Positions 1 to 64,000 of a stretch of DNA of 64,000 nucleotides are shown here, piece after piece. The translations under genes and the position numbers were made by a program. The notes beneath the pieces are model-generated. The model did not search any database and was not told the DNA's origin. It saw nothing but the letters and a program-made list of their open reading frames with translations. Source of the stretch: Chitinophagales bacterium (GTDB lineage: Bacteria; Bacteroidota; Bacteroidia; Chitinophagales; Chitinophagaceae); NCBI GenBank assembly GCA_015655125.1, contig JAATFP010000068.1, forward strand, positions 1 to 64,000, read 5' to 3'. Position 1 is the first letter of the stretch. Each line of letters opens with the position of its first letter.

Positions 1-45
1 CAGTCTGGCGGTGAAACAAAAGTGGAGAAACTGGTGATTCAATAA
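1..45 (+). CDS. C-terminal tail of a probable T9SS cargo protein (partial)
   Basis: The window opens inside a gene whose last 14 codons are visible before a TAA stop. The final residues, ending EKLVIQ, look like the last strand of a type A Por/T9SS C-terminal sorting domain, and they resemble the ends of the two T9SS cargo genes near 30-33 kb. Too little is visible to name the protein. A rho-independent terminator follows about 60 bases downstream. Confidence 0.5.
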   Translation, partial: QSGGETKVEKLVIQ

Positions 46-104
46 GTTGCCGGGTTTAAGGTAATGGCTCTAAGCATTACGACCTGGATGTAGATGAAAT
101 ATTC

Positions 105-132
105 AAGGGCAGCGGAAACGCTGCCCTTTTTT
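105..132 (+). terminator. Rho-independent terminator
   Basis: A perfect 10-bp stem (AAGGGCAGCG with its complement) closes on a GAAA tetraloop and runs into a T tract. It ends transcription of the gene that enters at base 1. Confidence 0.85.
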
Positions 133-251
133 ATCGGAGAACTCTCCCTTTGCCCGACGGACGGGCGCGCTATCTGTTGGTGCAACAAAAAAATCTTTGA
201 TAACCCGTGTAATCCATAGCAAATTTGTACCTTGTAGCTACAATCGCTGGT

Positions 252-548
252 ATGAAACAATTTTCGGGAATTTTTTCCGTGTTAAAAAACAAATATTTTC
301 TTGCTTCCGCATTTTTTGTAGTGTGGATGCTCTTTTTCGATCCCAAGGATTGGGGAACGATGCGGGACCGTAAAAATAAGCTGGTGGAACTGGAAATAAG
401 TGAGAAACACCTTACACAGCAGATTGCCGATACCCGTAAGGAACTGGGGTTGCTGCGCAACAGCGCCCACACTATCGAAAAATATGCGCGTGAAAATTAT
501 TATATGAAAAAAGATAACGAAGACCTTTTCATAGTAAAAACACCGTAA
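252..548 (+). CDS. Septum formation initiator, DivIC/FtsB family
   Basis: This is a small bitopic cell-division protein of the FtsB/DivIC family, which bridges divisome proteins at the septum. The 98-residue product has a short cytoplasmic N-terminus, one membrane segment (about residues 13-30), a charged coiled coil (about 38-75) and the C-terminal segment with IEKYARENYYM typical of the Bacteroidota family. A start nine codons upstream (225) is possible. Position 252 is preferred because the product then begins with MKQF just before the membrane segment. The size is normal for the family. The family call is firm, but whether it acts as DivIC or FtsB cannot be decided from sequence. Confidence 0.85.
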   Translation: MKQFSGIFSVLKNKYFLASAFFVVWMLFFDPKDWGTMRDRKNKLVELEISEKHLTQQIADTRKELGLLRNSAHTIEKYARENYYMKKDNEDLFIVKTP

Positions 549-579
549 TTTTCAAAAAAAACACTCTTTTTAGGCAATA

Positions 580-587
580 TACTTTTG
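580..587 (+). promoter_or_regulatory. -7 box TAnnTTTG
   Basis: TACTTTTG matches the Bacteroidota primary-sigma -7 consensus exactly and lies 57 bases before the ATG of the small gene at 645. No clear -33 TTG is seen. Confidence 0.5.
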
Positions 588-644
588 TCAGGCACCGTTT
601 ATGATGGTGGATAATGGATATTTAATTACGAAACAGCATTAAAA

Positions 645-884
645 ATGCCTATGTACAATTTTACTCAGGAAGATCTGATACAGTACATGTATAAGGAAAC
701 TTCCGCTGATAAGACAGCAGCCATTACTGCGGCGCTGAATTCAGATTATAGCTTGCGCGAAGCAATGAATATTCTCGAAGCTTCTCATGAGCAGCTAAAT
801 GATATCAAACTTTCTTCACCAAGGCAGCAAACGATCGATCGAATCATGCAATATGCAGAAAAGACCGTAGAATTACATGCCTGA
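645..884 (+). CDS. Small hypothetical protein, 79 aa
   Basis: The 79-residue acidic protein has no signal peptide or membrane segment and looks largely helical. It is probably real. It has a -7 box upstream, codon use like its neighbours, and a good terminator right behind it. A second ATG two codons in is also possible. I do not recognise a domain, and the soluble helical character gives no safe function. It stands alone between a division gene and nth. Confidence 0.65.
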   Translation: MPMYNFTQEDLIQYMYKETSADKTAAITAALNSDYSLREAMNILEASHEQLNDIKLSSPRQQTIDRIMQYAEKTVELHA

Positions 885-906
885 TCCTGAATTCTGATAT
901 TTAAAC

Positions 907-938
907 AACCCTGTATGAGATATGCAGGGTTTTTTTTT
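907..938 (+). terminator. Rho-independent terminator
   Basis: The inverted repeat AACCCTG...CAGGGTT is followed by an uninterrupted run of T. It sits just downstream of the 79-residue gene and before nth. Confidence 0.75.
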
Positions 939-985
939 GCCGCAGCCAAACAAATGTTATCTTAAAATAAAATTGCGCTACGAAT

Positions 986-1630
986 ATGACCCGGCAGCAA
1001 CGCTACGAATATGTAATAGGTTATTTTCTGGAACATGCACCGAACGCAGAAACCGAACTGTTGTACGACAATCCTTTCCAGTTGCTCGTGGCTGTGATCC
1101 TTTCTGCGCAGTGCACCGATAAACGCGTGAACCTTACCACGCCTTCTATTTTTGCAAAATATCCGGATGCGGAAACAATGAGCAAAGCAACTTTCGATGA
1201 ATTTTTCCCCTTGATAAAGAGCATTTCTTATCCAAATAATAAAACAAAGCACCTTATCGGGATGGCGAATATGCTAATGTCCGATTTCGGCGGCGTGGTT
1301 CCGATGACAGTAGATGAATTGATAAAACTTCCGGGCGTGGGCCGAAAAACGGCCAATGTGATCACTTCAGTGATCGACGAACAACCCAATATGGCCGTGG
1401 ATACCCATGTTTTCCGGGTGAGTGCGCGTATAGGGCTTACAGTGGGTGCCAAAACTCCATCTGCCGCTGAAAAACAACTGATTAAATATCTTCCAACAGA
1501 ATATGTGCATCGTGCGCACCATTGGCTCATCTTACACGGAAGGTATATTTGCGTTGCCAGGAAACCCAAATGCGATGAATGCGGTCTTACGATTGTGTGT
1601 AAGTTTTATAATAAAACCCATGTGTATTAA
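986..1630 (+). CDS. nth: Endonuclease III
   Basis: This is a base-excision-repair DNA glycosylase/AP lyase that removes oxidised pyrimidines. The 214-residue length is standard. The helix-hairpin-helix LPGVGRKTAN contains the catalytic Lys121, and the conserved aspartate is Asp139 in AVDTHVFRV. The C-terminal [4Fe-4S] ligands Cys189, Cys196, Cys199 and Cys205 keep the canonical C-x6-C-x2-C-x5-C spacing. All key residues are present, so it should be active. It appears to be a single-gene unit. Confidence 0.97.
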   Translation: MTRQQRYEYVIGYFLEHAPNAETELLYDNPFQLLVAVILSAQCTDKRVNLTTPSIFAKYPDAETMSKATFDEFFPLIKSISYPNNKTKHLIGMANMLMSDFGGVVPMTVDELIKLPGVGRKTANVITSVIDEQPNMAVDTHVFRVSARIGLTVGAKTPSAAEKQLIKYLPTEYVHRAHHWLILHGRYICVARKPKCDECGLTIVCKFYNKTHVY

Positions 1631-1704
1631 ATAAAATTCGATAATATTCGTTTTATTTGTAGAATAAACGGGTAAAACGCTTACCAAACTAATTATTTAC
1701 GCGG

Positions 1705-2643
1705 ATGAAACGATTAAAACTTATCTTTTCCTTTGTTTTCGTGCTGTCATTGGCTTCCTTTAAAGCTGATGCACAGTATTATTTTTACAATGACGAATAT
1801 TACGATAACGATGTGACCTTTGAAGTAGGCGCATCATTGAATGCAATGAACTGTCTCACCGACCTCGGTGGTAAAAAAGGGATCGGTAAAAGGTTTCTCA
1901 AGGATCTCAACACAGGAAAAACACATGTGGCGGGCGGCGTATTTTTTAGTGCGATGTATCGCAACGCAATCGGCGTACGTGTAGAAGGAACTTTTGGAAA
2001 GTTATCTGCGGATGACAATGTGCTTTCCGGCATTACAGATATTGCTAAAGAGAGGTACAACCGCAATCTTAATTTCAGGACCACGCTTACCGAAGGATCC
2101 GTGCTTGCTGAGATTCATCCGCTGTTCATCATTAACAACTATGCAGAAAGCGATGCTTACCCGCCGCGGCTATCTCCATACCTGCTTGCCGGAGTAGGAT
2201 ATTTTTCTTATAATCCGCAGGGCCAGGTTCCCGGAACAAATAATTGGGTGGACCTTCAGCCGCTGAGTACGGAAGGACAAGGTTTTCCGGAATATCCCGA
2301 TCGTAAGCCATACAAATTACAGCAGATAAATATTCCCGTTGGACTTGGTTTTAAATATGAAGTCAATCCATTGTTTAATTTGAGGTTGGAAGGGATATAC
2401 AGGATATTGAACACAGATTACCTGGATGATGTAAGTACTACGTACGTTACACCTGCCAGCTTCCTGTCAAATTTTACTCCTACCAAAGCCGCATTGGCAC
2501 AGATGATGTCGGACAAACAAATTATTAAACGCCCCAACACGATCGGAGGTAAAGGTAAAAGAGGGAGCCCGGCAGAAAAAGATGCTTATTTTTCATTGAA
2601 CCTGAAAATAAGTTTCGTTCTCGGAAGACAAAAGATCAAGTAA
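1705..2643 (+). CDS. Outer-membrane beta-barrel protein
   Basis: The 312-residue protein starts with a signal peptide cleaved near residue 23 (ADA|Q). Alternating hydrophobic and aromatic strands follow, such as VGLGFKYEVNPLFNLRLEGIYRI, and the protein ends in a strand (FSLNLKISFVLG) close to the C-terminus. This is the pattern of an OmpA-type or PorT-like barrel of Bacteroidota. The cargo or ligand is unknown. It is followed by a strong bidirectional terminator shared with the convergent korA. Confidence 0.75.
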   Translation: MKRLKLIFSFVFVLSLASFKADAQYYFYNDEYYDNDVTFEVGASLNAMNCLTDLGGKKGIGKRFLKDLNTGKTHVAGGVFFSAMYRNAIGVRVEGTFGKLSADDNVLSGITDIAKERYNRNLNFRTTLTEGSVLAEIHPLFIINNYAESDAYPPRLSPYLLAGVGYFSYNPQGQVPGTNNWVDLQPLSTEGQGFPEYPDRKPYKLQQINIPVGLGFKYEVNPLFNLRLEGIYRILNTDYLDDVSTTYVTPASFLSNFTPTKAALAQMMSDKQIIKRPNTIGGKGKRGSPAEKDAYFSLNLKISFVLGRQKIK

Positions 2644-2665
2644 TCAATTACGGATTAAATTATAT

Positions 2666-2700
2666 AAAAAGAGCAAACCGGATAGGTTTGCTCTTTTTTA
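2666..2700. terminator. Bidirectional terminator with flanking inverted repeats
   Basis: AAAAAGAGCAAACC pairs with its complement around a 5-base loop and ends in a T run, so it can serve both the barrel gene and the convergent korA. Imperfect AT-rich arms flank it: 2642-2665 contains CAATTACGGATTAAA, and 2710-2740 carries a near-complement. The arms show the 7-base phasing seen elsewhere in the window. Confidence 0.85.
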
Positions 2701-2733
2701 TTGAAAGTGGTAATTTTTAATTCGTAATTGAGA

Positions 2734-4587
2734 TCAATTACCGGAGATGACTGATTGAATGGCGTCTACCAATTCGTGTTTTGTAAAAGGAACGCCCATG
2801 ATCTTGTTATAACCTTTTGCATCTGCCAGGTATACATCGCGGATGATCTTGATCAGCTGACCGTTGTTGAGTTCAGGAATCAGCACATGCTCAAAGTTTT
2901 TGATGATGTCGCCGAGATTGGAAGGGAACGGCCTTACATATCGCAGGTGCGCATGGGAAACGGAAACGCCCTGCTGTTGTAATTCGGCACATGCACTCTT
3001 GATGGCGCCGTAAGTGCTTCCCCAACCGATTACCAGCACTTTTCCTTTTTCTGCTCCGCTGTCGAGATGCTGATGCGGAATATGCTGCGCGATCTTGTCT
3101 ACTTTTTCCTGGCGGATCTTCACCATCAGCTGATGGTTTTCCGGATCATAACTGATGTTACCTGTGATATTTTGTTTTTCCAACCCGCCAATGCGATGCT
3201 CCAGCCCAGCCGTGCCCGGCACTACCCATGGACGCACTAATTTATCATCACGCAGGTAAGGTTGAAATTTTTCTTCGCCTTCCCACAGCTGTGTTTTGAA
3301 ATTTACTTCGATCGGTTTCAGTTCTTCCGAAGATGGAAATTTCCATGGTTCGGCACCATTGGCGATATAGCCGTCACTCAACAAGATTACCGGTGTCATG
3401 TGCTGTATGGAAATGCGTACAGCTTCATACGCCGCATCAAAACAATCGCTCGGTGTGCTTGCGGAAATTACAGGTATCGGGCATTCGCCATTACGGCCGT
3501 AATATGCCTGCAGCAGATCGCTTTGCTCTGTTTTGGTAGGCAAGCCAGTACTCGGTCCGCCGCGCTGAACGTCAACAATAAGCAGCGGAATTTCCAGCAT
3601 CATTGCAAGTCCCATCGCTTCTGCCTTAAGTGCCATGCCAGGACCGCTGGTGGTAGTTAACCCGAAATTGCCGCCATAACTTGCGCCGATGGCAGAGGCA
3701 ATTGCCGCAATCTCATCTTCCGCCTGAAAGGTTTTGATGCCAAAAGCCTTGTGCCTGCTCAATTCATGCAGGATATCCGAAGCCGGTGTGATTGGGTAGG
3801 AGCCGAGAAACAACTTCAACCCGCTTTTCTGACCGGCAGCAATGATTCCATAAGCCAGTGCCTGGTTGCCCATGATGGAACGATAAACGCCCGGCTGCAT
3901 TTTGCCTTTTTCTACAGTAAATCTGTGTGTGAATGTTTCGGTGGTGTCGCCATAATTATAACCGGAACGCAGCGCCTTTATGTTACTTTCGAGGATCTCC
4001 GGTTTCTTCCCAAATTTTTCGGTAAGGAACTGGATGGTATTCTCCATGTCGCGGTTATACATCCAATAAAGAAAGCCGAGAACAAACATATTTTTTGCAC
4101 GATCCTTTTCCTTCGTTCCCATGGTGATTTCTTTCAGTGCTTCGCGTGTCATTTTGGTCACGTCCATGGTAATCACCTGGTAATTGGCGAGACTATTATC
4201 TTCCAGCGGATTTACCCCTTCAGGATAGTTGGCGAGCCGCAGGTTTTTTGCATCGAAACCATCGGTATTGGCAATCACCCGGCCGCCTTTTTTCAATCCT
4301 TTCAGGTTCACCTTCAACGCAGCTGCGTTCATCGCTACCAATACGTCGCATTCGTCGCCGGGAGTGTAGATGCGGTCGCTGCTGAAACGAAGCTGAAAGC
4401 CACTCACGCCTGGTAAAGTGCCTATCGGGGCGCGTATTTCGGCCGGAAAATCCGGGAACGTAGCCAGGTCGAGACCCAACATCGCGGTATTATTGGTAAA
4501 CTGGCTACCGGTTAACTGCATTCCATCGCCGCTGTCGCCGGCGAATTTTATGACTACTTCACTTAAAACCTCTTGATGATCGGGCAT
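2734..4587 (-). CDS. korA: 2-oxoacid:ferredoxin oxidoreductase alpha subunit (gamma-alpha fusion)
   Basis: This is the alpha subunit of 2-oxoglutarate (2-oxoacid):ferredoxin oxidoreductase, which makes acyl-CoA and reduced ferredoxin in central metabolism. The N-terminal part (from GDSGDGMQLTG, residues 17-27) is the gamma domain. The rest is the pyrimidine-binding alpha domain with YPITPASDILHEL and the TSGPGMALKAE and QRGGPSTGLPT motifs, then domain II. This is the usual fused layout, about 617 residues. An in-frame ATG at 4614 would lie inside the -7 box at 4612-4619, so the ATG at 4587 is preferred. The TPP-binding beta subunit (korB), normally next door, is not in this window. Confidence 0.9.
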   Translation of the reverse strand: MPDHQEVLSEVVIKFAGDSGDGMQLTGSQFTNNTAMLGLDLATFPDFPAEIRAPIGTLPGVSGFQLRFSSDRIYTPGDECDVLVAMNAAALKVNLKGLKKGGRVIANTDGFDAKNLRLANYPEGVNPLEDNSLANYQVITMDVTKMTREALKEITMGTKEKDRAKNMFVLGFLYWMYNRDMENTIQFLTEKFGKKPEILESNIKALRSGYNYGDTTETFTHRFTVEKGKMQPGVYRSIMGNQALAYGIIAAGQKSGLKLFLGSYPITPASDILHELSRHKAFGIKTFQAEDEIAAIASAIGASYGGNFGLTTTSGPGMALKAEAMGLAMMLEIPLLIVDVQRGGPSTGLPTKTEQSDLLQAYYGRNGECPIPVISASTPSDCFDAAYEAVRISIQHMTPVILLSDGYIANGAEPWKFPSSEELKPIEVNFKTQLWEGEEKFQPYLRDDKLVRPWVVPGTAGLEHRIGGLEKQNITGNISYDPENHQLMVKIRQEKVDKIAQHIPHQHLDSGAEKGKVLVIGWGSTYGAIKSACAELQQQGVSVSHAHLRYVRPFPSNLGDIIKNFEHVLIPELNNGQLIKIIRDVYLADAKGYNKIMGVPFTKHELVDAIQSVISGN

Positions 4588-4611
4588 TGTTATATCGTTG
4601 AAATGTGGCCG

Positions 4612-4619
4612 CAAAGTTA
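4612..4619 (-). promoter_or_regulatory. -7 box of korA
   Basis: On the minus strand this reads TAACTTTG, an exact TAnnTTTG match. It lies 24 bases before the ATG at 4587 and overlaps the alternative upstream ATG, which argues against that longer start. Confidence 0.6.
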
Positions 4620-4627
4620 AGGATTTT

Positions 4628-4739
4628 AGGTGTCAGGTGTCGGGTATCAGACGTTAGCTTTTAGCAGACTCACTAAAAATTTCGTGTTCCGAAAACTACA
4701 ACCTGAAACCTGATACCTCACTCCTCATACCTGCCGCCT
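4628..4739. repeat. Inverted 7-base-period repeat between korA and the arginase-fold gene
   Basis: The right arm (4698-4739) is six consecutive heptamers that all end in CCT, for example GATACCT, CATACCT and GAAACCT. The left arm (4628-4655) is the G-rich complement, with units AGGTGTC, AGGTGTC and GGGTATC. The two arms share the exact 8-mer GGTATCAG in inverted orientation. Together they fill the divergent intergenic region. This is the cleanest example of the heptamer family in the window. Confidence 0.8.
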
Positions 4740-4745
4740 TTCCCT

Positions 4746-4753
4746 TATTTTTG
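4746..4753 (+). promoter_or_regulatory. -7 box TAnnTTTG
   Basis: TATTTTTG matches the consensus exactly and ends 14 bases before the ATG at 4768. This predicts a very short leader. Confidence 0.5.
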
Positions 4754-4767
4754 CCCAAACTTTTTTA

Positions 4768-5895
4768 ATGCAGGATATTACAGATTTTTTAGCGCCCATC
4801 AATGTACACGAACTCAACAATGATGAAGGCTATACAGATGGCCAGTTTGCCAAACACATCAGCATTTATGAAAATGAATTACCCGGACTCGACGGCATCG
4901 ACATCGTGATCGTTGGACTGATCGAAAGCCGGGGAGACAGCTTTTTACGGCAAACAAGTGAGGCCGCCAATATGATCAGGAAGGAGTTGTATCAACTGAA
5001 TTACTGGCACCTCGATACGCGCATTGCAGACATTGGAAACATAAAGACGGGCGCGTCCATCAAAGATAGTTATGCAGCCACAAAAACGGTATTGGATGAA
5101 TTATTAAAACTCAACAAAACCGTCGTACTCATAGGCGGCTCGCACGACAATACGCTGGCGCAATATTATGCGTACCGCGATAACAATCAACAGGTAGAAG
5201 TAACCTGTGTGGATGCGATGATCGACCTTCGCGGCGAAAGTCCGATCCGAAGTGAAAGTTTTCTGATGGAAATGCTTACCGGTGAACCAAATATGGTAAA
5301 GCATTACAACCATATTGCGTTTCAAAGTTATTTTGTTCATCCGCGCATGCTTGAAACGATGGATAAACTGCGTTTTGATTGCTACCGTGTGGGTACCGTT
5401 ACCGAACACATCGAAGAAATGGAACCGATCCTTCGCAACACGAACATGTTGAGTTTTGATATCAGCGCAATCAAATACAGCGACGCACCGGCAAACAAAA
5501 ACTGCCCGAACGGGCTCACAGGCATAGAAGCGTGTATACTTACGCGTTACGCCGGTATGAGTCAGCAATTAAGCAGCATCGGTTTTTACGGGTATGATCC
5601 GAACAAGGATGTGGATGAATTAACCGCGCGGCAGATCAGCCAGATGCTGTGGTACTTCATCGACGGAAAGAGCCGGAGCAAACAGGAAGCTTTGCTGGAA
5701 GAACGCAGCAACTTCAACGAATATCACACTGCTTTTGCGGAAGTAGATACCGTTTTTCTGCAAAGCAAAAAAACGAGCCGTTGGTGGATGCAGATGCCGG
5801 ATAAAAAATTTATCGCATGCAGCTACACAGATTATGTGAAGGCGAGCAATAATGAGATTCCGGAGCGATGGTTGAGAGTTCAGGAAAGGAATTAA
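4768..5895 (+). CDS. Arginase/formimidoylglutamase-fold protein with altered metal ligands
   Basis: The 375-residue protein has the ureohydrolase (arginase/agmatinase/formimidoylglutamase) fold and would be annotated formimidoylglutamase. The signature blocks are recognisable but changed. GGSH (residues 123-126) keeps the His ligand. DAMID (149-153) replaces the usual DAHxD, losing one His ligand. SFDIS (229-233) replaces SxDxD, losing one Asp ligand. The family binds two Mn ions with six ligands, and two of those six differ here. It may be a divergent enzyme or a non-hydrolytic paralogue. It is divergent from korA and ends just before the heptamer repeat at 5896. Confidence 0.7.
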   Translation: MQDITDFLAPINVHELNNDEGYTDGQFAKHISIYENELPGLDGIDIVIVGLIESRGDSFLRQTSEAANMIRKELYQLNYWHLDTRIADIGNIKTGASIKDSYAATKTVLDELLKLNKTVVLIGGSHDNTLAQYYAYRDNNQQVEVTCVDAMIDLRGESPIRSESFLMEMLTGEPNMVKHYNHIAFQSYFVHPRMLETMDKLRFDCYRVGTVTEHIEEMEPILRNTNMLSFDISAIKYSDAPANKNCPNGLTGIEACILTRYAGMSQQLSSIGFYGYDPNKDVDELTARQISQMLWYFIDGKSRSKQEALLEERSNFNEYHTAFAEVDTVFLQSKKTSRWWMQMPDKKFIACSYTDYVKASNNEIPERWLRVQERN

Positions 5896-6054
5896 ATAAG
5901 AAATTTTGAATAAGGAATAAGAAAGTGGAGAACTCAGACAACTCGCGGGTCTTATTCCCTCACTCCTTGTAAAAAGAAAATTTTTATGAAGCATCACGCT
6001 GCCAGACTTTCTTATTCCTTATTGATCATTTCTTGTTCCTTATTCTGTATTTCC
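5896..6054. repeat. Inverted heptamer repeat running into the dacB signal peptide
   Basis: The left arm (5896-5930) is built of units ATAAGAA, ATAAGGA and ATAAGAA. The right arm (6009-6054) is the complement, with phased units TTCTTAT, TCCTTAT, TTCTTGT and TCCTTAT. The right arm lies inside the PBP4-like gene and encodes about residues 8-23 of its lipoprotein signal peptide. A further short piece near 5951-5965 is related. The 7-base phase is kept throughout the right arm. Confidence 0.7.
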
Positions 6055-7311
6055 TGCAGCAGTACAAAATCAATTTCCAGACAAGCCGACAAATTATTGA
6101 TCTCAGATACCGCTATCAGCAAGGGTTTCATCGGTATCAGTGTTTTTGATCCTTCAGGCAATACTTACTTATATAATTATAATGCCGACAAATATTTTGT
6201 GCCGGCGAGCAATACGAAGCTGTTTACGTTGTATGCAGGGATGAAATATTTGGGGGATAGTTTGGTGGGACTGCGGGCATATAATAATGATGGTAATTTA
6301 TATATTTTCTCTACGGGCGATCCGACGTTTCTTCACAAAGATTTTTCTGATCAACCTGCGTTTAATTATTTGCAGAATTGCAATGCTTCCAACATCACTG
6401 TTGTTGATTCGGTGTGGCGGGACGAAGCATGGGGAAATGGCTGGGCGTGGAATGATTACAACGATGATTATATGACGGAACGATCGTCGCTTCCGATCTT
6501 TGGTAACATAATTGAATTGTCCGGCACGCCGGCAAATCTGCATCTCAGTCCGCCATTTCATTTTTCTTACGAGTATGAAGGATGGCGCAAATTATCAAGT
6601 GTTCACAGAAATATTGGCGACAATACTTTCCGTTTCAAATTTAATGCAGACAGTGGAAAAACATTTTACGTTCCCTTTGCTACCTTAAAAGGAGAGACCA
6701 ATAAAAAGATGCTGGGCGATACGCTTCACAAGGTTATTAATCCACAAGATGATTTTGTGCCGGTGATGGCGGGCGATGAAAGGGTAGTGATCATTCATTC
6801 TCAGCCTTCCGATTCTTTATTCAAACCAATGATGCATCGCTCCGACAATTTTTTTGCAGAACAAACTTTACTCATGGCCAGCAATGAATTTCTCGGTTAT
6901 ATGAATGACGAAGCCATCATTGATACGCTTTTAAAAACGTATCTCAAAGACATTCCTCAAAAACCCAAATGGGTTGACGGTTCCGGCCTCAGTCGCTACA
7001 ATCTTTTTACACCACAGGATTTTATTTACATTCTGAACAAGATGAAAAATGAATTCGGTATGGAGCGGATGAAAACAATTCTCGCTACCGGCGGCGAAGG
7101 AACGCTGAAAAATTATTTCCTGACCGACGCGGGATTTATTTATGCCAAAACGGGTACGCTGAGCAACAACTGTGCTTTGAGCGGATATATCATAACAAAG
7201 AAAAATAAATTCCTGCTGTTTTCCATCATTGCAAATAATTACCAAACCGGCGCTACGCCTGTGCGGCGCGCGGTGGAGAAATTTATGAAATACGTGAGGA
7301 TAGCGTATTAA
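5986..7311 (+). CDS. dacB: D-alanyl-D-alanine carboxypeptidase/endopeptidase, PBP4 (S13) family lipoprotein
   Basis: This is a penicillin-binding protein of peptidase family S13 that trims or cleaves peptidoglycan cross-links in the periplasm. All three active-site motifs are present: SxxK as SNTK (Ser75-Lys78), SxN as SDN in MHRSDNFFAEQ, and KTG in YAKTGTLSN near the C-terminus. The gap of about 200 residues between SxxK and SxN is typical of PBP4. The N-terminus is a lipoprotein signal with the modified cysteine probably Cys24, and residues 8-23 are encoded by a 7-base-period repeat. Length is 441 residues. Confidence 0.92.
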   Translation: MKHHAARLSYSLLIISCSLFCISCSSTKSISRQADKLLISDTAISKGFIGISVFDPSGNTYLYNYNADKYFVPASNTKLFTLYAGMKYLGDSLVGLRAYNNDGNLYIFSTGDPTFLHKDFSDQPAFNYLQNCNASNITVVDSVWRDEAWGNGWAWNDYNDDYMTERSSLPIFGNIIELSGTPANLHLSPPFHFSYEYEGWRKLSSVHRNIGDNTFRFKFNADSGKTFYVPFATLKGETNKKMLGDTLHKVINPQDDFVPVMAGDERVVIIHSQPSDSLFKPMMHRSDNFFAEQTLLMASNEFLGYMNDEAIIDTLLKTYLKDIPQKPKWVDGSGLSRYNLFTPQDFIYILNKMKNEFGMERMKTILATGGEGTLKNYFLTDAGFIYAKTGTLSNNCALSGYIITKKNKFLLFSIIANNYQTGATPVRRAVEKFMKYVRIAY

Positions 7312-7416
7312 TCCTTGCATTCATTATCCTCCATATTATCAATGCTTCTGATGAAGTAGAAAAGCTGCGTATTCATTTCTTAAACGCACGCCAGCCACCA
7401 CGGCGGCCTGTTCTTT

Positions 7417-9261
7417 CTACCGCCCGAACATCTTGTCCAACTCTTCCTTCTTAAAGGTCATGTAAGTAGGCTTGCCATTCGGCGTGCTGTTCGGGGTGTT
7501 GCAGGCGAAGAGATCGTTGAGCAAACCGCTCATTTCTTTCTGTGAAAGCGTTGTTCCCGATTTGATAGATTGTTGCAGTGCAAGTGATCGAAATAATTTT
7601 TCACGCTTGCTGAATTTAAGGTCGCTGCTGAAATGCTTGTATTGTTCCAGCATTTTTTCTATGGCATTTTTTTCATTGCCCTGCGAAACGTCGGCGGGCG
7701 TTCCGGAAACAACAAAACTATTGTTGCCAAAAGGTTCCAGTATAAAACCGAGTTGCTGCAGATCGGGGAGAAGTTCGTGTAGTAAAACTGAATCTGTTGC
7801 GGTAAGATCGATCGATACGGGAAACAAACTTTGTTGCGCGGCGATTGCTTTGCCATCCACGGCATGCAAAAATCTTTCGTACAAAATGCGTTCATGGGCA
7901 TTTTGCTGGTTTACTAATAAGTAGCCATTATCATTTTGCACGATAATATAGGCGCTATGTAATTGAAATACATTTTCCGATATGAACTGCGCGTGCAAAA
8001 CAGGCGCATGCAAAGTTGCAGACGAATCATCCGTTTCGAGTCCGGCAGTGAGTGGTTTGAAGTGCGTTTGCGCAGCAGGCTTTTCATAAAAGTCTTTCCA
8101 GTGACCGAGTTCACTTTTATTTTCGATGAAATGCGCCTGGTTGCTTTTGGTAAATGTATTGAACAGGGAAGAGGAGGAAGCGGACGATTTCTTGTCTTCC
8201 GTGAACGGCTTGCTGACCGCGTCCAGATGTTGAATCGATCCGTCAAGGTCAAAATCGAGCGTGGGTGTGATGCTGAACTGCGCCAATGCATGTTTTACCG
8301 CGCTTTCAACAAATGCATATACGATGCGTTCGTCTTCAAATTTTATTTCCTGCTTGGTTGGATGAACATTGATGTCGATCTGCGCAGGATCAAGATTGAT
8401 AAACAATGCATACATCGGGTAACTATCCTTACCGATCATTTCATCGAAGGCCTTCATCACCGCATGATTGAGGTAAGCGCTTTTAATAAAACGATTGTTG
8501 ACAAAAAAGTACTGGTCACCGCGTGTTTTTTTGGAGGTTTCAGGCTTGCCTACAAAACCTGTGATATCAAGATAGTCCGTTTGTTCATGCACACTTACGA
8601 GTTTCGCGTTATAAGTGTTGCCAAGTATCTGAACGATGCGTTGTTTTAGTGATCCGCGTTCGAGATGAAAAACCTGTTGCCCGTTGGACGAAAGTGAAAA
8701 GAATATTTCCGGAAAACTCATTGCTACGCGAATGAACTCATCTACGATATGCCGCAGCTCCGACGGATTACTTTTTAAAAAATTACGGCGCGCCGGCACA
8801 TTGAAGAAAAGATTCTTCATGGCAATGCTGGTACCGGTTTCCATCGCGACGGGCTGCTGATTTTTTACTGTACTGTTTTCGATTTCGATGCAGATGCCTG
8901 CCTCATCTTCGGCACGTTTGGTGCGGAGTTCTACCTGAGCCACAGCTGCGATACTGGCCAAAGCCTCACCGCGGAAGCCCATTGTTTTAATGCTGAAGAG
9001 GTCGTCGATGTTCCGGATCTTGCTGGTTGCATGCCGCTCAAAGGCCATACGGGCATCGGTTTCACTCATCCCTTTGCCGTTGTCTATCACCTGTATAAGT
9101 TGTTTGCCGGCATCGTTTATCAGCAATTTAATTTCTGTCGCGCCGGCATCCACTGCATTTTCCAGTAGCTCCTTTACGGCGCTGGCCGGTCGCTGGATCA
9201 CTTCTCCGGCGGCAATCTGGTTGGCAATGTTATCAGGTAATAATTGAATGATATCAGGCAA
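7417..9261 (-). CDS. mutL: DNA mismatch repair protein MutL
   Basis: This is the mismatch-repair coordinator of the GHKL ATPase family. N-terminal ATP-binding motifs are intact: ELLENAVDAGA, DNGKGM and TMGFRGEALASI. The reading frame is open to 9390, but the extra 43 residues do not resemble MutL. The family start (PDIIQLLPDNIANQIAAGEV) follows a TTG at 9261 with GGAG five bases upstream, so TTG is taken as the start, giving 614 residues. In the C-terminal domain the nuclease motif DQHA-x2-E reads NQQNAHE and the CPHGRP motif reads TPNGKP, so latent endonuclease activity is doubtful. Confidence 0.93.
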   Translation of the reverse strand: MPDIIQLLPDNIANQIAAGEVIQRPASAVKELLENAVDAGATEIKLLINDAGKQLIQVIDNGKGMSETDARMAFERHATSKIRNIDDLFSIKTMGFRGEALASIAAVAQVELRTKRAEDEAGICIEIENSTVKNQQPVAMETGTSIAMKNLFFNVPARRNFLKSNPSELRHIVDEFIRVAMSFPEIFFSLSSNGQQVFHLERGSLKQRIVQILGNTYNAKLVSVHEQTDYLDITGFVGKPETSKKTRGDQYFFVNNRFIKSAYLNHAVMKAFDEMIGKDSYPMYALFINLDPAQIDINVHPTKQEIKFEDERIVYAFVESAVKHALAQFSITPTLDFDLDGSIQHLDAVSKPFTEDKKSSASSSSLFNTFTKSNQAHFIENKSELGHWKDFYEKPAAQTHFKPLTAGLETDDSSATLHAPVLHAQFISENVFQLHSAYIIVQNDNGYLLVNQQNAHERILYERFLHAVDGKAIAAQQSLFPVSIDLTATDSVLLHELLPDLQQLGFILEPFGNNSFVVSGTPADVSQGNEKNAIEKMLEQYKHFSSDLKFSKREKLFRSLALQQSIKSGTTLSQKEMSGLLNDLFACNTPNSTPNGKPTYMTFKKEELDKMFGR

Positions 9262-9435
9262 AATGGCTCCTTTATTGTAAACGTCAAATTTCGTGAAAAT
9301 TTGCGGATTTTCGGCCGGGAAGACGGGAAGGCAGGAATAAAAATATTTACTGCTTCTTCGCATCTGTCGGGCAATCTTCGCAACAGGCAATCGCCGAAGG
9401 CGAAAGTATTACCGCCTTACCGGCAAATAAAGAAA

Positions 9436-10341
9436 TCAGGTGGTGAGCGATTTGAAAACCGCTTCAAGGCTGTTCGATTGTGTTTGCAGCGAAACGATAT
9501 TTAAATTCTGATCAATGCTGAGTTGCAGCAATTGTTTTTTTACAGATTCCGCGTTGGTGCATTGAAGAGTGAAAAGCGTTTCCCGAAGTCTGGTAACTGA
9601 TAAAACATCGTTCAGTTTTTTTATCAAGCCGATGTTCACGTCTTCTTTAAATTCTACCGAAACGCTTTGCTGGCTGTCGGTTGCTTTTTGAAGATTTGTC
9701 AGCCTGTCATCGGCAACAATATTTCCTTTGTTGATAATGATCACGCGGTCGCAGATCGCTTCCACTTCCTGCATGATGTGCGAAGAAAATAAGATGGTTT
9801 TCTCTGCCGCTAGCGATTTAATCACGTTTCTTATTTCTACGATCTGGTTCGGATCCAGTCCGCTCGTCGGCTCATCCAGTATCAGCACTTCCGGATCATG
9901 TACCAGTGCGGCTGCCAGGCCCACACGTTGTTTGTAACCTTTACTCAGCTGACCGATTTTTTTGTGTGCCTCCGGCGAAAGTCCAACAGTCCGGATCACT
10001 TTTTCTATCACCGGTTTTGCATCTTTTATCTGGTGTACGTTGGCGATGAATTGCAGATATTCCCGCACATACATGTCCATGTACAACGGATTTGCTTCCG
10101 GTAAATAGCCGATCTTCTTCTTTGAATCAAGATTATTTTCGCTCACGGTCAATCCGCACACATCGATCTTTCCGGCATCGGCAGCAAGATAACCCGTGAT
10201 CATTTTCATGGTGGTACTCTTACCCGCGCCGTTTGGTCCGAGAAAACCAACGATCTCACCTTTATTCACCTGGAAAGAAATGGCGTTGACGGCTTTTTGG
10301 GTGCCGTATTTTTTGGAAAGATTGGTAATAGAAATTGACAT
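9436..10341 (-). CDS. gldA: ABC transporter ATP-binding protein, GldA-like
   Basis: The 301-residue ABC ATPase closely follows the gliding-motility subunit GldA, which works with the GldFG membrane complex. Walker A is GPNGAGKST (about residues 34-42), the signature is LSKGYKQRVGLA and Walker B is VLILDEP. The C-terminal extension of about 80 residues is usual for the family. gldFG are not in this window. The start lies only nine bases after the stop of the higA antitoxin on the same strand, so it may be transcribed from the higBA promoter. Confidence 0.85.
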   Translation of the reverse strand: MSISITNLSKKYGTQKAVNAISFQVNKGEIVGFLGPNGAGKSTTMKMITGYLAADAGKIDVCGLTVSENNLDSKKKIGYLPEANPLYMDMYVREYLQFIANVHQIKDAKPVIEKVIRTVGLSPEAHKKIGQLSKGYKQRVGLAAALVHDPEVLILDEPTSGLDPNQIVEIRNVIKSLAAEKTILFSSHIMQEVEAICDRVIIINKGNIVADDRLTNLQKATDSQQSVSVEFKEDVNIGLIKKLNDVLSVTRLRETLFTLQCTNAESVKKQLLQLSIDQNLNIVSLQTQSNSLEAVFKSLTT

Positions 10342-10350
10342 GAAAATTAA

Positions 10351-10725
10351 TTAAGTAAGTTGATATTCCTTGGTAAGAGAGTCTGAAGGAATATTTAGCA
10401 TTTTGCTGAATATCCGAATCATTGTTAAAGAGAGCGGTTTTTTATAGTTCAAGACCTTGCTGACAGTTCCTTTGTCGCCATATTCGTTAGCTAAATCGAT
10501 CGGTTTATAACCAAAATCCTCCATTCTTATTTTAATTAATTCGATGGGGTCAAGTTCCGGTAAGTCCCAAAGTTTTTTTTCGTATTCACTAATAAGAAAA
10601 GCCAGTAAAAGCTTTTCCTTGTGTTCGGAAGTACCTTTTACTGCTTCTCTTACTTGTTCCAATCTTGTTGTTGCTTTTTGATAGTCTTTTTCGTTTTCAA
10701 TCAAAAACCATTGATTATTTTTCAT
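10351..10725 (-). CDS. higA: HigA-type antitoxin (helix-turn-helix)
   Basis: The 124-residue protein is the second gene of a higBA pair, with the toxin first. This is the reverse of the common antitoxin-first order but normal for HigBA. The C-terminal half holds an Xre-like helix-turn-helix (from DLANEYGDKGTVSKVLNYKKPLSLTMIRIF) that would bind the operon promoter. The N-terminal half is acidic and helical. It neutralises the adjacent HigB and autoregulates, by family analogy. The gap to the toxin is 49 bases. Confidence 0.85.
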   Translation of the reverse strand: MKNNQWFLIENEKDYQKATTRLEQVREAVKGTSEHKEKLLLAFLISEYEKKLWDLPELDPIELIKIRMEDFGYKPIDLANEYGDKGTVSKVLNYKKPLSLTMIRIFSKMLNIPSDSLTKEYQLT

Positions 10726-10774
10726 TTTTTAAAGTAGTTGATAAATGATCTTAATTTATCAAAATTTGTAAAGA

Positions 10775-11068
10775 TTATATTGTTTCCGGATTTATCATAT
10801 CATACTCATTATGTGTTCCGATAAATCTGATATATACAAGGTTGTCATTATAATCAATTAGAGCAATTAACCTATATGTGTTATGTAAAATTTCAAATCC
10901 AGCTCTATTATTTTTTATCATTTTTGCTTTTGGAAATGCATTTAAAACGTCTTGTTTATTTTTCCAATTAGCATTTTCGACAACTGTTTTCCATGCAGAT
11001 AGGCTTTTTCTTGAATCTGCGTGTTGGGGGCTAAAATTACGCAGCTTCTCTAAGTATACTACTTGCAT
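10775..11068 (-). CDS. higB: HigB-family mRNA interferase toxin
   Basis: The 97-residue basic protein matches the HigB toxin family (RelE fold). Visible family blocks are the tryptophans in SAWKTVVENANWKNKQDVLNAFP, then NTYRLIALIDY, and the C-terminal VYIRFIGTHNEYD. RelE-fold HigB toxins cleave mRNA on the ribosome. It is the first gene of the operon, with an exact -7 box upstream at 11144-11151. It looks full length and undamaged. Confidence 0.9.
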   Translation of the reverse strand: MQVVYLEKLRNFSPQHADSRKSLSAWKTVVENANWKNKQDVLNAFPKAKMIKNNRAGFEILHNTYRLIALIDYNDNLVYIRFIGTHNEYDMINPETI

Positions 11069-11143
11069 ATATATTTGTTGAAAGATAATTAAGTAAAGGC
11101 TTCATAATTTTAAATATTCCATTATTCGCTGGCGTTTAGACTG

Positions 11144-11151
11144 CAAAGTTA
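11144..11151 (-). promoter_or_regulatory. -7 box of the higBA(-gldA) operon
   Basis: The minus strand reads TAACTTTG, an exact TAnnTTTG match, about 75 bases before higB. It lies directly after the ricT terminator, so the operon begins here. Confidence 0.55.
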
Positions 11152-11154
11152 AAT

Positions 11155-11183
11155 AAAAAAGTTGGCTAATTGCCAACTTTTTT
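11155..11183. terminator. Terminator of ricT
   Basis: AAAAAAGTTGGC pairs with GCCAACTTTTTT around a 5-base loop. It lies just downstream of the ricT stop on the minus strand and separates ricT from higBA. Confidence 0.85.
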
Positions 11184-11208
11184 ATTTAACTTTTGAAAAT
11201 TAATTTTA

Positions 11209-12630
11209 TTATTCCCCGCCTTCTTTCGGCTTCTGCGGCCCACGATTCTCTGGTGGTCTGGGCGGTCGTTGCTGTTGCGGTGGACGCTGCTGCTGCGCAC
11301 CACGATTTTGTGGCGGTCGCTGCTGACCTTGTCCCTGCTGCTTTTGCTGTGGCGAACGTTGTTGTTGTCCCTGGCCTTGCTGCTTTGGTGGACGTTGATT
11401 ATTACCGCCACCTTCCTGCGGCGGGCGCTGCTGGCCACCACGGTTTTGTGGCGGACGTTGCGGCCCCTGACCTTGCGGCCCGCGTTGTTGATTTTGCTGT
11501 TGGCTGCGTTCTTTATCGCGTCGTTTGCGCGTCGTTTTTTCAAGGCTCCGCAGACTGATCTGGCCAACGATGTCTGCATATTCCGGTTCAATCTCTTTAG
11601 GCTTGCCGGTGATCACTTCCGCAGTTTCCAGTTCTTCCGGGCGAATGCCTTCACGGTTCTGCAATTTTATTTTCTTTACCGTTTCCAGCGAAAGCGGGTA
11701 TTGCTTGTTGCTTTCCGCCATGGTATACCACATCAGGTTGCGGAAAATATCCTTTTTCACCAAAAACGCACGTCCTTTTGCTGTTTCCAGCATATCGGCA
11801 TCGTTTGGAAAAAATTGCAATGCGTCCATATACGTGTCCAGCTCATAGTTGAGGCAACATTTGAGCCTGCCGCACTGGCCGCTTAATTTCGTTTGATTGA
11901 TGCTGAGGTTTTGATAACGGGCAGCATTCGTGTTCACACTTTTAAAATCGGTGAGCCACGTACTGCAGCACAATTCACGGCCACAACTTCCGATGCCGCC
12001 TACTTTGCCGGCTTCCTGCCGCGCACCGATCTGGCGCATTTCCACTTTCACTTTAAATTCGGAGGCATATTGTTTAATGAGTTCGCGAAAATCCACGCGA
12101 TCATCGGCGATGTAGAAGAAAGTCGCCTTACGGCCATCCGCCTGCACTTCCACTTCGGCCATTTTAAGCTCGAGCTTTAGTACCCTCGCCATAGCGCGAC
12201 TGCGGATCAGTACCTGCGCTTCGCGGGCCTTGTTTTCTGCCATCTTCGCCAGGTCGGCATCGCTGGCGCGACGCAATACTTTTTTTATGTCGGGATTGAA
12301 TTCGTCGATCTTATGTTTTTTTAATTGCAAACGTACCAACTCGCCGGTAAGGTTCACCATGCCCACGTCAAAACCGTTAACACCTTCAACGGCTACCATT
12401 TCGCCTTTTTCAAAATAATGCAAAGTGGTATTTTTGAAATAATCCTTGCGGCTACCGTTGTTGAAGCTTACTTCCACTACGCGGCAACTGCTTTCAGGAT
12501 CGCTGAAAGGGAGATTTGCGAGCCAATCGTGTACATTCATTCTGTTGCAACTGCCGCTTGCACAACTTCCTTTACTCTGGCAGCCACCCGGCGCTCCATC
12601 TTTGCCGGTGCCACAACTTCCACATGCCAT
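11209..12630 (-). CDS. ricT: PSP1/RicT (YaaT) family protein with Cys-rich head and PQR-rich tail
   Basis: This is the Bacteroidota homologue of RicT/YaaT, which in Bacillus forms an iron-sulfur complex affecting RNA maturation. The PSP1 core spans roughly residues 45-310 and contains the conserved cysteines in GGIGSCGRELCCSTWL and LSGQCGRLKCCLNYE. The N-terminus adds a second cysteine cluster (residues 3-28). The last 100 or so residues are a low-complexity tail of Pro, Gln, Arg and Gly, probably disordered. It lies just downstream of holB on the same strand, an order also found in Bacillus. The length of 473 residues exceeds the family norm because of the tail. Confidence 0.88.
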   Translation of the reverse strand: MACGSCGTGKDGAPGGCQSKGSCASGSCNRMNVHDWLANLPFSDPESSCRVVEVSFNNGSRKDYFKNTTLHYFEKGEMVAVEGVNGFDVGMVNLTGELVRLQLKKHKIDEFNPDIKKVLRRASDADLAKMAENKAREAQVLIRSRAMARVLKLELKMAEVEVQADGRKATFFYIADDRVDFRELIKQYASEFKVKVEMRQIGARQEAGKVGGIGSCGRELCCSTWLTDFKSVNTNAARYQNLSINQTKLSGQCGRLKCCLNYELDTYMDALQFFPNDADMLETAKGRAFLVKKDIFRNLMWYTMAESNKQYPLSLETVKKIKLQNREGIRPEELETAEVITGKPKEIEPEYADIVGQISLRSLEKTTRKRRDKERSQQQNQQRGPQGQGPQRPPQNRGGQQRPPQEGGGNNQRPPKQQGQGQQQRSPQQKQQGQGQQRPPQNRGAQQQRPPQQQRPPRPPENRGPQKPKEGGE

Positions 12631-12771
12631 AATATGTTTATATTTTGTCCCGTTGCTGTCGGGAAAATTAGTAAAATCTTACGCCTCAGTTTTCACCGCA
12701 AGAACAATAAATGCAGTTTTCACAAAAAATGTTTCTGCGAAAACGCTCTTAACTCACGTTCTCTGCGGTTC

Positions 12772-14052
12772 TCATCCCATCAAAATTACTGATTTGTTGC
12801 TAATAATGTGATACAACTTAATGGTAAGTGCGTGAAAGAGCATTTTGGGGTTAGCGTTGCGCTCTATGTAGTAAGTGGCCTGATCGAGTTCTTCGATGAT
12901 GGCTTCCTGCTGTTCGATACTGCATAATTTATTGAAACGCAATGCAAAATCGATGTCGCTGCGGGCCTGTTCATTGCTCTGCGTTTCTTTCTGATGCGGC
13001 AGATTTTCCAGTCCGATAGCGCGGATGCGCACGGCCTGTTCCAATATATGAGTAAAATATTTAAGGAATTGCTTCTGTTTTTCCCGGCCGGTTTTGGCCA
13101 TTTCCTCTATCCATTTCACCTGGGCAACCGGCCCTGTCTTTACAATACTGTTGAGCCAGTCTCGAAGCAAAGTTTCCCAATCATCTTCTGCATGCTGTAG
13201 CTGCTGAAGTGCCTCGTGGTAATTTCCTTCTGAAATGGCTGCGATCTGTGCCGCCTTTTGTGCAGAAATACCTTCTTGCTCTTCCAGCGCCTGTTCAATC
13301 TCCGCATACTGAAGTTGCGGCACTTTCACCAGCTGCGTCCGTGAAAGGATCGTTGGCAATACGAGTGCGTCGTTTTCTGCTACCAATATAAATAAGGTAT
13401 TGGCGGGCGGCTCCTCAATGAGCTTGAGCAATTTATTGCCTTCTTTGCCCAACGCCTCCGGCATCCACATGATGAGGATCTTGTATTCAGATTCAAAACT
13501 TTTAAGGCTTAGTTTGCGGATGATGTCGTTGCATTCATGCACATTAATGTTTCCCTGCTTGTTTTCCGCCCCGGCAGATTGCAGCCAGTCATAACTATTT
13601 CCATAAGGATGTGCTGTAATAAATTCGCGCCATTCTACTATAAAATCAGTACATACCGATTTTTCGCCGGGCTTTTTTGGAAATATCGGGAAAGAAAAGT
13701 GAATATCAGGATGAACCAATTGCGTAGCTTTTTTGCAGGCAGCGCATTCTCCGCAGGAATCCGTGGGAGTTCCGAGTGGCGGATTAAGAGTTTCGGGTTG
13801 TGCTGCCGGTTCGGGGTCTCCAAATAGTGAAGGTTCTGCGGTTGTCGGTTGTCTATGGTCGGTCGTCGCCTTCGGCTTCTTCCCGCCGGTTTTTTCACAA
13901 ACAATGTATTGCGCAAATGCCTGCGCAAGCGACAAAGCGCCGCTGCCTTCTTTTCCCAAAAACAACAGGGCGTGACTAAGCCTGTTGTGAGAGATCATGT
14001 GAACGAGTTGTTCTTTTAGTTCGGACTGGCCGATGACGTTGGAGAAGCGCAT
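12772..14052 (-). CDS. holB: DNA polymerase III subunit delta' with linker insertion
   Basis: This is the clamp-loader delta' subunit. The AAA+ region begins with FSNVIGQSELKEQL, and the degenerate P-loop GKEGSGALS is expected for delta'. The zinc module uses Cys52, Cys100, Cys103 and Cys106, the sensor region contains LKLIEEPPANTLFIL, and the arginine-finger region reads LSRTQ. Residues about 60-97, between the first and second zinc cysteines, are a Pro/Thr/Glu-rich insertion encoded by 7-base-period repeats (13764-13870). The 426-residue length is larger than usual. A heptamer array also ends just before its ATG. Confidence 0.88.
   Translation of the reverse strand: MRFSNVIGQSELKEQLVHMISHNRLSHALLFLGKEGSGALSLAQAFAQYIVCEKTGGKKPKATTDHRQPTTAEPSLFGDPEPAAQPETLNPPLGTPTDSCGECAACKKATQLVHPDIHFSFPIFPKKPGEKSVCTDFIVEWREFITAHPYGNSYDWLQSAGAENKQGNINVHECNDIIRKLSLKSFESEYKILIMWMPEALGKEGNKLLKLIEEPPANTLFILVAENDALVLPTILSRTQLVKVPQLQYAEIEQALEEQEGISAQKAAQIAAISEGNYHEALQQLQHAEDDWETLLRDWLNSIVKTGPVAQVKWIEEMAKTGREKQKQFLKYFTHILEQAVRIRAIGLENLPHQKETQSNEQARSDIDFALRFNKLCSIEQQEAIIEELDQATYYIERNANPKMLFHALTIKLYHIISNKSVILMG
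13764..13870. repeat. Heptamer arrays inside holB
   Basis: Two adjoining stretches keep a 7-base phase on the plus strand. 13764-13805 has units TGGGAGT, TCCGAGT and TTCGGGT. 13834-13870 has CGGTTGT, CGGTTGT and CGGTCGT. They encode the non-conserved insertion between zinc-ligand cysteines of delta'. The phase can be followed across the gap between them. Confidence 0.6.
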
Positions 14053-14057
14053 TTTTT

Positions 14058-14208
14058 AGTGAATAGTGAATGGTCAATAGTGAAACCTTCAAAGAGCCTG
14101 CAAGATAGTCAATAGTGAAACCTTCATAGAATAAAAAAAATGGCAGGGATTAAAAATATTTTTAATCCCTGCCATAAAGAAAAATTTACGAAGATTTCAC
14201 TATTGACC
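14058..14208. repeat. Inverted heptamer repeat around the gpx terminator
   Basis: The left copies at 14058-14085 (AGTGAAT, AGTGAAT, GGTCAAT, AGTGAAA) and 14107-14120 (AGTCAAT, AGTGAAA) face an inverted copy at 14195-14208. A perfect palindromic terminator lies between them. On the minus strand the array runs to within about five bases of the holB start codon. Confidence 0.75.
14133..14175 (-). terminator. Terminator of gpx
   Basis: Positions 14140-14175 form a perfect 36-bp palindrome (half-site ATGGCAGGGATTAAAAAT). On the minus strand it is followed by a run of T. It lies behind the glutathione peroxidase gene. Confidence 0.85.
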
Positions 14209-14210
14209 CA

Positions 14211-14789
14211 CTACAGTTTACTCGTAATTTCCTCGCTCAACGGTGTCACCTTACTTTCAAAATACGCCACCAACTGTCCTTTTTCGTTGATTAGAAATTT
14301 ATTGAAGTTCCATTTTACTTCCGCATCCAACACACCGTTTTCAGATTTGTGCGTGAGCCATTTGTAGATGGCTGCCTGGTCGTCGCCTTTCACAGAAATT
14401 TTTGCGGCCATTGGAAATGTTACGCCATAATTTTTCTGACAAACTTCCTGAATTTCCAAAGCAGTGCCTGGTTCCTGGTTGGCAAAATTGTTTGCCGGAA
14501 AACCAACGATCACCAGTTTGTCTTTATATTTTTCATACAATGCTTCCAACTCTTTGTATTGTGGAGTAAAACCGCATTTGGACGCAGTGTTTACCACAAG
14601 AATCTTTTTCCCTTTAAAAGCAGAGAAGTCGATTGTTCCGCCGGTGAGGCCATCCACTTTAAACTGGTAAATGGTTGGACTTGCAGTGGTCGCTTTTACA
14701 GATGAAACTGTTTCAGTAGTGGAAGTTGCCGGAGTAAATGCCATAATGCTGCCGATCGTAAGAGCAGACAGCGCGATTAATTTTATCAT
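14211..14789 (-). CDS. Glutathione peroxidase family protein, exported
   Basis: This is a thiol peroxidase of the GPx family that reduces peroxides, probably with thioredoxin in this group. The active-site Cys72 sits in NTASKCGFTPQY, Gln105 in FPANNFANQEPG, and Trp160-Asn161 in WNFNKFLI, so the catalytic tetrad is complete. The N-terminal 20 residues form a signal peptide, followed by a Thr/Ser-rich linker to about residue 38, placing the enzyme in the periplasm. It is a monocistronic gene with its own terminator. Confidence 0.93.
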   Translation of the reverse strand: MIKLIALSALTIGSIMAFTPATSTTETVSSVKATTASPTIYQFKVDGLTGGTIDFSAFKGKKILVVNTASKCGFTPQYKELEALYEKYKDKLVIVGFPANNFANQEPGTALEIQEVCQKNYGVTFPMAAKISVKGDDQAAIYKWLTHKSENGVLDAEVKWNFNKFLINEKGQLVAYFESKVTPLSEEITSKL

Positions 14790-14821
14790 ATTATTAATTT
14801 TAGTATTTAGCGATTAATGGT

Positions 14822-14938
14822 AGTTCAGGCGTTTAGGGTTGGTTTGAAGGAAGCTATTTCAAGTAGTCTTTGAATTGTCATTGTTTAATCCTAAACGCCA
14901 AACCTCCAGACCAATCCTAACTACTAATTCCTAAACTC
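14822..14938. repeat. Inverted heptamer repeat upstream of gpx
   Basis: The right arm (14890-14938) reads as phased units such as CCTAAAC, GCCAAAC, TAATTCC and TAAACTC. The left arm (14822-14849) carries the inverted type with GCGTTTA and GGGTTGG. The pair fills the gap between the beta-helix gene and gpx. Confidence 0.65.
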
Positions 14939-14941
14939 TGA

Positions 14942-16339
14942 TCATTGTTTTTCATAACAACCGATATCCGTGCCACCCACATTTCTATTCAGATCATCCA
15001 GATCTTTTGCAAAACTTGTTGTCGTGCCGGCATCAATACCCGGGCCCGTAAACAAAGAACACCTGAAATCATAAGGTCCTTCACGTGTATCGATGTTGTT
15101 GAACTGTGGATCCTGGTTATTGATAGCTGCAATAAATGTAGTATTTGCCGGTTCCGCGTCAGCCTTATAAATACAATGATCGATCGTTACATCAAATGCA
15201 TTACTGCCTTGTTTCTGAACATCCAGTTCACTTTCTATCCCATTGTTATCGCCCCATAAAATACAGTTTTTGAATACTGCAGCAAGATCGTTTGAAACAG
15301 TGTTCCCATTTATTTCTGCAAAATTTGTGGCCTTTAACACAGGTAGTTTATGCAATATATATTCATTGGAAAGCGACACAACGGTACAATTTGTAAAACT
15401 GTAATTTCCGCCGGACTCTATCGCAATATTTGTACCGCAATTGCTTATAAGACTGTTGTCCATCTGTACGCTGCTATTGGTGCAAAACAATCCGGTTGTA
15501 AATGCATTGTCGATCACCGATTGATGGATCACCAGCTTGGGGCTGGCATTTACAGAAGGCTCCTGTACAACAATTGCCTTTGTTGCATTTTTTATTGTTG
15601 TAAAACGAATTACATTGTTCCTGCTGCCCTGTCGGAAATAAATACCCGGCCATGCTGCAGGAAATTTATTGTAAGGCTCGTCGAGCCTGTCGCCGCTGAA
15701 GATAACGGGTTCGTCCTTGGTGCCGTTTACCAAAAGCGTTCCATCCACTAAAAACGGAGCATCGGCATGGCAATATATTTTTGCTCCCGCCGGAATCGTT
15801 AATGTTGCCGCTTCCGAAACCTGTAGTCCGCCGAGGATCACGTAGGGTAAAACGGTGGTCCACGTTGTATTGGAACTGATCGTGGTATTATTCAGAAACA
15901 CTGCATTTTGTCCGTAAGCCTGCAATTGCACAAATTGTGTGTTGCCATTATAGTTTACGGCAATGCTGTCTGCTAAAATGAATGGCAGATTGGCAGAAGT
16001 GGGGTTTATGGTAATGGATACAAACACATATATACTATCATCCGCAGCTATATCAATATTGGTTACTTCCGGCAGCGCAGTGCCGTTAATATTTATTTTA
16101 AATGGGGAAGTAGCGCCGCCCATCAGTTTTACCGACATCCGCAACCGCTGATCGTTTTCATTGAATATCTTGAAAGATTGTGTTACAGAACCTACGCCGG
16201 TAAAAACCGTATCGAATTTTACAGAGTCGGCACTGAAGCTGATCCTGGCATCACCGCTGGTATTGAAGCTGTCTTTTTTGCAAGAAAAAAGGGACATGAG
16301 AAAAAATATAATTGCGGTAAAGAGGAATAATTTTTTCAT
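14942..16339 (-). CDS. Beta-helix lipoprotein with choice-of-anchor-Q-like end
   Basis: The 465-residue protein has a lipoprotein signal with lipobox LFSC (Cys about residue 20). An Ig-like domain follows (about 30-145), then right-handed parallel beta-helix turns rich in Asn and Thr (for example IRFTTIKNATKAIVV and YSFTNCTVVSLS). The end GIDAG...DLNRNVGGTDIGCYE is the signature of choice-of-anchor Q proteins. It is predicted to be a surface lipoprotein. The ligand or substrate is unknown. It is separated from comF by only 15 bases and may share its transcript. Confidence 0.75.
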   Translation of the reverse strand: MKKLFLFTAIIFFLMSLFSCKKDSFNTSGDARISFSADSVKFDTVFTGVGSVTQSFKIFNENDQRLRMSVKLMGGATSPFKININGTALPEVTNIDIAADDSIYVFVSITINPTSANLPFILADSIAVNYNGNTQFVQLQAYGQNAVFLNNTTISSNTTWTTVLPYVILGGLQVSEAATLTIPAGAKIYCHADAPFLVDGTLLVNGTKDEPVIFSGDRLDEPYNKFPAAWPGIYFRQGSRNNVIRFTTIKNATKAIVVQEPSVNASPKLVIHQSVIDNAFTTGLFCTNSSVQMDNSLISNCGTNIAIESGGNYSFTNCTVVSLSNEYILHKLPVLKATNFAEINGNTVSNDLAAVFKNCILWGDNNGIESELDVQKQGSNAFDVTIDHCIYKADAEPANTTFIAAINNQDPQFNNIDTREGPYDFRCSLFTGPGIDAGTTTSFAKDLDDLNRNVGGTDIGCYEKQ

Positions 16340-16354
16340 TAAAACAAATCTACA

Positions 16355-17056
16355 CTATTTACTTGCAATAGCCAATGTTGCGATGCTGATATCGGAGGCC
16401 GGAATGATACGCATTGACTGACAGCAGGCATCAAGAGTGGCGCCGGTGGTGAGGACGTCATCGACAAGCAGGAAATTTTTGCCGGCAAGACTTGCTGGTT
16501 GAACAACGTCAAAGCTATCCGCTACATTTTCCCATCGTTCGGCGCGGTGTTTTTTTGTCTGGCTTTCTGTTGGCCGGCGCCGGATGATCCTGTTATTCAG
16601 AACAGGCACATTCATCGTTTCTGACATACCATTGCCGATAATGGTGGCCTGGTTATAGCCACGTTTGAATTCTTTGTCGGGGAACATAGGCAGTGGAACG
16701 ATGTAGTCGATGTTTCCGAAACGACCGGATCGCAGCAGGTTCCTACCCATCATTTTTCCAAGATACAAACCGATTTCTTTGTTGCTGTTGTATTTTAACT
16801 GGTGTATGAGTTGCTGGATCAACTGCCCTTTTGAAAAATAGAATTCGCTGTGCGCTGCCCGGATGGAAGACCTGCCGCGGAAGATCTTTTCTACCGGGTT
16901 ATCCGGATACCGTTCAAATGCTGTATGCGGCAAAGCTGCCACGCAGCGAAAGCAAAGTTGCTCGTGTGCAGCCAACACATCGCTTCCACAACCGCAGCAA
17001 TGGTGCGGATAAAATAAATGAAGCGCGTCGATCAAAGAACGTTGAAGCAAAAACAT
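16355..17056 (-). CDS. ComF family phosphoribosyltransferase-like protein
   Basis: This is a ComF-type protein, linked to DNA uptake in competent bacteria. The N-terminal four-cysteine zinc module reads CCGCGSD...CFRC. The C-terminal phosphoribosyltransferase domain has the PRPP loop FLLVDDVLTTGATLDACC. The frame is open to 17134, but the ATG at 17056 (MFLLQRSLIDAL, 233 residues) fits the family start. The upstream residues are not family-like. It lies between radA and a lipoprotein gene on the minus strand. Confidence 0.88.
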   Translation of the reverse strand: MFLLQRSLIDALHLFYPHHCCGCGSDVLAAHEQLCFRCVAALPHTAFERYPDNPVEKIFRGRSSIRAAHSEFYFSKGQLIQQLIHQLKYNSNKEIGLYLGKMMGRNLLRSGRFGNIDYIVPLPMFPDKEFKRGYNQATIIGNGMSETMNVPVLNNRIIRRRPTESQTKKHRAERWENVADSFDVVQPASLAGKNFLLVDDVLTTGATLDACCQSMRIIPASDISIATLAIASK

Positions 17057-17205
17057 ATGCGAAGCTACTTGCTGTGCAGGGAAGAAAATTATTTTAAGGA
17101 TGTTTTTATCACCGTAATCAATGGAGATTTTCAACGGAAAATTTAGAGTTTCAGAAGTTTAGATTCAAACAGTACGAATAATAAAAAAGATTTTTTAATA
17201 GCGTT

Positions 17206-17242
17206 CCCTATCCTAAACACCTAAACCTCCAAACACCTAAAC
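17206..17242. repeat. C-rich near-heptamer repeat after radA
   Basis: Repeated CCTAAAC and CCAAAC units, spaced 7-8 bases apart, sit right at the radA stop. A T/A-rich complement-like stretch (TTTAGAG, AGTTTAG) lies about 70 bases away at 17141-17165. Confidence 0.55.
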
Positions 17243-18615
17243 TAAAACAGGTATTGATATACTTCTTCCACTTTCCCCAGCGCCACTACTTCAATATCGA
17301 ATTTCATTTTGCTGAGTGATTTTGCATTGTATTTGCTTACGATGATCTTTTCAAAACCGAGCTTTTCCGCTTCGGCGATGCGTTGTTCGATGCGGTTCAC
17401 GGCACGGACCTCGCCGCTTAGTCCTACTTCTCCGGCGAAGCAGATGTGCATCGGCAGCGATACATCTTCATAGCTGCTGAGCAGCGCACATACAATCGCA
17501 AGATCGAGCGAAGGGTCTTCTACTTTTATTCCGCCGGCAATATTGATGAACACATCTTTAACACCAAAATGAAACCCACCGCGCTTTTCCAGCACGGCCA
17601 GCAGCAGTTGCAGGCGGCGCAGATCGAAACCGCTCACCGTTCGCTGCGGCGTTCCGTATACGCTTTGTGTTACCAATGCCTGCGTTTCTATCAGCAAGGG
17701 TCGCATGCCTTCGATGGTGGCGCCAATGGCGATGCCGCTCAGCTGATCTTCTTTTTGGGTGATCAGTATTTCACTTGGATTGCTCACAGCGCGCATTCCC
17801 TCATTGCTCATTTCGTAGATGCCAAGTTCGGCCGTGGATCCAAACCTGTTTTTCAATGTGCGAAGGATACGGTAAGTGTAATGCCGGTCACCTTCAAATT
17901 GAAGTACGGTGTCTACCATGTGTTCTAATATTTTCGGACCCGCAATGTTACCATCTTTCGTAATATGACCGATGAGAAAGACCGGAGTGTTTGTTTCCTT
18001 TGCATAACGTTGAAGTTCTGCAGCGGTCTCACGGATCTGGCTGATGCTGCCAGGCGAACTTTCCACAAACGGTGATTGCAAAGTTTGAATGCTATCCACG
18101 ATCACCAGTTGCGGCTTCAGTTTCTTTATTTCCTGGAAGATCGTTTGGGTATTGGTTTCCGTAAGCAGGTAAAAATTTTCATTGGCAACGCCGATACGGT
18201 CCGCGCGCATTTTTATCTGCTGCTCACTTTCTTCCCCGCTTATATATAATATGGTGATGCCTTTCAGCAACAATCCGTTTTGTAAAAATAAGGTTGACTT
18301 CCCGATGCCGGGCTCGCCGGCTACCAGCACGATGCTGCCCATCACGATGCCCCCGCCGAGGACACGGTTCAGTTCGCCATCGGTAGTAACGATGCGTTTT
18401 TCTTCTGCGCTGCTTACATCGTTTATCGAAACCGTTTTTAGTTTTGCCAACCCGTTGTATTCTTTCCAGTCATCTCTGGGAGATTTGTCAGCTCCTTTTA
18501 TGATCACTTCTTCTACAAAACTGTTCCACTGACTACACGACGGACATTTTCCCAGCCACTTTGCGCTTTCGTAACCACAATTCTGGCAAAAGAATGCCGA
18601 TTTAGTTTTGCTCAT
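17242..18615 (-). CDS. radA: DNA repair protein RadA
   Basis: This is a RecA-like ATPase that promotes branch migration in homologous recombination. The N-terminal zinc finger has Cys10, Cys13, Cys24 and Cys27. Walker A is GEPGIGKST. The RadA-specific KNRFG motif is present in RTLKNRFGSTAELG. The C-terminal half is the Lon-like domain with AIVCALLSSYEDVSLP. At 457 residues it is full length and intact. Confidence 0.97.
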   Translation of the reverse strand: MSKTKSAFFCQNCGYESAKWLGKCPSCSQWNSFVEEVIIKGADKSPRDDWKEYNGLAKLKTVSINDVSSAEEKRIVTTDGELNRVLGGGIVMGSIVLVAGEPGIGKSTLFLQNGLLLKGITILYISGEESEQQIKMRADRIGVANENFYLLTETNTQTIFQEIKKLKPQLVIVDSIQTLQSPFVESSPGSISQIRETAAELQRYAKETNTPVFLIGHITKDGNIAGPKILEHMVDTVLQFEGDRHYTYRILRTLKNRFGSTAELGIYEMSNEGMRAVSNPSEILITQKEDQLSGIAIGATIEGMRPLLIETQALVTQSVYGTPQRTVSGFDLRRLQLLLAVLEKRGGFHFGVKDVFINIAGGIKVEDPSLDLAIVCALLSSYEDVSLPMHICFAGEVGLSGEVRAVNRIEQRIAEAEKLGFEKIIVSKYNAKSLSKMKFDIEVVALGKVEEVYQYLF

Positions 18616-19165
18616 CCGGTAAAGTTATTTTAAAAATTTTTCTGAGAACATTTTAACACTTGTTGCTTTCCTCATTTTGCAGGAAGAAAAACCGCAATAA
18701 AAATTATGTGCATAAGCTGTTCATTTCGCTTCGCGGCATTTATAAATTCCATGTCATTTTTTTAAATGACTGCAGAAAAAACAGCGATGATCAAAAACGT
18801 ATATGAAATTTTCAGGCAGCAAAAAATAAAACGGAGCGATTGAAAATCTTCGGGCTGATAAAAAGTAAAATGGCCAACATTGCTGTTGACCATTTGTACT
18901 TACTAACCCATTAAATTCTATTGCTAAATTACAAAACACCGCCTTAAAAAAAATATTTTTTTTTGGATGTTGATAAGTTTAGCGGCCGGCAACCATTATC
19001 ATACAGGGAGCATAGTGTGGTTTTATTAAATTGATAATCAAATAAATATAAAGATTTTTAGCCCCCGTTTTCAGCTCTAAAAAATGCCGATCCGGCTAAA
19101 AATTATTTTTAATTTAATTTGGTTTATAAAATAAACTACTTTACGTTTGTGAAAAATTAAGGACA
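18616..19165. other. Gene-free region between radA and a TonB receptor
   Basis: This AT-rich stretch of about 550 bases separates two divergent genes. It holds an imperfect hairpin at 18868-18895 (AAATGGCCAACA with a one-mismatch complement) and the receptor promoter at its right end. No coding potential, RNA gene or heptamer array was seen. Confidence 0.6.
19118..19149 (+). promoter_or_regulatory. Bacteroidota-type promoter of the TonB receptor
   Basis: TTTG at 19118-19121 and TACGTTTG at 19142-19149 are 20 bases apart, matching the -33 / -7 (TAnnTTTG) layout. The ATG is 16 bases further on, preceded by AAGGA. This is the best full promoter in the window. Confidence 0.65.
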
Positions 19166-21427
19166 ATGAAACTGTTGTGTTTTTTCTTACTGCTTTTGAT
19201 TTCCGGGAGTGTATCGGCGCAGGTAAAAGTGTATGGCCGATTGACGGACAATAAGAACAGACCGCTGGCCGGTGCCAGCATTTCTATCGTAAATTCATAC
19301 GATGGCGCTACCACGGATTCTCTCGGGTACTATTCCTTTATAACAACAGAAAAAGGAGAGCAAACACTGGAAGCCAGCCTGTCCGGCTACGGGACATATA
19401 TAAAAAAAATAAGAATTGGTGACAATAATATTGATCAGAACATATCAGTAAAAGAGTTAATAACTGAGCTGAACGCTGTAGTAATCAGTGCCGGATCTTT
19501 TGAGGCCAGCGACAAAAAGAAAGGTACCGTGCTTAGCTCACTTGACATTGTAACAACTGCCAGTGCAAACGGTGATATTACCGGCGCACTTAAAACATTG
19601 CCGGGTACGCAGCAGGTGGGCGAATCTGAAGGTTTGTTCGTCCGCGGCGGTACTGCCACCGAAAGTAAGATCTTCATGGATGGCAACCTGGTGAATAACT
19701 TCTTTTACAGCAGTCTGCCCGGAATTGCAACACGCGGCAGGTTCAATCCTTTTTTATTCAAAGGAACGGTATTCAGCGCGGGCGGATATTCGGCTTTGTA
19801 TGGCCAGGCGCTTTCTTCGGCGCTGATCCTGGAAAGCAATGATTTGCCGGAACGGACGGAAGCCAGTCTGTCTTTATCTGTGATCGGCGCCGGTGGCGGA
19901 ATTCAAAAGCTGGCTAAAAACAAGAAGGCAAGTTGGGGAATTACCTACAGTTACGCAAATCTTGCCCTGGCTTTTGGCGTATTGAAACAAAAGCAGGATT
20001 TTTTTAAGATACCCGAATATCATGAGCTGGATGCCAATTTCCGTATTAAAACAAAAAATGGTGGGTTTATAAAATATTACGGGTATGCCAGCTGGAACAA
20101 AACCGGTTTTCGTGCGGCGGATATAGACTCTTCGTCTTTGCAAAATGCATTTGATCTTGAAAATCTGAATACTTATCAGAATCTTAACTGGAAAGAAAAT
20201 CTTGGTCGTGGCTGGAAAGCAACTTCCGGGATAAGTTTCAGTACCAATAAAGATGACATCGAAAACGAGTTGCAGGATGCAAACGATAACAAGGTTCCGG
20301 TTGTTGTTGTAAATGATTATACCTATAAAAATTTCAAGCTGAAGAACCGTTCCGTGTATGCACAGGCGCGGGTGGTACTCGAGAAAAAACTGGGCGGATT
20401 GAATACGGTCCGGTTTGGCGCAGAACATTTTTACAGCAATGAAAAAGCGATCTATACATTATATAACAATGATTCGTATTCGAGTACGGTAAAAGACAAC
20501 CTCACCGCAGGCTTTGCCGAATCTGATTTCTACATCACCAAAGACATTGCGGCAAAGGTTGGGACGCGGCTGGAACATTCGGAACTGATGCAAAAATGGA
20601 ACATCGTGCCACGCGCATCGCTGGCATATAAATTCAGCAATACGAGCCAGGCATCCTTTGCCTACGGCATTTTTTATCAGAACCCGGAAAGGAAATATCT
20701 GCCGACGATCAATGACGACCTTGGTTTTGCGAAAGCAACACATTACATTTTGCAATTTGAAAAAGCAAAGGATCAGCGCCGGTTCCGCACAGAATTGTTT
20801 TACAAGAAATACGACGCCTTATATAAAACGGCGCAAAATAATAATGGCGTGGATGTAGCTGCCACAAACGATGGAACCGGTTATGCGCGGGGCGTGGAAA
20901 TGTTCTGGCGCGATAAGAAGACGATCAAATTCATGGATTACTGGGTATCTTATTCTTACCTTGATACGAAACGCGACTACCTGAATTTTCCGGGAAAGAT
21001 GCGCCCGGATTTTGCCGCTAAACACACGGCATCATTGGTGGTGAAAACTTTTCTGCTGCCTCTCAAAACCGGCTTCAATGCAAGTTATACGTTCGCCAGC
21101 GGCCGGCCCTATTACCAATTGAAATATGATGCAACGACTCAACAATATTTTGTAGGTGACAAAGGGAGGACCATCAATTACAATAACGTAGGGTTCAGCA
21201 TCAATTATCTGCCGAACCTTGGAAAAACAAATCCTAAATCATTTGTGGTATGGGTGCTTTCGGTGACGAACGTACTGGGGCAAAAGCAGGTCTATGGATA
21301 TAATTATGGCAATATCAGCGGCCGCAGAGACGCCATTACGCCGCCGGCACCAAGATTCGTATATATAGGCTGCTTCCTGAGTTTTGGGGTAGACAGGACA
21401 CAGGATGCGATTAATAACAACCTGTAA
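19166..21427 (+). CDS. TonB-dependent receptor with carboxypeptidase-like N-terminal domain
   Basis: The 753-residue outer-membrane receptor has a signal peptide (cleavage about residue 18). A CarboxypepD_reg-like domain (about 21-95) contains VYGRLTDNKNRPLAGASISI. A plug domain (about 105-225) contains GLFVRGGTATESKIFMDG. A 22-strand barrel follows. It imports an unknown substrate using TonB energy. No SusD partner follows, which argues against a glycan system. The next four genes on the strand are close and may be co-transcribed. It has its own good promoter. Confidence 0.88.
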   Translation: MKLLCFFLLLLISGSVSAQVKVYGRLTDNKNRPLAGASISIVNSYDGATTDSLGYYSFITTEKGEQTLEASLSGYGTYIKKIRIGDNNIDQNISVKELITELNAVVISAGSFEASDKKKGTVLSSLDIVTTASANGDITGALKTLPGTQQVGESEGLFVRGGTATESKIFMDGNLVNNFFYSSLPGIATRGRFNPFLFKGTVFSAGGYSALYGQALSSALILESNDLPERTEASLSLSVIGAGGGIQKLAKNKKASWGITYSYANLALAFGVLKQKQDFFKIPEYHELDANFRIKTKNGGFIKYYGYASWNKTGFRAADIDSSSLQNAFDLENLNTYQNLNWKENLGRGWKATSGISFSTNKDDIENELQDANDNKVPVVVVNDYTYKNFKLKNRSVYAQARVVLEKKLGGLNTVRFGAEHFYSNEKAIYTLYNNDSYSSTVKDNLTAGFAESDFYITKDIAAKVGTRLEHSELMQKWNIVPRASLAYKFSNTSQASFAYGIFYQNPERKYLPTINDDLGFAKATHYILQFEKAKDQRRFRTELFYKKYDALYKTAQNNNGVDVAATNDGTGYARGVEMFWRDKKTIKFMDYWVSYSYLDTKRDYLNFPGKMRPDFAAKHTASLVVKTFLLPLKTGFNASYTFASGRPYYQLKYDATTQQYFVGDKGRTINYNNVGFSINYLPNLGKTNPKSFVVWVLSVTNVLGQKQVYGYNYGNISGRRDAITPPAPRFVYIGCFLSFGVDRTQDAINNNL

Positions 21428-21475
21428 TCAATCATCAATCATTACTCAACGATTTCACCATTGACCATTCACTCT
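21427..21475. repeat. Heptamer array between TonB receptor and next gene
   Basis: Seven phased units run from the receptor stop codon, including ATCAATC, ATCAATC, ATTACTC, TCACCAT and TGACCAT. The array ends 13 bases before the next ATG. The TTCACY and TTGACC words are shared with the arrays near 14.1, 33.5 and 47.75 kb. Confidence 0.75.
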
Positions 21476-21488
21476 AAATAACATTATC

Positions 21489-22136
21489 ATGAAAAAGATC
21501 ATTTTGGGAACAGCATTATTGCTCGGTTTTTTTTGCGCATCGGCGCAATCTGACAAGTACCTGGGGGCGATGAAAGCAAACATTGCAGGTATTGAAGATG
21601 CCTTCAAAGATCCACAGAAGCTGCTGTCGTTATCGAACAGTTTTGAACGCATCGGCAACGCCGAAAAAAATCAATGGCTTCCTTATTATTACGCGGCTTT
21701 CCTGCAGGTCAACTATGGCTTTATGTTAGGTGATAAGGTAGCTTCCGGCGGCGATGCCGTTGCCGATAAAGCAAATTCGTTGCTCAGCAAAGCAGATTCG
21801 TTGAGTCCTGCTAATTCGGAGATCAGTTGCGTGAAAGCGATGGTAGCCACGTTAAGTATGATCGTAAACCCGATGCAGCGCTATATGGAATATGGTCCGC
21901 TTGTAGAACAAAATCTGGAAGCGGCCAAAATACAGGATCCGAACAATCCGCGTCCTTATTACCTCAAGGCTATGAATACCAAAAATACACCTGAACAATT
22001 CGGTGGTGGCTGCTCAGCAGCGAAAGACAGCATTGCGACTGCAAAGGAAAAATATGCCACTTTCAAACCGGCAAGTGAATTATCTCCGTCGTGGGGTTCT
22101 GACAGATTGGAAAAACTTATAGAAGCGTGTAAATAA
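21489..22136 (+). CDS. Secreted TPR-like hypothetical protein
   Basis: The 215-residue protein has a signal peptide (cleaved after CASA). Helical repeats follow, with a TPR-like alternation (ANSLLSKADSLSPANSEISCVKAMVA and NLEAAKIQDPNNPRPYYLKAM). It lacks a catalytic signature. It follows the TonB receptor and precedes the paralogous membrane-protein pair. A periplasmic adaptor role is possible but not supported by motif. Confidence 0.7.
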   Translation: MKKIILGTALLLGFFCASAQSDKYLGAMKANIAGIEDAFKDPQKLLSLSNSFERIGNAEKNQWLPYYYAAFLQVNYGFMLGDKVASGGDAVADKANSLLSKADSLSPANSEISCVKAMVATLSMIVNPMQRYMEYGPLVEQNLEAAKIQDPNNPRPYYLKAMNTKNTPEQFGGGCSAAKDSIATAKEKYATFKPASELSPSWGSDRLEKLIEACK

Positions 22137-22148
22137 AACCTGCTATTT

Positions 22149-22745
22149 ATGAACCAGCAATTGAACGAGAGGGAGAGCCTTGCCCTTATTGAAAGCATGA
22201 TCAACAAAGCGAAGAATAACTTCAGCGAATCGGGAACGTTGTTCCTGGTGTGGGGCTTTGTGATCCTTATCTGCAGCGTATTGCATTTTGTAACAACTTG
22301 TTTTTTCGATTATGAAAATGGCGGTTATGTCTGGGGGCTCACCTGGCTGGCCACCATTTTCCAGATATTTTATCTGCGAAAAAAAGTGCGGAAGCAGAAA
22401 GTAAAGTCATATTCCGATGACATTATCAAATATATCTGGATCACTTTTTTTGTGGTGATGGTGATCATGGTGTTTATCCTTATCTGGCAAAAAAGTTATA
22501 TCAGTATCATTCCTGCAATATTGGTGTTGTATGGCATTCCTACTTTGTTTACCGGCCTCCTTTTTAAATTCCGGCCATTGGTGATTGGCGGTATTTGCTG
22601 TTGGCTGCTCGCGTTGGCTTGTACATTTACACATTGGCACTTCCAGTTGTTGTATATTGGGGCAGCCGGAATTGCGGCCTGGATCATTCCGGGAATTTAC
22701 CTCAGAAAGAAATTTATAAAAGAAAACCAGCAATATGGAAGATAA
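22149..22745 (+). CDS. Membrane protein, first of a paralogous pair
   Basis: The 198-residue protein has a charged N-terminal helix (LNERESLALIESMINKAKNNF) followed by about five hydrophobic segments. It is paralogous to the next gene: both share an ES-x6-MI-xKAK N-terminal motif, a GIPTLFTGL/GIPTFITGG segment, an FRP(L/M) motif and a WIIPG/WVIPG end. It overlaps the next gene by 11 bases, so the two are probably translationally coupled. The family and function are not recognised. Confidence 0.75.
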   Translation: MNQQLNERESLALIESMINKAKNNFSESGTLFLVWGFVILICSVLHFVTTCFFDYENGGYVWGLTWLATIFQIFYLRKKVRKQKVKSYSDDIIKYIWITFFVVMVIMVFILIWQKSYISIIPAILVLYGIPTLFTGLLFKFRPLVIGGICCWLLALACTFTHWHFQLLYIGAAGIAAWIIPGIYLRKKFIKENQQYGR

Positions 22746-23334
22746 GCAACTTTCTTACGACGAGAGTATGAAACTCATCAATTCGATGATTGGCAAGGCG
22801 AAGAAAAGTTATGTTACAAAAGGAATTGCCGCCATCGTTTGGGGCGTGCTGATCGTTCTTTGCAGCCTCGTTACCTGGGCAGAGATCCGTTATGATTTCG
22901 ATCCGGGGTTCGACGTATGGATGTTGCTGCTGATCGCACTCGTGCCGCAGATCTATTTTGCCATCAAAGAAAGAAAGCAAAAAAAATTCACTTCTTATGA
23001 AGAAGAAACAGCGGCCTATGTATGGACCGCTTTTGCTATTTCGATCTTTATTACTTCTTATTACAATTCAAAATATGGAAACGATACAAACAGCTACACT
23101 TCCCTTATAATGATATTGTATGGCATCCCTACTTTCATTACGGGCGGAATGGTGAAGTTCCGGCCGATGATCACTGGGGGTATTATTTGCTGGGTACTCG
23201 CCATTGTTTCAATCAGCACCGGAAATGATATCGACATGTTATTGATGGCCGCCTGCGGCCTGTTTGCCTGGGTGATACCGGGAATCATTTTGTGGAACAG
23301 GAACAAAAAAAGACAAGCGGAAAATGGAATTTAA
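22735..23334 (+). CDS. Membrane protein, second of a paralogous pair
   Basis: The 199-residue protein is a paralogue of the preceding gene, with the same order of charged N-terminal helix (YDESMKLINSMIGKAKKSY), about five membrane helices and a short basic C-terminal tail. Its ATG lies inside the end of the first gene, and its own end overlaps the winged-helix gene by 11 bases. The pair may form a hetero-oligomer that signals to the regulator. This is inference from order only. Confidence 0.75.
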   Translation: MEDKQLSYDESMKLINSMIGKAKKSYVTKGIAAIVWGVLIVLCSLVTWAEIRYDFDPGFDVWMLLLIALVPQIYFAIKERKQKKFTSYEEETAAYVWTAFAISIFITSYYNSKYGNDTNSYTSLIMILYGIPTFITGGMVKFRPMITGGIICWVLAIVSISTGNDIDMLLMAACGLFAWVIPGIILWNRNKKRQAENGI

Positions 23335-23614
23335 AGATCTTGATCCCATATTGCATTCTCAATTAAGGCTGGCCATCGTCAGCCTGCTCATCAGCGTAAA
23401 AGAAGCCGAGTTTACTTTCATCAAAGAAAAAACAAATGCTACCGCTGGCAACCTGAGTGTGCAGCTAAATAAACTGAAAGAAGTAGAATATGTTGAAATT
23501 ACGAAGCAATTCAAATATAACTACCCGCAAACATTGTGTAAGATCACGCGCAAAGGAATTGATGCATTTGAACAGTATGTGAATGCGCTGCAATCGTATA
23601 TGCGCCCGGGGTAG
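23324..23614 (+). CDS. Winged-helix transcriptional regulator
   Basis: The 96-residue protein is a single winged-helix domain of the HTH_34/MarR-like type. It starts LDPILHSQLRLAIVSLL, the recognition helix lies around NATAGNLSVQLNKLKEVEYVEI, and the wing carries LCKITRKGIDAFEQYV. It has no ligand or membrane domain. It overlaps the second membrane-protein gene by 11 bases, the same overlap as between the two membrane genes. It therefore likely controls or is controlled by them. Confidence 0.85.
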   Translation: MEFKDLDPILHSQLRLAIVSLLISVKEAEFTFIKEKTNATAGNLSVQLNKLKEVEYVEITKQFKYNYPQTLCKITRKGIDAFEQYVNALQSYMRPG

Positions 23615-23715
23615 GTTTAGCGGTTTGGGTTTATAAAACTTATTGCGGCGATGCTGTTGCTGTTTTTTAGGAAAGATAAATTTTCAGGGGAAAATTATAG
23701 GCTTAAATTTACAGT

Positions 23716-24648
23716 ATGAGTGTGCTGCTTGAAGTAAAGAATCTCTCCAAAAATTTTAAGGATCTGAAGGCCGTAAATGATCTTTCATTTACTGTAAACG
23801 AAGGGGATGTGTATGGCTTTCTTGGGCAAAATGGTGCCGGTAAATCAACTACGATCCGTATGTTGCTCACGCTTATACAACCAACTTCCGGGGAAATAAA
23901 TTTTTTTGGAAAAAATCTTTTCGAACACCGGAAAGAAGTGCTTCGACAGGCCGGGGCAGTGGTGGAAAGACCGGACCTGTATAAATATTTATCTGCATAC
24001 GATAACCTTTTCATTTTTGCAAAAATGAGCGGCGTGAAAGTTTCCCGCAAACTGATCATGGATCAACTGGAACTTGTAGGACTTGCAGATCGCGCTTCAT
24101 CCAAAGTAAAAACATTCAGCCAGGGAATGAAACAGCGGCTCGGCATTGCGGTTGCATTGGTGCACGATCCCAGGCTGATCATTTTAGACGAACCAACGAA
24201 CGGACTCGATCCGCAGGGGATTGCCGACATGCGGCACCTGATATTGCGGCTCAGCAAGGAAATGGGCAAAACGGTCATCGTATCTTCGCATTTATTGAAC
24301 GAGATCGAACAAATCGCTAACCGGATGATCATCATCCATAAAGGAAAAAAGATCGCCGAAGGCGCAGTAGCCGAAATGCTCGATCCTAAACGAACAGGTG
24401 TTCAATTGGAAACCACCGACAATGCGGCTGCGCTTGTTACGCTGGCCCAAACGCCATGGGCGGCAGGCGCGCTGGAAGACGGCCATCTCATACGGCTGCA
24501 GATGGACAAGACGGATATTCCGGCATTGGCGACAAAACTGGCCGCTGCAGGCAATGGCATACTTTCCATACAGGCCCGCCATTCGCTGGAAGATTATTTT
24601 TTATCACTCACCAACGCTGAAAGACATGTGGAGCCTGCTTCAGATTGA
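23716..24648 (+). CDS. ABC transporter ATP-binding protein
   Basis: The 310-residue ABC-2-type export ATPase has Walker A GQNGAGKST (about residues 35-43), signature FSQGMKQRLGIA and Walker B LIILDEPTNGLDP. The C-terminal 90 residues form a variable regulatory extension. The stop lies inside the following permease gene (23-base overlap), so the two form one exporter. The substrate is not predictable. Confidence 0.9.
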   Translation: MSVLLEVKNLSKNFKDLKAVNDLSFTVNEGDVYGFLGQNGAGKSTTIRMLLTLIQPTSGEINFFGKNLFEHRKEVLRQAGAVVERPDLYKYLSAYDNLFIFAKMSGVKVSRKLIMDQLELVGLADRASSKVKTFSQGMKQRLGIAVALVHDPRLIILDEPTNGLDPQGIADMRHLILRLSKEMGKTVIVSSHLLNEIEQIANRMIIIHKGKKIAEGAVAEMLDPKRTGVQLETTDNAAALVTLAQTPWAAGALEDGHLIRLQMDKTDIPALATKLAAAGNGILSIQARHSLEDYFLSLTNAERHVEPASD

Positions 24649-25519
24649 ATTATATAAAATAGCAAAGCGGCCCCGCACTTATATCGCATTTGCCGCGATC
24701 GCCGCTATTGCATTTATTTTCCAGTTTGCTTTTAAAGCTGATGGCGCGAGTTATATCAAGCTAATGCTGCAAACGGTAGATGAAAGTTTTGATCTCGATC
24801 TGCAGAAATCCATGAACGGATATTTCATGTGTTACATCATCCTTAACACGCTGCTGATACAGGTTCCGATCCTGGTGGCGCTGGTTGCCGGCGACGCTGT
24901 TTCCGGTGAAGCCAACATGGGAACGCTGCGGCTCATTCTTACAAAACCCATCAGCCGCACGCAGCTTATACTGATCAAATTTCTGGCCTCATTCATATTC
25001 ACCGTACTGCTGCTGATATGGATGGCGATTACGGCCCTTGTCTTCAGCCTGCTGATATTCGGCGCGAACGACATGCTTATTTTCCGCAACCGCGGGCAGG
25101 AAAGTATGATACTGCAGATAACGCAGGACGATATCTGGTGGCGCTACCTGGCAGCATTCGCATATGCTGCAGTGGCGCTTACGGTGATCGCGGCACTGTC
25201 GATGCTGCTTTCCGTTTATGCAGAAAACAGCATCGGTCCCATCATCGCTACCGTTTGCATAGTGATCGTTTGCACCGTCATTTCAAATATCAACGTGCCT
25301 GTCATCGACAAGCATGTGAAACCGTGGTTGTTCACGTCGTACCTTGTTGGCTGGAAAGGATTCTTTTATATAGGCACCACAGACGATGGCCAGCCGATCA
25401 AAGGATCGATCCAAAACTGGACTGCCATACGCAACAGCCTTTATATACTGGTTGCGCACATAGCCGTGTTGCTCGGTATTACAATTGCGGTGTTTAGAAA
25501 AAAGGATATTCTGACTTAA
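24626..25519 (+). CDS. ABC-2 type permease
   Basis: The 297-residue membrane protein starts MWSLLQIELYKIAKRPRTYIAF, typical of ABC-2 permeases, and has about six membrane helices. The open frame extends upstream to 24398, but that part is the ATPase gene read in another frame. The ATG at 24626 is the sensible start. Residues KPISRTQLILIKFLASFIFTVLLLIW-like (about 110-135) match the coupling region of bacitracin- and Gld-type permeases. It is translationally coupled to the ATPase. Confidence 0.88.
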   Translation: MWSLLQIELYKIAKRPRTYIAFAAIAAIAFIFQFAFKADGASYIKLMLQTVDESFDLDLQKSMNGYFMCYIILNTLLIQVPILVALVAGDAVSGEANMGTLRLILTKPISRTQLILIKFLASFIFTVLLLIWMAITALVFSLLIFGANDMLIFRNRGQESMILQITQDDIWWRYLAAFAYAAVALTVIAALSMLLSVYAENSIGPIIATVCIVIVCTVISNINVPVIDKHVKPWLFTSYLVGWKGFFYIGTTDDGQPIKGSIQNWTAIRNSLYILVAHIAVLLGITIAVFRKKDILT

Positions 25520-25623
25520 CGGTTTCTGACAGAAACCGTTTGTAATGGGAATCTCATCGTGCCGGTTCGTGTGCCACGAAACAAGGCGAAAAGTGATTAT
25601 TAAATTGAAAATAATTTACCCAA

Positions 25624-26328
25624 ATGAAATATGTAAAGACGCTGATCAGTTTTATCTTTTTTAGTATTTTGGCGCATATTGCGCTTGCGCAACAAGACAT
25701 TAATATTCTGCTTAAAAATGTAAAGCAAAAGATCGCTACTGTAAATGATTACGAAGCTGCCGGGAGGATGAAAACGAACGTGGCTTTTTTAAAGGTGCCG
25801 GTAGCAAATGTGAAGGTTTATTTTAAAAAGCCCAACAAACTGAAGGTGAAAAGTGAGAAGGGCGTATCGTTCATTCCCAAAGGCGCGGTGAGCATTAACA
25901 TGGGTAGTATACTTTCTGATGATAAGTTTACTGTGATCGATGCCGGCACCGATAAGATCAACGGTACGGTTGTTCGCGTAGCGAAATTATTGCCGGAAGA
26001 CGATAACAGCGATGTGGTGTTAAGTACCTTATATATTGAGGAGGCTACCAGCCTCATCCGCAAAGCACGAACCACCACTAAAGAAAACGGCAGTTTTGAA
26101 CTGGAAATGACGTATGGTAAGTATTCTGCTTTCGGATTGCCCGATAAGATCATCTTTTCTTTCAATACAAAGGATTACAAACTTCCCAAAGGAGTAACCT
26201 TCGATTTCGATGACGGCGGAACGGCACCAACGCCGGCAGACAAGAACAAGAATAAGAAGGGGAGGGCGGAGATTACGTTTAGTAGTTATGTCATCAATAA
26301 AGGAGTGGACGATGCGATGTTTAAATGA
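25624..26328 (+). CDS. LolA-like outer-membrane lipoprotein carrier family protein
   Basis: The 234-residue exported protein has a signal peptide (cleaved about residue 22, ALA|Q). Its beta-rich body resembles the LolA/LolB half-barrel, with the start DINILLKNVKQKIATVNDYEAAGRMKTNV and the typical VYFKKPNKLKVKS strand. It follows an ABC exporter by about 100 bases and might share its job. The C-terminal basic stretch KNKNKKGRAEITFSSY is the end of the domain. The fold call is moderate. Confidence 0.6.
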   Translation: MKYVKTLISFIFFSILAHIALAQQDINILLKNVKQKIATVNDYEAAGRMKTNVAFLKVPVANVKVYFKKPNKLKVKSEKGVSFIPKGAVSINMGSILSDDKFTVIDAGTDKINGTVVRVAKLLPEDDNSDVVLSTLYIEEATSLIRKARTTTKENGSFELEMTYGKYSAFGLPDKIIFSFNTKDYKLPKGVTFDFDDGGTAPTPADKNKNKKGRAEITFSSYVINKGVDDAMFK

Positions 26329-26341
26329 GGATGCTGTAGGG

Positions 26342-26383
26342 TAATTAACAACTAATTATTAATTGCCGGTTATTCATTTAAAT
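26342..26383. repeat. AT-rich heptamer array between LolA-like gene and pdxA
   Basis: Phased units TAATTAA, CAACTAA, TTATTAA, TTGCCGG, TTATTCA and TTTAAAT fill the convergent gap up to the pdxA stop. Confidence 0.65.
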
Positions 26384-27483
26384 TAATTTTCATCCAGCGC
26401 TATCTTTTCATCCACCGCATTTCTCAACACCGACGCGCTCAGTTTGCGCAGTGGATTTGCCCTTTGCGTACCGATCTCTTTTCGCATGTTAATAATATCC
26501 ACGCAACCGAAGATCGCTTCGCGGAACGAAGCTTCATCCGCAATTCCTTTCCCGGCGATATCGAATGCCGTACCATTATCCGGCGACGTGCGTACCACGC
26601 TTAATCCTGCAGTATAATTAATGCCTTCGCCTACAGACAATGATTTGAAAGGGATCAATCCCTGGTCGTGATACAATGCCAGCACGGCATCGAATTTCTC
26701 ATGACTCCCGCGTGCGAAGAAAGCATCGGCACTATATGGGCCAAAACAAAATACGTCTTTTTGTTTTGCTTCTTTGATGGCCGGCTTGATGATTTCGATT
26801 TCTTCTTTGCCGATCAGGCCCTCATCGCCCGCATGTGGGTTTAGCGCCAGTACGGCAATCTTCGGCTTATTGATACCGAAATCTTTTTTCAACGACTGGT
26901 TCAGCAGCTGAAGTTTGGTGATGATGTTTTCTTTGGTAATATATTGCGCCACATCTTTTACCGGTACGTGTTCGGTAAGCAACGCAATGCGCATATTTTC
27001 CGCTACCATCAGCATCACCACATCTTTTGCCTGGAAAGTACTTTTGAGAAACGGCGTGTGGCCGGTAAAATTAAATTCGGTGGATTGCACATTCATTTTA
27101 TGGATAGGGGCCGTTACTAATCCATCTATTTTGCCGGCTTTTAAAGCTTCGGTGGCAACCGAAAGACTCAAGACCGCATATTTACCGCCGGTTTCATTGA
27201 GTTGGCCGGGCGTAACTGAAATGTCTTCTTCCCAGCAATTGTACACGTTTACCTGTTTATGATTGATCTTCGTAGAATCTTTTGCGGCGCTGAAGCTAAA
27301 GTTGATGTCCGGCAAACTCTTGCGGTAGAAGTTGATGAGTTTGTTATTGGCAAAGATTACAGGCGTGCAGAACTCCAGCAGGCGGGTGTCGCTGAGCGTT
27401 TTGATGATCAGTTCCATTCCTATCCCGTTGATGTCGCCACTGGTGAACCCAATCACCGGTTTATTGTCTGGTATGTTGCTCAT
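26383..27483 (-). CDS. pdxA: 4-hydroxythreonine-4-phosphate dehydrogenase
   Basis: This enzyme of de novo pyridoxal-phosphate synthesis oxidises 4-phosphohydroxy-threonine with NAD. The 366-residue protein starts with the family block IGFTSGDINGIGMELI. The three metal-binding histidines lie in TAPIHKMNVQ, LNPHAGDEGLIG and ALYHDQGLIPFK. It is complete and monocistronic. Confidence 0.96.
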   Translation of the reverse strand: MSNIPDNKPVIGFTSGDINGIGMELIIKTLSDTRLLEFCTPVIFANNKLINFYRKSLPDINFSFSAAKDSTKINHKQVNVYNCWEEDISVTPGQLNETGGKYAVLSLSVATEALKAGKIDGLVTAPIHKMNVQSTEFNFTGHTPFLKSTFQAKDVVMLMVAENMRIALLTEHVPVKDVAQYITKENIITKLQLLNQSLKKDFGINKPKIAVLALNPHAGDEGLIGKEEIEIIKPAIKEAKQKDVFCFGPYSADAFFARGSHEKFDAVLALYHDQGLIPFKSLSVGEGINYTAGLSVVRTSPDNGTAFDIAGKGIADEASFREAIFGCVDIINMRKEIGTQRANPLRKLSASVLRNAVDEKIALDEN

Positions 27484-27861
27484 TTATTTTTTTTGTGGCC
27501 ATAAAAATACGACATCTTGTTTGAATGTTTTATTATCGTGAGAACCTGTGTCCTGCTCGTTCTAAAATTGCATCGCGTTTTGGTTTAAAAAACATCGCAG
27601 ATATTTCTTAAACGTAGAGTGCGTTCCTTCAGCAACAAACAATAAATGCTGTTTATAAACGTTTTTAAGAAAGGTAAATACTATTAAAAGGTGTTTTTAC
27701 GATGCTGATTCATTAACAATAGTATATACACGTGTGCGAACTACGTAAAATAAAATAATTGTAGTTTTTTAGCCACACCGGTACAATAATATACTTAAAA
27801 CCACGTATTTATAATTGAGATATAAAAATCTCTTTAGTACACCTAAAGTCCAACCATCAAA
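27484..27861. other. Gene-free region between divergent pdxA and a T9SS gene
   Basis: This AT-rich region of 378 bases has no coding potential. It contains an imperfect inverted repeat (TTTCTTAAACG near 27607 against CGTTTTTAAGAAAG near 27660) and a small GAGAT/ATCTC hairpin near 27818. The word ACAATAAATGC plus GTTT near 27640 recurs near 12707. No exact -7 box was seen for either gene. Confidence 0.5.
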
Positions 27862-30423
27862 ATGAGAAAATTATACTTAGTTATCATTACTAGCTTTCTG
27901 TACTTCAATAGCCAGGCGCAGTGTGGTGCAGGTTACACCGCAGTAGCTTTGAATTGGGACTACCTGGATTTCATCGTAAACAGCGGATCCTATGCACCAT
28001 ACCTTACATTGGCACAATCGCAGACGCAAAAATTTAGTTTTGGTACACAAGGTGTCACCTTCACACACAACTATACTACGGCTAATACTTTTGGCGAAGT
28101 AGGCACGCATACCGGTGATGCGGGCTCTTTCGGACAAGGCGACGATCTCCGGTTCCTGGGCGATGGCACGGTCACATTTACTTTTGATAATGCGGTTCAG
28201 AATCTTAAATTTTCCTTATTCGATGTCGACAGGAGGCAACGAATAATCGTGAGTGCTTTAAATGGTGCCACGGGAACCAACGTAACGCTTGCATCCGTAA
28301 GCGGCAGCATCCTTAGTTTTACCAATAACGGCACTGCAAATGCAAGAGTAGATGCCAATAATTCCAGTTCTGCCAATAATTCCAGCAACGGTACCGTAAA
28401 CGTAACCATACCGGGAGATGTTACAAAAGTTACGATCACCGTTTCACAAAGCAATACAGCATTTGATGAAGATGGCTCTTATTATATTTCCGACATCTCC
28501 GCTTGCTCTGTGGGTTCATACCCGCTTAATTATTACGTGGTAGCCAAGCCATTTACAAACCAGCCTTCCTATGTAATAAGCGTATTGGATAACAATATTT
28601 ATTATACCGATGTGGCTACAGGGAGGTCAAAATTACTTTACTCAGATCCTTCGGGGAACAATATCAATTCAGCTGCGTACGATCCGGTGAACCACCAGGT
28701 TTATTATGCATATAGTCTTACCACTACACCAACAACCAATAAAACGATTTATCGCTACGATTACGATACCGAAACAAAAAGCGTATTCATTCCGGATGTA
28801 ACAGATCTTGGCATTCCAACTTACTATCCCGGTGTGGAATCGGGTGCAGCAGCATTTTATAATGGAAGTCTTTATCTTGGCGTATAAGGCGCGGGCAATC
28901 CATCCGGTGCAACCGGTTCTGCGCGGAGTGGCTATACGAGCCGCGAATCAACCATATGGAAAATAAACATGACAGGTACTTATGTTGCCACCGATGCCCG
29001 GCAGGTATATGCCATACCCGTAGATAATGGAAGCGGATCGGGACTGCATGACTGGTCGGATTTCGTCATCAATGACGGGACGCTTTATGACTTTGATGGT
29101 TCGGCCAGCGACCTTGATGTATATGAACAGAACCTGTTGACCGGCGCAACAATCAATTACAACAACCCTTCGTTCAACCCGCGCCAGGCAAGTGTTGACT
29201 GGACCGGTAATATATACAATGTGGGTTCTCCGCTGGCCTCAGGTACAGGTACGGTAGCGCCATACAATGCAGGAACAATCAATACAGGCCAGCAATATAC
29301 GATCACTTACAATGCAACTTTCCCAAGCGGTAGCTGGGGAGATGCAGGCGAGGCATTTAAGCCTAAAACAGATTTTGGAGATGCACCCGCTTCTTACGAC
29401 CCTGCGGGAAGCGACCCGGCCACACATGAAGTGGTAAGTAATCTTTATCTCGGCGCAACAGTAGCCATCGAATGGACCAAAAAAACTTCCGCCGATGCAT
29501 TGGGAGAAGGAAGCGAAGAAGATGGCCTGTCTGGCATTTACAGTATTCCTTACGGACTTAACAACGTGAGCATCCCTGTAAAGGTTTTCAATAATACAGG
29601 AGCCGCCGCAAGATTGATAGGCTGGATAGACAGGAACGGCGATGGCCAGTTCCAGGCCGTAGAAGGTACCAGCGTTTCTGTTCCATCAAGCGCCTCGCCC
29701 CAATCAGTAAATGTAAACTGGACAAATTTACTGGTAACCGTTCCAATCGGGAGCAGAACATTTATGCGCCTGCGCCTGACGTCTGCTTCAAATGGTATGA
29801 CAACTTCAAACCCTACCGGGTATTTCAGCAACGGTGAGGTAGAAGACTGGCCTGTAGAAGTAAGCCTTGTTTTACCTGATCAAAAAGTTACGCTTGATGC
29901 ACAAAAAATAGCCTCGCAAAAAGTTAATCTCACCTGGAAAACGGCTGCGCAGGAAGGTATAAAATCTTACGAACTGCAGAAAAGCAGCAATGCTTCCAAC
30001 TGGTCTGCCATCAGCAACCAGCCGGCAACAAGCGCCATTACAGATGCGAGTTATTCTTTTGTAGATGGCTCACCACTTGTGCCGGTTTCTTATTACCGGG
30101 TGAAGATCACCAAAGCCGATAACACGGTTGTTTATACCAATACCAAAAAAATAGATTTCAGTTCGGTCAATTCAATGACGATCTCGCCAAATCCTGCCAG
30201 CAGTTATGCTATGCTTACCATTAATGCTGTTAATGCCGGCGAGACATACGTGAACGTCATCGATTTCTCAGGACGGGTGGTATACCAGCAGCCCGTAAAA
30301 CTGAATAAAGGAAGCAATGAAATCCGGCTGCCGGTAATTCAGAAACTGAGCGATGGAATGTACACTGTACGGATGATGATCGATAAGCAGTTGCTCGTCA
30401 CGTCACTGGTGATCGTAAAATAA
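27862..30423 (+). pseudogene. T9SS-secreted GEVED-domain protein interrupted by an in-frame stop
   Basis: A single reading frame runs from 27862 to 30423 (854 codons) except for a TAA at 28885-28887. The frame is unchanged on both sides. The N-terminal part has a signal peptide and a beta-sandwich region, and the segment spanning the stop resembles DUF6923-type beta-propeller proteins. The C-terminal part has a GEVED domain (SNGEVEDWPVEV), an Ig/FN3-like domain and a full T9SS type A sorting domain from SMTISPNPASSYAML. At the stop, a GAA codon would read smoothly (LYLGVEGAG), so one G-to-T change or a base-call error explains it. If real, the truncated product lacks the sorting tail and would not be secreted. 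Confidence 0.8.
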
Positions 30424-30463
30424 AATGCCATTATATCCTTATTTATAAAACCAAACTAATCCA

Positions 30464-33247
30464 ATGAATCTTACCAAGACCTGGCTGCTATCAGTATGCT
30501 GTACAGCAATGGGATTATTTTCCTACGCACAGGAAGAAAAATATTCTGAAGTTAAAATTCTCACTCCGGATGAATCAGCAAGAAGCAGGGCGATCAATAG
30601 CTTTGGCCTTGATCACTTCAAATCCGAAAAAGGGTCGATTACGGCAGTGTTGAACAGTTCCGAACTACAAAGTCTCCGTTTGTCGGGCATGTCCTTCTCT
30701 GTTACAATCGACGATGTGGTTCAGCATACGATCGAAGTAAATAAGAATACAGTTCCGGCTCCGGAAGAAACAAATATTGCGCCTTTCCAAAGCACAAGCT
30801 GCCAGCGCGTGGGCGATTTTATTACAACGCCGGCTAGTTTTGGAACGGGCGGGTCATTGCGTCTGGGCGCATCGGCGGGCAACTCCGGGTATTTTACCTA
30901 CGCCGAAATGCTGGCGGAAATGAACGCCTTGAAAGCCGCATATCCAACACTGGTAACTTCTGTAAATCTTGGTAATTCAGCCAATGGTACAGCGATCATG
31001 GGTGTGAAAATATCCGATAATTCCGGCACGGACGAAGACGAACCCGAAGTATTATACACCGGCCTTCAACATGCAAGGGAAGCCATCGGCGGAACGAGCC
31101 TCGTTTTTTTTATGGAATACCTGTGCGAAAATTATGCAGGTAATGCACGCGTGAAAGAACTGGTGGATAGCCGTGAAATATTTATCGTTCCTTGCCTCAA
31201 CCCTGATGGTTATGCTTATAACTACAGTGGGGCGAGCAGCTCTTATCCAACAACCGGCGGTGGTCTCTGGCGCAAAAGCAGGCGCGATGTAGGCGGAGCC
31301 CTGGGTGTGGATCTTAACAGAAATTATGGCGTCGACTGGGGCAATTGTTCAGGTGCGAGTTCTTCCTGCGGATCAAACGTAAAGAGCCAGGAAACGTATT
31401 ATGGCCCCAGCGCTTTCTCCGAACCTGAAACCCAGGCGCTGCGTACATTCGTATATAATCATCATTTTGTAAACGCAATCGATCAGCATTGCTACGGCCC
31501 TTATTATTCCTTGCCCTACGGAAGACCATCTTTACATCCGGTGTTGAATCATGTGGATTCTTCCTACTATAAATTTATTCCGGCATTGATGGGCTTTTAC
31601 AACGGCCACAGGGCAGGCAACAGCCCGGAAACCGTAAATTACGAAGTGGCAGGCGGTATCAAGGATTGGTTGCTGATGGGAGATATCGGCGCGGGAACTT
31701 TTCCTAAAACGAAGATCTATGGCATGACCGGCGAAGCGGGAGGCAATGATTTCTGGGCCCCGGTTGCACAGATCATTCAATTATGTAAAGAAAACTGTTT
31801 TCAAAATCTGCAGATCGCTTACGCAGCAGGTGATTACTACGATATACAGGATAAAAGCGATATCGCTTTAACGTCGCTCACAGGCAACCTTGCTTTTTCC
31901 GTAAGAAGGGTCGGTTTGAAAAGTTCTACCGTAACAGTGTCATTGGTCATGGAGCAGAATATGCAAACCGTGGGCGCACCGGTAACTTTCACCATTCCTA
32001 ATTATTATGATACTTATGATGGCCAGATCAGCTACACCTTGCCCCCAAACTTTGCAGGTGGTCAAAAAATCAAATACCAATGGAAAGTGGAAGCCGACGG
32101 CATCACGATATTAGACGATGTAACAAAGATCTACAACCCGCTAACGCTGATGCAGGACGATATGGAAGGAACATTTGCCACCAACTGGAACGCAACGATC
32201 TCTCCAACGGGTCCGACAGGCTGGGGCTATACCAGCACATCAGCTTATGGCGGCACAAAGTCGATGACAGAATCCCCAACAGGGAATTACACAGTAAGCA
32301 GTACGAGGATAGCAACGTATAAAAATACATTTAACCTTGCAGATGCCACCAGCGCATACATCAGCTTTTTTACAAAACACAGGGCGGAAAACTTCCGCGA
32401 TAAATTACAGGTGCAGATCGCCACGAACGGCAGCAACTGGACACCCGTTTGCGGGTCCAATATGGTGTCTGAACTAAACACTACCAATGGCGGTTCACTC
32501 GGCGGCCAGCCGGCTCTTACCGGTATCCGCGACCAGTGGACAAGAGAATTGGTGGATCTGTCTTCCTTCCTCGGGCAAGGTTCTGTTTCTTTAAGATTCG
32601 TATTCACTTCGGATGCGGATGGGAGCGCTTTCGATTTCGAACTGGATGACGGCTTTTACATCGACAACCTTAAAGTGGTAAAGGCCGCAAATATTACAAC
32701 ATTGGCTGTGAAGTTCCTCAACTTTAATGCGCACATGCTGGCCAATAATACTGTTCAGTTGGACTGGGAAGCATATACCGATCAGGATCACGATTATTTC
32801 GAAGTGGAAAAGGCAACATCCAATGCCGGCCCGTTTGTTTCGATTGCGAAAGTGCAAACATTGCCTCCATATAAGGCATTTGATCTTACCCCAACACAAG
32901 GTTCGAATTTCTACCGGATCAAACAGGTGGATAAAGACGGTAAGTTTTCTTACAGCAGGGTAATTACTATTAATTACAACAACGGTAAAACTGCCACTAT
33001 TATTTATCCAAACCCGGTGAAAGATGTATTATCTGTGCGAGTGGTGAACAGTCTTAGAAAAGATGAGGTTACTTTGCGTCTTACAAATGCTTCGGGCCAG
33101 GTAGTAAAACAACAGCAGGCTTCTATCAAAGCCGGTGAAACGGAAATTAAAATGAATGTATCGGCATTGCCGGCACAGGTTTACTTCCTTAAAATTTTCA
33201 ACAGCAACAATGAAACGATCAGCATCGAGAAGATAATAAAGCAATAG
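30464..33247 (+). CDS. T9SS-secreted M14 zinc carboxypeptidase
   Basis: This is a secreted metallocarboxypeptidase of family M14. The first zinc-binding motif is HARE in LQHAREAIGG (about residue 203). The substrate-binding DLNRNY follows, the third zinc ligand is His in DQHCYGPYY, and the catalytic Glu is in MTGEAGGNDFW. After the catalytic domain come a beta-sandwich and a MAM-like domain (about 560-760), an FN3-like segment and a T9SS type A sorting tail from IIYPNPVKDVLSVRV to the end. It is 927 residues and intact, and it lies 40 bases behind the broken GEVED gene. Confidence 0.92.
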   Translation: MNLTKTWLLSVCCTAMGLFSYAQEEKYSEVKILTPDESARSRAINSFGLDHFKSEKGSITAVLNSSELQSLRLSGMSFSVTIDDVVQHTIEVNKNTVPAPEETNIAPFQSTSCQRVGDFITTPASFGTGGSLRLGASAGNSGYFTYAEMLAEMNALKAAYPTLVTSVNLGNSANGTAIMGVKISDNSGTDEDEPEVLYTGLQHAREAIGGTSLVFFMEYLCENYAGNARVKELVDSREIFIVPCLNPDGYAYNYSGASSSYPTTGGGLWRKSRRDVGGALGVDLNRNYGVDWGNCSGASSSCGSNVKSQETYYGPSAFSEPETQALRTFVYNHHFVNAIDQHCYGPYYSLPYGRPSLHPVLNHVDSSYYKFIPALMGFYNGHRAGNSPETVNYEVAGGIKDWLLMGDIGAGTFPKTKIYGMTGEAGGNDFWAPVAQIIQLCKENCFQNLQIAYAAGDYYDIQDKSDIALTSLTGNLAFSVRRVGLKSSTVTVSLVMEQNMQTVGAPVTFTIPNYYDTYDGQISYTLPPNFAGGQKIKYQWKVEADGITILDDVTKIYNPLTLMQDDMEGTFATNWNATISPTGPTGWGYTSTSAYGGTKSMTESPTGNYTVSSTRIATYKNTFNLADATSAYISFFTKHRAENFRDKLQVQIATNGSNWTPVCGSNMVSELNTTNGGSLGGQPALTGIRDQWTRELVDLSSFLGQGSVSLRFVFTSDADGSAFDFELDDGFYIDNLKVVKAANITTLAVKFLNFNAHMLANNTVQLDWEAYTDQDHDYFEVEKATSNAGPFVSIAKVQTLPPYKAFDLTPTQGSNFYRIKQVDKDGKFSYSRVITINYNNGKTATIIYPNPVKDVLSVRVVNSLRKDEVTLRLTNASGQVVKQQQASIKAGETEIKMNVSALPAQVYFLKIFNSNNETISIEKIIKQ

Positions 33248-33266
33248 ACCAAATAATTGAATAAGT

Positions 33267-33305
33267 AAGTGGGTGAGTGCGCGGGAGCCGTTCACCCACT
33301 TTTTT
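33267..33305 (+). terminator. Terminator of the M14 carboxypeptidase gene
   Basis: AAGTGGGTGA pairs with TTCACCCACTT and is followed by a T run. The loop is GC-rich, 14 bases long. Confidence 0.85.
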
Positions 33306-33514
33306 GTACACAATCATGGCTGCTGCAATAAATGCCGGGCTTTCATTAAAGGTGAGCCCAGGTTCAGCATGGATGGTTCAAACATTACTAACACGCCCGC
33401 ATTAACAGAGGCAATCCACGCATTACTACCGCACCCAGTTGTATTATATTATGCGCGGCCGATTTTGGGAACTTCTGGAAGTTGCTTTCTTCGTCATGTG
33501 CTTCTTTATTAAGG
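33306..33514. other. Gene-free stretch before rsmA
   Basis: No coding region with family character, RNA gene or clear repeat was seen here. Short open frames are present but lack codon bias and a plausible start context. Confidence 0.5.
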
Positions 33515-33542
33515 GTTGACGATAGACTATTCACTATTGCCT
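33515..33542. repeat. Heptamer array just upstream of rsmA
   Basis: Phased units GTTGACG, ATAGACT, ATTCACT and ATTGCCT run directly into the rsmA -7 box. The array shares words with those at 14.1, 21.4 and 47.75 kb. Confidence 0.65.
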
Positions 33543-33549
33543 ACTTTTG
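33542..33549 (+). promoter_or_regulatory. -7 box of rsmA, almost at the start codon
   Basis: TACTTTTG is an exact TAnnTTTG match that ends only four bases before the ATG at 33554. A transcript from it would be leaderless or nearly so. Part of the box is the last base of the heptamer array. Confidence 0.5.
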
Positions 33550-33553
33550 CTTC

Positions 33554-34318
33554 ATGTACACACTCAAAAAATCACTTGGCCAACATTTCCTCAAAGACGA
33601 TACTGTCATCCAGAAGATCATGCAGGTGTTGGCCGAAGATCCTTTTACAACGCTGCTGGAAGTTGGTCCCGGTGGCGGTGCGCTTACCAGGGAACTGATA
33701 AAGCTCCCCGGCATACAATTTAAGGCGGTGGAATTGGATGAAGAAAAAGTGGCCTTTTTACAAAAGCAATATCCTGTTTTAAAAGGTCAGATCATCAGCA
33801 ATAGTTTTTTGGATATAGGCAAGCCATTCGATGAATCATTTACCGTGATCGGAAATTTTCCATATAATATTTCTACGCAGATACTTTTTAAGATACTCGA
33901 CTGGAAAGACGATGTGCCGGTGGTGATCGGGATGTTTCAGAAGGAAGTGGCCGAGCGCGCCGCGGCAAAGCCGGGCAGCAAAACCTACGGAGTATTAAGC
34001 GCATTACTTCAGCCATATTATCAAATAGAATATCTGTTCGATGTGCCACCTGAAAGCTTTAATCCGCCGCCAAAAGTAATGAGCGGTGTCATCCGGCTCC
34101 GCAGGAAAAAAGAAATACTGAAAGTTCATTCCGAAAAAGCATACTGGATGCTGGTGAAAACGGCCTTCAATCAACGCCGGAAAACGTTGCGCAACGCTGT
34201 AAAAAGTCTTTTTCCGGCTGCTGCCCTAACCGAACGGGTATTCGACTTACGCGCCGAAGCGCTTAGTATAGATGATTTTGCAGCGCTTACATTTAAGATG
34301 AACGGCGCGGAGAAATAA
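33554..34318 (+). CDS. rsmA: 16S rRNA dimethyladenosine transferase
   Basis: RsmA/KsgA dimethylates A1518 and A1519 of 16S rRNA during small-subunit assembly. The 254-residue protein starts MYTLKKSLGQHFLKDD, the usual family start. The frame is open upstream to 33482, but that part is non-family. SAM motif I is VGPGGGALTREL and the catalytic motif is NFPYNIS. The C-terminal domain with FNQRRKTLRNAVKSLF is complete. Confidence 0.97.
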   Translation: MYTLKKSLGQHFLKDDTVIQKIMQVLAEDPFTTLLEVGPGGGALTRELIKLPGIQFKAVELDEEKVAFLQKQYPVLKGQIISNSFLDIGKPFDESFTVIGNFPYNISTQILFKILDWKDDVPVVIGMFQKEVAERAAAKPGSKTYGVLSALLQPYYQIEYLFDVPPESFNPPPKVMSGVIRLRRKKEILKVHSEKAYWMLVKTAFNQRRKTLRNAVKSLFPAAALTERVFDLRAEALSIDDFAALTFKMNGAEK

Positions 34319-34415
34319 GCCAGGGTTCATTATACATCAGCAGGTTCCTGCGAAACACATTCTCATAAATCATTAAAATCACCGGGATCCCCGCCTGAAA
34401 TCACGGAATCATAGT

Positions 34416-34423
34416 TAGCTTTG
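34416..34423 (+). promoter_or_regulatory. -7 box of icmF
   Basis: TAGCTTTG matches TAnnTTTG exactly, 76 bases before the ATG at 34500. Confidence 0.5.
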
Positions 34424-34460
34424 CGGCATTCGATTGTCTTCATATGAAGTTGTTGGCATG

Positions 34461-34498
34461 TATACCAATAACTGTCATCTAACAACTAACAACTATAC
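34461..34498. repeat. Heptamer array ending at the icmF start codon
   Basis: Phased units TATACCA, ATAACTG, TCATCTA, ACAACTA and ACAACTA lead straight into TACC and the ATG at 34500. They lie downstream of the -7 box, so the array forms the 5' untranslated leader. Confidence 0.7.
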
Positions 34499-34499
34499 C

Positions 34500-37400
34500 A
34501 TGAGTTTTTCTATTCAGAACAAAATCCGACTTGTAACTGCCGCTGCATTATTTGATGGACACGATGCTGCTATCAATATCATGCGGCGTATCCTGCAGAG
34601 CAAAGGTGCGGAGATCATACATCTTGGTCACAACAGGAGCGTGGCCGAAATTGTGGAATGTGCCATCGAGGAAGATGTACAGGGCATTGCCATCACAAGC
34701 TACCAGGGCGGTCACGTGGAATTTTTTAAATACATGAAAGATCTGCTGGAAGAAAACGGTTGTGGCCACATTAAGATATTCGGCGGCGGCGGCGGTACCA
34801 TTCTGCCTTCCGAAATCGAAGAGTTGCATAATTATGGCATTACAAGAATTTATAGTCCGGATGACGGTCGCAAAATGGGCCTGGAAGGAATGATTGAAGA
34901 CGTAGTAAAAAATTGCGATTTTTTATTGAACGGATCAGGGGAGTATAAAAATCCGATGACGCTTGGAGAAGTGATTGATGTAAGAAAGGTTGCCCGCAAG
35001 ATCACGAACGCGGAGAATGGCGTGACAACATACGACCGACGACCGACGACCGAAGAACCGGCAACCGGAAAGGTCGTTCCTGTTTTAGGAATTACGGGAA
35101 CGGGCGGAGCCGGAAAATCTTCTGTGACGGATGAAATTGTTCGTCGTTTTTTAAATACTTACGAAGACAAAACGATTGCCGTTATTTCCGTTGATCCAAG
35201 CAAGAAAAAAACCGGTGGAGCATTGCTCGGCGATCGCATCCGCATGAATTCCATTTCAAACAACCGCGCGTATATGCGCAGTCTTGCTACGCGTGAAAGT
35301 GATAAGGCGCTGAGTCAATACGTAAAAGAAGCCACGGGCATTTGCCGCGAAGCAGGCTACGATTGTATCATTCTGGAAAGCGCGGGCGTGGGCCAGAGTG
35401 ACGCTTCGATCCTTGATTATTGCGACATCAGCATGTACGTGATGACGCCGGAATATGGCGCGCCGTCGCAACTGGAAAAAATAAACATGCTGGATTATGC
35501 TGATGTGATCTGCTTAAATAAATTTGACAAAGCCGGCGCATTGGACGCCTTGCACGATGTGCGCAAGCAATACAAACGCAATCATAATTTGTGGGACGCA
35601 AAAGACGGCGATCTGCCGGTAGTGGGAACCATCGCTGCGCAGTTTAATGATGCGGGCGTGAATGAATTGTTTGAAAGGCTGATGGAAAAAGTGGCCGAAA
35701 AAACCGGCGTGAAATTTCATGGTGATATCGAACATCATATTCATGTGGCTGATACGGCGAGCCAGTCGACGATCATTCCGGCGAAGCGCATTCGTTATTT
35801 GGCAGAGATCGCTGAAACCATTGCTGAGTATGATCTGTGGGTAAATGAACAAAGTAAGGTCGCTACGCAATTGTATCAATTAAAAGGCGCCATCGAAATT
35901 GTGAAGAATGAAGCATTGCAAAAGGCGATCACAGAATTGGAAGAAAAATTAGACGTTACCAACAAAAAATTAATGGAAGGCTGGCCGGCTGTAAAAGATC
36001 GTTACAGCAAAGAATTTTATGAATTTACGGTACGTGATAAGGTCATCAAACAACCACTCACTTATAAAAGTTTATCTGGCAGCATTATTTCAAAAGTATA
36101 TCTGCCAAAATTCAGCGATTGGGGCGATATTTTAAAATGGCAATTGCAGGAAAACCTTCCCGGCGAATATCCTTACACGGCAGGTGTGTTTCCATTAAAG
36201 CGTGAAGGTGAAGATCCGACAAGAATGTTTGCCGGCGAAGGCGGACCGGAAAGGACGAACCGCCGTTTTCATTACGTGAGTGTTGGTCAGCCTGCAAAGC
36301 GCCTCAGTACTGCGTTTGATAGCGTTACGTTATATGGCGAAGATCCCGCTTATCGCCCGGATATTTACGGAAAAGTGGGGAACAGCGGGGTGAGCATCGC
36401 CACTGTCGATGATGCAAAAAAACTGTACAGTGGTTTTGATTTGTGTGATCCCAAAACATCTGTAAGCATGACCATTAATGGCCCCGCGCCGATGTTGCTC
36501 GCATTTTTTATGAATGCAGCCATCGATCAGCAATGTGAAAAATATATTATTGAAAATGATCTTCGTGAAAGTGTTAACAAAGCCATCGAAGCGAAATACA
36601 ATATTGAAGACCTTCCGAAGTACATTGGCACAGACGGTAAACTAATTGCGCCGCAACATGGAAGTTTCGAAGGTGCATTGCCGGAAGGTAATGATGGCCT
36701 GGGTTTGCGGCTGCTTGGGCTGAGTGGAAAAGATGTGTTGCCCGCAGATGTGTATGAAAAAATAAAAGCGAAAGCGCTGTCTACTGTCAGAGGAACGGTA
36801 CAGGCGGATATATTGAAAGAAGACCAGGCACAGAATACCTGCATTTTTTCTACGGAGTTTGCCTTGAAGTTAATGGGAGATGTGCAGGAGTATTTTATCA
36901 GTCAGAAAGTGCAGAATTTTTACAGCGTAAGTATCAGCGGTTATCATATCGCTGAAGCCGGCGCCAATCCTATCACACAGCTGGCATTCACGTTGGCGAA
37001 CGGGTTCACGTACGTGGAATATTATTTGAGTCGCGGCATGAAGATCGACGATTTTGCGCCCAACCTTTCTTTCTTTTTCAGCAACGGCATGGATCCTGAA
37101 TATAGCGTGATCGGCCGCGTGGCCCGCCGCATCTGGGCCAAAGCGATGAAGCATAAATATAAAGGAAACGACCGCAGTCAGAAATTGAAATATCATATTC
37201 AAACAAGCGGCCGTTCGCTGCATGCGCAGGAAATCGATTTCAATGATATCCGCACTACTTTGCAGGCTTTGTACGCGATCTACGACAACTGCAATTCACT
37301 TCACACCAATGCCTATGATGAAGCGATTACTACCCCAACGGAAGAAAGTGTTCGCCGTGCAATGGCCATTCAACTGATCATCAACAGGGAACTGGGTACG

Positions 37401-37889
37401 GCCAAAAATGAAAATCCCAACCAGGGATCTTTCCTCATTGAAGAAATGACGGATCTCGTGGAACAGGCCGTGATGGCCGAATTCAACCGGCTTACGGAAA
37501 GGGGAGGCGTGCTGGGCGCGATGGAAAGAATGTACCAACGCAATAAGATCCAGGAAGAAAGCCTATATTACGAAACACTGAAGCATACCGGCGAATACCC
37601 GATAGTGGGAGTAAATACTTTTTTGAGTAAAAACGGCTCGCCAACGATCTTGCCTACAGAAGTGATCCGAAGCACAACAGCTGAAAAAGAATCCCAGATC
37701 AAAACACTGGAAGCATTTCATCAAAGGCACAAAGACAAGTCTGCCGAAATGCTCAAACGATTACAGGCCGTAGCCGTAAGCAATGGTAATTTATTTGAAG
37801 AGCTGATGGAAACCGTTCGTTTCTGTTCGCTCGGCCAGATCACGAACGCGTTGTACAGCGTGGGTGGGCAATACCGACGCAGCATGTAA
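34500..37889 (+). CDS. icmF: Fused isobutyryl-CoA mutase / methylmalonyl-CoA mutase family protein (IcmF)
   Basis: IcmF fuses a B12-binding domain, a MeaB-type G-protein chaperone and an acyl-CoA mutase, and interconverts isobutyryl-CoA and n-butyryl-CoA. The order here is as expected. The B12 domain is about residues 8-140 with [12 protein letters not shown]. The GTPase P-loop GTGGAGKSS is near residue 200, and the (beta/alpha)8 mutase lies from about 560 to the end. The ATG at 34500 gives 1129 residues and starts the family block. The linker at residues about 176-190 ([15 protein letters not shown]) is encoded by heptamer repeats and resembles the holB insert. Confidence 0.93.
35024..35067. 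repeat. Heptamer array inside icmF
   Basis: Five exactly phased units occupy 35033-35067: CGACCGA three times, then AGAACCG and GCAACCG. They encode the linker between the B12 and GTPase domains. The encoded peptide is similar to that of the holB array and is read in the same frame. Confidence 0.75.
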
Positions 37890-38014
37890 TTTTTCCGTCT
37901 TACCGGTTAAATTCTCTTGAAGTGAAAGATAGCACAATCGTATCAAAAATTTCTTATGGTAAAAATTGCCATTACATAATTGCGTAAATTGACTTTTCAA
38001 AAATCGCAAACCAT

Positions 38015-39952
38015 ATGGCTTATCCTTATCAGATTGCAAGTCTGCTGCAATATCACGAATTTTATAAAAAAAGTGTAGAGGATCCCGAGGGATTCTGGGG
38101 TGAGGTGGCAGAAAATTTTCAATGGCGCCGTAAATGGGATTCGGTTATCAACTGGAATTTTAAAGAACCGAAGATCGAATGGTTCAAAGGTGCAAAACTC
38201 AACATAACAGAAAACTGCATCGACCGCCATTTGCCTGCAAAAGCTGGTGAACCGGCCATTATATGGGAACCCAACAACCCTGAAGAGAGAACAAGGGTGG
38301 TTACCTATGCACGTTTGCACAAACGTGTTTGCCAATTTGCTCAGGTATTAAAAAACAACGGCGTAAAAAAAGGCGACCGTGTTTGTATTTATATGGGTAT
38401 GGTGCCCGAACTGGCTTACGCAGTGCTTGGTTGCGCGCGCATCGGCGCGATTCACAGCGTGATCTTTGGCGGCTTTAGTGCGCAAAGTATTGCCGACAGG
38501 CTGGAAGATGCTCAGGCCACTTTCATCGTAACATGCGATGGCGCTTATCGCGGTAATAAAGATATTCCCTTAAAAAGTGTGATCGATGATGCGCTAATCG
38601 GAAACAAGATTGTAAAAAAAGTGATTGTTTACACCAGGACGCGTACTCCGGTATCGATGATCAAGGGACGCGATGTGTGGTGGGAAGATGAAATGGAATA
38701 TGCCGAAACTCAGGTAGAAAAAGAAGGCGTGGTATCATTTCCGGCCGAAGAAATGGACGCGGAAGATCCGCTGTTTATCCTTTATACTTCGGGAAGCACA
38801 GGTAAACCGAAAGGGGTGGTTCATACCTGCGGTGGTTATATGGTTTGGACCAATTACACTTTTGTGAATGTATTTCAATACAAACCCGGCGATGTTCATT
38901 TTTGTACTGCCGATATTGGCTGGATCACCGGGCACAGTTATATCGTTTATGGTCCGTTAAGTGCCGGCGCTACCAGCCTGATGTTCGAAGGAATACCGAC
39001 ATGGCCCGATGCGGGCAGATTTTGGGAAATTACCGAAAAGCATAAAGTAAACATCTTGTATACCGCACCCACGGCCATTCGCAGCCTGATGGGTTTTGGT
39101 GAACAACCGATACAAGGGAAAGATATTTCTTCATTGAATACACTTGGAACTGTTGGTGAGCCAATCAATGAAGAAGCATGGCATTGGTACGATGAACATA
39201 TCGGGAAAAAGACCTGCCCTATCGTTGATACCTGGTGGCAAACGGAAACGGGCGGCATCCTGATTTCCAACCTTGCGGGGGTAACGCTTTCCAAGCCGGG
39301 CTGGGCAACGCTTCCGCTACCGGGGGTGCAGCCGGTAATAGTAGACGAAAATGGAAAAGAAGTGACCGAAAAAGATGAAGATGGTATGATCAAAGGAAAC
39401 CTGTGCATCAAAGCGCCATGGCCGGGAATATTGCGCACCACCTATGGCGATCATGAAAGGTGCCGCCTCAATTATTTTGCAACCTACGAAAATCTATACT
39501 TCACCGGCGATGGCTGCATGAAAGACGAAGACGGAAACTATCGCATCACCGGCAGAGTGGATGATGTGCTGAATGTGAGCGGGCATCGCATCGGAACGGC
39601 CGAAGTGGAAAATGCGATCAATATGCATACGGGTGTGGTGGAAAGCGCGGTGGTGGGCTATCCGCACGATATCAAGGGACAGGGTATCTATGCTTATGTG
39701 ATCTACAATGGCCGCATGCAGGATATGGATCAGATCAGGAAGGATGTCAATCAAACGGTATCGCGCATTATCGGCCCGATTGCCAAGCCCGATAAGATCC
39801 AGTTTGTTTCCGGGTTGCCCAAAACCCGCAGCGGAAAGATCATGCGGCGCATTTTGAGAAAGATCGCCGAAGGCGAGGTGAGTAATCTTGGCGATACATC
39901 GACATTGCTGGATCCTGCCGTGGTGGATGAAATTAAGAATGGGAAAATATGA
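38015..39952 (+). CDS. acs: Acetyl-CoA synthetase
   Basis: This AMP-forming enzyme activates acetate to acetyl-CoA. The 645-residue protein has the P-loop-like YTSGSTGKPKGVVH, the adenylate motif DTWWQTETGG and the C-terminal catalytic lysine in KTRSGKIMRR, the usual site of regulatory acetylation. Its stop overlaps the next ATG (ATGA), making it the first gene of a coupled five-gene cassette. It lies about 125 bases behind icmF. Confidence 0.96.
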   Translation: MAYPYQIASLLQYHEFYKKSVEDPEGFWGEVAENFQWRRKWDSVINWNFKEPKIEWFKGAKLNITENCIDRHLPAKAGEPAIIWEPNNPEERTRVVTYARLHKRVCQFAQVLKNNGVKKGDRVCIYMGMVPELAYAVLGCARIGAIHSVIFGGFSAQSIADRLEDAQATFIVTCDGAYRGNKDIPLKSVIDDALIGNKIVKKVIVYTRTRTPVSMIKGRDVWWEDEMEYAETQVEKEGVVSFPAEEMDAEDPLFILYTSGSTGKPKGVVHTCGGYMVWTNYTFVNVFQYKPGDVHFCTADIGWITGHSYIVYGPLSAGATSLMFEGIPTWPDAGRFWEITEKHKVNILYTAPTAIRSLMGFGEQPIQGKDISSLNTLGTVGEPINEEAWHWYDEHIGKKTCPIVDTWWQTETGGILISNLAGVTLSKPGWATLPLPGVQPVIVDENGKEVTEKDEDGMIKGNLCIKAPWPGILRTTYGDHERCRLNYFATYENLYFTGDGCMKDEDGNYRITGRVDDVLNVSGHRIGTAEVENAINMHTGVVESAVVGYPHDIKGQGIYAYVIYNGRMQDMDQIRKDVNQTVSRIIGPIAKPDKIQFVSGLPKTRSGKIMRRILRKIAEGEVSNLGDTSTLLDPAVVDEIKNGKI

Positions 39953-40674
39953 GACCGCTGTCATTTGGGGTAAAGGCACATTTTGATCTGTTCCTGGTGT
40001 TGATATATGCAGTAGACAAGGAAAAGGCCGAAGCCTTGTTGCCTGCGCCATTCGTTCATGAAACGTATAACGACAAGGCCTTGATGGCGGTGGCTTTTGT
40101 GGCCGCAAATAAATTTCGACCCGCATTCCTGCCTTCCTGGATGGGAATGTCTTTTAATCTTGCCGGCTTCAGGCACATGGCGAAATATCAATCGCAATCA
40201 GGTAAAATCTTGCGGGGACTAAAGATCATTCGCTCGGTCACCAATAAAAAAATGATGGTTTCCGGCGGAAGCGAACTCACGCAATATAAATTTCAATACG
40301 ACCCGTTAAAGATCGGACTGAAAAATAATATCATCAGCGTGAAAGGCAGAAGGATCGATATTGTTGTAAGGGAAAAAACCGGACATGCAGACGTACAACT
40401 TCCCGTAGGTTCTGTTTTCGGTTCCTGGACACAAGCCCGCAAATTCGGCGGACCACTGCTGTATACTTTTGAAGTAGATGGAAATAACGTTTCCATCACC
40501 GAAGGTTCGCGAAAATACTGGCAACCAGTGCCGGCAGAAGTGATGAATGACGAGACAGATTTTTTTGACCATTCGCCATACAATGACTTAAAACCTTTGC
40601 TCAGCGCCGCATACGTGGTGAAAGATATTCCTTACAGCTGGAAACGCGCAGTGAAAGAAATTGTATTGAAATGA
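39949..40674 (+). CDS. DUF2071-like (acetoacetate-decarboxylase fold) protein
   Basis: The 241-residue soluble protein resembles the DUF2071/YqjF group of the acetoacetate-decarboxylase fold (LLPAPFVHETYNDKALMAVAFVAANKFRPAFLPSW, then a long beta-rich body). I see no catalytic lysine that can be assigned with confidence. It is the second gene of the acs cassette, and both of its junctions are ATGA overlaps. Function unknown; the family call is moderate. Confidence 0.55.
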   Translation: MRPLSFGVKAHFDLFLVLIYAVDKEKAEALLPAPFVHETYNDKALMAVAFVAANKFRPAFLPSWMGMSFNLAGFRHMAKYQSQSGKILRGLKIIRSVTNKKMMVSGGSELTQYKFQYDPLKIGLKNNIISVKGRRIDIVVREKTGHADVQLPVGSVFGSWTQARKFGGPLLYTFEVDGNNVSITEGSRKYWQPVPAEVMNDETDFFDHSPYNDLKPLLSAAYVVKDIPYSWKRAVKEIVLK

Positions 40675-41411
40675 TAAAAAGAAAATTGTTCTGGAAGCAG
40701 ATCTTCGTTTTTAATAAAAAATATTTTCTAGCTGCGTGCTGTGTGATTGCGTGTTGTATTGTTATTTTACTTTGCTTTCCAATCGCGCTCCTTTGGAAAT
40801 GCCTGCTGGCGCTGGTTGTGGCTGGTACGTTTTATCTTTCCGTCGTCTCTCTTGTATCTTCTTATTTTATTTACGATCGCTCCGATCTGTACAAATTCAA
40901 TTGGCTTAAAAAGATAGGAGTTGATAATGAAACGATATTCAACGTGTATTCCGGCTATTCCGAAAGCGGGCATTTGCTGAACAGTGCGTTTCCCGAAAAA
41001 AATATAATTCAGCTTGATTTTTTTAATGCAGCTGTTTCCGTAACCGATTCCATAAAGATTGCAAATAAACTGGGTGAACCGCTGGAACATATTTCCATCG
41101 ATTACAGGAACTGGAACATCCGCGCAAGTGCCGGCACCATTCTTTTTATGCAATCTTTACATGAACTGAGAACGATGGAACAAAAAGTGTGGTGTTTAAT
41201 GGAAGCTACCCGTAGCCTCGATCCTGGCGGAACCATCATTGTTTCGGAGCATTTGTGCAATCTTAAAAATTTCCTTATCTACGGACCGGGTGCTTTTCAT
41301 TTTTTCGGATCAGCACATTGGAAGCATGCTTTTGCGCATGCCAATTTGTATATTAGCAGTGAAAAGAGCATTACGCCATTTGTAAAAGTTTATATCCTTT
41401 CCCCTTCATGA
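40671..41411 (+). CDS. Membrane-anchored class I SAM methyltransferase-like protein
   Basis: The 246-residue protein has two N-terminal membrane helices (about residues 20-65), then a Rossmann-type domain. Motif I is weak (IFNVYSGYSESG). A later LFMQSLHELRTM and SLDPGGTIIVSEHL match post-I and motif III blocks of methyltransferases. It is probably an integral-membrane methyltransferase acting on a lipid or quinone. It is the third gene of the cassette and is coupled on both sides by ATGA. Confidence 0.55.
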   Translation: MIKRKLFWKQIFVFNKKYFLAACCVIACCIVILLCFPIALLWKCLLALVVAGTFYLSVVSLVSSYFIYDRSDLYKFNWLKKIGVDNETIFNVYSGYSESGHLLNSAFPEKNIIQLDFFNAAVSVTDSIKIANKLGEPLEHISIDYRNWNIRASAGTILFMQSLHELRTMEQKVWCLMEATRSLDPGGTIIVSEHLCNLKNFLIYGPGAFHFFGSAHWKHAFAHANLYISSEKSITPFVKVYILSPS

Positions 41412-41818
41412 ATTTACTTTCCACACATCTGCGGGTCATCGGCAGCATCTTTATTTTTCTTGCATTTATACATATTCTTTTTCCAAAAAGATTTGAATGG
41501 AAATCTGATCTGAAACCGTTAAGTCTCATCAACAGGCAGATGATGCATGTACACACTTTCTTTATAGCGCTGTTTGTATTCCTGAACGGGTTGTTGTTTT
41601 TTCTTTATAGCAAAGAATTATTGCAACCATCTCCTTTACAAAGAGCAGTGGTATGGGGGATGCTGATATTTTGGGGGATTCGGGGACTGTTTCAACATTT
41701 TTTTTATTCACCGGCTTTGTGGCGCAGGAAAAGGTTTGAAACCATCATGCACATTCTGTTCAGCTTGTTGTGGACATACGTGATCGTTATTCTTATATTT
41801 ATTTTAGAAAGAACATGA
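41408..41818 (+). CDS. Four-helix membrane protein
   Basis: The 136-residue hydrophobic protein has four predicted membrane helices and a short charged loop (WRRKRFET). No family is recognised. It overlaps both neighbours by four bases (ATGA) and belongs to the acs cassette. Confidence 0.65.
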   Translation: MNLLSTHLRVIGSIFIFLAFIHILFPKRFEWKSDLKPLSLINRQMMHVHTFFIALFVFLNGLLFFLYSKELLQPSPLQRAVVWGMLIFWGIRGLFQHFFYSPALWRRKRFETIMHILFSLLWTYVIVILIFILERT

Positions 41819-42198
41819 AACTCAACATCAGCAGGCAAATTTTTGTATCATGGCTCATTGCTGTGGTATGGCTGGCGAACGGCTTGTTGTGTAAAGTATT
41901 GAATTTTGTTCCACGGCATCGTGCCATCGTAGGGGTTATCCTTGGGTATGCCCATTCGGCTTTGTTTACAACGCTCATTGGTATAGGAGAGATCCTCGTT
42001 GCTGCCTGGATCATAAGCAGGATCAAGCCGAAACTCTGCGCTGCTTTTCAAATTGTATTGATTGGTATTATGAATACAATGGAGTTTTTCCTTGTTCCCC
42101 AGCTGTTGCTTTGGGGAAGGTTGAACCTGGTGTTTGCAATCGTATTTATGATCGTTATTTATAGCAACGAATTTATTAAAAGGGAGAAGCAGATATAA
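41815..42198 (+). CDS. DoxX-like membrane protein
   Basis: The 127-residue protein has four membrane helices and resembles the DoxX-like family (WLANGLLCKVLNFVPRH and the helix pattern that follows). The frame is open to 41770, but the ATG at 41815 overlaps the previous stop in the same ATGA manner as the other junctions. It is the last gene of the cassette and is followed by a strong terminator. Confidence 0.6.
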   Translation: MKLNISRQIFVSWLIAVVWLANGLLCKVLNFVPRHRAIVGVILGYAHSALFTTLIGIGEILVAAWIISRIKPKLCAAFQIVLIGIMNTMEFFLVPQLLLWGRLNLVFAIVFMIVIYSNEFIKREKQI

Positions 42199-42230
42199 AA
42201 AAGCGTTCCGGTATTTACCGGAACGCTTTT
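42199..42230. terminator. Terminator after the acs cassette
   Basis: AAAAGCGTTCCGGTA and its exact complement (15-bp stem) are separated by two bases, and a T-rich tail follows. It lies between the cassette and the convergent M16 peptidase, and can act for both. Confidence 0.9.
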
Positions 42231-42242
42231 GATTTTTTGGGA

Positions 42243-45173
42243 TCAATATCCGAAGATCTCTTCCAAACCCAACTTTTTCACTTCCCCATATTTCTTCATG
42301 TCGTCTATCTTTACATTTGCTTCGGAAGCTACGATGCAGTAAGTGTAAGCCTTCCCGGCGATGTTCTTGCTGTGGAAATCCTTTAGCTGGTCGTAATTTA
42401 TTTTGTCTACGGCACTATAAATATTCTTACGGATATCATAGTTCAACCCTTTTTGCTGCGCGGTAAGATAATTGAAAATGATGGCATCTTGTGTGATGCG
42501 TTCCGTTTCAATGTCTTTTTTTATGCCTGCCCTGGCGAAATCTATATTGGCCTGTACATTAGGAAGGTCATTCAGCAATTCGTTCATTGCCACAACGGCC
42601 TCATTGAATTTGTCTGCCTGGCTGCCCACATATGCGATCGTATAAAACGGGTCTTCCTTTTTGTCGGGAGTTACAAAGCTGGCAAAAGTAGAATAAGCCA
42701 GTGCCTTGCTTTCACGGATCGTCTGGAAAACCAATGCACCCATGCCGCCGCCAAAATAATTGTTGAACATTGCTACATAAGGTTCCTGGTCGGCGCTGTA
42801 TACATTACCGTTCCTGATCCAGCGGGTTTCTGCCTGAACCATTTTATAGTCTGCAAACAACACCTGGTTGGCGGTTTGTGCAGCGGGTACAAAACTTGCC
42901 TTTGCCGGAGACGGCTTGAATGCTGCCGGAAGTTTATGAACCTGCTTCAAAGATGTTGTCAACGCTGCCAATGGTTTTGGACCATAATAAAGAATCTTGT
43001 GACTGTAGCTGTTTAACCCATGTAATATTGCCACCAATTCATCCGCAGTAATCTTACCCAGTTCTTCGGTACCAAGCGTGTAATTGTATGGATTCTTTGC
43101 CCCAAATCTTGCGTAAGAGCTCAATCCGCTTAGAATGGCGCTCTTATTGAGTTTTGCATCCGTCCTGCTTTTGGCGATGCGTGCCTTCAATGATTTCAAT
43201 GCGGTTTCGTCGGCCCTGCAACTTGACAGTACGTTTTCAAACAACGTCACTGCTTTATCGAAATTTTCCTGCAAGCCTTCGATGGTTACGGTGGTATATT
43301 CTGCACCTGCGGTGATGTTAAAACTGCAGGCGATCTTGTAAAATTCTTTTGTAATCTCTTCTGCGCTCATCTTGTCTGTTCCTAAAAACTGCAGGTATTG
43401 CGCGGCAATGCTTAATTTTTTATCGTTCCATGTACCGTAATCAAAGCGGTAGCGCATACGGAAAATACTATTGTCCTTGTTTTGAACATATAGTACTTGC
43501 GCCGGGCCAACCGTTGACTTTTGCAGGTCCTTGTTATAATCGAGCCAAACTGGTTTTACTGCTACCGACGGCATGTTGTTCACCATTTTCACAAAGTCGG
43601 ATTGCTTGTCGGCATTAGTTTCTACCGGCGTTATGACCGGTTTTTCCACTTTCACTACATTTTTATCTTCGCCTTTTCTTTTAAATATCACCACATAATT
43701 ATCCTGCAGATATTTGTTTGCAAAAGTGATAATATCCTGTTTGGTTATTTTACCAAGGTCGTTTACATACGCCACTTGCTTTCTCCAGTCGAGTTCGTTC
43801 GTAAAGGCGTCCATCAGGTCGGATGCCCGCGAGCCGTAGCTTTCGGAAGCGAGGATCACCGATTTTTTCTGGTTGTTGATGATGGAAGTGATCAGGTTGT
43901 CATCAAAATTTCCTTTTTTGAGGTTATCGATCTCGCCCAGCATCAATGCCTTCACATCTTCCAGCGATTGGTTTTGCGTGGCATTTCCGCTCATATACAA
44001 AATGCCATAGTCGATCAATGTGTAGGCGGAAGCCGACGCGCGAAGCAACTTTTGTTTCTTTACGAGGTTCAGATCCATTAATCCGGCTTTGCCGTTTGTG
44101 AGGATTTGTCCAACGAGGTCGGCCAGCAATACATCTTTGTCTTTATTGCCCGGCAATCTGAATCCTATTGTTACGCTTTCTGCATCCGGGCCGGTTACTT
44201 CCGCAGTAATGGGCGCAGTAATGGGTGTTTCGGGGTTAAAAGTATATTTCGGTATCGGTGTATTCTTCATGTAAGAAAATGCCGCATCCACTTTTTTGAT
44301 CATTGTGTCCGGATCAAAATCTCCCGACATGATCACGCCCATATTATTAGGGACATAATACGTATGGAAATATTTCTGGATTTCTACCAGTGACGGATTT
44401 TTCAGATGTTCTATCGTGCCGATCGTTGTTTGCAAACCATAATTGTGATTTTTGAAAAGCGCTGAAAATAATTTTTCAAAAACTTTACGGCCGTCATTAT
44501 CGAGCGTGCGGTTCTTTTCTTCATAAACGGCTTCCAGTTCGGTATGAAATATGCGCAACTGCGGGTTTCGGAAGCGCTCTGCCTGAACTGCGAGGTATTT
44601 GTCGATAGAACTTGCAGGCACATCATCGGTGTAAACGGTTTCCTCAAAGGAAGTAAATGCATTCGTTCCCTGCGCGCCCATCGAACTCATCATCTTGTCA
44701 TATTCATTGGCGATAGCAAATTTGCTGGCTACTCCGCTCACGCTGTCGATCTGGTGATAAATGGCTTTGCGTTGTTCGGGATCGGTGGTTTTATTGTAGG
44801 TTTCGTATAACGCAGTGATCTTGTCAAGTTCCGGTTTTTCTTTGCTCCAATCCAGGGAACCATATTTATCGGTGCCTTTGAAGATCATGTGTTCCAGATA
44901 ATGGGCCAGCCCCGTGTGCGTGGCCGGATCGGTTTTGCTACCGGCTTTTACGGCTACATAACACTGGATGCGCGGATCTTTATTGGTCGGACTCAATATC
45001 ACGGTGAGGCCGTTTTTCAAAGTGTAAAATCTTGCTTTATCCGGATCGTTGGTTACGTATTTGTAAGTATAACCGCTGCTGGTAGCTTCTTTCCATTCGA
45101 TGGGCGCAGTTTGTGCTGCGACTGCAAGGCTTGAAATACCCGCAGCAAAAGCAATTGCTGTTTTGATGATCAT
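42243..45173 (-). CDS. M16 family zinc metallopeptidase, exported
   Basis: This is an insulinase-type peptidase (family M16) with a signal peptide (about residues 1-20). The inverted zinc motif is HYLEH in GLAHYLEHMIFKGT, and the distal zinc Glu is in ELEAVYEEKNR. The 976-residue protein has the two-lobed M16 layout (N-lobe about 45-480, C-lobe about 530-950) in one chain. All catalytic residues in the first lobe are kept. It probably degrades peptides in the periplasm or at the surface. Confidence 0.93.
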   Translation of the reverse strand: MIIKTAIAFAAGISSLAVAAQTAPIEWKEATSSGYTYKYVTNDPDKARFYTLKNGLTVILSPTNKDPRIQCYVAVKAGSKTDPATHTGLAHYLEHMIFKGTDKYGSLDWSKEKPELDKITALYETYNKTTDPEQRKAIYHQIDSVSGVASKFAIANEYDKMMSSMGAQGTNAFTSFEETVYTDDVPASSIDKYLAVQAERFRNPQLRIFHTELEAVYEEKNRTLDNDGRKVFEKLFSALFKNHNYGLQTTIGTIEHLKNPSLVEIQKYFHTYYVPNNMGVIMSGDFDPDTMIKKVDAAFSYMKNTPIPKYTFNPETPITAPITAEVTGPDAESVTIGFRLPGNKDKDVLLADLVGQILTNGKAGLMDLNLVKKQKLLRASASAYTLIDYGILYMSGNATQNQSLEDVKALMLGEIDNLKKGNFDDNLITSIINNQKKSVILASESYGSRASDLMDAFTNELDWRKQVAYVNDLGKITKQDIITFANKYLQDNYVVIFKRKGEDKNVVKVEKPVITPVETNADKQSDFVKMVNNMPSVAVKPVWLDYNKDLQKSTVGPAQVLYVQNKDNSIFRMRYRFDYGTWNDKKLSIAAQYLQFLGTDKMSAEEITKEFYKIACSFNITAGAEYTTVTIEGLQENFDKAVTLFENVLSSCRADETALKSLKARIAKSRTDAKLNKSAILSGLSSYARFGAKNPYNYTLGTEELGKITADELVAILHGLNSYSHKILYYGPKPLAALTTSLKQVHKLPAAFKPSPAKASFVPAAQTANQVLFADYKMVQAETRWIRNGNVYSADQEPYVAMFNNYFGGGMGALVFQTIRESKALAYSTFASFVTPDKKEDPFYTIAYVGSQADKFNEAVVAMNELLNDLPNVQANIDFARAGIKKDIETERITQDAIIFNYLTAQQKGLNYDIRKNIYSAVDKINYDQLKDFHSKNIAGKAYTYCIVASEANVKIDDMKKYGEVKKLGLEEIFGY

Positions 45174-45246
45174 AAATTTTTTTATTTTTTCAAAATGAAT
45201 GTTGAAACGATGATTTTTTATAGAGGTTTAAATTTAGGCAAATTAG

Positions 45247-45451
45247 TTTAGAGATCAGGGATGAGCGGTTAGGAGGAGCGTGCCTGTAGGAGTAAATTTT
45301 AAAATACCGTCAGCCTGAGCTTGTCGAAGGCGTCTTCGACAAGCTCAGGCTGACGGTATTGCTATTTCAAAACTCTTTTAATTATCTTAGTGTTGAAGCC
45401 TAAACGGCTAAACTTTCTAAACAATCTAACCACTCATCCCTGATCTCTAAA
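45247..45451. repeat. Nested inverted repeat upstream of M16 peptidase and hydrolase
   Basis: Outer arms 45247-45272 and 45426-45451 are 26-base inverted repeats with one mismatch (GCGG versus GTGG context). They enclose a long perfect palindrome (45303-45360). Between the palindrome and the right arm, CTAAAC words recur every 8-9 bases. Confidence 0.85.
45303..45360. repeat. REP-like palindrome
   Basis: Perfect 27-bp arms are separated by a 4-base loop. The core word CAGCCTGAGCTTGTCGAAG is a known, widely dispersed repetitive palindrome in many bacterial genomes (from memory of the motif, not a search). No second copy is in this window. Confidence 0.8.
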
Positions 45452-45455
45452 CCGA

Positions 45456-46391
45456 ATGAAAAAAATACTTCGACGCTTACTACGAATCATCGTGTTGTTG
45501 TTCGTTCTGCTCAACATCATCGTATTGTTTCATGCCTATAAGTTCACGCACTTTTACGATCCCGGGCAAATAACGGTTGTGGCTCAAAAAGATAAAACCG
45601 GTTGGGACAAAACGAAAGATATTTTATTCGGTTTCTGTACGGTCAAGCAACAGAATACTGCGCCGGATACGGCTTATACCACAATTTATCTTACTACCAG
45701 GGAAGGATTGAAATTACAGGGGTGGATGATTCAGGCGGCAAATGCAAAGGGTACGGTGGCGATGTTTCATGGCCACGGCAGCAAGAAATCTGCGGTGCTG
45801 GAAGAAGCGTATGAATTTCACAGGCTCGGATACAATACATTGCTGCTTGATTTCAGGGCGCATGGTGGTAGTGAGGGAAATACCTGTACGATCGGTTATA
45901 AGGAATCGGAAGATGTAAAACTGGCATATGATTATATCAAAGCCGGGGGTGAAAAGAATATTTTGTTATGGGGGATTTCGATGGGCGCCGCTGCCATTAC
46001 AAAGTCGATACACGATTACCAGCTTGCACCATCTAAAGTGATACTCGAAATGCCCTTCGGCTCACTGCCGGATGCTGTGCGCGGAAGAATAAAGACGATG
46101 AAACTGCCGGCAGAACCGTTGGGTACCTTGCTTACTTTCTGGGGCGGAACGATCCGTGGATTCTGGGCCTATAACTTAAAACCGGAACAATATGTGAAAG
46201 ACATCCGATGCCCTGTGTTGCTGCAATGGGGGAGGCTCGACCCGAGGGTAACCGAAAAGGAAACGATGGAGTTGTATGCGAATATTTCCACGGCTAAAAA
46301 GCTGGTGATCTATGATAGCAGCGGCCATGAAAGCCTTCGCAATAAGGAGCCGCAAAAGTGGAAGAGCGAGGTGAGCGGTTTTTTGAAGTAG
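45456..46391 (+). CDS. Alpha/beta hydrolase, membrane-anchored
   Basis: The 311-residue protein starts with one membrane helix (about residues 8-25) and has a serine-hydrolase domain. HGHG precedes the fold, the nucleophile Ser is in GISMG, the acid is Asp in WGRLDPRV, and the His is in SSGHESL. It resembles the BEM46/S33 hydrolase group. The substrate is unknown. It is followed by queA. Confidence 0.85.
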   Translation: MKKILRRLLRIIVLLFVLLNIIVLFHAYKFTHFYDPGQITVVAQKDKTGWDKTKDILFGFCTVKQQNTAPDTAYTTIYLTTREGLKLQGWMIQAANAKGTVAMFHGHGSKKSAVLEEAYEFHRLGYNTLLLDFRAHGGSEGNTCTIGYKESEDVKLAYDYIKAGGEKNILLWGISMGAAAITKSIHDYQLAPSKVILEMPFGSLPDAVRGRIKTMKLPAEPLGTLLTFWGGTIRGFWAYNLKPEQYVKDIRCPVLLQWGRLDPRVTEKETMELYANISTAKKLVIYDSSGHESLRNKEPQKWKSEVSGFLK

Positions 46392-46400
46392 ATTTGCGCC

Positions 46401-46427
46401 GGGATGTCAACCCGGGGATGTCAACCC
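46401..46427. repeat. 14-base-period direct repeat before queA
   Basis: GGGATGTCAACCC occurs twice with 14-base spacing, so it also fits a 7-base phase (GGGATGT, CAACCCG). The second copy ends 7 bases before the queA start. Confidence 0.8.
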
Positions 46428-46434
46428 AAACTTT

Positions 46435-47658
46435 ATGGATCCAAAAAACATTTCAATAGAAGATTTTACTTATGAACTCCCCGACGAGCGCATTGCTTTG
46501 CATCCGTTGGAACAGCGGGACGCATCAAAGCTGCTCGTTTACCGGAACGGTGAAATTTCCGCCGATACTTTTTTAAACATTGACCGGTATTTACCCGAAA
46601 ACACTTTGCTTGTTTTCAACAACACAAAAGTGATCAATGCACGCATTCCGTTTTATAAAGCGGGTGGTGCCCGGATCGAAATATTTTGCCTGGAACCTTC
46701 TGAAAAAGTGAGCGAATATGTTTCTGTAATGTCGCAAACAACGAGCGTGCAATGGAAGTGCTTTGTGGGTGGCGCTGCAAAATGGAAGGATGAAGTGATA
46801 GAAAAACATTTCATCATCGATAATATTCCGGTTGTATTGAAAGCCACAAAAGCAGGAAAAGAAGGAGAAATTTTTATTGTCGGATTCAGCTGGCAGCCCG
46901 TGGGACTTAGTTTTGCGGCCATCTTGCAAGGTGCGGGCAGTGTTCCTCTGCCACCGTATATCAAGCGAACGACCGACACCGATGATGCCGACAGGTACCA
47001 GACGATCTTTGCCGAACATGAAGGTTCGGTAGCGGCACCAACCGCCGGGTTGCACTTTACAGAGACCGTTTTTTCTAAACTTCCGCAGAAAAATATTTCA
47101 AAAACATTTGTAACGCTGCATGTTGGCGCCGGCACGTTCAAACCTGTGAAAGCCGCCACGATGGAAGGGCATGAAATGCATGCAGAGTATATCGACGTAA
47201 ATATTCACACGATCAAAACATTGCAGCAAAATGAAAATATTGCTGCCGTAGGCACAACATCTTTGCGAACGATTGAAACATTGTACTGGCTTGGTGTAAA
47301 GGTAAAACTAGATCCGGCATTAAAGGAATTGTCCCTTTCCCAATGGGATGTATACGCCCCCGGTTTTTTACAGGCTAGCATCAGTGCCAGAGATGCTTTG
47401 GCGGCGCTTATCAGCTGGATGGAAAACAATGGGCAGCACGGCATTTTTACAAAAACGCAATTGCTCATCGTGCCTGGCTATCAATTTAGAATAGTGAAAA
47501 CGCTGATCACCAATTTTCATCAGCCACAGTCGACCTTGCTATTACTCGTTGCCGCCGCCATCGGCGATGACTGGAAGAAGATGTATCAGTATGCGCTGGA
47601 GAATGATTTCAGATTTTTGAGTTATGGGGATGGAAACCTGATCAATATTCAAAGTTAA
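46435..47658 (+). CDS. queA: S-adenosylmethionine:tRNA ribosyltransferase-isomerase
   Basis: QueA builds epoxyqueuosine on tRNA. The 407-residue protein has family blocks YELPDERIALHPLEQRD, FNNTKVINARI, PTAGLHFT, THVGAGTFKPV-like LHVGAGTFKPV and the C-terminal LITNFHQPQSTLL. It is complete. Confidence 0.96.
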   Translation: MDPKNISIEDFTYELPDERIALHPLEQRDASKLLVYRNGEISADTFLNIDRYLPENTLLVFNNTKVINARIPFYKAGGARIEIFCLEPSEKVSEYVSVMSQTTSVQWKCFVGGAAKWKDEVIEKHFIIDNIPVVLKATKAGKEGEIFIVGFSWQPVGLSFAAILQGAGSVPLPPYIKRTTDTDDADRYQTIFAEHEGSVAAPTAGLHFTETVFSKLPQKNISKTFVTLHVGAGTFKPVKAATMEGHEMHAEYIDVNIHTIKTLQQNENIAAVGTTSLRTIETLYWLGVKVKLDPALKELSLSQWDVYAPGFLQASISARDALAALISWMENNGQHGIFTKTQLLIVPGYQFRIVKTLITNFHQPQSTLLLLVAAAIGDDWKKMYQYALENDFRFLSYGDGNLINIQS

Positions 47659-47693
47659 AGGTAAGAACGCGCCACAGGTACGTTCTTACAGGC

Positions 47694-47722
47694 ACAAAAA
47701 ACGCGCATCCGGTAGAATGCGC
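47694..47722 (-). terminator. Terminator of the L,D-transpeptidase gene
   Basis: On the minus strand GCGCAT and ATGCGC form a hairpin followed by a T run. A separate 9-bp hairpin (GTAAGAACG and its complement, 47661-47689) lies just after queA. Confidence 0.6.
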
Positions 47723-47750
47723 ATTGCTATTTATAAAACTCTTGCAAAGA

Positions 47751-47771
47751 TTTCACTATTGACCACTTGAA
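47751..47771. repeat. Short heptamer array
   Basis: Three phased units, TTTCACT, ATTGACC and ACTTGAA, match the array words at 14.1 and 21.4 kb. They sit in the convergent gap after queA. Confidence 0.55.
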
Positions 47772-47790
47772 GCCGGAGCTCCAGGATAAA

Positions 47791-48339
47791 TTATGGTTGG
47801 ATGGTCACTTTCGTTCCGACAGGAATATAACTAAACAGATCCTTCATCTCCGTATATTTCACCGACACACATCCGTCCGTCCAGTTGTAAAAATTATCCA
47901 CGGTCCATTCTTCTTCCGGGCGCGTTGCATGAATGGCTATTCCGTCGCCGATTTTTGCATTTTTTGGGATGAGGCCCTGTGCCTTGCGTTCATTAAAACG
48001 ACGATAACTTTCATCATTCGGATAGTCGAGCAACAGTTCCGGGCCCCATTTTGGATGAATCTTTTTTAAGATAATCTTAAAACTTCCGGTAGGGGTTTTT
48101 TTATCACCTTCGCGCATTTTATCACCGAGGTCCTTGCTGCAGAAAACGATCGGGTAAGTGGCGTACCAACCTTCATCGTCGAATACTTTGAGTTCGTAAT
48201 CGCTTTTGTCTACGATAATGTAATAAGGATTTTCTTCTGCGGAGGCTTTTTTCAACCTGTTGGTTCTTGCCGGCATGTAAGCCATTAAACAACTGAGCGG
48301 TAAAAGCGCAAAAAAAGAGACATAACGGCGGTGTTTCAT
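47791..48339 (-). CDS. L,D-transpeptidase (YkuD) family protein
   Basis: This is an exported L,D-transpeptidase that would cross-link or modify peptidoglycan through a cysteine thioester. The N-terminal hydrophobic segment is a signal or anchor. The catalytic block is IAIHATRPEE...WTDGCVSV, with the nucleophile Cys in TDGC. The usual SHGC is changed to TDGC, as in some YafK-type members. It is 182 residues. Confidence 0.85.
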   Translation of the reverse strand: MKHRRYVSFFALLPLSCLMAYMPARTNRLKKASAEENPYYIIVDKSDYELKVFDDEGWYATYPIVFCSKDLGDKMREGDKKTPTGSFKIILKKIHPKWGPELLLDYPNDESYRRFNERKAQGLIPKNAKIGDGIAIHATRPEEEWTVDNFYNWTDGCVSVKYTEMKDLFSYIPVGTKVTIQP

Positions 48340-48485
48340 TTTCTATAGAATTTTGCTTTGATAATTCAATGATCAGCTACAGCCTGATAATGGAAACTGC
48401 GGATAACCTTAACAAACAAAGTAGCGTGAAAATACATATTTTTTAAATCCGGGCTCGCTAATAAAAGGTGAAAATTTTTCCCAAA

Positions 48486-48576
48486 GGTAGACGACCCTTT
48501 CACAGACCAAAAATTCTCCAAAAGGTTAAATAACAAAAAATCTTAATTTTTTGCATATTCCGAAAGGCCGTCTACC
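48486..48576. other. Imperfect inverted repeat with GGTAGACG arms
   Basis: The arm at 48486-48501 (GGTAGACGACCCTTTC) and the arm at 48562-48576 (GAAAGGCCGTCTACC) are near-complements 60 bases apart, in an otherwise featureless gap. Confidence 0.5.
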
Positions 48577-48583
48577 CTAAAAC

Positions 48584-48611
48584 AAAACCTTCGCCTGCAA
48601 GCGAAGGTTTT
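48584..48611. terminator. Terminator of the sigma-operon
   Basis: AAAACCTTCGC and its complement form an 11-bp stem with a 6-base loop and T-rich tail on the minus strand, behind the frameshifted barrel gene. Confidence 0.85.
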
Positions 48612-48634
48612 AACCCTGAAAGTAAAAATGAATA

Positions 48635-49518
48635 TTACCAGTTGCTAAATCTGAAACCAATTGTGAACGGACGGATATCCAAATCGTTTTCATACATCGA
48701 TTTGGGGCTGTAGGAACCGTATAATCTTACCGGGCCGAGGCCAAGTTCGCCCACGTAACTTAACTTGAATCTTTCCATATCATATTCACCCTTGTTTTTT
48801 TGCTTGCCGCGTTCATCACTTTTTTGTTTGTTGCGCTGACTGTATAAATATCCTGCGCTCACGCCGATACTTGCGCTGATGCCTTTTTTAGAGCTCGCCC
48901 GGTTGGAAGCGAAGTTGAGCATTAAAGGAACTGTCAGATAATCTGCTGCCAGTTTGTTTTTGCTGAAAGAAATCGAATCTCTGAAAATGAAGGGCGCATT
49001 CGTCTGTAACCCGCCACTGTAAGGGATCACGCCGCCTTCGCTGTAGCTGATAGAAGGCAGTGATTTATAGCGATAGTTGTTCAGTTCCAGTCCAAGTCCA
49101 TATTTAAGATTGATATTCTTTTTGTACAAACTCAATCTTTGCATAAAGAACCAGATATTTACATTGATGCTTTACCTGTCTGCAATTTGAAGTCGCTTTT
49201 GCCAAAAGCCGGACTGCCCGGGCGATTTACAAGATAGCTTCCTGTATTTCCGTAATCCGTCTGATCGCTATAGTTGGAGAAGCCAAGGTCCAGGACAAAA
49301 TAGTTGGTGGTAATTTTGGAATTGGTTTTCTTCGGAACCCTCCTCATTACAAGTGTACTATCTTTACCATTGGAACGCTTTCCTTTTTTTATGATAAGAA
49401 TATTTCCGATCCGCATGGTGTCGTTCTTTTCAACCTGAACTTTAACGGCCAGTGTGTCTTGTGCTTTTACGCCTGTGCAAAGCGCTGCCAATGCTAATAG
49501 TAGAGTTAGCCTTTTCAT
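48635..49518 (-). pseudogene. Outer-membrane beta-barrel protein, frameshifted
   Basis: Two open frames on the minus strand (49518-49159 and 49144-48635) are halves of one gene. The first encodes a signal peptide and N-terminal beta strands and stops soon after KLQTGKASM. In the other frame the sequence reads on as INVNIWFFMQRLS and so on to a C-terminal barrel strand ending GFRFSNW. Adding one A to the AAA run at 49171-49173 gives a continuous protein (GKSINVNIWFFMQRL). It is the last gene of the sigma/anti-sigma operon and may be its target. A homopolymer error is possible. Confidence 0.8.
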
Positions 49519-49541
49519 CTTCTTAGTTTTAATGTGTGTGA

Positions 49542-50648
49542 TTATTTTAATGCAATTTCAAACCCGGCGATCTTCAATCCGTTTCCGCCTTTGATCTTTG
49601 TTTTTCGTTCAACGGTTCTTTTTAATTTTCTGAAAAATCCGGCAGCTTTGGAGCGGTTTACGTCGTCTTCATTCAAATATAAAATCCGGTTATCATTTGT
49701 TTCTTCTGAAACGCTCGCATTAGATGCAAGGCTGTTCGTCGGAATGTCCATGATGTTCTGATCAATGATCACGTTCTGTGGTACGTTGATCACCATCTGA
49801 TTGTTACTTTTTTCCGGATTTATTTTTTCTATTTTTTGATTGCTTGCCAGCAACACCATGTCATCATTGGGTTGTATAGGATTTGTTGCAGGCAAAACTT
49901 CCTGGTCTTTATTGGATTGATCATTGTTTTTTACCAGTTCGTCTTTCTTCGGATGATCAGCAGTAATTGTTTGCTGCGCTGATCTTTTCTTCATGTCATC
50001 AGTTGCAGTTTGCGCCATCACAGGGTCGGTATCCGGAAGTACAATTGTGCTGTTATTGATATTATTACCAGGAGCAACGGATTGGTTTTTTATGACAGGT
50101 GTTCCTGATTCTTTCCGGCCGCTACTCTTTTTTCCCGATGCCAGTTCCGTATCAGGACCGGCCTTTTTATTGCTGAGATTGATCACTGTAAAAGTTCCTG
50201 CACCGATCAATACCGCGGCTGCGGCCCATCTGATAAATCTTCCGGCGATCACATTGTCTTTTTCTTTGCGATATAAAGATTGCTTGTCTTCAAATACGAT
50301 CGTATCGGCCGCGTCCAGTTTTGTTTGCTGAAGGATTGCCAGTTCGGTTCTCAGCATTTCGCTGGCAGACAACGTTTGTTTGAATGCTTCTGTTTCGGAC
50401 TTATCCAGTTCATTATCGAGAAAAAGCAACAATTTTTCTTCCATATTTTCCGGGCGCAACAGGCTGATCTTATCGTCGAACAGGATAGTTTCATCCATCA
50501 TCACCACATCCTGCAGCTGCGCCAGTTCTTCCTGCAGATCCGGATTTGCGGCAGCAAAATCTTCCACGGTCTTCCTGTCGGCTGCACACAACTCATTGTC
50601 TACATACAGCAAGAAAAAATTTTCGTAATTATCGCGGTTGATGTTCAT
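49542..50648 (-). CDS. Putative anti-sigma factor, transmembrane
   Basis: The 368-residue protein follows the ECF sigma gene with a 23-base gap. The cytoplasmic N-terminus has two internal repeats (LLYVDNELCAADRKTVEDF near residue 14 and LLFLDNELDKSETEAFKQT near 75) that look like anti-sigma modules without the zinc His/Cys. A single membrane helix follows at about residues 140-158. The rest is a low-complexity Asn/Gln/Asp/Pro-rich periplasmic part with a basic end. The repeat and position support an anti-sigma role, but no family domain is clear. Confidence 0.7.
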   Translation of the reverse strand: MNINRDNYENFFLLYVDNELCAADRKTVEDFAAANPDLQEELAQLQDVVMMDETILFDDKISLLRPENMEEKLLLFLDNELDKSETEAFKQTLSASEMLRTELAILQQTKLDAADTIVFEDKQSLYRKEKDNVIAGRFIRWAAAAVLIGAGTFTVINLSNKKAGPDTELASGKKSSGRKESGTPVIKNQSVAPGNNINNSTIVLPDTDPVMAQTATDDMKKRSAQQTITADHPKKDELVKNNDQSNKDQEVLPATNPIQPNDDMVLLASNQKIEKINPEKSNNQMVINVPQNVIIDQNIMDIPTNSLASNASVSEETNDNRILYLNEDDVNRSKAAGFFRKLKRTVERKTKIKGGNGLKIAGFEIALK

Positions 50649-50671
50649 TTTAAATAATTGGTTGGGTATTG

Positions 50672-51157
50672 TCAGATCACATTTTCGGGCTTTATGATAT
50701 ATGCCTTCAATTGCAATCTTGCGCGGTGAAGATAAACTTTCACCTGGCTCTCATTGAGCCCGGTGATCTCGCCTATTTCAGCGTAATTATAACCTTCATA
50801 ATCTTTCAGCATAACAAGGCTTCTTTGTGTTTCGCTGAGCTGGCTCAATGCTTCCTGCAAGATTCTTTTCCGGTTTTGCTGTTGTTCATTTGCGCCAAGG
50901 GCCGTTTCCGTAAATTCTTCTTTATAGGTGATCCGTTTGTTCTTCCTGATATGGTCGATCATCTGGTTGTAGGCGATCGTAAACAGGAAACTCTTGCTTT
51001 TTTCGTTGATTACCTGCTCCCGGTTGACCCACAACTTTTCAAATGCTCCCTGCACCACATCCTTTGCGTCATCTTCATGGCGAAGATTTTTCAGGATGAA
51101 CCGATACACGTTATCCGAGTAAAGGGTTACACATTCGTTATATTCTCTTTCGGTCAT
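50672..51157 (-). CDS. ECF RNA polymerase sigma factor
   Basis: The 161-residue sigma-70 family factor has region 2 (YRFILKNLRHEDDAKDVVQGAFEKLW) and region 4 (LSETQRSLVMLKDYEGYNYAEIGEITGLNESQVKVYLHRAR). It lacks extra domains. It is the first gene of an operon with the transmembrane anti-sigma candidate and a barrel protein, the usual cell-envelope layout in Bacteroidota. Confidence 0.93.
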   Translation of the reverse strand: MTEREYNECVTLYSDNVYRFILKNLRHEDDAKDVVQGAFEKLWVNREQVINEKSKSFLFTIAYNQMIDHIRKNKRITYKEEFTETALGANEQQQNRKRILQEALSQLSETQRSLVMLKDYEGYNYAEIGEITGLNESQVKVYLHRARLQLKAYIIKPENVI

Positions 51158-51251
51158 ACAGTCTGTTGGAGCGGTAAAATTAGTTCTATCCGGCCGTTTT
51201 TTAAGCTATACGGGCCAATATGTTTAAAAGTTACACCCGCTTTAAAAAAAA

Positions 51252-51455
51252 TCAGGAAAAATGAAAGATGCCTTTGGTAATAAAGTTCAGGGGTGAAATG
51301 CTGCGGTTGGTCTCGCTCGCACTGCATTCCGGCACCCCTTTACAGGGCGATGTTTGCAGGGTTCCATTTTTGTGAGCATCCCGCGCATTGATCAATAAAG
51401 CGGCAAAAAGCAATGCTAAAAGCATCAAAAGGGGAAGGTCTTTTTTGATCTGCAT
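51252..51455 (-). CDS. Small exported hypothetical protein
   Basis: The 67-residue protein has a signal or anchor helix (residues 6-24), then a Cys-containing segment (SPCKGVPECSAS) and a hydrophobic end (LNFITKGIFHFS). It resembles small periplasmic proteins seen in Chitinophagaceae, but I cannot name it. No close promoter was found, so the call rests on the coding character. Confidence 0.45.
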   Translation of the reverse strand: MQIKKDLPLLMLLALLFAALLINARDAHKNGTLQTSPCKGVPECSASETNRSISPLNFITKGIFHFS

Positions 51456-51538
51456 AACGGTTATTTATTGGTATTACGGAATTGCGGGTTAAATGTTACA
51501 GATAAAGGCGTGTTTGTTAAAAAAGGTATAAGTGATCA

Positions 51539-51661
51539 GTTATGGGTTGCGGATGGGCCGATTACGGATTGCGGAGTCGGGTTGTTTTAGTCAGCGCACC
51601 TAAATTAAGGGTCAGGCTGACTGCAACGTCGAAAACCCGCCAACCCAACCGCCCAAATCTC
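51539..51661. repeat. Inverted heptamer arrays upstream of kbl
   Basis: The left array (51539-51587) has G-rich phased units GTTATGG, GTTGCGG, GATTACG, GATTGCG and GAGTCGG. The right array (51634-51661) has the C-rich counterpart AACCCGC, CAACCCA and ACCGCCC. The right array ends about 30 bases before the kbl -7 box. Confidence 0.75.
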
Positions 51662-51687
51662 AATTTTTACCCATAGTTTATAACACT

Positions 51688-51695
51688 TAGATTTG
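51688..51695 (+). promoter_or_regulatory. -7 box of kbl
   Basis: TAGATTTG matches TAnnTTTG exactly, 28 bases before the ATG at 51724. Confidence 0.55.
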
Positions 51696-51723
51696 TAGAT
51701 ATTTTTAATCTATAGCTTAACAT

Positions 51724-52911
51724 ATGAATACAAAGTTTTCCGGCCGCATCGGCAAAGAGCTCGACGAGATAAAAAGTGCAGGATTATTTAAAAACGAGCG
51801 TATCATCAGCAGCGAACAAGGTGCCGAGATCATCGTAAACGGGAAAATGGTGCTTAATTTTTGTGCCAATAACTACCTCGGACTATCTTCCCATCCCAAA
51901 GTGCTGGAAGCAGCGAAGAAATACATCGATCATCGTGGCTACGGCTTAAGCAGTGTGCGGTTCATTTGCGGAACGCAGGATATTCACAAAGAGCTGGAGT
52001 CGAAGATCGCTTCCTTTTTGGGAACCGAAGATACCATTTTATATGCTGCGGCATTTGATGCAAATGGCGGTGTTTTTGAGCCGTTGTTCAACGAGGAAGA
52101 TGCCATCATCAGCGATGCGCTCAATCATGCGTCCATCATTGATGGTGTGCGGTTGTGCAAAGCCCAGCGCTATCGGTATGAACATAATAATATGGACGAC
52201 CTGGAAGCGAAGCTGAAAGAAAGCGCGCATTTGCGCAGCCGGATCATTGTAACGGACGGCTCTTTCAGCATGGACGGCACCATTGCGCAGCTCGACAAGA
52301 TATGCGACCTTGCCGATAAATACGATGCCATCGTGATGATCGACGAATGCCACAGCAGCGGCTTCATTGGCAAAACCGGCCGCGGCACACACGAGTACCG
52401 CAATGTGATGGGCCGCATAGACATCATCACCGGTACGCTGGGAAAAGCGCTGGGCGGTGCCAGCGGGGGATTTACAAGCGGTAAAAAAGAAGTGATCGAA
52501 ATGCTGCGCCAGCGCAGCCGGCCCTATCTTTTTTCCAATACAGTGGCACCCAGTATTGTGGGGGCATCGATTGCGGTATTGGATATGCTGAGCAATACCA
52601 CCGAACTTCGTGACAAGCTCGAAAGCAACACCAAATATTTCCGTAGCGAAATGACCGCTGCCGGTTTTGACATCAAGCCCGGCGACCACCCCATCGTACC
52701 GATTATGCTGTATGATGCGGTGGTGGCCCAGTCTTTTGCTGCCAAATTGCTGGAGGAAGGCATTTATGTGATCGGCTTTTTCTTCCCGGTGGTGGCAAAG
52801 GGCCAGGCGCGGATCCGCGTGCAACTGAGCGCTGCGCATGAGCCGCAGCATTTGAAGAAGGCGGTGGCAGCGTTTACCAAGATTGGTAAGGAACTAAAGG
52901 TAATAGAGTAG
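51724..52911 (+). CDS. kbl: Glycine C-acetyltransferase (2-amino-3-ketobutyrate CoA ligase)
   Basis: This PLP enzyme of the alpha-oxoamine synthase family works in threonine degradation. The 395-residue protein has family blocks FCANNYLGLSSHPKV, GYGLSSVRFICGTQDIHKELE and the PLP-lysine region TGTLGKALGGASGG. DECHSSGFIGKTGRGT precedes the lysine. A related serine palmitoyltransferase function is possible, but the closest match by eye is Kbl. Its partner tdh is not in this window. Confidence 0.9.
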   Translation: MNTKFSGRIGKELDEIKSAGLFKNERIISSEQGAEIIVNGKMVLNFCANNYLGLSSHPKVLEAAKKYIDHRGYGLSSVRFICGTQDIHKELESKIASFLGTEDTILYAAAFDANGGVFEPLFNEEDAIISDALNHASIIDGVRLCKAQRYRYEHNNMDDLEAKLKESAHLRSRIIVTDGSFSMDGTIAQLDKICDLADKYDAIVMIDECHSSGFIGKTGRGTHEYRNVMGRIDIITGTLGKALGGASGGFTSGKKEVIEMLRQRSRPYLFSNTVAPSIVGASIAVLDMLSNTTELRDKLESNTKYFRSEMTAAGFDIKPGDHPIVPIMLYDAVVAQSFAAKLLEEGIYVIGFFFPVVAKGQARIRVQLSAAHEPQHLKKAVAAFTKIGKELKVIE

Positions 52912-52959
52912 ACGACTTGTGAGATGTTAGCTCATGAGTCGTCAACTCAACTATAAAAA

Positions 52960-52990
52960 GATCCTGTTACCTCGGTAGCAGGATTTTTTT
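52960..52990 (+). terminator. Terminator of kbl
   Basis: ATCCTGTTAC pairs with GTAGCAGGAT (one G-U pair) around a 4-base loop, and a T run follows. A second imperfect hairpin (GACGACTTGTGAG with CTCATGAGTCGTC) lies just before it at 52914-52946. Confidence 0.85.
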
Positions 52991-53112
52991 TAAACGAATC
53001 CCTGTTCTTTGGCTGTCAACCCTACAGGCCTTCGTCTCAAAGCAAAAAGCATTGGTTTAAAAAAATTGCTGACTTTTGCTTTTTACTTTCCCTCACACCA
53101 AAACGATCCATT

Positions 53113-55643
53113 GTGAAAAAAACTTTGCTGCTTTCGCTTACCTTGGTTATTGTGTTTATTTCATTCGCACAAATAAAATCTCCCGGCGACTTTCTCGGTT
53201 ACCAGATCGGGAGCCGCTACACCCCATATTATAAAGTGGAGAGCTATTTTCAGTATGTGGCACAGGCCCTGCCGGGTTCTGTTAAGCTGCAGCAATATGG
53301 CGAAACAAACGAGCATCGCCCGCTGTATCTTACTTTTATATCGTCGCCCGAAAACATCAGCAACCTTGAAAATATCCGCCTTAATAATCTTCGTCTTGCC
53401 AATGTTGCAAAAGATAAGCTGTCGGCAAACGAATCTGCGCCGGCGATCGTTTGGCTGAGTTACAATGTTCACGGAAATGAAGCATCTTCTCATCCGAGGC
53501 CGCAATGATGACGTTATTTGCGCTCAATGATCCGGCAAACACCGATGCTCAAAGCTGGCTGAGGAATACGGTGGTGATCATCGACCCATGTTTAAATCCC
53601 GATGGCCGCGAACGCTATCTCAACTGGTTCAATTCTGTGGTAGGAAAAAATTATAATCCGGTAAATATTGCCCGCGAACACCGGGAGCCATGGCCGGGCG
53701 GAAGATCAAATCATTATAATTTCGATCTTAACCGCGACTGGGCGTGGCAAACACAGGTGGAAAGCCAGCAGCGCATGATGCAATACAATCAATGGTTGCC
53801 GCAGGTACACGTCGACTTTCATGAACAAGGTGTCAATCAACCTTATTATTTTGCACCGGCTGCACAACCTTACCAGGAAGTAATTACAAAATGGCAGCGC
53901 GATTTCCAGGAAACGATCGGTAAAAATCATGCGAAATATTTTGACAGAAACAACTGGCTGTATTTTACAAAGGAAATATTTGATCTGTTGTATCCTTCTT
54001 ACGGCGATACTTATCCGCTCTATAACGGTTCGATTGGCATGACGTACGAGCAAGGCGGCGGTCCGGCCGGCGGACTTGGCGCAAACACCGATGAAGGTGA
54101 TACGCTCACTTTATACGATCGCGCGCTCCATCATTTCACCACGGGCATGAGTACGATTGAAACGGCGTCTTTGCATGCCGGTGAACTGGTAAAACAATAT
54201 CGCAAATTTTTTAATGATGCAGTAAACGGTGTTGTTGGCGAGTACAAGAGTTACGTGATCAAAAATGTCCCGGGAGATGCGGAACGCATCGCCGCGCTGA
54301 TGAAATTGTTGAACAACAATGGCATTCAATATGGCTCCGGCTCCGGCTCGGCTCGGGGTTACAACTATCAAACAAAAAAAGAAGAGGCATTTACAATTGC
54401 AAACGGCGACCTCATCGTAAATACTTCACAGCCGCGCGCGGCGATGGTGAAAGTTTTATTTGAACCCGAAACGAAACTGGTGGATTCTGCTACTTACGAC
54501 ATCACCGCATGGGCAATGCCGTACGTGTATGGGTTAACCGCATATGCAAGCAGGCAATCCATCACTGTAAGTACCGGAAAAGTATTGCCGGATTTTGTAA
54601 ACAATGTTCCGCAGAATGTTTATGGCTATGTGATCCGCTGGCAAGGTGTAGCATCTGCAAAAACTGTAGCCCAGCTGTTGCAAGCCGGCGTAAAGCTTCG
54701 TTTTACGGAAACGCCTTTTACAGCGAACGGACAGTCTTTTGGAGCAGGTGCGGTCATTATAATCAAAAAGGGAAATGAGAGATTTGGTAACTCAATCTGG
54801 AAAACAGTATCAGATATCTGCAATGAGAACGAGGTAAAATTAAATGAGGTTAATACCGGGTTGGTGGAGAAAGGATATGATTTCGGAAGCTCGTATGTTC
54901 ATCCGATGAATGCTCCGCGCGTGGCGTTGCTTACGGGAGAGGGGGTAAGCGCAAATGCCGCCGGCGAACTATGGAACTTTTTTGATAATGAACTGAAATA
55001 TAGGGTAACACTCATTAATGCCAGTGATGTAAGCCGTATCAACTGGTCCGATATCGATGTATTGATCATGCCGGATGGCCGCTATAAATTTTTATCCGAT
55101 AAAGATGTTGCGGAACAATTTCATCAGTGGATCGAAAACGGCGGCCGCGTTGTAGCTTTGGAAAGCGCAGTTTCACAATTGGCAAAACAAGACTGGAGCG
55201 TTATCAAATCCAAAAACGATGCAGATTCTAATGATGCAAAAAAAGACAAGGACGATTATTCGGCGCTCCTGCAATTTGATTGCCGTGAAAGGGACATGCT
55301 GTCCAATAGCACGCCTGGCGCGATCTTCAAAGTAAATATTGATAACACGCATCCCCTCATGTTTGGTTATCCGAAATATTATTACACCTTAAAAATGGAC
55401 AACAGCGTTTACGAATTCATCAGGGAAGGTGGTTGGAACGCCGGCGTATTAAAAAAAGAAAATCAATTGGCTGGGTATGTTGGCTATAAACTAAATCCTA
55501 AATTAAAGGACGGACTGCTTTTTGGTGTGCAGGAACTTGGAAACGGAACAGTGAGCTACCTTACCGATGATGTGATGTTCCGCAATTTCTGGGAGAATGG
55601 AAAGCTGATGTTTTGTAATGCGGTGTTCATGGTAGGGCAGTAA
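53113..55643 (+). pseudogene. M14-family zinc peptidase, frameshifted
   Basis: The gene is in two overlapping frames (53113-53508 and 53505-55643). The first half has a signal peptide and the zinc motif HGNE in YNVHGNEASS. It then goes out of frame near 53485-53491 and stops. The second half reads on from SEAAMMTLFAL with DPCLNPDGRERY, the third zinc ligand His in HVDFHEQG and a long C-terminal domain. Restoring one T to TCTTCT before CATCC gives GNEASSSSEAAMM. Both active-site halves are otherwise intact, so a sequencing error or recent lesion is likely. Confidence 0.8.
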
Positions 55644-55647
55644 GCGA

Positions 55648-55723
55648 TTAAGAAAGTAAGTAGGATCTAAAAAGGGCGATCCATTTCCGGATCGCCCTTT
55701 TTAGATCCTACTTACTTTCTTAA
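55648..55723. terminator. Convergent terminator with a 35-bp perfect stem
   Basis: Perfect 35-base inverted arms (55648-55682 and 55689-55723) surround a 6-base loop (ATTTCC). It serves the M14 gene and the convergent DUF6607 gene. The stem is much longer than needed for termination. Confidence 0.9.
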
Positions 55724-55733
55724 CGTTTAATTT

Positions 55734-56666
55734 TTAATTCTTTGCTGTTTTTTCGTCCCGGCCCAGAAACTTTTCTATTTCCGCTTTGATCGCTGCATCT
55801 GCATTTTCAGGTTTTAATTTCCCTGTTCTGTAATCGGAAGCAAGTGCATACAAATACTCGTGCAGTACTTTTCCTTCCACTTTTGTTTTTAATTCTATCG
55901 TAGAATTTTTTGCAACATAATCTCCCCATATCATTCTTACTTTCGTCCAGTATGTTTTATTTCTTTCCCAATAGAATTTTGCAGGCATGCAATTAGAAGT
56001 ATCGATTCTCTTGTAAGAGTTGATGCCTTTTTCGGACACCAGTAACTTTTCAGTATTTCCTGTGCGGAGAATCTTCTGATTATCCTGTTCGTGCAGGTAG
56101 CCATCTTCCTGGATAGAGATCCTGTTTGTTCTTCTTAAAATATTGTAATCATTTCTTACGGAATATTCTCTTCTTGGAAGCGGCGCGTCGGTGGTGTTTG
56201 TCCAAACTGTTTTACCATCTACGTTCAACCATTGTGCAGTTCCCTGATAGCGTGGCTCGTCGCTCACTTCCCATACGGATTGTGTCCAGGTGCCTTTTGC
56301 TTGTTCAGGTTTTAATTTTTCTTTTTTCCATACTTTGTCGCCTTTGTAATTCAATACTTCATTGGCTTCATACACCCAATCTTCGCGCCAGTGCTTCACG
56401 ATCATAGAATCTGTGATCACCAGCAAATGCTGCATTACAATTTTTTTTTCGCTCACTTCCACAGGAAAAACCAATTCCGTTCCTCCGCTGATCTCTTCCC
56501 GATTGTGATACTTGTAAGCCGTGTCCGGCGAAAAAGTTTCTGCATATTTAAATTCTACATTGAAGCAACCGCAGAGTTTTTCTACGTTGGGCCTGTCTTT
56601 AGATGCCTGAGCAAACGCTGTGACTGAAATCACAACGCCCACAATAAGTACTGCTATTTTTCTCAT
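55734..56666 (-). CDS. DUF6607 family protein
   Basis: The 310-residue protein has a signal peptide from the ATG at 56666 (MRKIAVLIVGVV). The frame is open to 56711 but the family-like start is here. The body is beta-rich with many aromatic residues (CGCFNVEFKYAETFSPDTAYKYHNRE). DUF6607 proteins are found beside HmuY and TonB receptors in Bacteroidota, and that is the case here. Function is not established. It is separated from hmuY by a terminator. Confidence 0.75.
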   Translation of the reverse strand: MRKIAVLIVGVVISVTAFAQASKDRPNVEKLCGCFNVEFKYAETFSPDTAYKYHNREEISGGTELVFPVEVSEKKIVMQHLLVITDSMIVKHWREDWVYEANEVLNYKGDKVWKKEKLKPEQAKGTWTQSVWEVSDEPRYQGTAQWLNVDGKTVWTNTTDAPLPRREYSVRNDYNILRRTNRISIQEDGYLHEQDNQKILRTGNTEKLLVSEKGINSYKRIDTSNCMPAKFYWERNKTYWTKVRMIWGDYVAKNSTIELKTKVEGKVLHEYLYALASDYRTGKLKPENADAAIKAEIEKFLGRDEKTAKN

Positions 56667-56838
56667 TAAAATTGTTTTTAAAGTTGAACGCAAATCAACA
56701 ATTTTTGACATTAATATGACTTACGGATGCGGAAATGGTTTTACGCAAAACGGAATTTGGCCGTGATTGGTCGGATGGTTTGTGCCTCGCAATGATCAGC
56801 TTCCCGATACCCCTGTCATTAGCCAATCTTCGGGAAAT

Positions 56839-56869
56839 AAAAAAAGTCCCGCCTGGAAAGGTGGGACTT
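56839..56869 (-). terminator. Terminator of hmuY
   Basis: AAGTCCCGCCT pairs with AGGTGGGACTT, followed on the minus strand by a T run. It lies between hmuY and the DUF6607 gene. Confidence 0.85.
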
Positions 56870-56894
56870 ACATGATTATTATATGCTCAAAATT

Positions 56895-58292
56895 CTAGCC
56901 TCTTTTTACCAACGCATATTCAAAAGCCGGGTAACCTCTTTCACCATTCTGTGTTAGCGCAGTGAAACGAAGTTTGTATACATTGTTGTTACCATCTTTA
57001 ACGATGTAATAGATGGTGGACAATACAGACGGGGCAGTTGTGGGGCCGCCACCTGCGCGCCAGCTTGACCCGATCGTATTTTGTGCGCCGGAGAAAGTTT
57101 GCGCAGTAATGTCTGCTTCCGTAAAATCGGCATATGCTTTTGTTGTGGTCAATACTTTTGCTACCTGCACATTGCGGTTTTGCAAAATGAAATCCTGGAA
57201 AGTATAAGGAACTTCACCACCGAAGTTGGTTACGTTGGAGAAGTATGTCCAGGCAATATCCCATTTGGTTTTTGCCGGCTCAATATCTACCGCACCTGTT
57301 TCAAATGAAATGTAGTTAAAGAAATGCGTATCTGTTTTTGGAATATCTACGGAAGTGAAGGTTGCAGAAGCGATATCGGCATGCTGAACGGTATAACCAC
57401 CGGAAGCATTGCGTATCACGCGGATCTTTTTCCAGCCTCTTGCTGGTGCAGGACTTCCAACGCCCGTACCACGATTTACGATGTAAACCTTATTGTCTGA
57501 TGCCGTTGCAGAAACAGCAGCGATCGCTGTTTTAGTAAGGTCGCCCGATGGATAATCTATATAAGCCAGTGAAGCCGTTGTTGGCGCTGCCTGGTTAAAG
57601 AATACATCTGTTGAAAAGCCAATTGTGTCGGCTGCGGTTACGGTAGTAAGATCGTTTTTATCGATTTGTTTTGCCATCATTGCAGTAGAGGAGTTGAGGA
57701 TCACTCTCCAGTCGTCCGAACCGGTGTATAACCCGAGATCCCATTTTGTACGGAGCACATCTTCCTGGCTGTTTGCGCTCAGGTCGAAGAAAACCTTGTT
57801 GCCATAAGTAGCGCCGCCGCCATTTCCTACGGTAGTAGTACCTGTAGAGATGATCTCAGAAAAACTTAAAGTAAATTCTTTTTCTGTACCTATCAATACC
57901 GGAGAAGCTGAAGAGGCGATCGTAAACACGACTTTTTCCGTACCATCAAATACGGCGCCCGCAGTTTTTGTGATAGTGAAAGTAGCTTCGCTTGCACCGC
58001 TTAAAATGGTTACCGGAACGGCGCCGGAAACAGCAGCAGGTGAAGTGGTGAAATCAGTTCCGTAAGTGGCGCCTGTTGCAACATAATTTACAGATACCGC
58101 GATGTCTCTGTCAGTCGCCCTTGATAAAAGTAATTTTACAGTGATGCTGCTGGCCGATTCCGAAATACCTTGTGCATTTGATTGAAACGTTACAAGGTTG
58201 TCCGGCAAAGGAGCGTCTTCTTTTCTGCATGCTGCCAGTACGAACATTGCCGTCAGCGCGAGCATAAAAAATTTGGTAAGTCTTTGTGTCAT
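56895..58292 (-). CDS. HmuY family lipoprotein
   Basis: HmuY-type proteins capture heme at the surface for a TonB receptor. The 465-residue protein has a lipobox (LAAC, Cys about residue 22). A Calx-beta-like or Ig-like domain (about 30-150) follows, then the HmuY domain with paired beta-rich halves (FFDLSANSQEDVLRTKWDLGLYTGSDDWRVILN and KTKWDIAWTYFSNVTN). Both halves end in the KWD motif typical of the family. The extra N-terminal domain makes it longer than P. gingivalis HmuY. It lies 39 bases behind the receptor. Confidence 0.85.
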   Translation of the reverse strand: MTQRLTKFFMLALTAMFVLAACRKEDAPLPDNLVTFQSNAQGISESASSITVKLLLSRATDRDIAVSVNYVATGATYGTDFTTSPAAVSGAVPVTILSGASEATFTITKTAGAVFDGTEKVVFTIASSASPVLIGTEKEFTLSFSEIISTGTTTVGNGGGATYGNKVFFDLSANSQEDVLRTKWDLGLYTGSDDWRVILNSSTAMMAKQIDKNDLTTVTAADTIGFSTDVFFNQAAPTTASLAYIDYPSGDLTKTAIAAVSATASDNKVYIVNRGTGVGSPAPARGWKKIRVIRNASGGYTVQHADIASATFTSVDIPKTDTHFFNYISFETGAVDIEPAKTKWDIAWTYFSNVTNFGGEVPYTFQDFILQNRNVQVAKVLTTTKAYADFTEADITAQTFSGAQNTIGSSWRAGGGPTTAPSVLSTIYYIVKDGNNNVYKLRFTALTQNGERGYPAFEYALVKRG

Positions 58293-58331
58293 TAGTTAAT
58301 TTTTAAGGTCTGAAAATATATGGTTGAAAGA

Positions 58332-60368
58332 TTATTTACTCCAGTTGAAAACAAGGCCGGCAAAATAAGATCGGCCATAGGCCAATGGCGACGGGCCACT
58401 GTCGGAATGGGCACCGGTACTAACACCAGCACCCGTATTGGCGAGACTGGTAACATCAAATAAATTTCTGATGCCTGCATTCAGGGTCAGTACTTTAAAT
58501 AATTTTTTATTCAAAGAAAGATCTGCCATATGGTAACCTTCCACTTCTGTAAGGGCTATTTCGGTTACGTTGTTGATTGTCCTTTGCTGGTAAGACGGAA
58601 GCTTGCCGGTGTATTTGTAAAACAGGTTTGCATCAAAACCGATCTTTGGAAAAGAGTAACCTGCCACTACGTTGATTTCTGAAGAAAATTTGAAGGTTGG
58701 CAATGACTTGTCATCTTCGCGGTATTGATTATACCGTCCCGTGTAAGAGTAGCCAACGGATGCCGTGATTCTGTTATGATGCAATTCACCATTCAATGTT
58801 CCGCCAACAGTCTTGTATTTTTCAATATTTGCATACGTAAATACCGCAGGATTATTTGCATCAACTACGTTTCCGATCAGGTTATCTACGTCATTGTAAA
58901 ATCCGCTAAGTGTTGTCGTCAATAAATAGTCTTTGGTTAATTTTTTTTGCAGGGCCAATGATGCGGTAAAGCTGTTGGAGTGTTCTGCCTTCAGATCCGG
59001 ATTACCAACGATGTTGTGGTTCGCATCATGAAAATCGTAATATAGTTCGCGAAGGGATGGCGAACGGAAGCCCCGGGCGTAGGCAAGGCGAAGGTCAAGA
59101 TCTTTAGTAAGGCTGATGCGTGTGTTCAGGCTCGGTACCACGGGTGGGGCATCGTAAACCGAGTTGTTAATGAAACGCAATCCCGGACGGATGTTCAGCC
59201 ATTTCAGTGGTTTTATTTCAGAGGTGATGAAGAATGCATAATCTTCTATTCGTTGTGTACCCGTTTTGATCCTTTCACCTTCACCCGATTCGATGTTTAC
59301 ATCAACACCTGGCTGAAAGGATACGAATTGCGAGGGACTATATACCACCGTTCCACGAAACGTTGTTCCGTTAAAAGTGCTGATGCTTTGCGTTCCCGGT
59401 GCCGTTGAAACTCTCACATCACCGTTTGCATAATATAAAGTAGAATATACCTGGCGCGTGAAATGCGTGTAAGAAGCGAGCGCATTCGCTGTTAGTCTGG
59501 AATTGAAATTATAAGTGGCCTGTAGCTGGTGCATTCCGCGATCGGTAATGTAATCCTGGTCAAGTGCGGGCTGCGAACTGTTTTCTGGGTTTGCCGGGTT
59601 TGTGATCACTTCATCCAGTCCGTCGAAACGATAGTAAGCATTCAGTTTTCCTTTGCGATAGCCGAGCATGGCATTGCCGAGAAGCTGGTCCTTTTTGTGC
59701 CAGAGCAATTCTCTGCCTTTTGCCGTGTCTTTCCATCCTTCAAAGAGATTGTGGCCGAAACCACCGCTCACGTACCAGTTCTTGTAATTATAAGTTGCAC
59801 CCACATATTGATTGTGAATTCCCTGGCCGCTGCCATACTCTTCGCCTACCGTTTCTTCCTGTACCCGTGCATTGACGGTCAATTTATTTTTGCTGGTCTT
59901 TTTTGTGATGATATTGATCACGCCGGCCAATGCATCGGCACCATACACTACCGACATCGGCCCTTCCACAATTTCGATGCGGTCGATGGAATTAACATCG
60001 ATCTGGTTGATGTTGATCTCATTGGAAGTGCCCTGGCGGCCAATCATCGGCACGCCATCTATCAGGATCTTTACGTTCTGCCCCGAAAGGCCCATCATAC
60101 TGATATCAGAACCGCCCGTAGCCAGGTCCTGTGAAAAACGAATGTTCAACTGCTTGTTCAAAACATCCTGTAAGTTGGATGGCGCCTGCTTAACGATCTG
60201 TTGATTAGAGATTACGCGAACCTGGTAAACAGAACTTTTCAGGCTTTGCGGCTTGTATTGTCCGGTAACGATTACCTCATTCAGTTTTTTGGAAACAACC
60301 GAATCTTCCTGTGCAAACAGGCTGGAAGCCGGCAAAAGAGCAGCTAAAACAACACATATTCTTCTCAT
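58332..60368 (-). CDS. TonB-dependent receptor of the HmuY locus
   Basis: The outer-membrane receptor starts at the ATG at 60368 (MRRICVVLAALLPASSLFAQ), which gives a clean signal peptide. The 22 residues upstream in the open frame do not. The plug domain has NEVIVTGQYKPQSLKSSVYQVRVIS and VYGADALAGVINIITKK. A 22-strand barrel follows. It is followed by hmuY and, behind a terminator, DUF6607, which suggests heme or another metal-chelate as substrate. It is 678 residues. Confidence 0.88.
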   Translation of the reverse strand: MRRICVVLAALLPASSLFAQEDSVVSKKLNEVIVTGQYKPQSLKSSVYQVRVISNQQIVKQAPSNLQDVLNKQLNIRFSQDLATGGSDISMMGLSGQNVKILIDGVPMIGRQGTSNEININQIDVNSIDRIEIVEGPMSVVYGADALAGVINIITKKTSKNKLTVNARVQEETVGEEYGSGQGIHNQYVGATYNYKNWYVSGGFGHNLFEGWKDTAKGRELLWHKKDQLLGNAMLGYRKGKLNAYYRFDGLDEVITNPANPENSSQPALDQDYITDRGMHQLQATYNFNSRLTANALASYTHFTRQVYSTLYYANGDVRVSTAPGTQSISTFNGTTFRGTVVYSPSQFVSFQPGVDVNIESGEGERIKTGTQRIEDYAFFITSEIKPLKWLNIRPGLRFINNSVYDAPPVVPSLNTRISLTKDLDLRLAYARGFRSPSLRELYYDFHDANHNIVGNPDLKAEHSNSFTASLALQKKLTKDYLLTTTLSGFYNDVDNLIGNVVDANNPAVFTYANIEKYKTVGGTLNGELHHNRITASVGYSYTGRYNQYREDDKSLPTFKFSSEINVVAGYSFPKIGFDANLFYKYTGKLPSYQQRTINNVTEIALTEVEGYHMADLSLNKKLFKVLTLNAGIRNLFDVTSLANTGAGVSTGAHSDSGPSPLAYGRSYFAGLVFNWSK

Positions 60369-60408
60369 AATAAATAAATTTTCAAAAATGCCGCCAGGGT
60401 ATATAAAA

Positions 60409-60420
60409 ATGTTGCAACAT
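60409..60420. promoter_or_regulatory. Palindrome upstream of the receptor
   Basis: ATGTTGCAACAT is a perfect 12-base palindrome about 40 bases before the receptor start. It could be an operator for an iron- or heme-responsive regulator. No factor is visible in the window. Confidence 0.3.
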
Positions 60421-60613
60421 CTGAATTTGTGCAAATGTGCCGCAGTATTGTTTCTTTGGGTGTACCAAACGGGAAATGCATTTACGCGAAGGGTAAATAG
60501 AACTTTTATTCCTGACAGTTTGGTGACATAATATCAGCTAATAAATATTACGGTGATTCAGGAAATATGGCGGCAGTTTTTTTGGAAATAGAAAATGATC
60601 GTTACATTGAACT

Positions 60614-62065
60614 ATGAAAAAAGCCAGCAGGATACTTTTTTACTTTGGTTTGTTGCTATTGCACTCCGGACAAATCCATTCACAAACTTTTGTAACAAGA
60701 TCGATCAAGTCGTTCGGTGCGAAGGGTGATGGTAAAACAAATGACACGAAAGCGTTTGAGGATGCTTCCGTTTTTTTCAACAGCCGCGCCGGCAACGGAA
60801 AGCTGGTTATTCCGGCCGGAACTTACATCGTTGGCCGAAAACTGTCGCCCAAAAGCCGTATAGACAGAATCGCCTTCGACGGAGAAAAAATTATCCGGTT
60901 TATAAGCTGTAAAAATGTAACGATAGAAGGGCAGAAGAACAGTGTTATCAAATATGCGAATGGTTTGAAATTCGGGAGTTTTGATCCTGAAACCGGAAAA
61001 ATATTTGAAAACAACAATCCTCTTACACTTGATGCCACTTACGGGCGATCGATAGGCCAGTGCATTTTTATAGAAAAGTGTACAAATTTTACGATCAGCG
61101 GTGTTACTTTAAATGGCAATAATAAGGCAATAGAATATGGCGGCACCTACGGCGACCGCGGGATCCAATTAGTTCATTACGGCATTTATATAAGCAACAG
61201 CAGGCTAATACGTATTAACAATGTCAATTCCGGTTATTTTGCGTTAGACGGCATCGTTGTTCGCAACCAGGAATCCCCATCCCCGGATAGTATCTTCATA
61301 AGCAATAGTAAGTTTGAATACAACAACCGGCAGGGGTTGTCGTGGGTGGGTGGTAATTTTCTGGAAGTAAAAAATTGCGACTTTAATCATACCGGGCAAA
61401 ATGGGAAAAATTCCGCACCCGGCTGCGGATTAGATATTGAAGCGGAGGATGGTCCTGTTCATTTCGGCCGGTTTTATAATTGTAGGTTCATCAATAATAT
61501 TGGCCTTGGACTGGGAGCAGAAAATGGAAACAGCTTTGATTGCAGTTTTTCGGGCTGTACTTTTTGGGGAACGGATTATTATGCAGTGTTGGTAAAAAGG
61601 CCGTCATTTACTTTTTTGAATTGCAGATTTTACGGTACAACGGTGGCCGGTTATGACGCAGTAAATTCCACGGATGCTACCAAGTTTATCCGTTGTTATT
61701 TTGAGGATAAGCCATACAACCAAGTTTACAAGGGCAAGGCAGTTTATATTTTTGACAGCGATGGCGCAAGGGGCATGATCGTAGATAGTTGTACATTTGT
61801 GGCGAATAAAATCAGGCTGGCGTGGATGACAAATAATGGCACGATCGCTTCCCAGCAACGTATTGTAAGTAACACTCATTTCATCGTAAAGCATGCGAGC
61901 CTGGTTCCGACGGATGTTTTTTTATTATTGCGTGGCGGGGTGAAATTTAAAAACAATGTGATGGAATTTACCGATCCGGCTGCAAGGAACAAAAGCTATT
62001 GGCCAAATGCCTGTTGCATAGCAGACATTAATGATCTTGGCGGAAACAAGGTTATTTTTCATTAG
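60614..62065 (+). CDS. Pectate-lyase-superfamily right-handed beta-helix protein
   Basis: The 483-residue protein has a signal peptide (cleaved about residue 24). The family start block is KSFGAKGDGKTNDTKAFEDAS, as in Pectate_lyase_3 proteins. Long beta-helix turns with Asn and Gly follow (NVTIEGQKNSVIKYANG). No sorting tail or lipobox is present, so it is probably periplasmic. The substrate is unknown; a glycan-degrading role is typical. Confidence 0.8.
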   Translation: MKKASRILFYFGLLLLHSGQIHSQTFVTRSIKSFGAKGDGKTNDTKAFEDASVFFNSRAGNGKLVIPAGTYIVGRKLSPKSRIDRIAFDGEKIIRFISCKNVTIEGQKNSVIKYANGLKFGSFDPETGKIFENNNPLTLDATYGRSIGQCIFIEKCTNFTISGVTLNGNNKAIEYGGTYGDRGIQLVHYGIYISNSRLIRINNVNSGYFALDGIVVRNQESPSPDSIFISNSKFEYNNRQGLSWVGGNFLEVKNCDFNHTGQNGKNSAPGCGLDIEAEDGPVHFGRFYNCRFINNIGLGLGAENGNSFDCSFSGCTFWGTDYYAVLVKRPSFTFLNCRFYGTTVAGYDAVNSTDATKFIRCYFEDKPYNQVYKGKAVYIFDSDGARGMIVDSCTFVANKIRLAWMTNNGTIASQQRIVSNTHFIVKHASLVPTDVFLLLRGGVKFKNNVMEFTDPAARNKSYWPNACCIADINDLGGNKVIFH

Positions 62066-62094
62066 AAAAATTTTAGAACGTTTTCAGGAAGTAT

Positions 62095-63471
62095 ATGTCA
62101 GAAACATCGGAAACATTTTTAGCGAAGAGTACCATCAAAGCTGCAGACATGCAGCATCGTAAAACTATAAATTTTAATATTGGCCGTTACAATGCTGTTG
62201 TGCCACAAGGCAAGATGCAGTTTGAAAACGTACACCTCGCACGTGAGCGTGCAAAGAATACAAAGTGGCGCGCAATCGAAACACTGGATCAGCGGCTGGA
62301 AGAGTTTGAAATGAATTTCAGCAAACGTGGCGGAAAAGTGATCTGGGCAGAAAATCCGGCGCAGGCCATTGAAGCCATTGTAAATATCTGTAAGGAAAAA
62401 AATTGCCGCACGTTGGTGAAAAGCAAAAGCATGGTAACCGAAGAGATCCATCTCAACGCGGCCATGGAAAAGAACGGCATTGAAAGTATAGAAACCGATC
62501 TTGGTGAATATATACAGCAGCTGGATGGCGAACCGCCCTATCATATCGTAACGCCCGCCATGCATAAGAGCAAGGAAGATGTGGCAAAATTATTCAACGA
62601 AAAATTAGGAACGCCCATCAACTTAACACCGACGGAATTGACGCAGGTGGCGCGCAAGATCCTGCGTGAGAAATACACGCAGGCCGAAGTAGGCGTTACC
62701 GGCGCCAATTTCATCATCAGCGACATAGGCGGCGTGGCCGTTACTGAAAACGAAGGCAATGCGCGATTGAGTTGCGCGTTTCCTAAAACGCACATTGTAG
62801 TGGTCGGGATTGAAAAGATGATTCCTTCGCTGACCGATCTCGCTTTATTCTGGCCGCTGCTCAGCACGTTCGGTACCGGGCAAAAAATTACGGTTTACAA
62901 CAGCATCATCACCGGTCCGCGACAGCCGGATGAAAATGATGGCCCGGACGAAATGTATGTAATATTGCTCGACAATGGCAGAATCAATATTTTACAAAAT
63001 CCTGTGCAGCGCGAGAGCCTGTATTGTATCCGTTGCGGTGCATGCCTGAATGCGTGCCCTGTTTACAAAAATATCGGCGGACATGCTTACGGAGCCACTT
63101 ACAGCGGCCCGATCGGAAGTGTGATCACACCTAATCTTCAGGGAATGGAAGATTTCAAGCATCTGAGTTATGCCTCTTCGCTTTGCGGAAATTGCACGGA
63201 GGTTTGTGCTGTGAAAATAAATTTACATGAACTGCTGCTCGACAACCGGAAAGAATCTGTGCGGGAAGGACTCGTTACTTTTTCAGAGCGGGCGGCATGG
63301 AAATTGTGGAAATTGGCCAGTCTGAAACGTGGATTGATGAATATGGGAAGCGGTCACCTGAAAAATAAAGTTGTCAATGGATTGTTTAAGGATTGGACCA
63401 AACACCGGGCCGATCTGAATTTCAGCCAAAAGACCTTTAATCAAATGTGGAAGGAGCGATTCAAAAAATAA
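62095..63471 (+). CDS. lutB: LutB/LldF-type iron-sulfur protein of L-lactate oxidation
   Basis: The 458-residue protein is the iron-sulfur subunit of the LutABC lactate oxidase. The N-terminal DUF162/LUD domain contains LVKSKSMVTEEIHLN and TGANFIISDIGGVAVTENEGNARL. The [4Fe-4S] sites are CIRCGACLNACP and CGNCTEVC. Neither lutA nor lutC is adjacent in this window. It lies 30 bases behind the beta-helix gene. Confidence 0.93.
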   Translation: MSETSETFLAKSTIKAADMQHRKTINFNIGRYNAVVPQGKMQFENVHLARERAKNTKWRAIETLDQRLEEFEMNFSKRGGKVIWAENPAQAIEAIVNICKEKNCRTLVKSKSMVTEEIHLNAAMEKNGIESIETDLGEYIQQLDGEPPYHIVTPAMHKSKEDVAKLFNEKLGTPINLTPTELTQVARKILREKYTQAEVGVTGANFIISDIGGVAVTENEGNARLSCAFPKTHIVVVGIEKMIPSLTDLALFWPLLSTFGTGQKITVYNSIITGPRQPDENDGPDEMYVILLDNGRINILQNPVQRESLYCIRCGACLNACPVYKNIGGHAYGATYSGPIGSVITPNLQGMEDFKHLSYASSLCGNCTEVCAVKINLHELLLDNRKESVREGLVTFSERAAWKLWKLASLKRGLMNMGSGHLKNKVVNGLFKDWTKHRADLNFSQKTFNQMWKERFKK

Positions 63472-63480
63472 ACTTCGTAC

Positions 63481-64000
63481 ATGCTATTAATCTACAGTTC
63501 CCAAACATCTTACAGGCTGCAATACATCTGCCGATTTATATTCAAGGAACAATTAGGGATCACTTACAGCCTTACGTTGGATGCGGATGGTTTTGCTGCG
63601 CATGACGGCCCAAAAATAAATTACAGCCGGCATGATTTTACAAATTCCGGATTGGAGATACGAAATGCTTCTTTGCTTTTTGAAAATGACATCCACGAAC
63701 AGCCCGTAGAATGCTTTGAAACAAATGGATCGAAAGCATTTTATAAAACTACCGGCGACTTTCCGTTTGATATTTTTGCCGCCAGTTTTTACCTGCTCTG
63801 CCGCTACGAAGAATATCTTCCACACAAAGAAGATATGTATGGGCGATACGCGCATGAAAATTCGCTTGCTTTCAGGGAAGGTTTTTTAAATACGCCTTTG
63901 GTAAATACATGGATCAATAATTTTGCGAAGGCGCTCCTGGCAAAGTTCCCAACATTGAATTTTCAGCTTCCGGAATTTAGTTTTACCCCAACCTACGATA
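63481..64000 (+). CDS. DUF7033/polysaccharide-deacetylase-type protein, N-terminal part
   Basis: The gene starts nine bases after lutB and runs off the window. The 173 visible codons (MLLIYSSQTSYRLQYICRF onward) resemble the DUF7033 domain that precedes polysaccharide deacetylase domains in Bacteroidota (FDIFAASFYLLCRYEEYL, GRYAHENSLAF). The deacetylase part is beyond the edge. The short gap suggests one transcript with lutB. Confidence 0.75.
   Translation, partial: MLLIYSSQTSYRLQYICRFIFKEQLGITYSLTLDADGFAAHDGPKINYSRHDFTNSGLEIRNASLLFENDIHEQPVECFETNGSKAFYKTTGDFPFDIFAASFYLLCRYEEYLPHKEDMYGRYAHENSLAFREGFLNTPLVNTWINNFAKALLAKFPTLNFQLPEFSFTPTYD

What the first reader, a model, noticed from the sequence alone, without database searches (positions are those of the whole stretch)
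4628..51661. Dispersed family of degenerate repeats with a strict 7-base period
At least a dozen loci hold arrays of 7-base units that keep phase although the units vary. Examples are six units all ending CCT at 4698-4739, units such as ATCAATC and TGACCAT at 21427-21475, ACAACTA twice at 34482-34495, and GTTGCGG and GATTGCG at 51546-51573. Different loci use different words, but many words recur (TTCACT, TTGACC, CTAAAC, CGGTTG). Arrays are strand-skewed, mostly intergenic, often paired as inverted arms around a terminator, and often end at a start codon. Heptanucleotide tandem repeats are known in cyanobacteria, but I know of no description of this mixed-word, inverted-arm form. A dedicated replication or repair process, or a mobile element that copies 7-base units, is a possible cause. 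This is inference.
Basis: partly seen in the sequence, partly recalled or inferred. Interest (0 to 1): 0.8.

Follow-up and report, generated by a model that had tools for sequence, protein, structure and literature searches.

The report
Repeat-armed mobile elements with S23 genes
The scattered seven-letter repeats look like the paired, mirror-image ends of a common but unrecognised family of small mobile DNA elements whose full-length copies carry one gene, that for the four-helix-bundle protein S23; this offers an orphan protein family and several puzzling bacterial repeat types one common explanation.

Summary
The repeats are real. In 767 kb of this Ferruginibacter-like genome, 126 intergenic stretches show 7-base periodicity against 7.6 in shuffled DNA. 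They form inverted arms of about 4-5 units, mostly G-rich on the left and C-rich on the right, whatever the gene orientation. 8-base-unit arrays exist too.

Such arms enclose genes for S23 / 23S_rRNA_IVP four-helix-bundle proteins (PF05635): an inverted 7/8-base pair flanks 72 of 103 S23 genes tested, against 4 of 374 control genes; other periods give 6 hits in all. This holds in Bacteroidota and on plasmids of Cyanobacteria, one Gemmatimonadota and one Alphaproteobacterium. Related S23 proteins have related words, and gene-less arrays match the S23 words of their own or a sister genome better than those of distant genomes.

Closely related Nostocales plasmids show the S23 unit present or absent; one of seven sites has a clean 5-bp target duplication, at a stop codon. 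The nearest array lies within 5 nt of 166 of 328 stop-codon edges.

Best reading: one-gene S23 mobile elements plus many gene-less copies. Recognition of arms by S23, and the cutting enzyme, are inferred or unknown.

The parts
4628..4648 (-). left arm (AGGTGTC units) of an element between divergent genes
   Evidence: lag-7 score 10; best similarity to any S23 arm of G000 or G080 only 0.56
4693..4732 (+). right arm (ACCTGAA / ACCTCAC units), inverted to 4628-4648
   Evidence: lag-7 score 15; pair listed; best similarity to an S23 arm 0.60
14057..14084 (-). left arm, word TAGTGAA, of a gene-less element
   Evidence: lag-7 score 13; similarity 0.93 to the arms of S23 element L231 of the same genome
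14196..14208 (+). short right arm TTCACTATTGACC of the same element, preceded by GAAGAT
   Evidence: S23 element L231 has TAAAGAT next to its right arm
17212..17241 (+). right arm, CCTAAAC-type units with a frame slip (scores at lag 8)
   Evidence: score 10; by eye a related word (GTTTAGAGATTAG) lies beside the broken S23 gene L246; no S23 match by score (0.52)
21427..21448 (+). array ATCAATC starting at a stop codon (ORF 19166-21427)
   Evidence: lag-7 score 11
21454..21472 (+). array TTCACCATTGACC, S23 L231 dialect
   Evidence: lag-7 score 8; similarity 0.81 to L231 arms
34476..34495 (+). array CTAACAACTAACAACTA shortly before an ATG
   Evidence: lag-7 score 11
45245..45272 (-). left arm TTTAGAGATCAGGGATGAGCGGTTAG (weak, lag-7 score 7)
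45408..45448 (+). right arm CTAAACTTTCTAAACAATCTAACCACTCATCCCTGATCTCT, complementary to 45245-45272; lag 9 over 45408-45435
   Evidence: sequence
47746..47764 (+). right arm TTCACTATTGACC preceded by AAAGAT (S23 L231 dialect with its subterminal motif)
2711..2729 (+). array TAATTTTTAATTCGTAATT (weak)
   Evidence: lag-7 score 8; similarity 0.80 to arms of S23 element L234 of sister genome G080

Best explanation
The arrays are the ends of 'S23 elements', a family of small mobile DNA elements. A full element is about 0.53 kb: an inverted pair of arms, each about 4-5 tandem units of 7 (sometimes 8) nt, around a single ORF for an S23/23S_rRNA_IVP four-helix-bundle protein. Each S23 lineage has its own unit word. 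The many arm-core-arm units of about 70-200 bp in intergenic DNA are gene-less (MITE-like) relatives with the same words, probably moved in trans by an S23 protein of the genome. Insertion favours stop codons and usually leaves the neighbouring genes intact; at one clean site it duplicated 5 bp. Inferred: the S23 oligomer (recalled as a homopentamer) binds an arm, about one subunit per unit, and brings the two ends together. Unknown: which enzyme cuts and joins; a PF00078 reverse transcriptase is not required. Shown: arms around S23 genes, co-inheritance of word and protein, genome-specific word match, polarity, stop-codon preference, filled and empty sites. Inferred: binding, trans-mobilisation, stoichiometry, and that gene-less units descend from full elements.
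For: Inverted 7/8-nt arms (score 13 or more) around S23 ORFs: 53 of 73 loci, and 19 of 30 in a phylum-wide set taken by PF05635 score; lags 4-6 and 9-12 give 6 locus-lag hits over the 73 and 0 over the 30; non-S23 genes of 80-200 aa 4 of 374. Thinned to under 80% protein identity, 45 of 64. Gene control at score 16: 20 of 1425 genes, 4 of them S23. Plasmids of Cyanobacteria, Gemmatirosa and Azospirillum: 13 of 18 fetched, of 28 records found. Word-protein co-inheritance: 43 between-genome pairs at 50-80% protein identity have unit similarity 0.639 against 0.483 permuted, 0 of 5000 as high. Arrays outside S23 loci with similarity 0.75 or more to S23 words of their own genome: G116 0.79, G000 0.51, G117 0.50, G118 0.48; sets of distant genomes give 0.10-0.36. 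Empty sites on plasmids 97-98% identical, with GTAAT duplicated. Whole-unit word swaps at orthologous sites of two Pinibacter-group genomes. Stop-codon preference. No PF00078 match in 11 of 20 S23-bearing genomes chosen, among them G000 (99.8% complete) and G080 (100%).
Against: Only one of seven filled/empty comparisons gives a clean 5-bp duplication; two overlap strictly by 3 bp, part of which may be arm sequence, and four are unresolved or replaced by another element. Gene-less cores share length within a dialect but mostly not sequence, and the hmmsearch found no S23 relic in them, so descent by internal deletion is not shown. Mirror order of units is only weakly above unit-permuted arms. 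S23 copy number does not predict array density at the RadA locus of 50 genomes (Spearman 0.18, p 0.20). G157 has clear heptad arrays but no S23 hit. Over all pairs the protein-word correlation is weak (0.083, 95 of 2000 permutations as high). 31 of 103 S23 loci lack a scored pair, and 6 of the 30 phylum-wide loci show no array at the threshold. 37 of 88 arrays in G000 match none of its S23 words at 0.7; for G000 and G117 a sister genome's words match better than their own (0.60 and 0.71). In the DXS sample neighbouring arrays are more often direct than inverted (inverted better in 20 of 60).
Confidence: 0.82

Rival explanations
1. Slippage: arrays are long simple sequence repeats made by polymerase slippage with a 7-nt preference and then degraded by point mutation; S23 genes are incidental.
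For: Length differences in unit steps occur between orthologous arrays, clearest at L088 4840-4993 (14 bp); long near-perfect arrays exist (L067:141-305; L012:47-214). 7-nt dominance of long simple repeats in prokaryotes is reported (Mrazek 2007 as told in PMC4679880).
Against: Does not explain inverted arms of fixed polarity, swaps of both arms together, enclosure of S23 genes at 7/8 nt and hardly any other lag, or the genome-specific word match to S23. Slippage may still lengthen arms.
Confidence: 0.06
2. Regulatory sites: arrays are binding sites for a global regulator (IHF/HU, S1, Csp or Csr) acting on neighbouring genes, as proposed for Geobacter metallireducens and for Beggiatoaceae.
For: Placement next to genes; paired sites; earlier proposals (PMC2700814, PMC4679880, passages and sections read).
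Against: Words swap between orthologous sites at about 91% flank identity, and 19 of 167 orthologous regions have an array in one species only; polarity follows the region, not gene direction; arms enclose an S23 gene. Later co-option at single sites is possible.
Confidence: 0.05
3. S23 elements move by reverse transcription: S23 is Avd-like and recruits a reverse transcriptase, the arms being an RNA stem.
For: PF05635 resembles Avd of diversity-generating retroelements (PMC10053308, passages); rRNA intervening sequences with S23 ORFs form stems cut by RNase III (PMC4990558, passages).
Against: No PF00078 match in 11 of 20 S23-bearing genomes searched, including two that are 99.8-100% complete.
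Confidence: 0.07

Closest known systems
23S rRNA intervening sequences (IVS) with an S23 ORF (PMC4990558, abstract and passages read)
   Same: one S23 ORF, about 0.43-0.44 kb there and 0.53 kb here, bordered by complementary ends; mobility had been proposed (cited there)
   Different: those lie inside 23S rRNA genes; here 0 of 40 S23 loci searched have any Rfam match, arms are tandem 7/8-nt units in many words, and gene-less units abound; whether rRNA IVS have unit arms was not tested
Geobacter metallireducens 'global regulator binding sites' classes 1-3 (PMC2700814, passages read)
   Same: inverted pairs of tandem 8-, 8/9- and 7-nt repeats, several word families in one genome; variable distance stated for classes 1 and 2
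   Different: read there as IHF/HU sites; no S23 in that main text; that genome was not examined here
TAACTGA heptamer repeats (PMC4679880, sections 3, 8, 10, 24 and passages read); cyanobacterial STRR (name seen in a search listing and recalled)
   Same: intergenic tandem heptamers, shared by Cyanobacteria, Beggiatoaceae and some Bacteroidetes, strain-specific
   Different: described mainly as direct repeats of one word and as possible translational sites; S23, four helix and intervening do not occur in that main text
MITEs / insertion sequences (general knowledge)
   Same: terminal inverted repeats, gene-bearing and gene-less copies, empty sites
   Different: no recognised transposase; ends are tandem unit arrays; target duplication clean at one site only
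Diversity-generating retroelement accessory protein Avd (PMC10053308, passages read)
   Same: PF05635 is said there to resemble Avd
   Different: no reverse transcriptase needed here; template and variable repeats were not sought

Membership tests
23S rRNA IVS / S23 element | ORF of the PF05635 family | tested here: met
   5 of 5 proteins scanned above cut-off; matches over cut-off in G000, G080, G116, G117, G118
23S rRNA IVS / S23 element | complementary ends | tested here: met
   72 of 103 loci with inverted 7/8-nt arms
23S rRNA IVS / S23 element | inserted in the 23S rRNA gene | tested here: not met
   no Rfam match in 40 of 40 S23 loci searched; 16 annotated plasmid loci list no rRNA, though that table omits RNA genes
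23S rRNA IVS / S23 element | excision from RNA by RNase III | not testable with these tools
   needs RNA
transposon / MITE | terminal inverted repeats | tested here: met
transposon / MITE | target-site duplication | tested here: inconclusive
   GTAAT clean at one site; 3-bp strict overlaps (CTA, ATG) at two; four unresolved or replaced
transposon / MITE | transposase with a known catalytic domain inside the element | tested here: not met
   median element 527 bp (10-90%: 444-618) leaves little room beside the S23 ORF; 5 S23 proteins scanned give PF05635 only; not every element was scanned
transposon / MITE | non-autonomous copies with the same ends | tested here: met
   word match to own S23 arms; common descent of cores not shown
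STRR / TAACTGA heptamers | uniform 7-nt direct repeats of one word | tested here: not met
   mixed words; 8-nt units also
DGR / Avd retroelement | reverse transcriptase in the genome | tested here: not met
   no PF00078 match in 11 of 20 S23-bearing genomes
G. metallireducens IHF/HU sites | binding by IHF/HU | not testable with these tools
   needs protein
REP / RAYT | 20-40 bp palindromes with a GTAG-type tag and Y1 transposase | not tested
   architecture differs; no Y1 search made

The most novel reading that the evidence does not exclude
S23 is the end-recognising protein of a new class of mobile element. An S23 oligomer reads about five tandem 7- or 8-nt units per arm, one unit per subunit, synapses the two inverted arms and targets the element to stop codons with a host enzyme or by an unrecognised activity of its own. 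One mechanism then explains cyanobacterial STRRs, TAACTGA repeats, Geobacter paired repeats and rRNA intervening sequences.
Probability: 0.45. Interest if true: 0.95.

Novelty: new variant of a known kind. Interest (0 to 1): 0.86.

Why it matters
PF05635 genes match in 157 of 198 Bacteroidota genomes drawn, and 22 of the 28 plasmid records found are cyanobacterial; yet in the passages read the family is known only from rRNA intervening sequences, a likeness to Avd, and a domain listing beside CRISPR loci. Linking it to dispersed 7/8-nt arrays gives the family a job, explains fast-changing intergenic DNA in these bacteria, and may join repeat types reported separately. It also makes the question 'why seven?' testable: the unit length should equal the footprint of one S23 subunit, and S23 lineages with 8-nt units should differ in that contact.

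Tried and rejected
Rejected: polymerase slippage as the sole cause, a gene-orientation-linked 5' UTR regulator, and a reverse-transcription route (see rivals). A gene-centred model (the two flanks of one gene complementary) was set aside because arms of the same region share words; it was not tested formally. Structural RNA: no Rfam family reaches its gathering score in the window. Unit order between arms is only weakly mirrored. S23 copy number against array density gave no correlation. Presence/absence pairs between the two Pinibacter-group genomes are too diverged to read target duplications. S23 in the phage collection: no match with one query. A weak S23-model hit at PA 272170-272577 (24 bits) proved to be an L-PSP endoribonuclease domain. 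In one search the count at score 16 or more is 24 of 30; a working note says 25, a miscount. Literature: five searches for a link of S23 to repeat arms gave listings without one; passages of three listed papers were then read and hold none; most of the other listed papers were not opened, and only open-licence PMC papers are covered.
Full report
OBSERVATION. The window is contig 22, bases 1-64000, of a 3.75 Mb, 99.8% complete genome. The closest listed named relative by RadA is Ferruginibacter sp. HRS2-29 (94% protein identity); its locus matches that of genome G080 at 100% over 3963 aligned bases. A lag test was run on the window plus 39 further stretches of the genome (767,313 bases, 483 intergenic regions). 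At lag 7, 126 segments reach score 9 against 7.6 in dinucleotide shuffles; lags 14 and 21 follow, lags 8 and 9 are mildly raised, and coding DNA shows nothing at 7. Arrays hug region edges: 66 of 126 lie within 10 bp against 28.8 +- 3.8 for random placement. In 80 RadA loci, mostly Chitinophagaceae by record title (1.39 Mb), lag 7 has 106 segments of score 11 or more; lags 5, 6, 10, 11 and 13 have 5-9 each, lag 8 has 33 and lag 9 has 15. 31 of 80 loci hold at least one lag-7 array, with the same polarity (40 to 6, 36 to 3).

ANATOMY. Paired arrays are inverted copies of the same word set around a core of about 50 nt at the median. In this genome the mean inverted match score is 17.2 for 29 arm pairs, against 9.5 with arms swapped between elements and 7.3 in direct orientation; the two Pinibacter-group samples agree. 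In the DXS sample direct pairs are commoner (inverted above direct in 20 of 60). Words differ between loci but share a skeleton (G-strand A-W-R-D-T-K-A; fitted score 2.58 against 2.02 +- 0.03 with columns permuted; 160 arrays). Three array-rich genomes also hold 8-nt arrays; 66 of 67, 58 of 61 and 21 of 22 of them do not overlap 7-nt arrays.

TURNOVER. Pinibacter aurantiacus and strain 26-R-25 were compared over 288 and 292 kb. Of 167 orthologous regions of 30 nt or more, 60 have arrays in both, 6 and 13 in one only, 88 in neither. Where both have arrays, some loci keep the word and differ by whole units; others carry a different word in both arms and a different core, even 7-nt for 8-nt, between conserved flanks (one search printed the first 45 such regions with its middle cut).

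THE GENE. A search for inverted arms 220-3000 bp apart and a family search for PF05635 met at the same places: S23 four-helix-bundle genes sit inside such arms. In five genomes 24 of 30 fetched S23 loci have an inverted pair of score 16 or more, one scores 10 and five have an array on one side. In 26 further loci 16 have a pair at score 12 or more (14 at lag 7, one at 8, one at 10); the other 10 have at least one adjacent array of score 8 or more. On plasmids of Cyanobacteria, Gemmatirosa and Azospirillum 13 of 18 fetched loci (28 records found) score 13 or more. With one rule for all, 53 of 73 loci, and 19 of 30 from a phylum-wide draw, have a pair at 7 or 8 nt; other lags give 6 locus-lag hits and none; 4 of 374 non-S23 genes of like size do. 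Some loci are near-duplicates; thinned to under 80% protein identity the 73 become 64, with 45 pairs. Median element length is 527 bp; S23 arms have a median of 4.4 units, and the 70 stronger arrays of this genome 4.6. PDB 2RLD, the solved relative (E 1.7e-14), has five chains in its entry; that the family is a homopentamer is recalled.

WORD AND PROTEIN. Pairs of S23 proteins from different genomes at 50-80% identity have more similar units than permuted pairs (0.639 against 0.483; 43 pairs; 0 of 5000). Below about 50% identity there is little or no signal, and the overall correlation is weak. Relatedness of the pairs is not removed, so this shows co-inheritance of gene and arms rather than recognition. 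Arrays away from S23 genes match the S23 words of their own genome (G116 0.79, G000 0.51, G117 0.50, G118 0.48) or of a sister genome (0.53-0.71) better than those of distant genomes (0.10-0.36). For G000 and G117 the sister set does better than the own set (0.60, 0.71), and the sets differ in size (10-18 profiles). Window arrays at 14057-14084 and 21454-21472 match S23 L231 (0.93 and 0.81), and 47746-47764 shares with L231 the AAAGAT motif beside the right arm.

MOBILITY. On Nostocales plasmids 97-98% identical around the site, three fetched records (of six so listed) lack the S23 unit and two fetched records carry it; the filled site reads GTAAT-element-GTAAT, with the upstream gene's stop codon inside the duplicated bases. 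Two more filled/empty sites overlap strictly by 3 bp (CTA, ATG), again at stop or stop/start junctions, but part of that could belong to the arm. The traM and cmr sites are not clean, and at cmr the end of cas10 is changed. In 26-R-25 the site of one Pinibacter S23 element is empty save for about two units, a seed or a scar, and another site holds a different palindrome. Arrays lie within 5 nt of 166 of 328 stop-codon edges but 52 of 315 start edges; trimming starts to the first ATG gives 167 of 333 and 36 of 328. PF00078 has no match in 11 of 20 S23-bearing genomes chosen, including the two of stated 99.8-100% completeness. None of 40 S23 loci searched has an Rfam match, so they are not rRNA insertions.

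LIMITS. S23-free genomes are not all array-free: 0 and 1.7 per 10 kb of intergenic DNA in two, 8.0 (weak scores) and 6.2 (clear heptads) in two others, against 10.0-47.2 in four S23-bearing genomes chosen partly for richness. RadA loci of 9 S23-free genomes have 3 arrays in 25.1 kb of intergenic DNA, those of 41 S23-bearing ones 118 in 102.0 kb, but 63 of the 118 come from three loci and copy number does not correlate. Gene-less cores hold no S23 relic that the search could see. Gene calling was a simple longest-ORF method, so edge distances are approximate.

KNOWN WORK. Closest in print are the Geobacter metallireducens paired repeats (PMC2700814, passages), the TAACTGA heptamers (PMC4679880, outline, four sections and passages), rRNA intervening sequences (PMC4990558, passages) and the note that PF05635 resembles Avd (PMC10053308, passages). 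None of the passages read links S23 to tandem-unit arms, and five searches listed no paper that does by title or shown abstract. I therefore rate it a new variant of a known kind (the S23 intervening element), with a possible new class of mobile element if the end-recognition model holds.

Noticed in passing
window 35025-35056: ACGACCG x3 array (lag-7 score 17) inside a called ORF (34434-37889), similar in word to the array beside S23 gene L219 of the same genome: perhaps an arm inserted in coding DNA.
   Followed up: no
window 13839-13868: CGGTTGT-type heptads inside the DNA polymerase III subunit-like ORF 12772-14052.
   Followed up: no
L274, L287, L288: S23 genes sit inside CRISPR operons of cyanobacterial plasmids: between cas6 and cas4 (L274, L288) and between cas10/cmr2 and cmr3 (L287). 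A CRISPR survey lists 23S rRNA IVP among its domains (PMC10910872, passage).
   Followed up: partly
L067:141-305 and L012:47-214: Very long heptad arrays (TAATTCG, about 23 units; TTGAACC-type, about 20 units) near contig ends: arms can expand strongly.
   Followed up: no
L335 after position 2877; PA (L177-L191) and PB (L192-L206) intergenic regions: Other palindromic units with longer repeats (CACAGAG, ACGCAGAT..GTCATGAT, CTTAGTG types) occupy the same kind of sites; possibly further S23-type or sister families.
   Followed up: no
L246 (G000 contig 95, 112377-112692): Interrupted S23 gene with one remaining arm in the window's own genome; by eye its word resembles the CTAAACC/CTAATCT arrays.
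   Followed up: partly
L255 and L286: S23 proteins of Lacibacter (L255, genome of locus L115; Bacteroidota) and a Nostoc plasmid are 68% identical and have related words: perhaps transfer between phyla.
   Followed up: no
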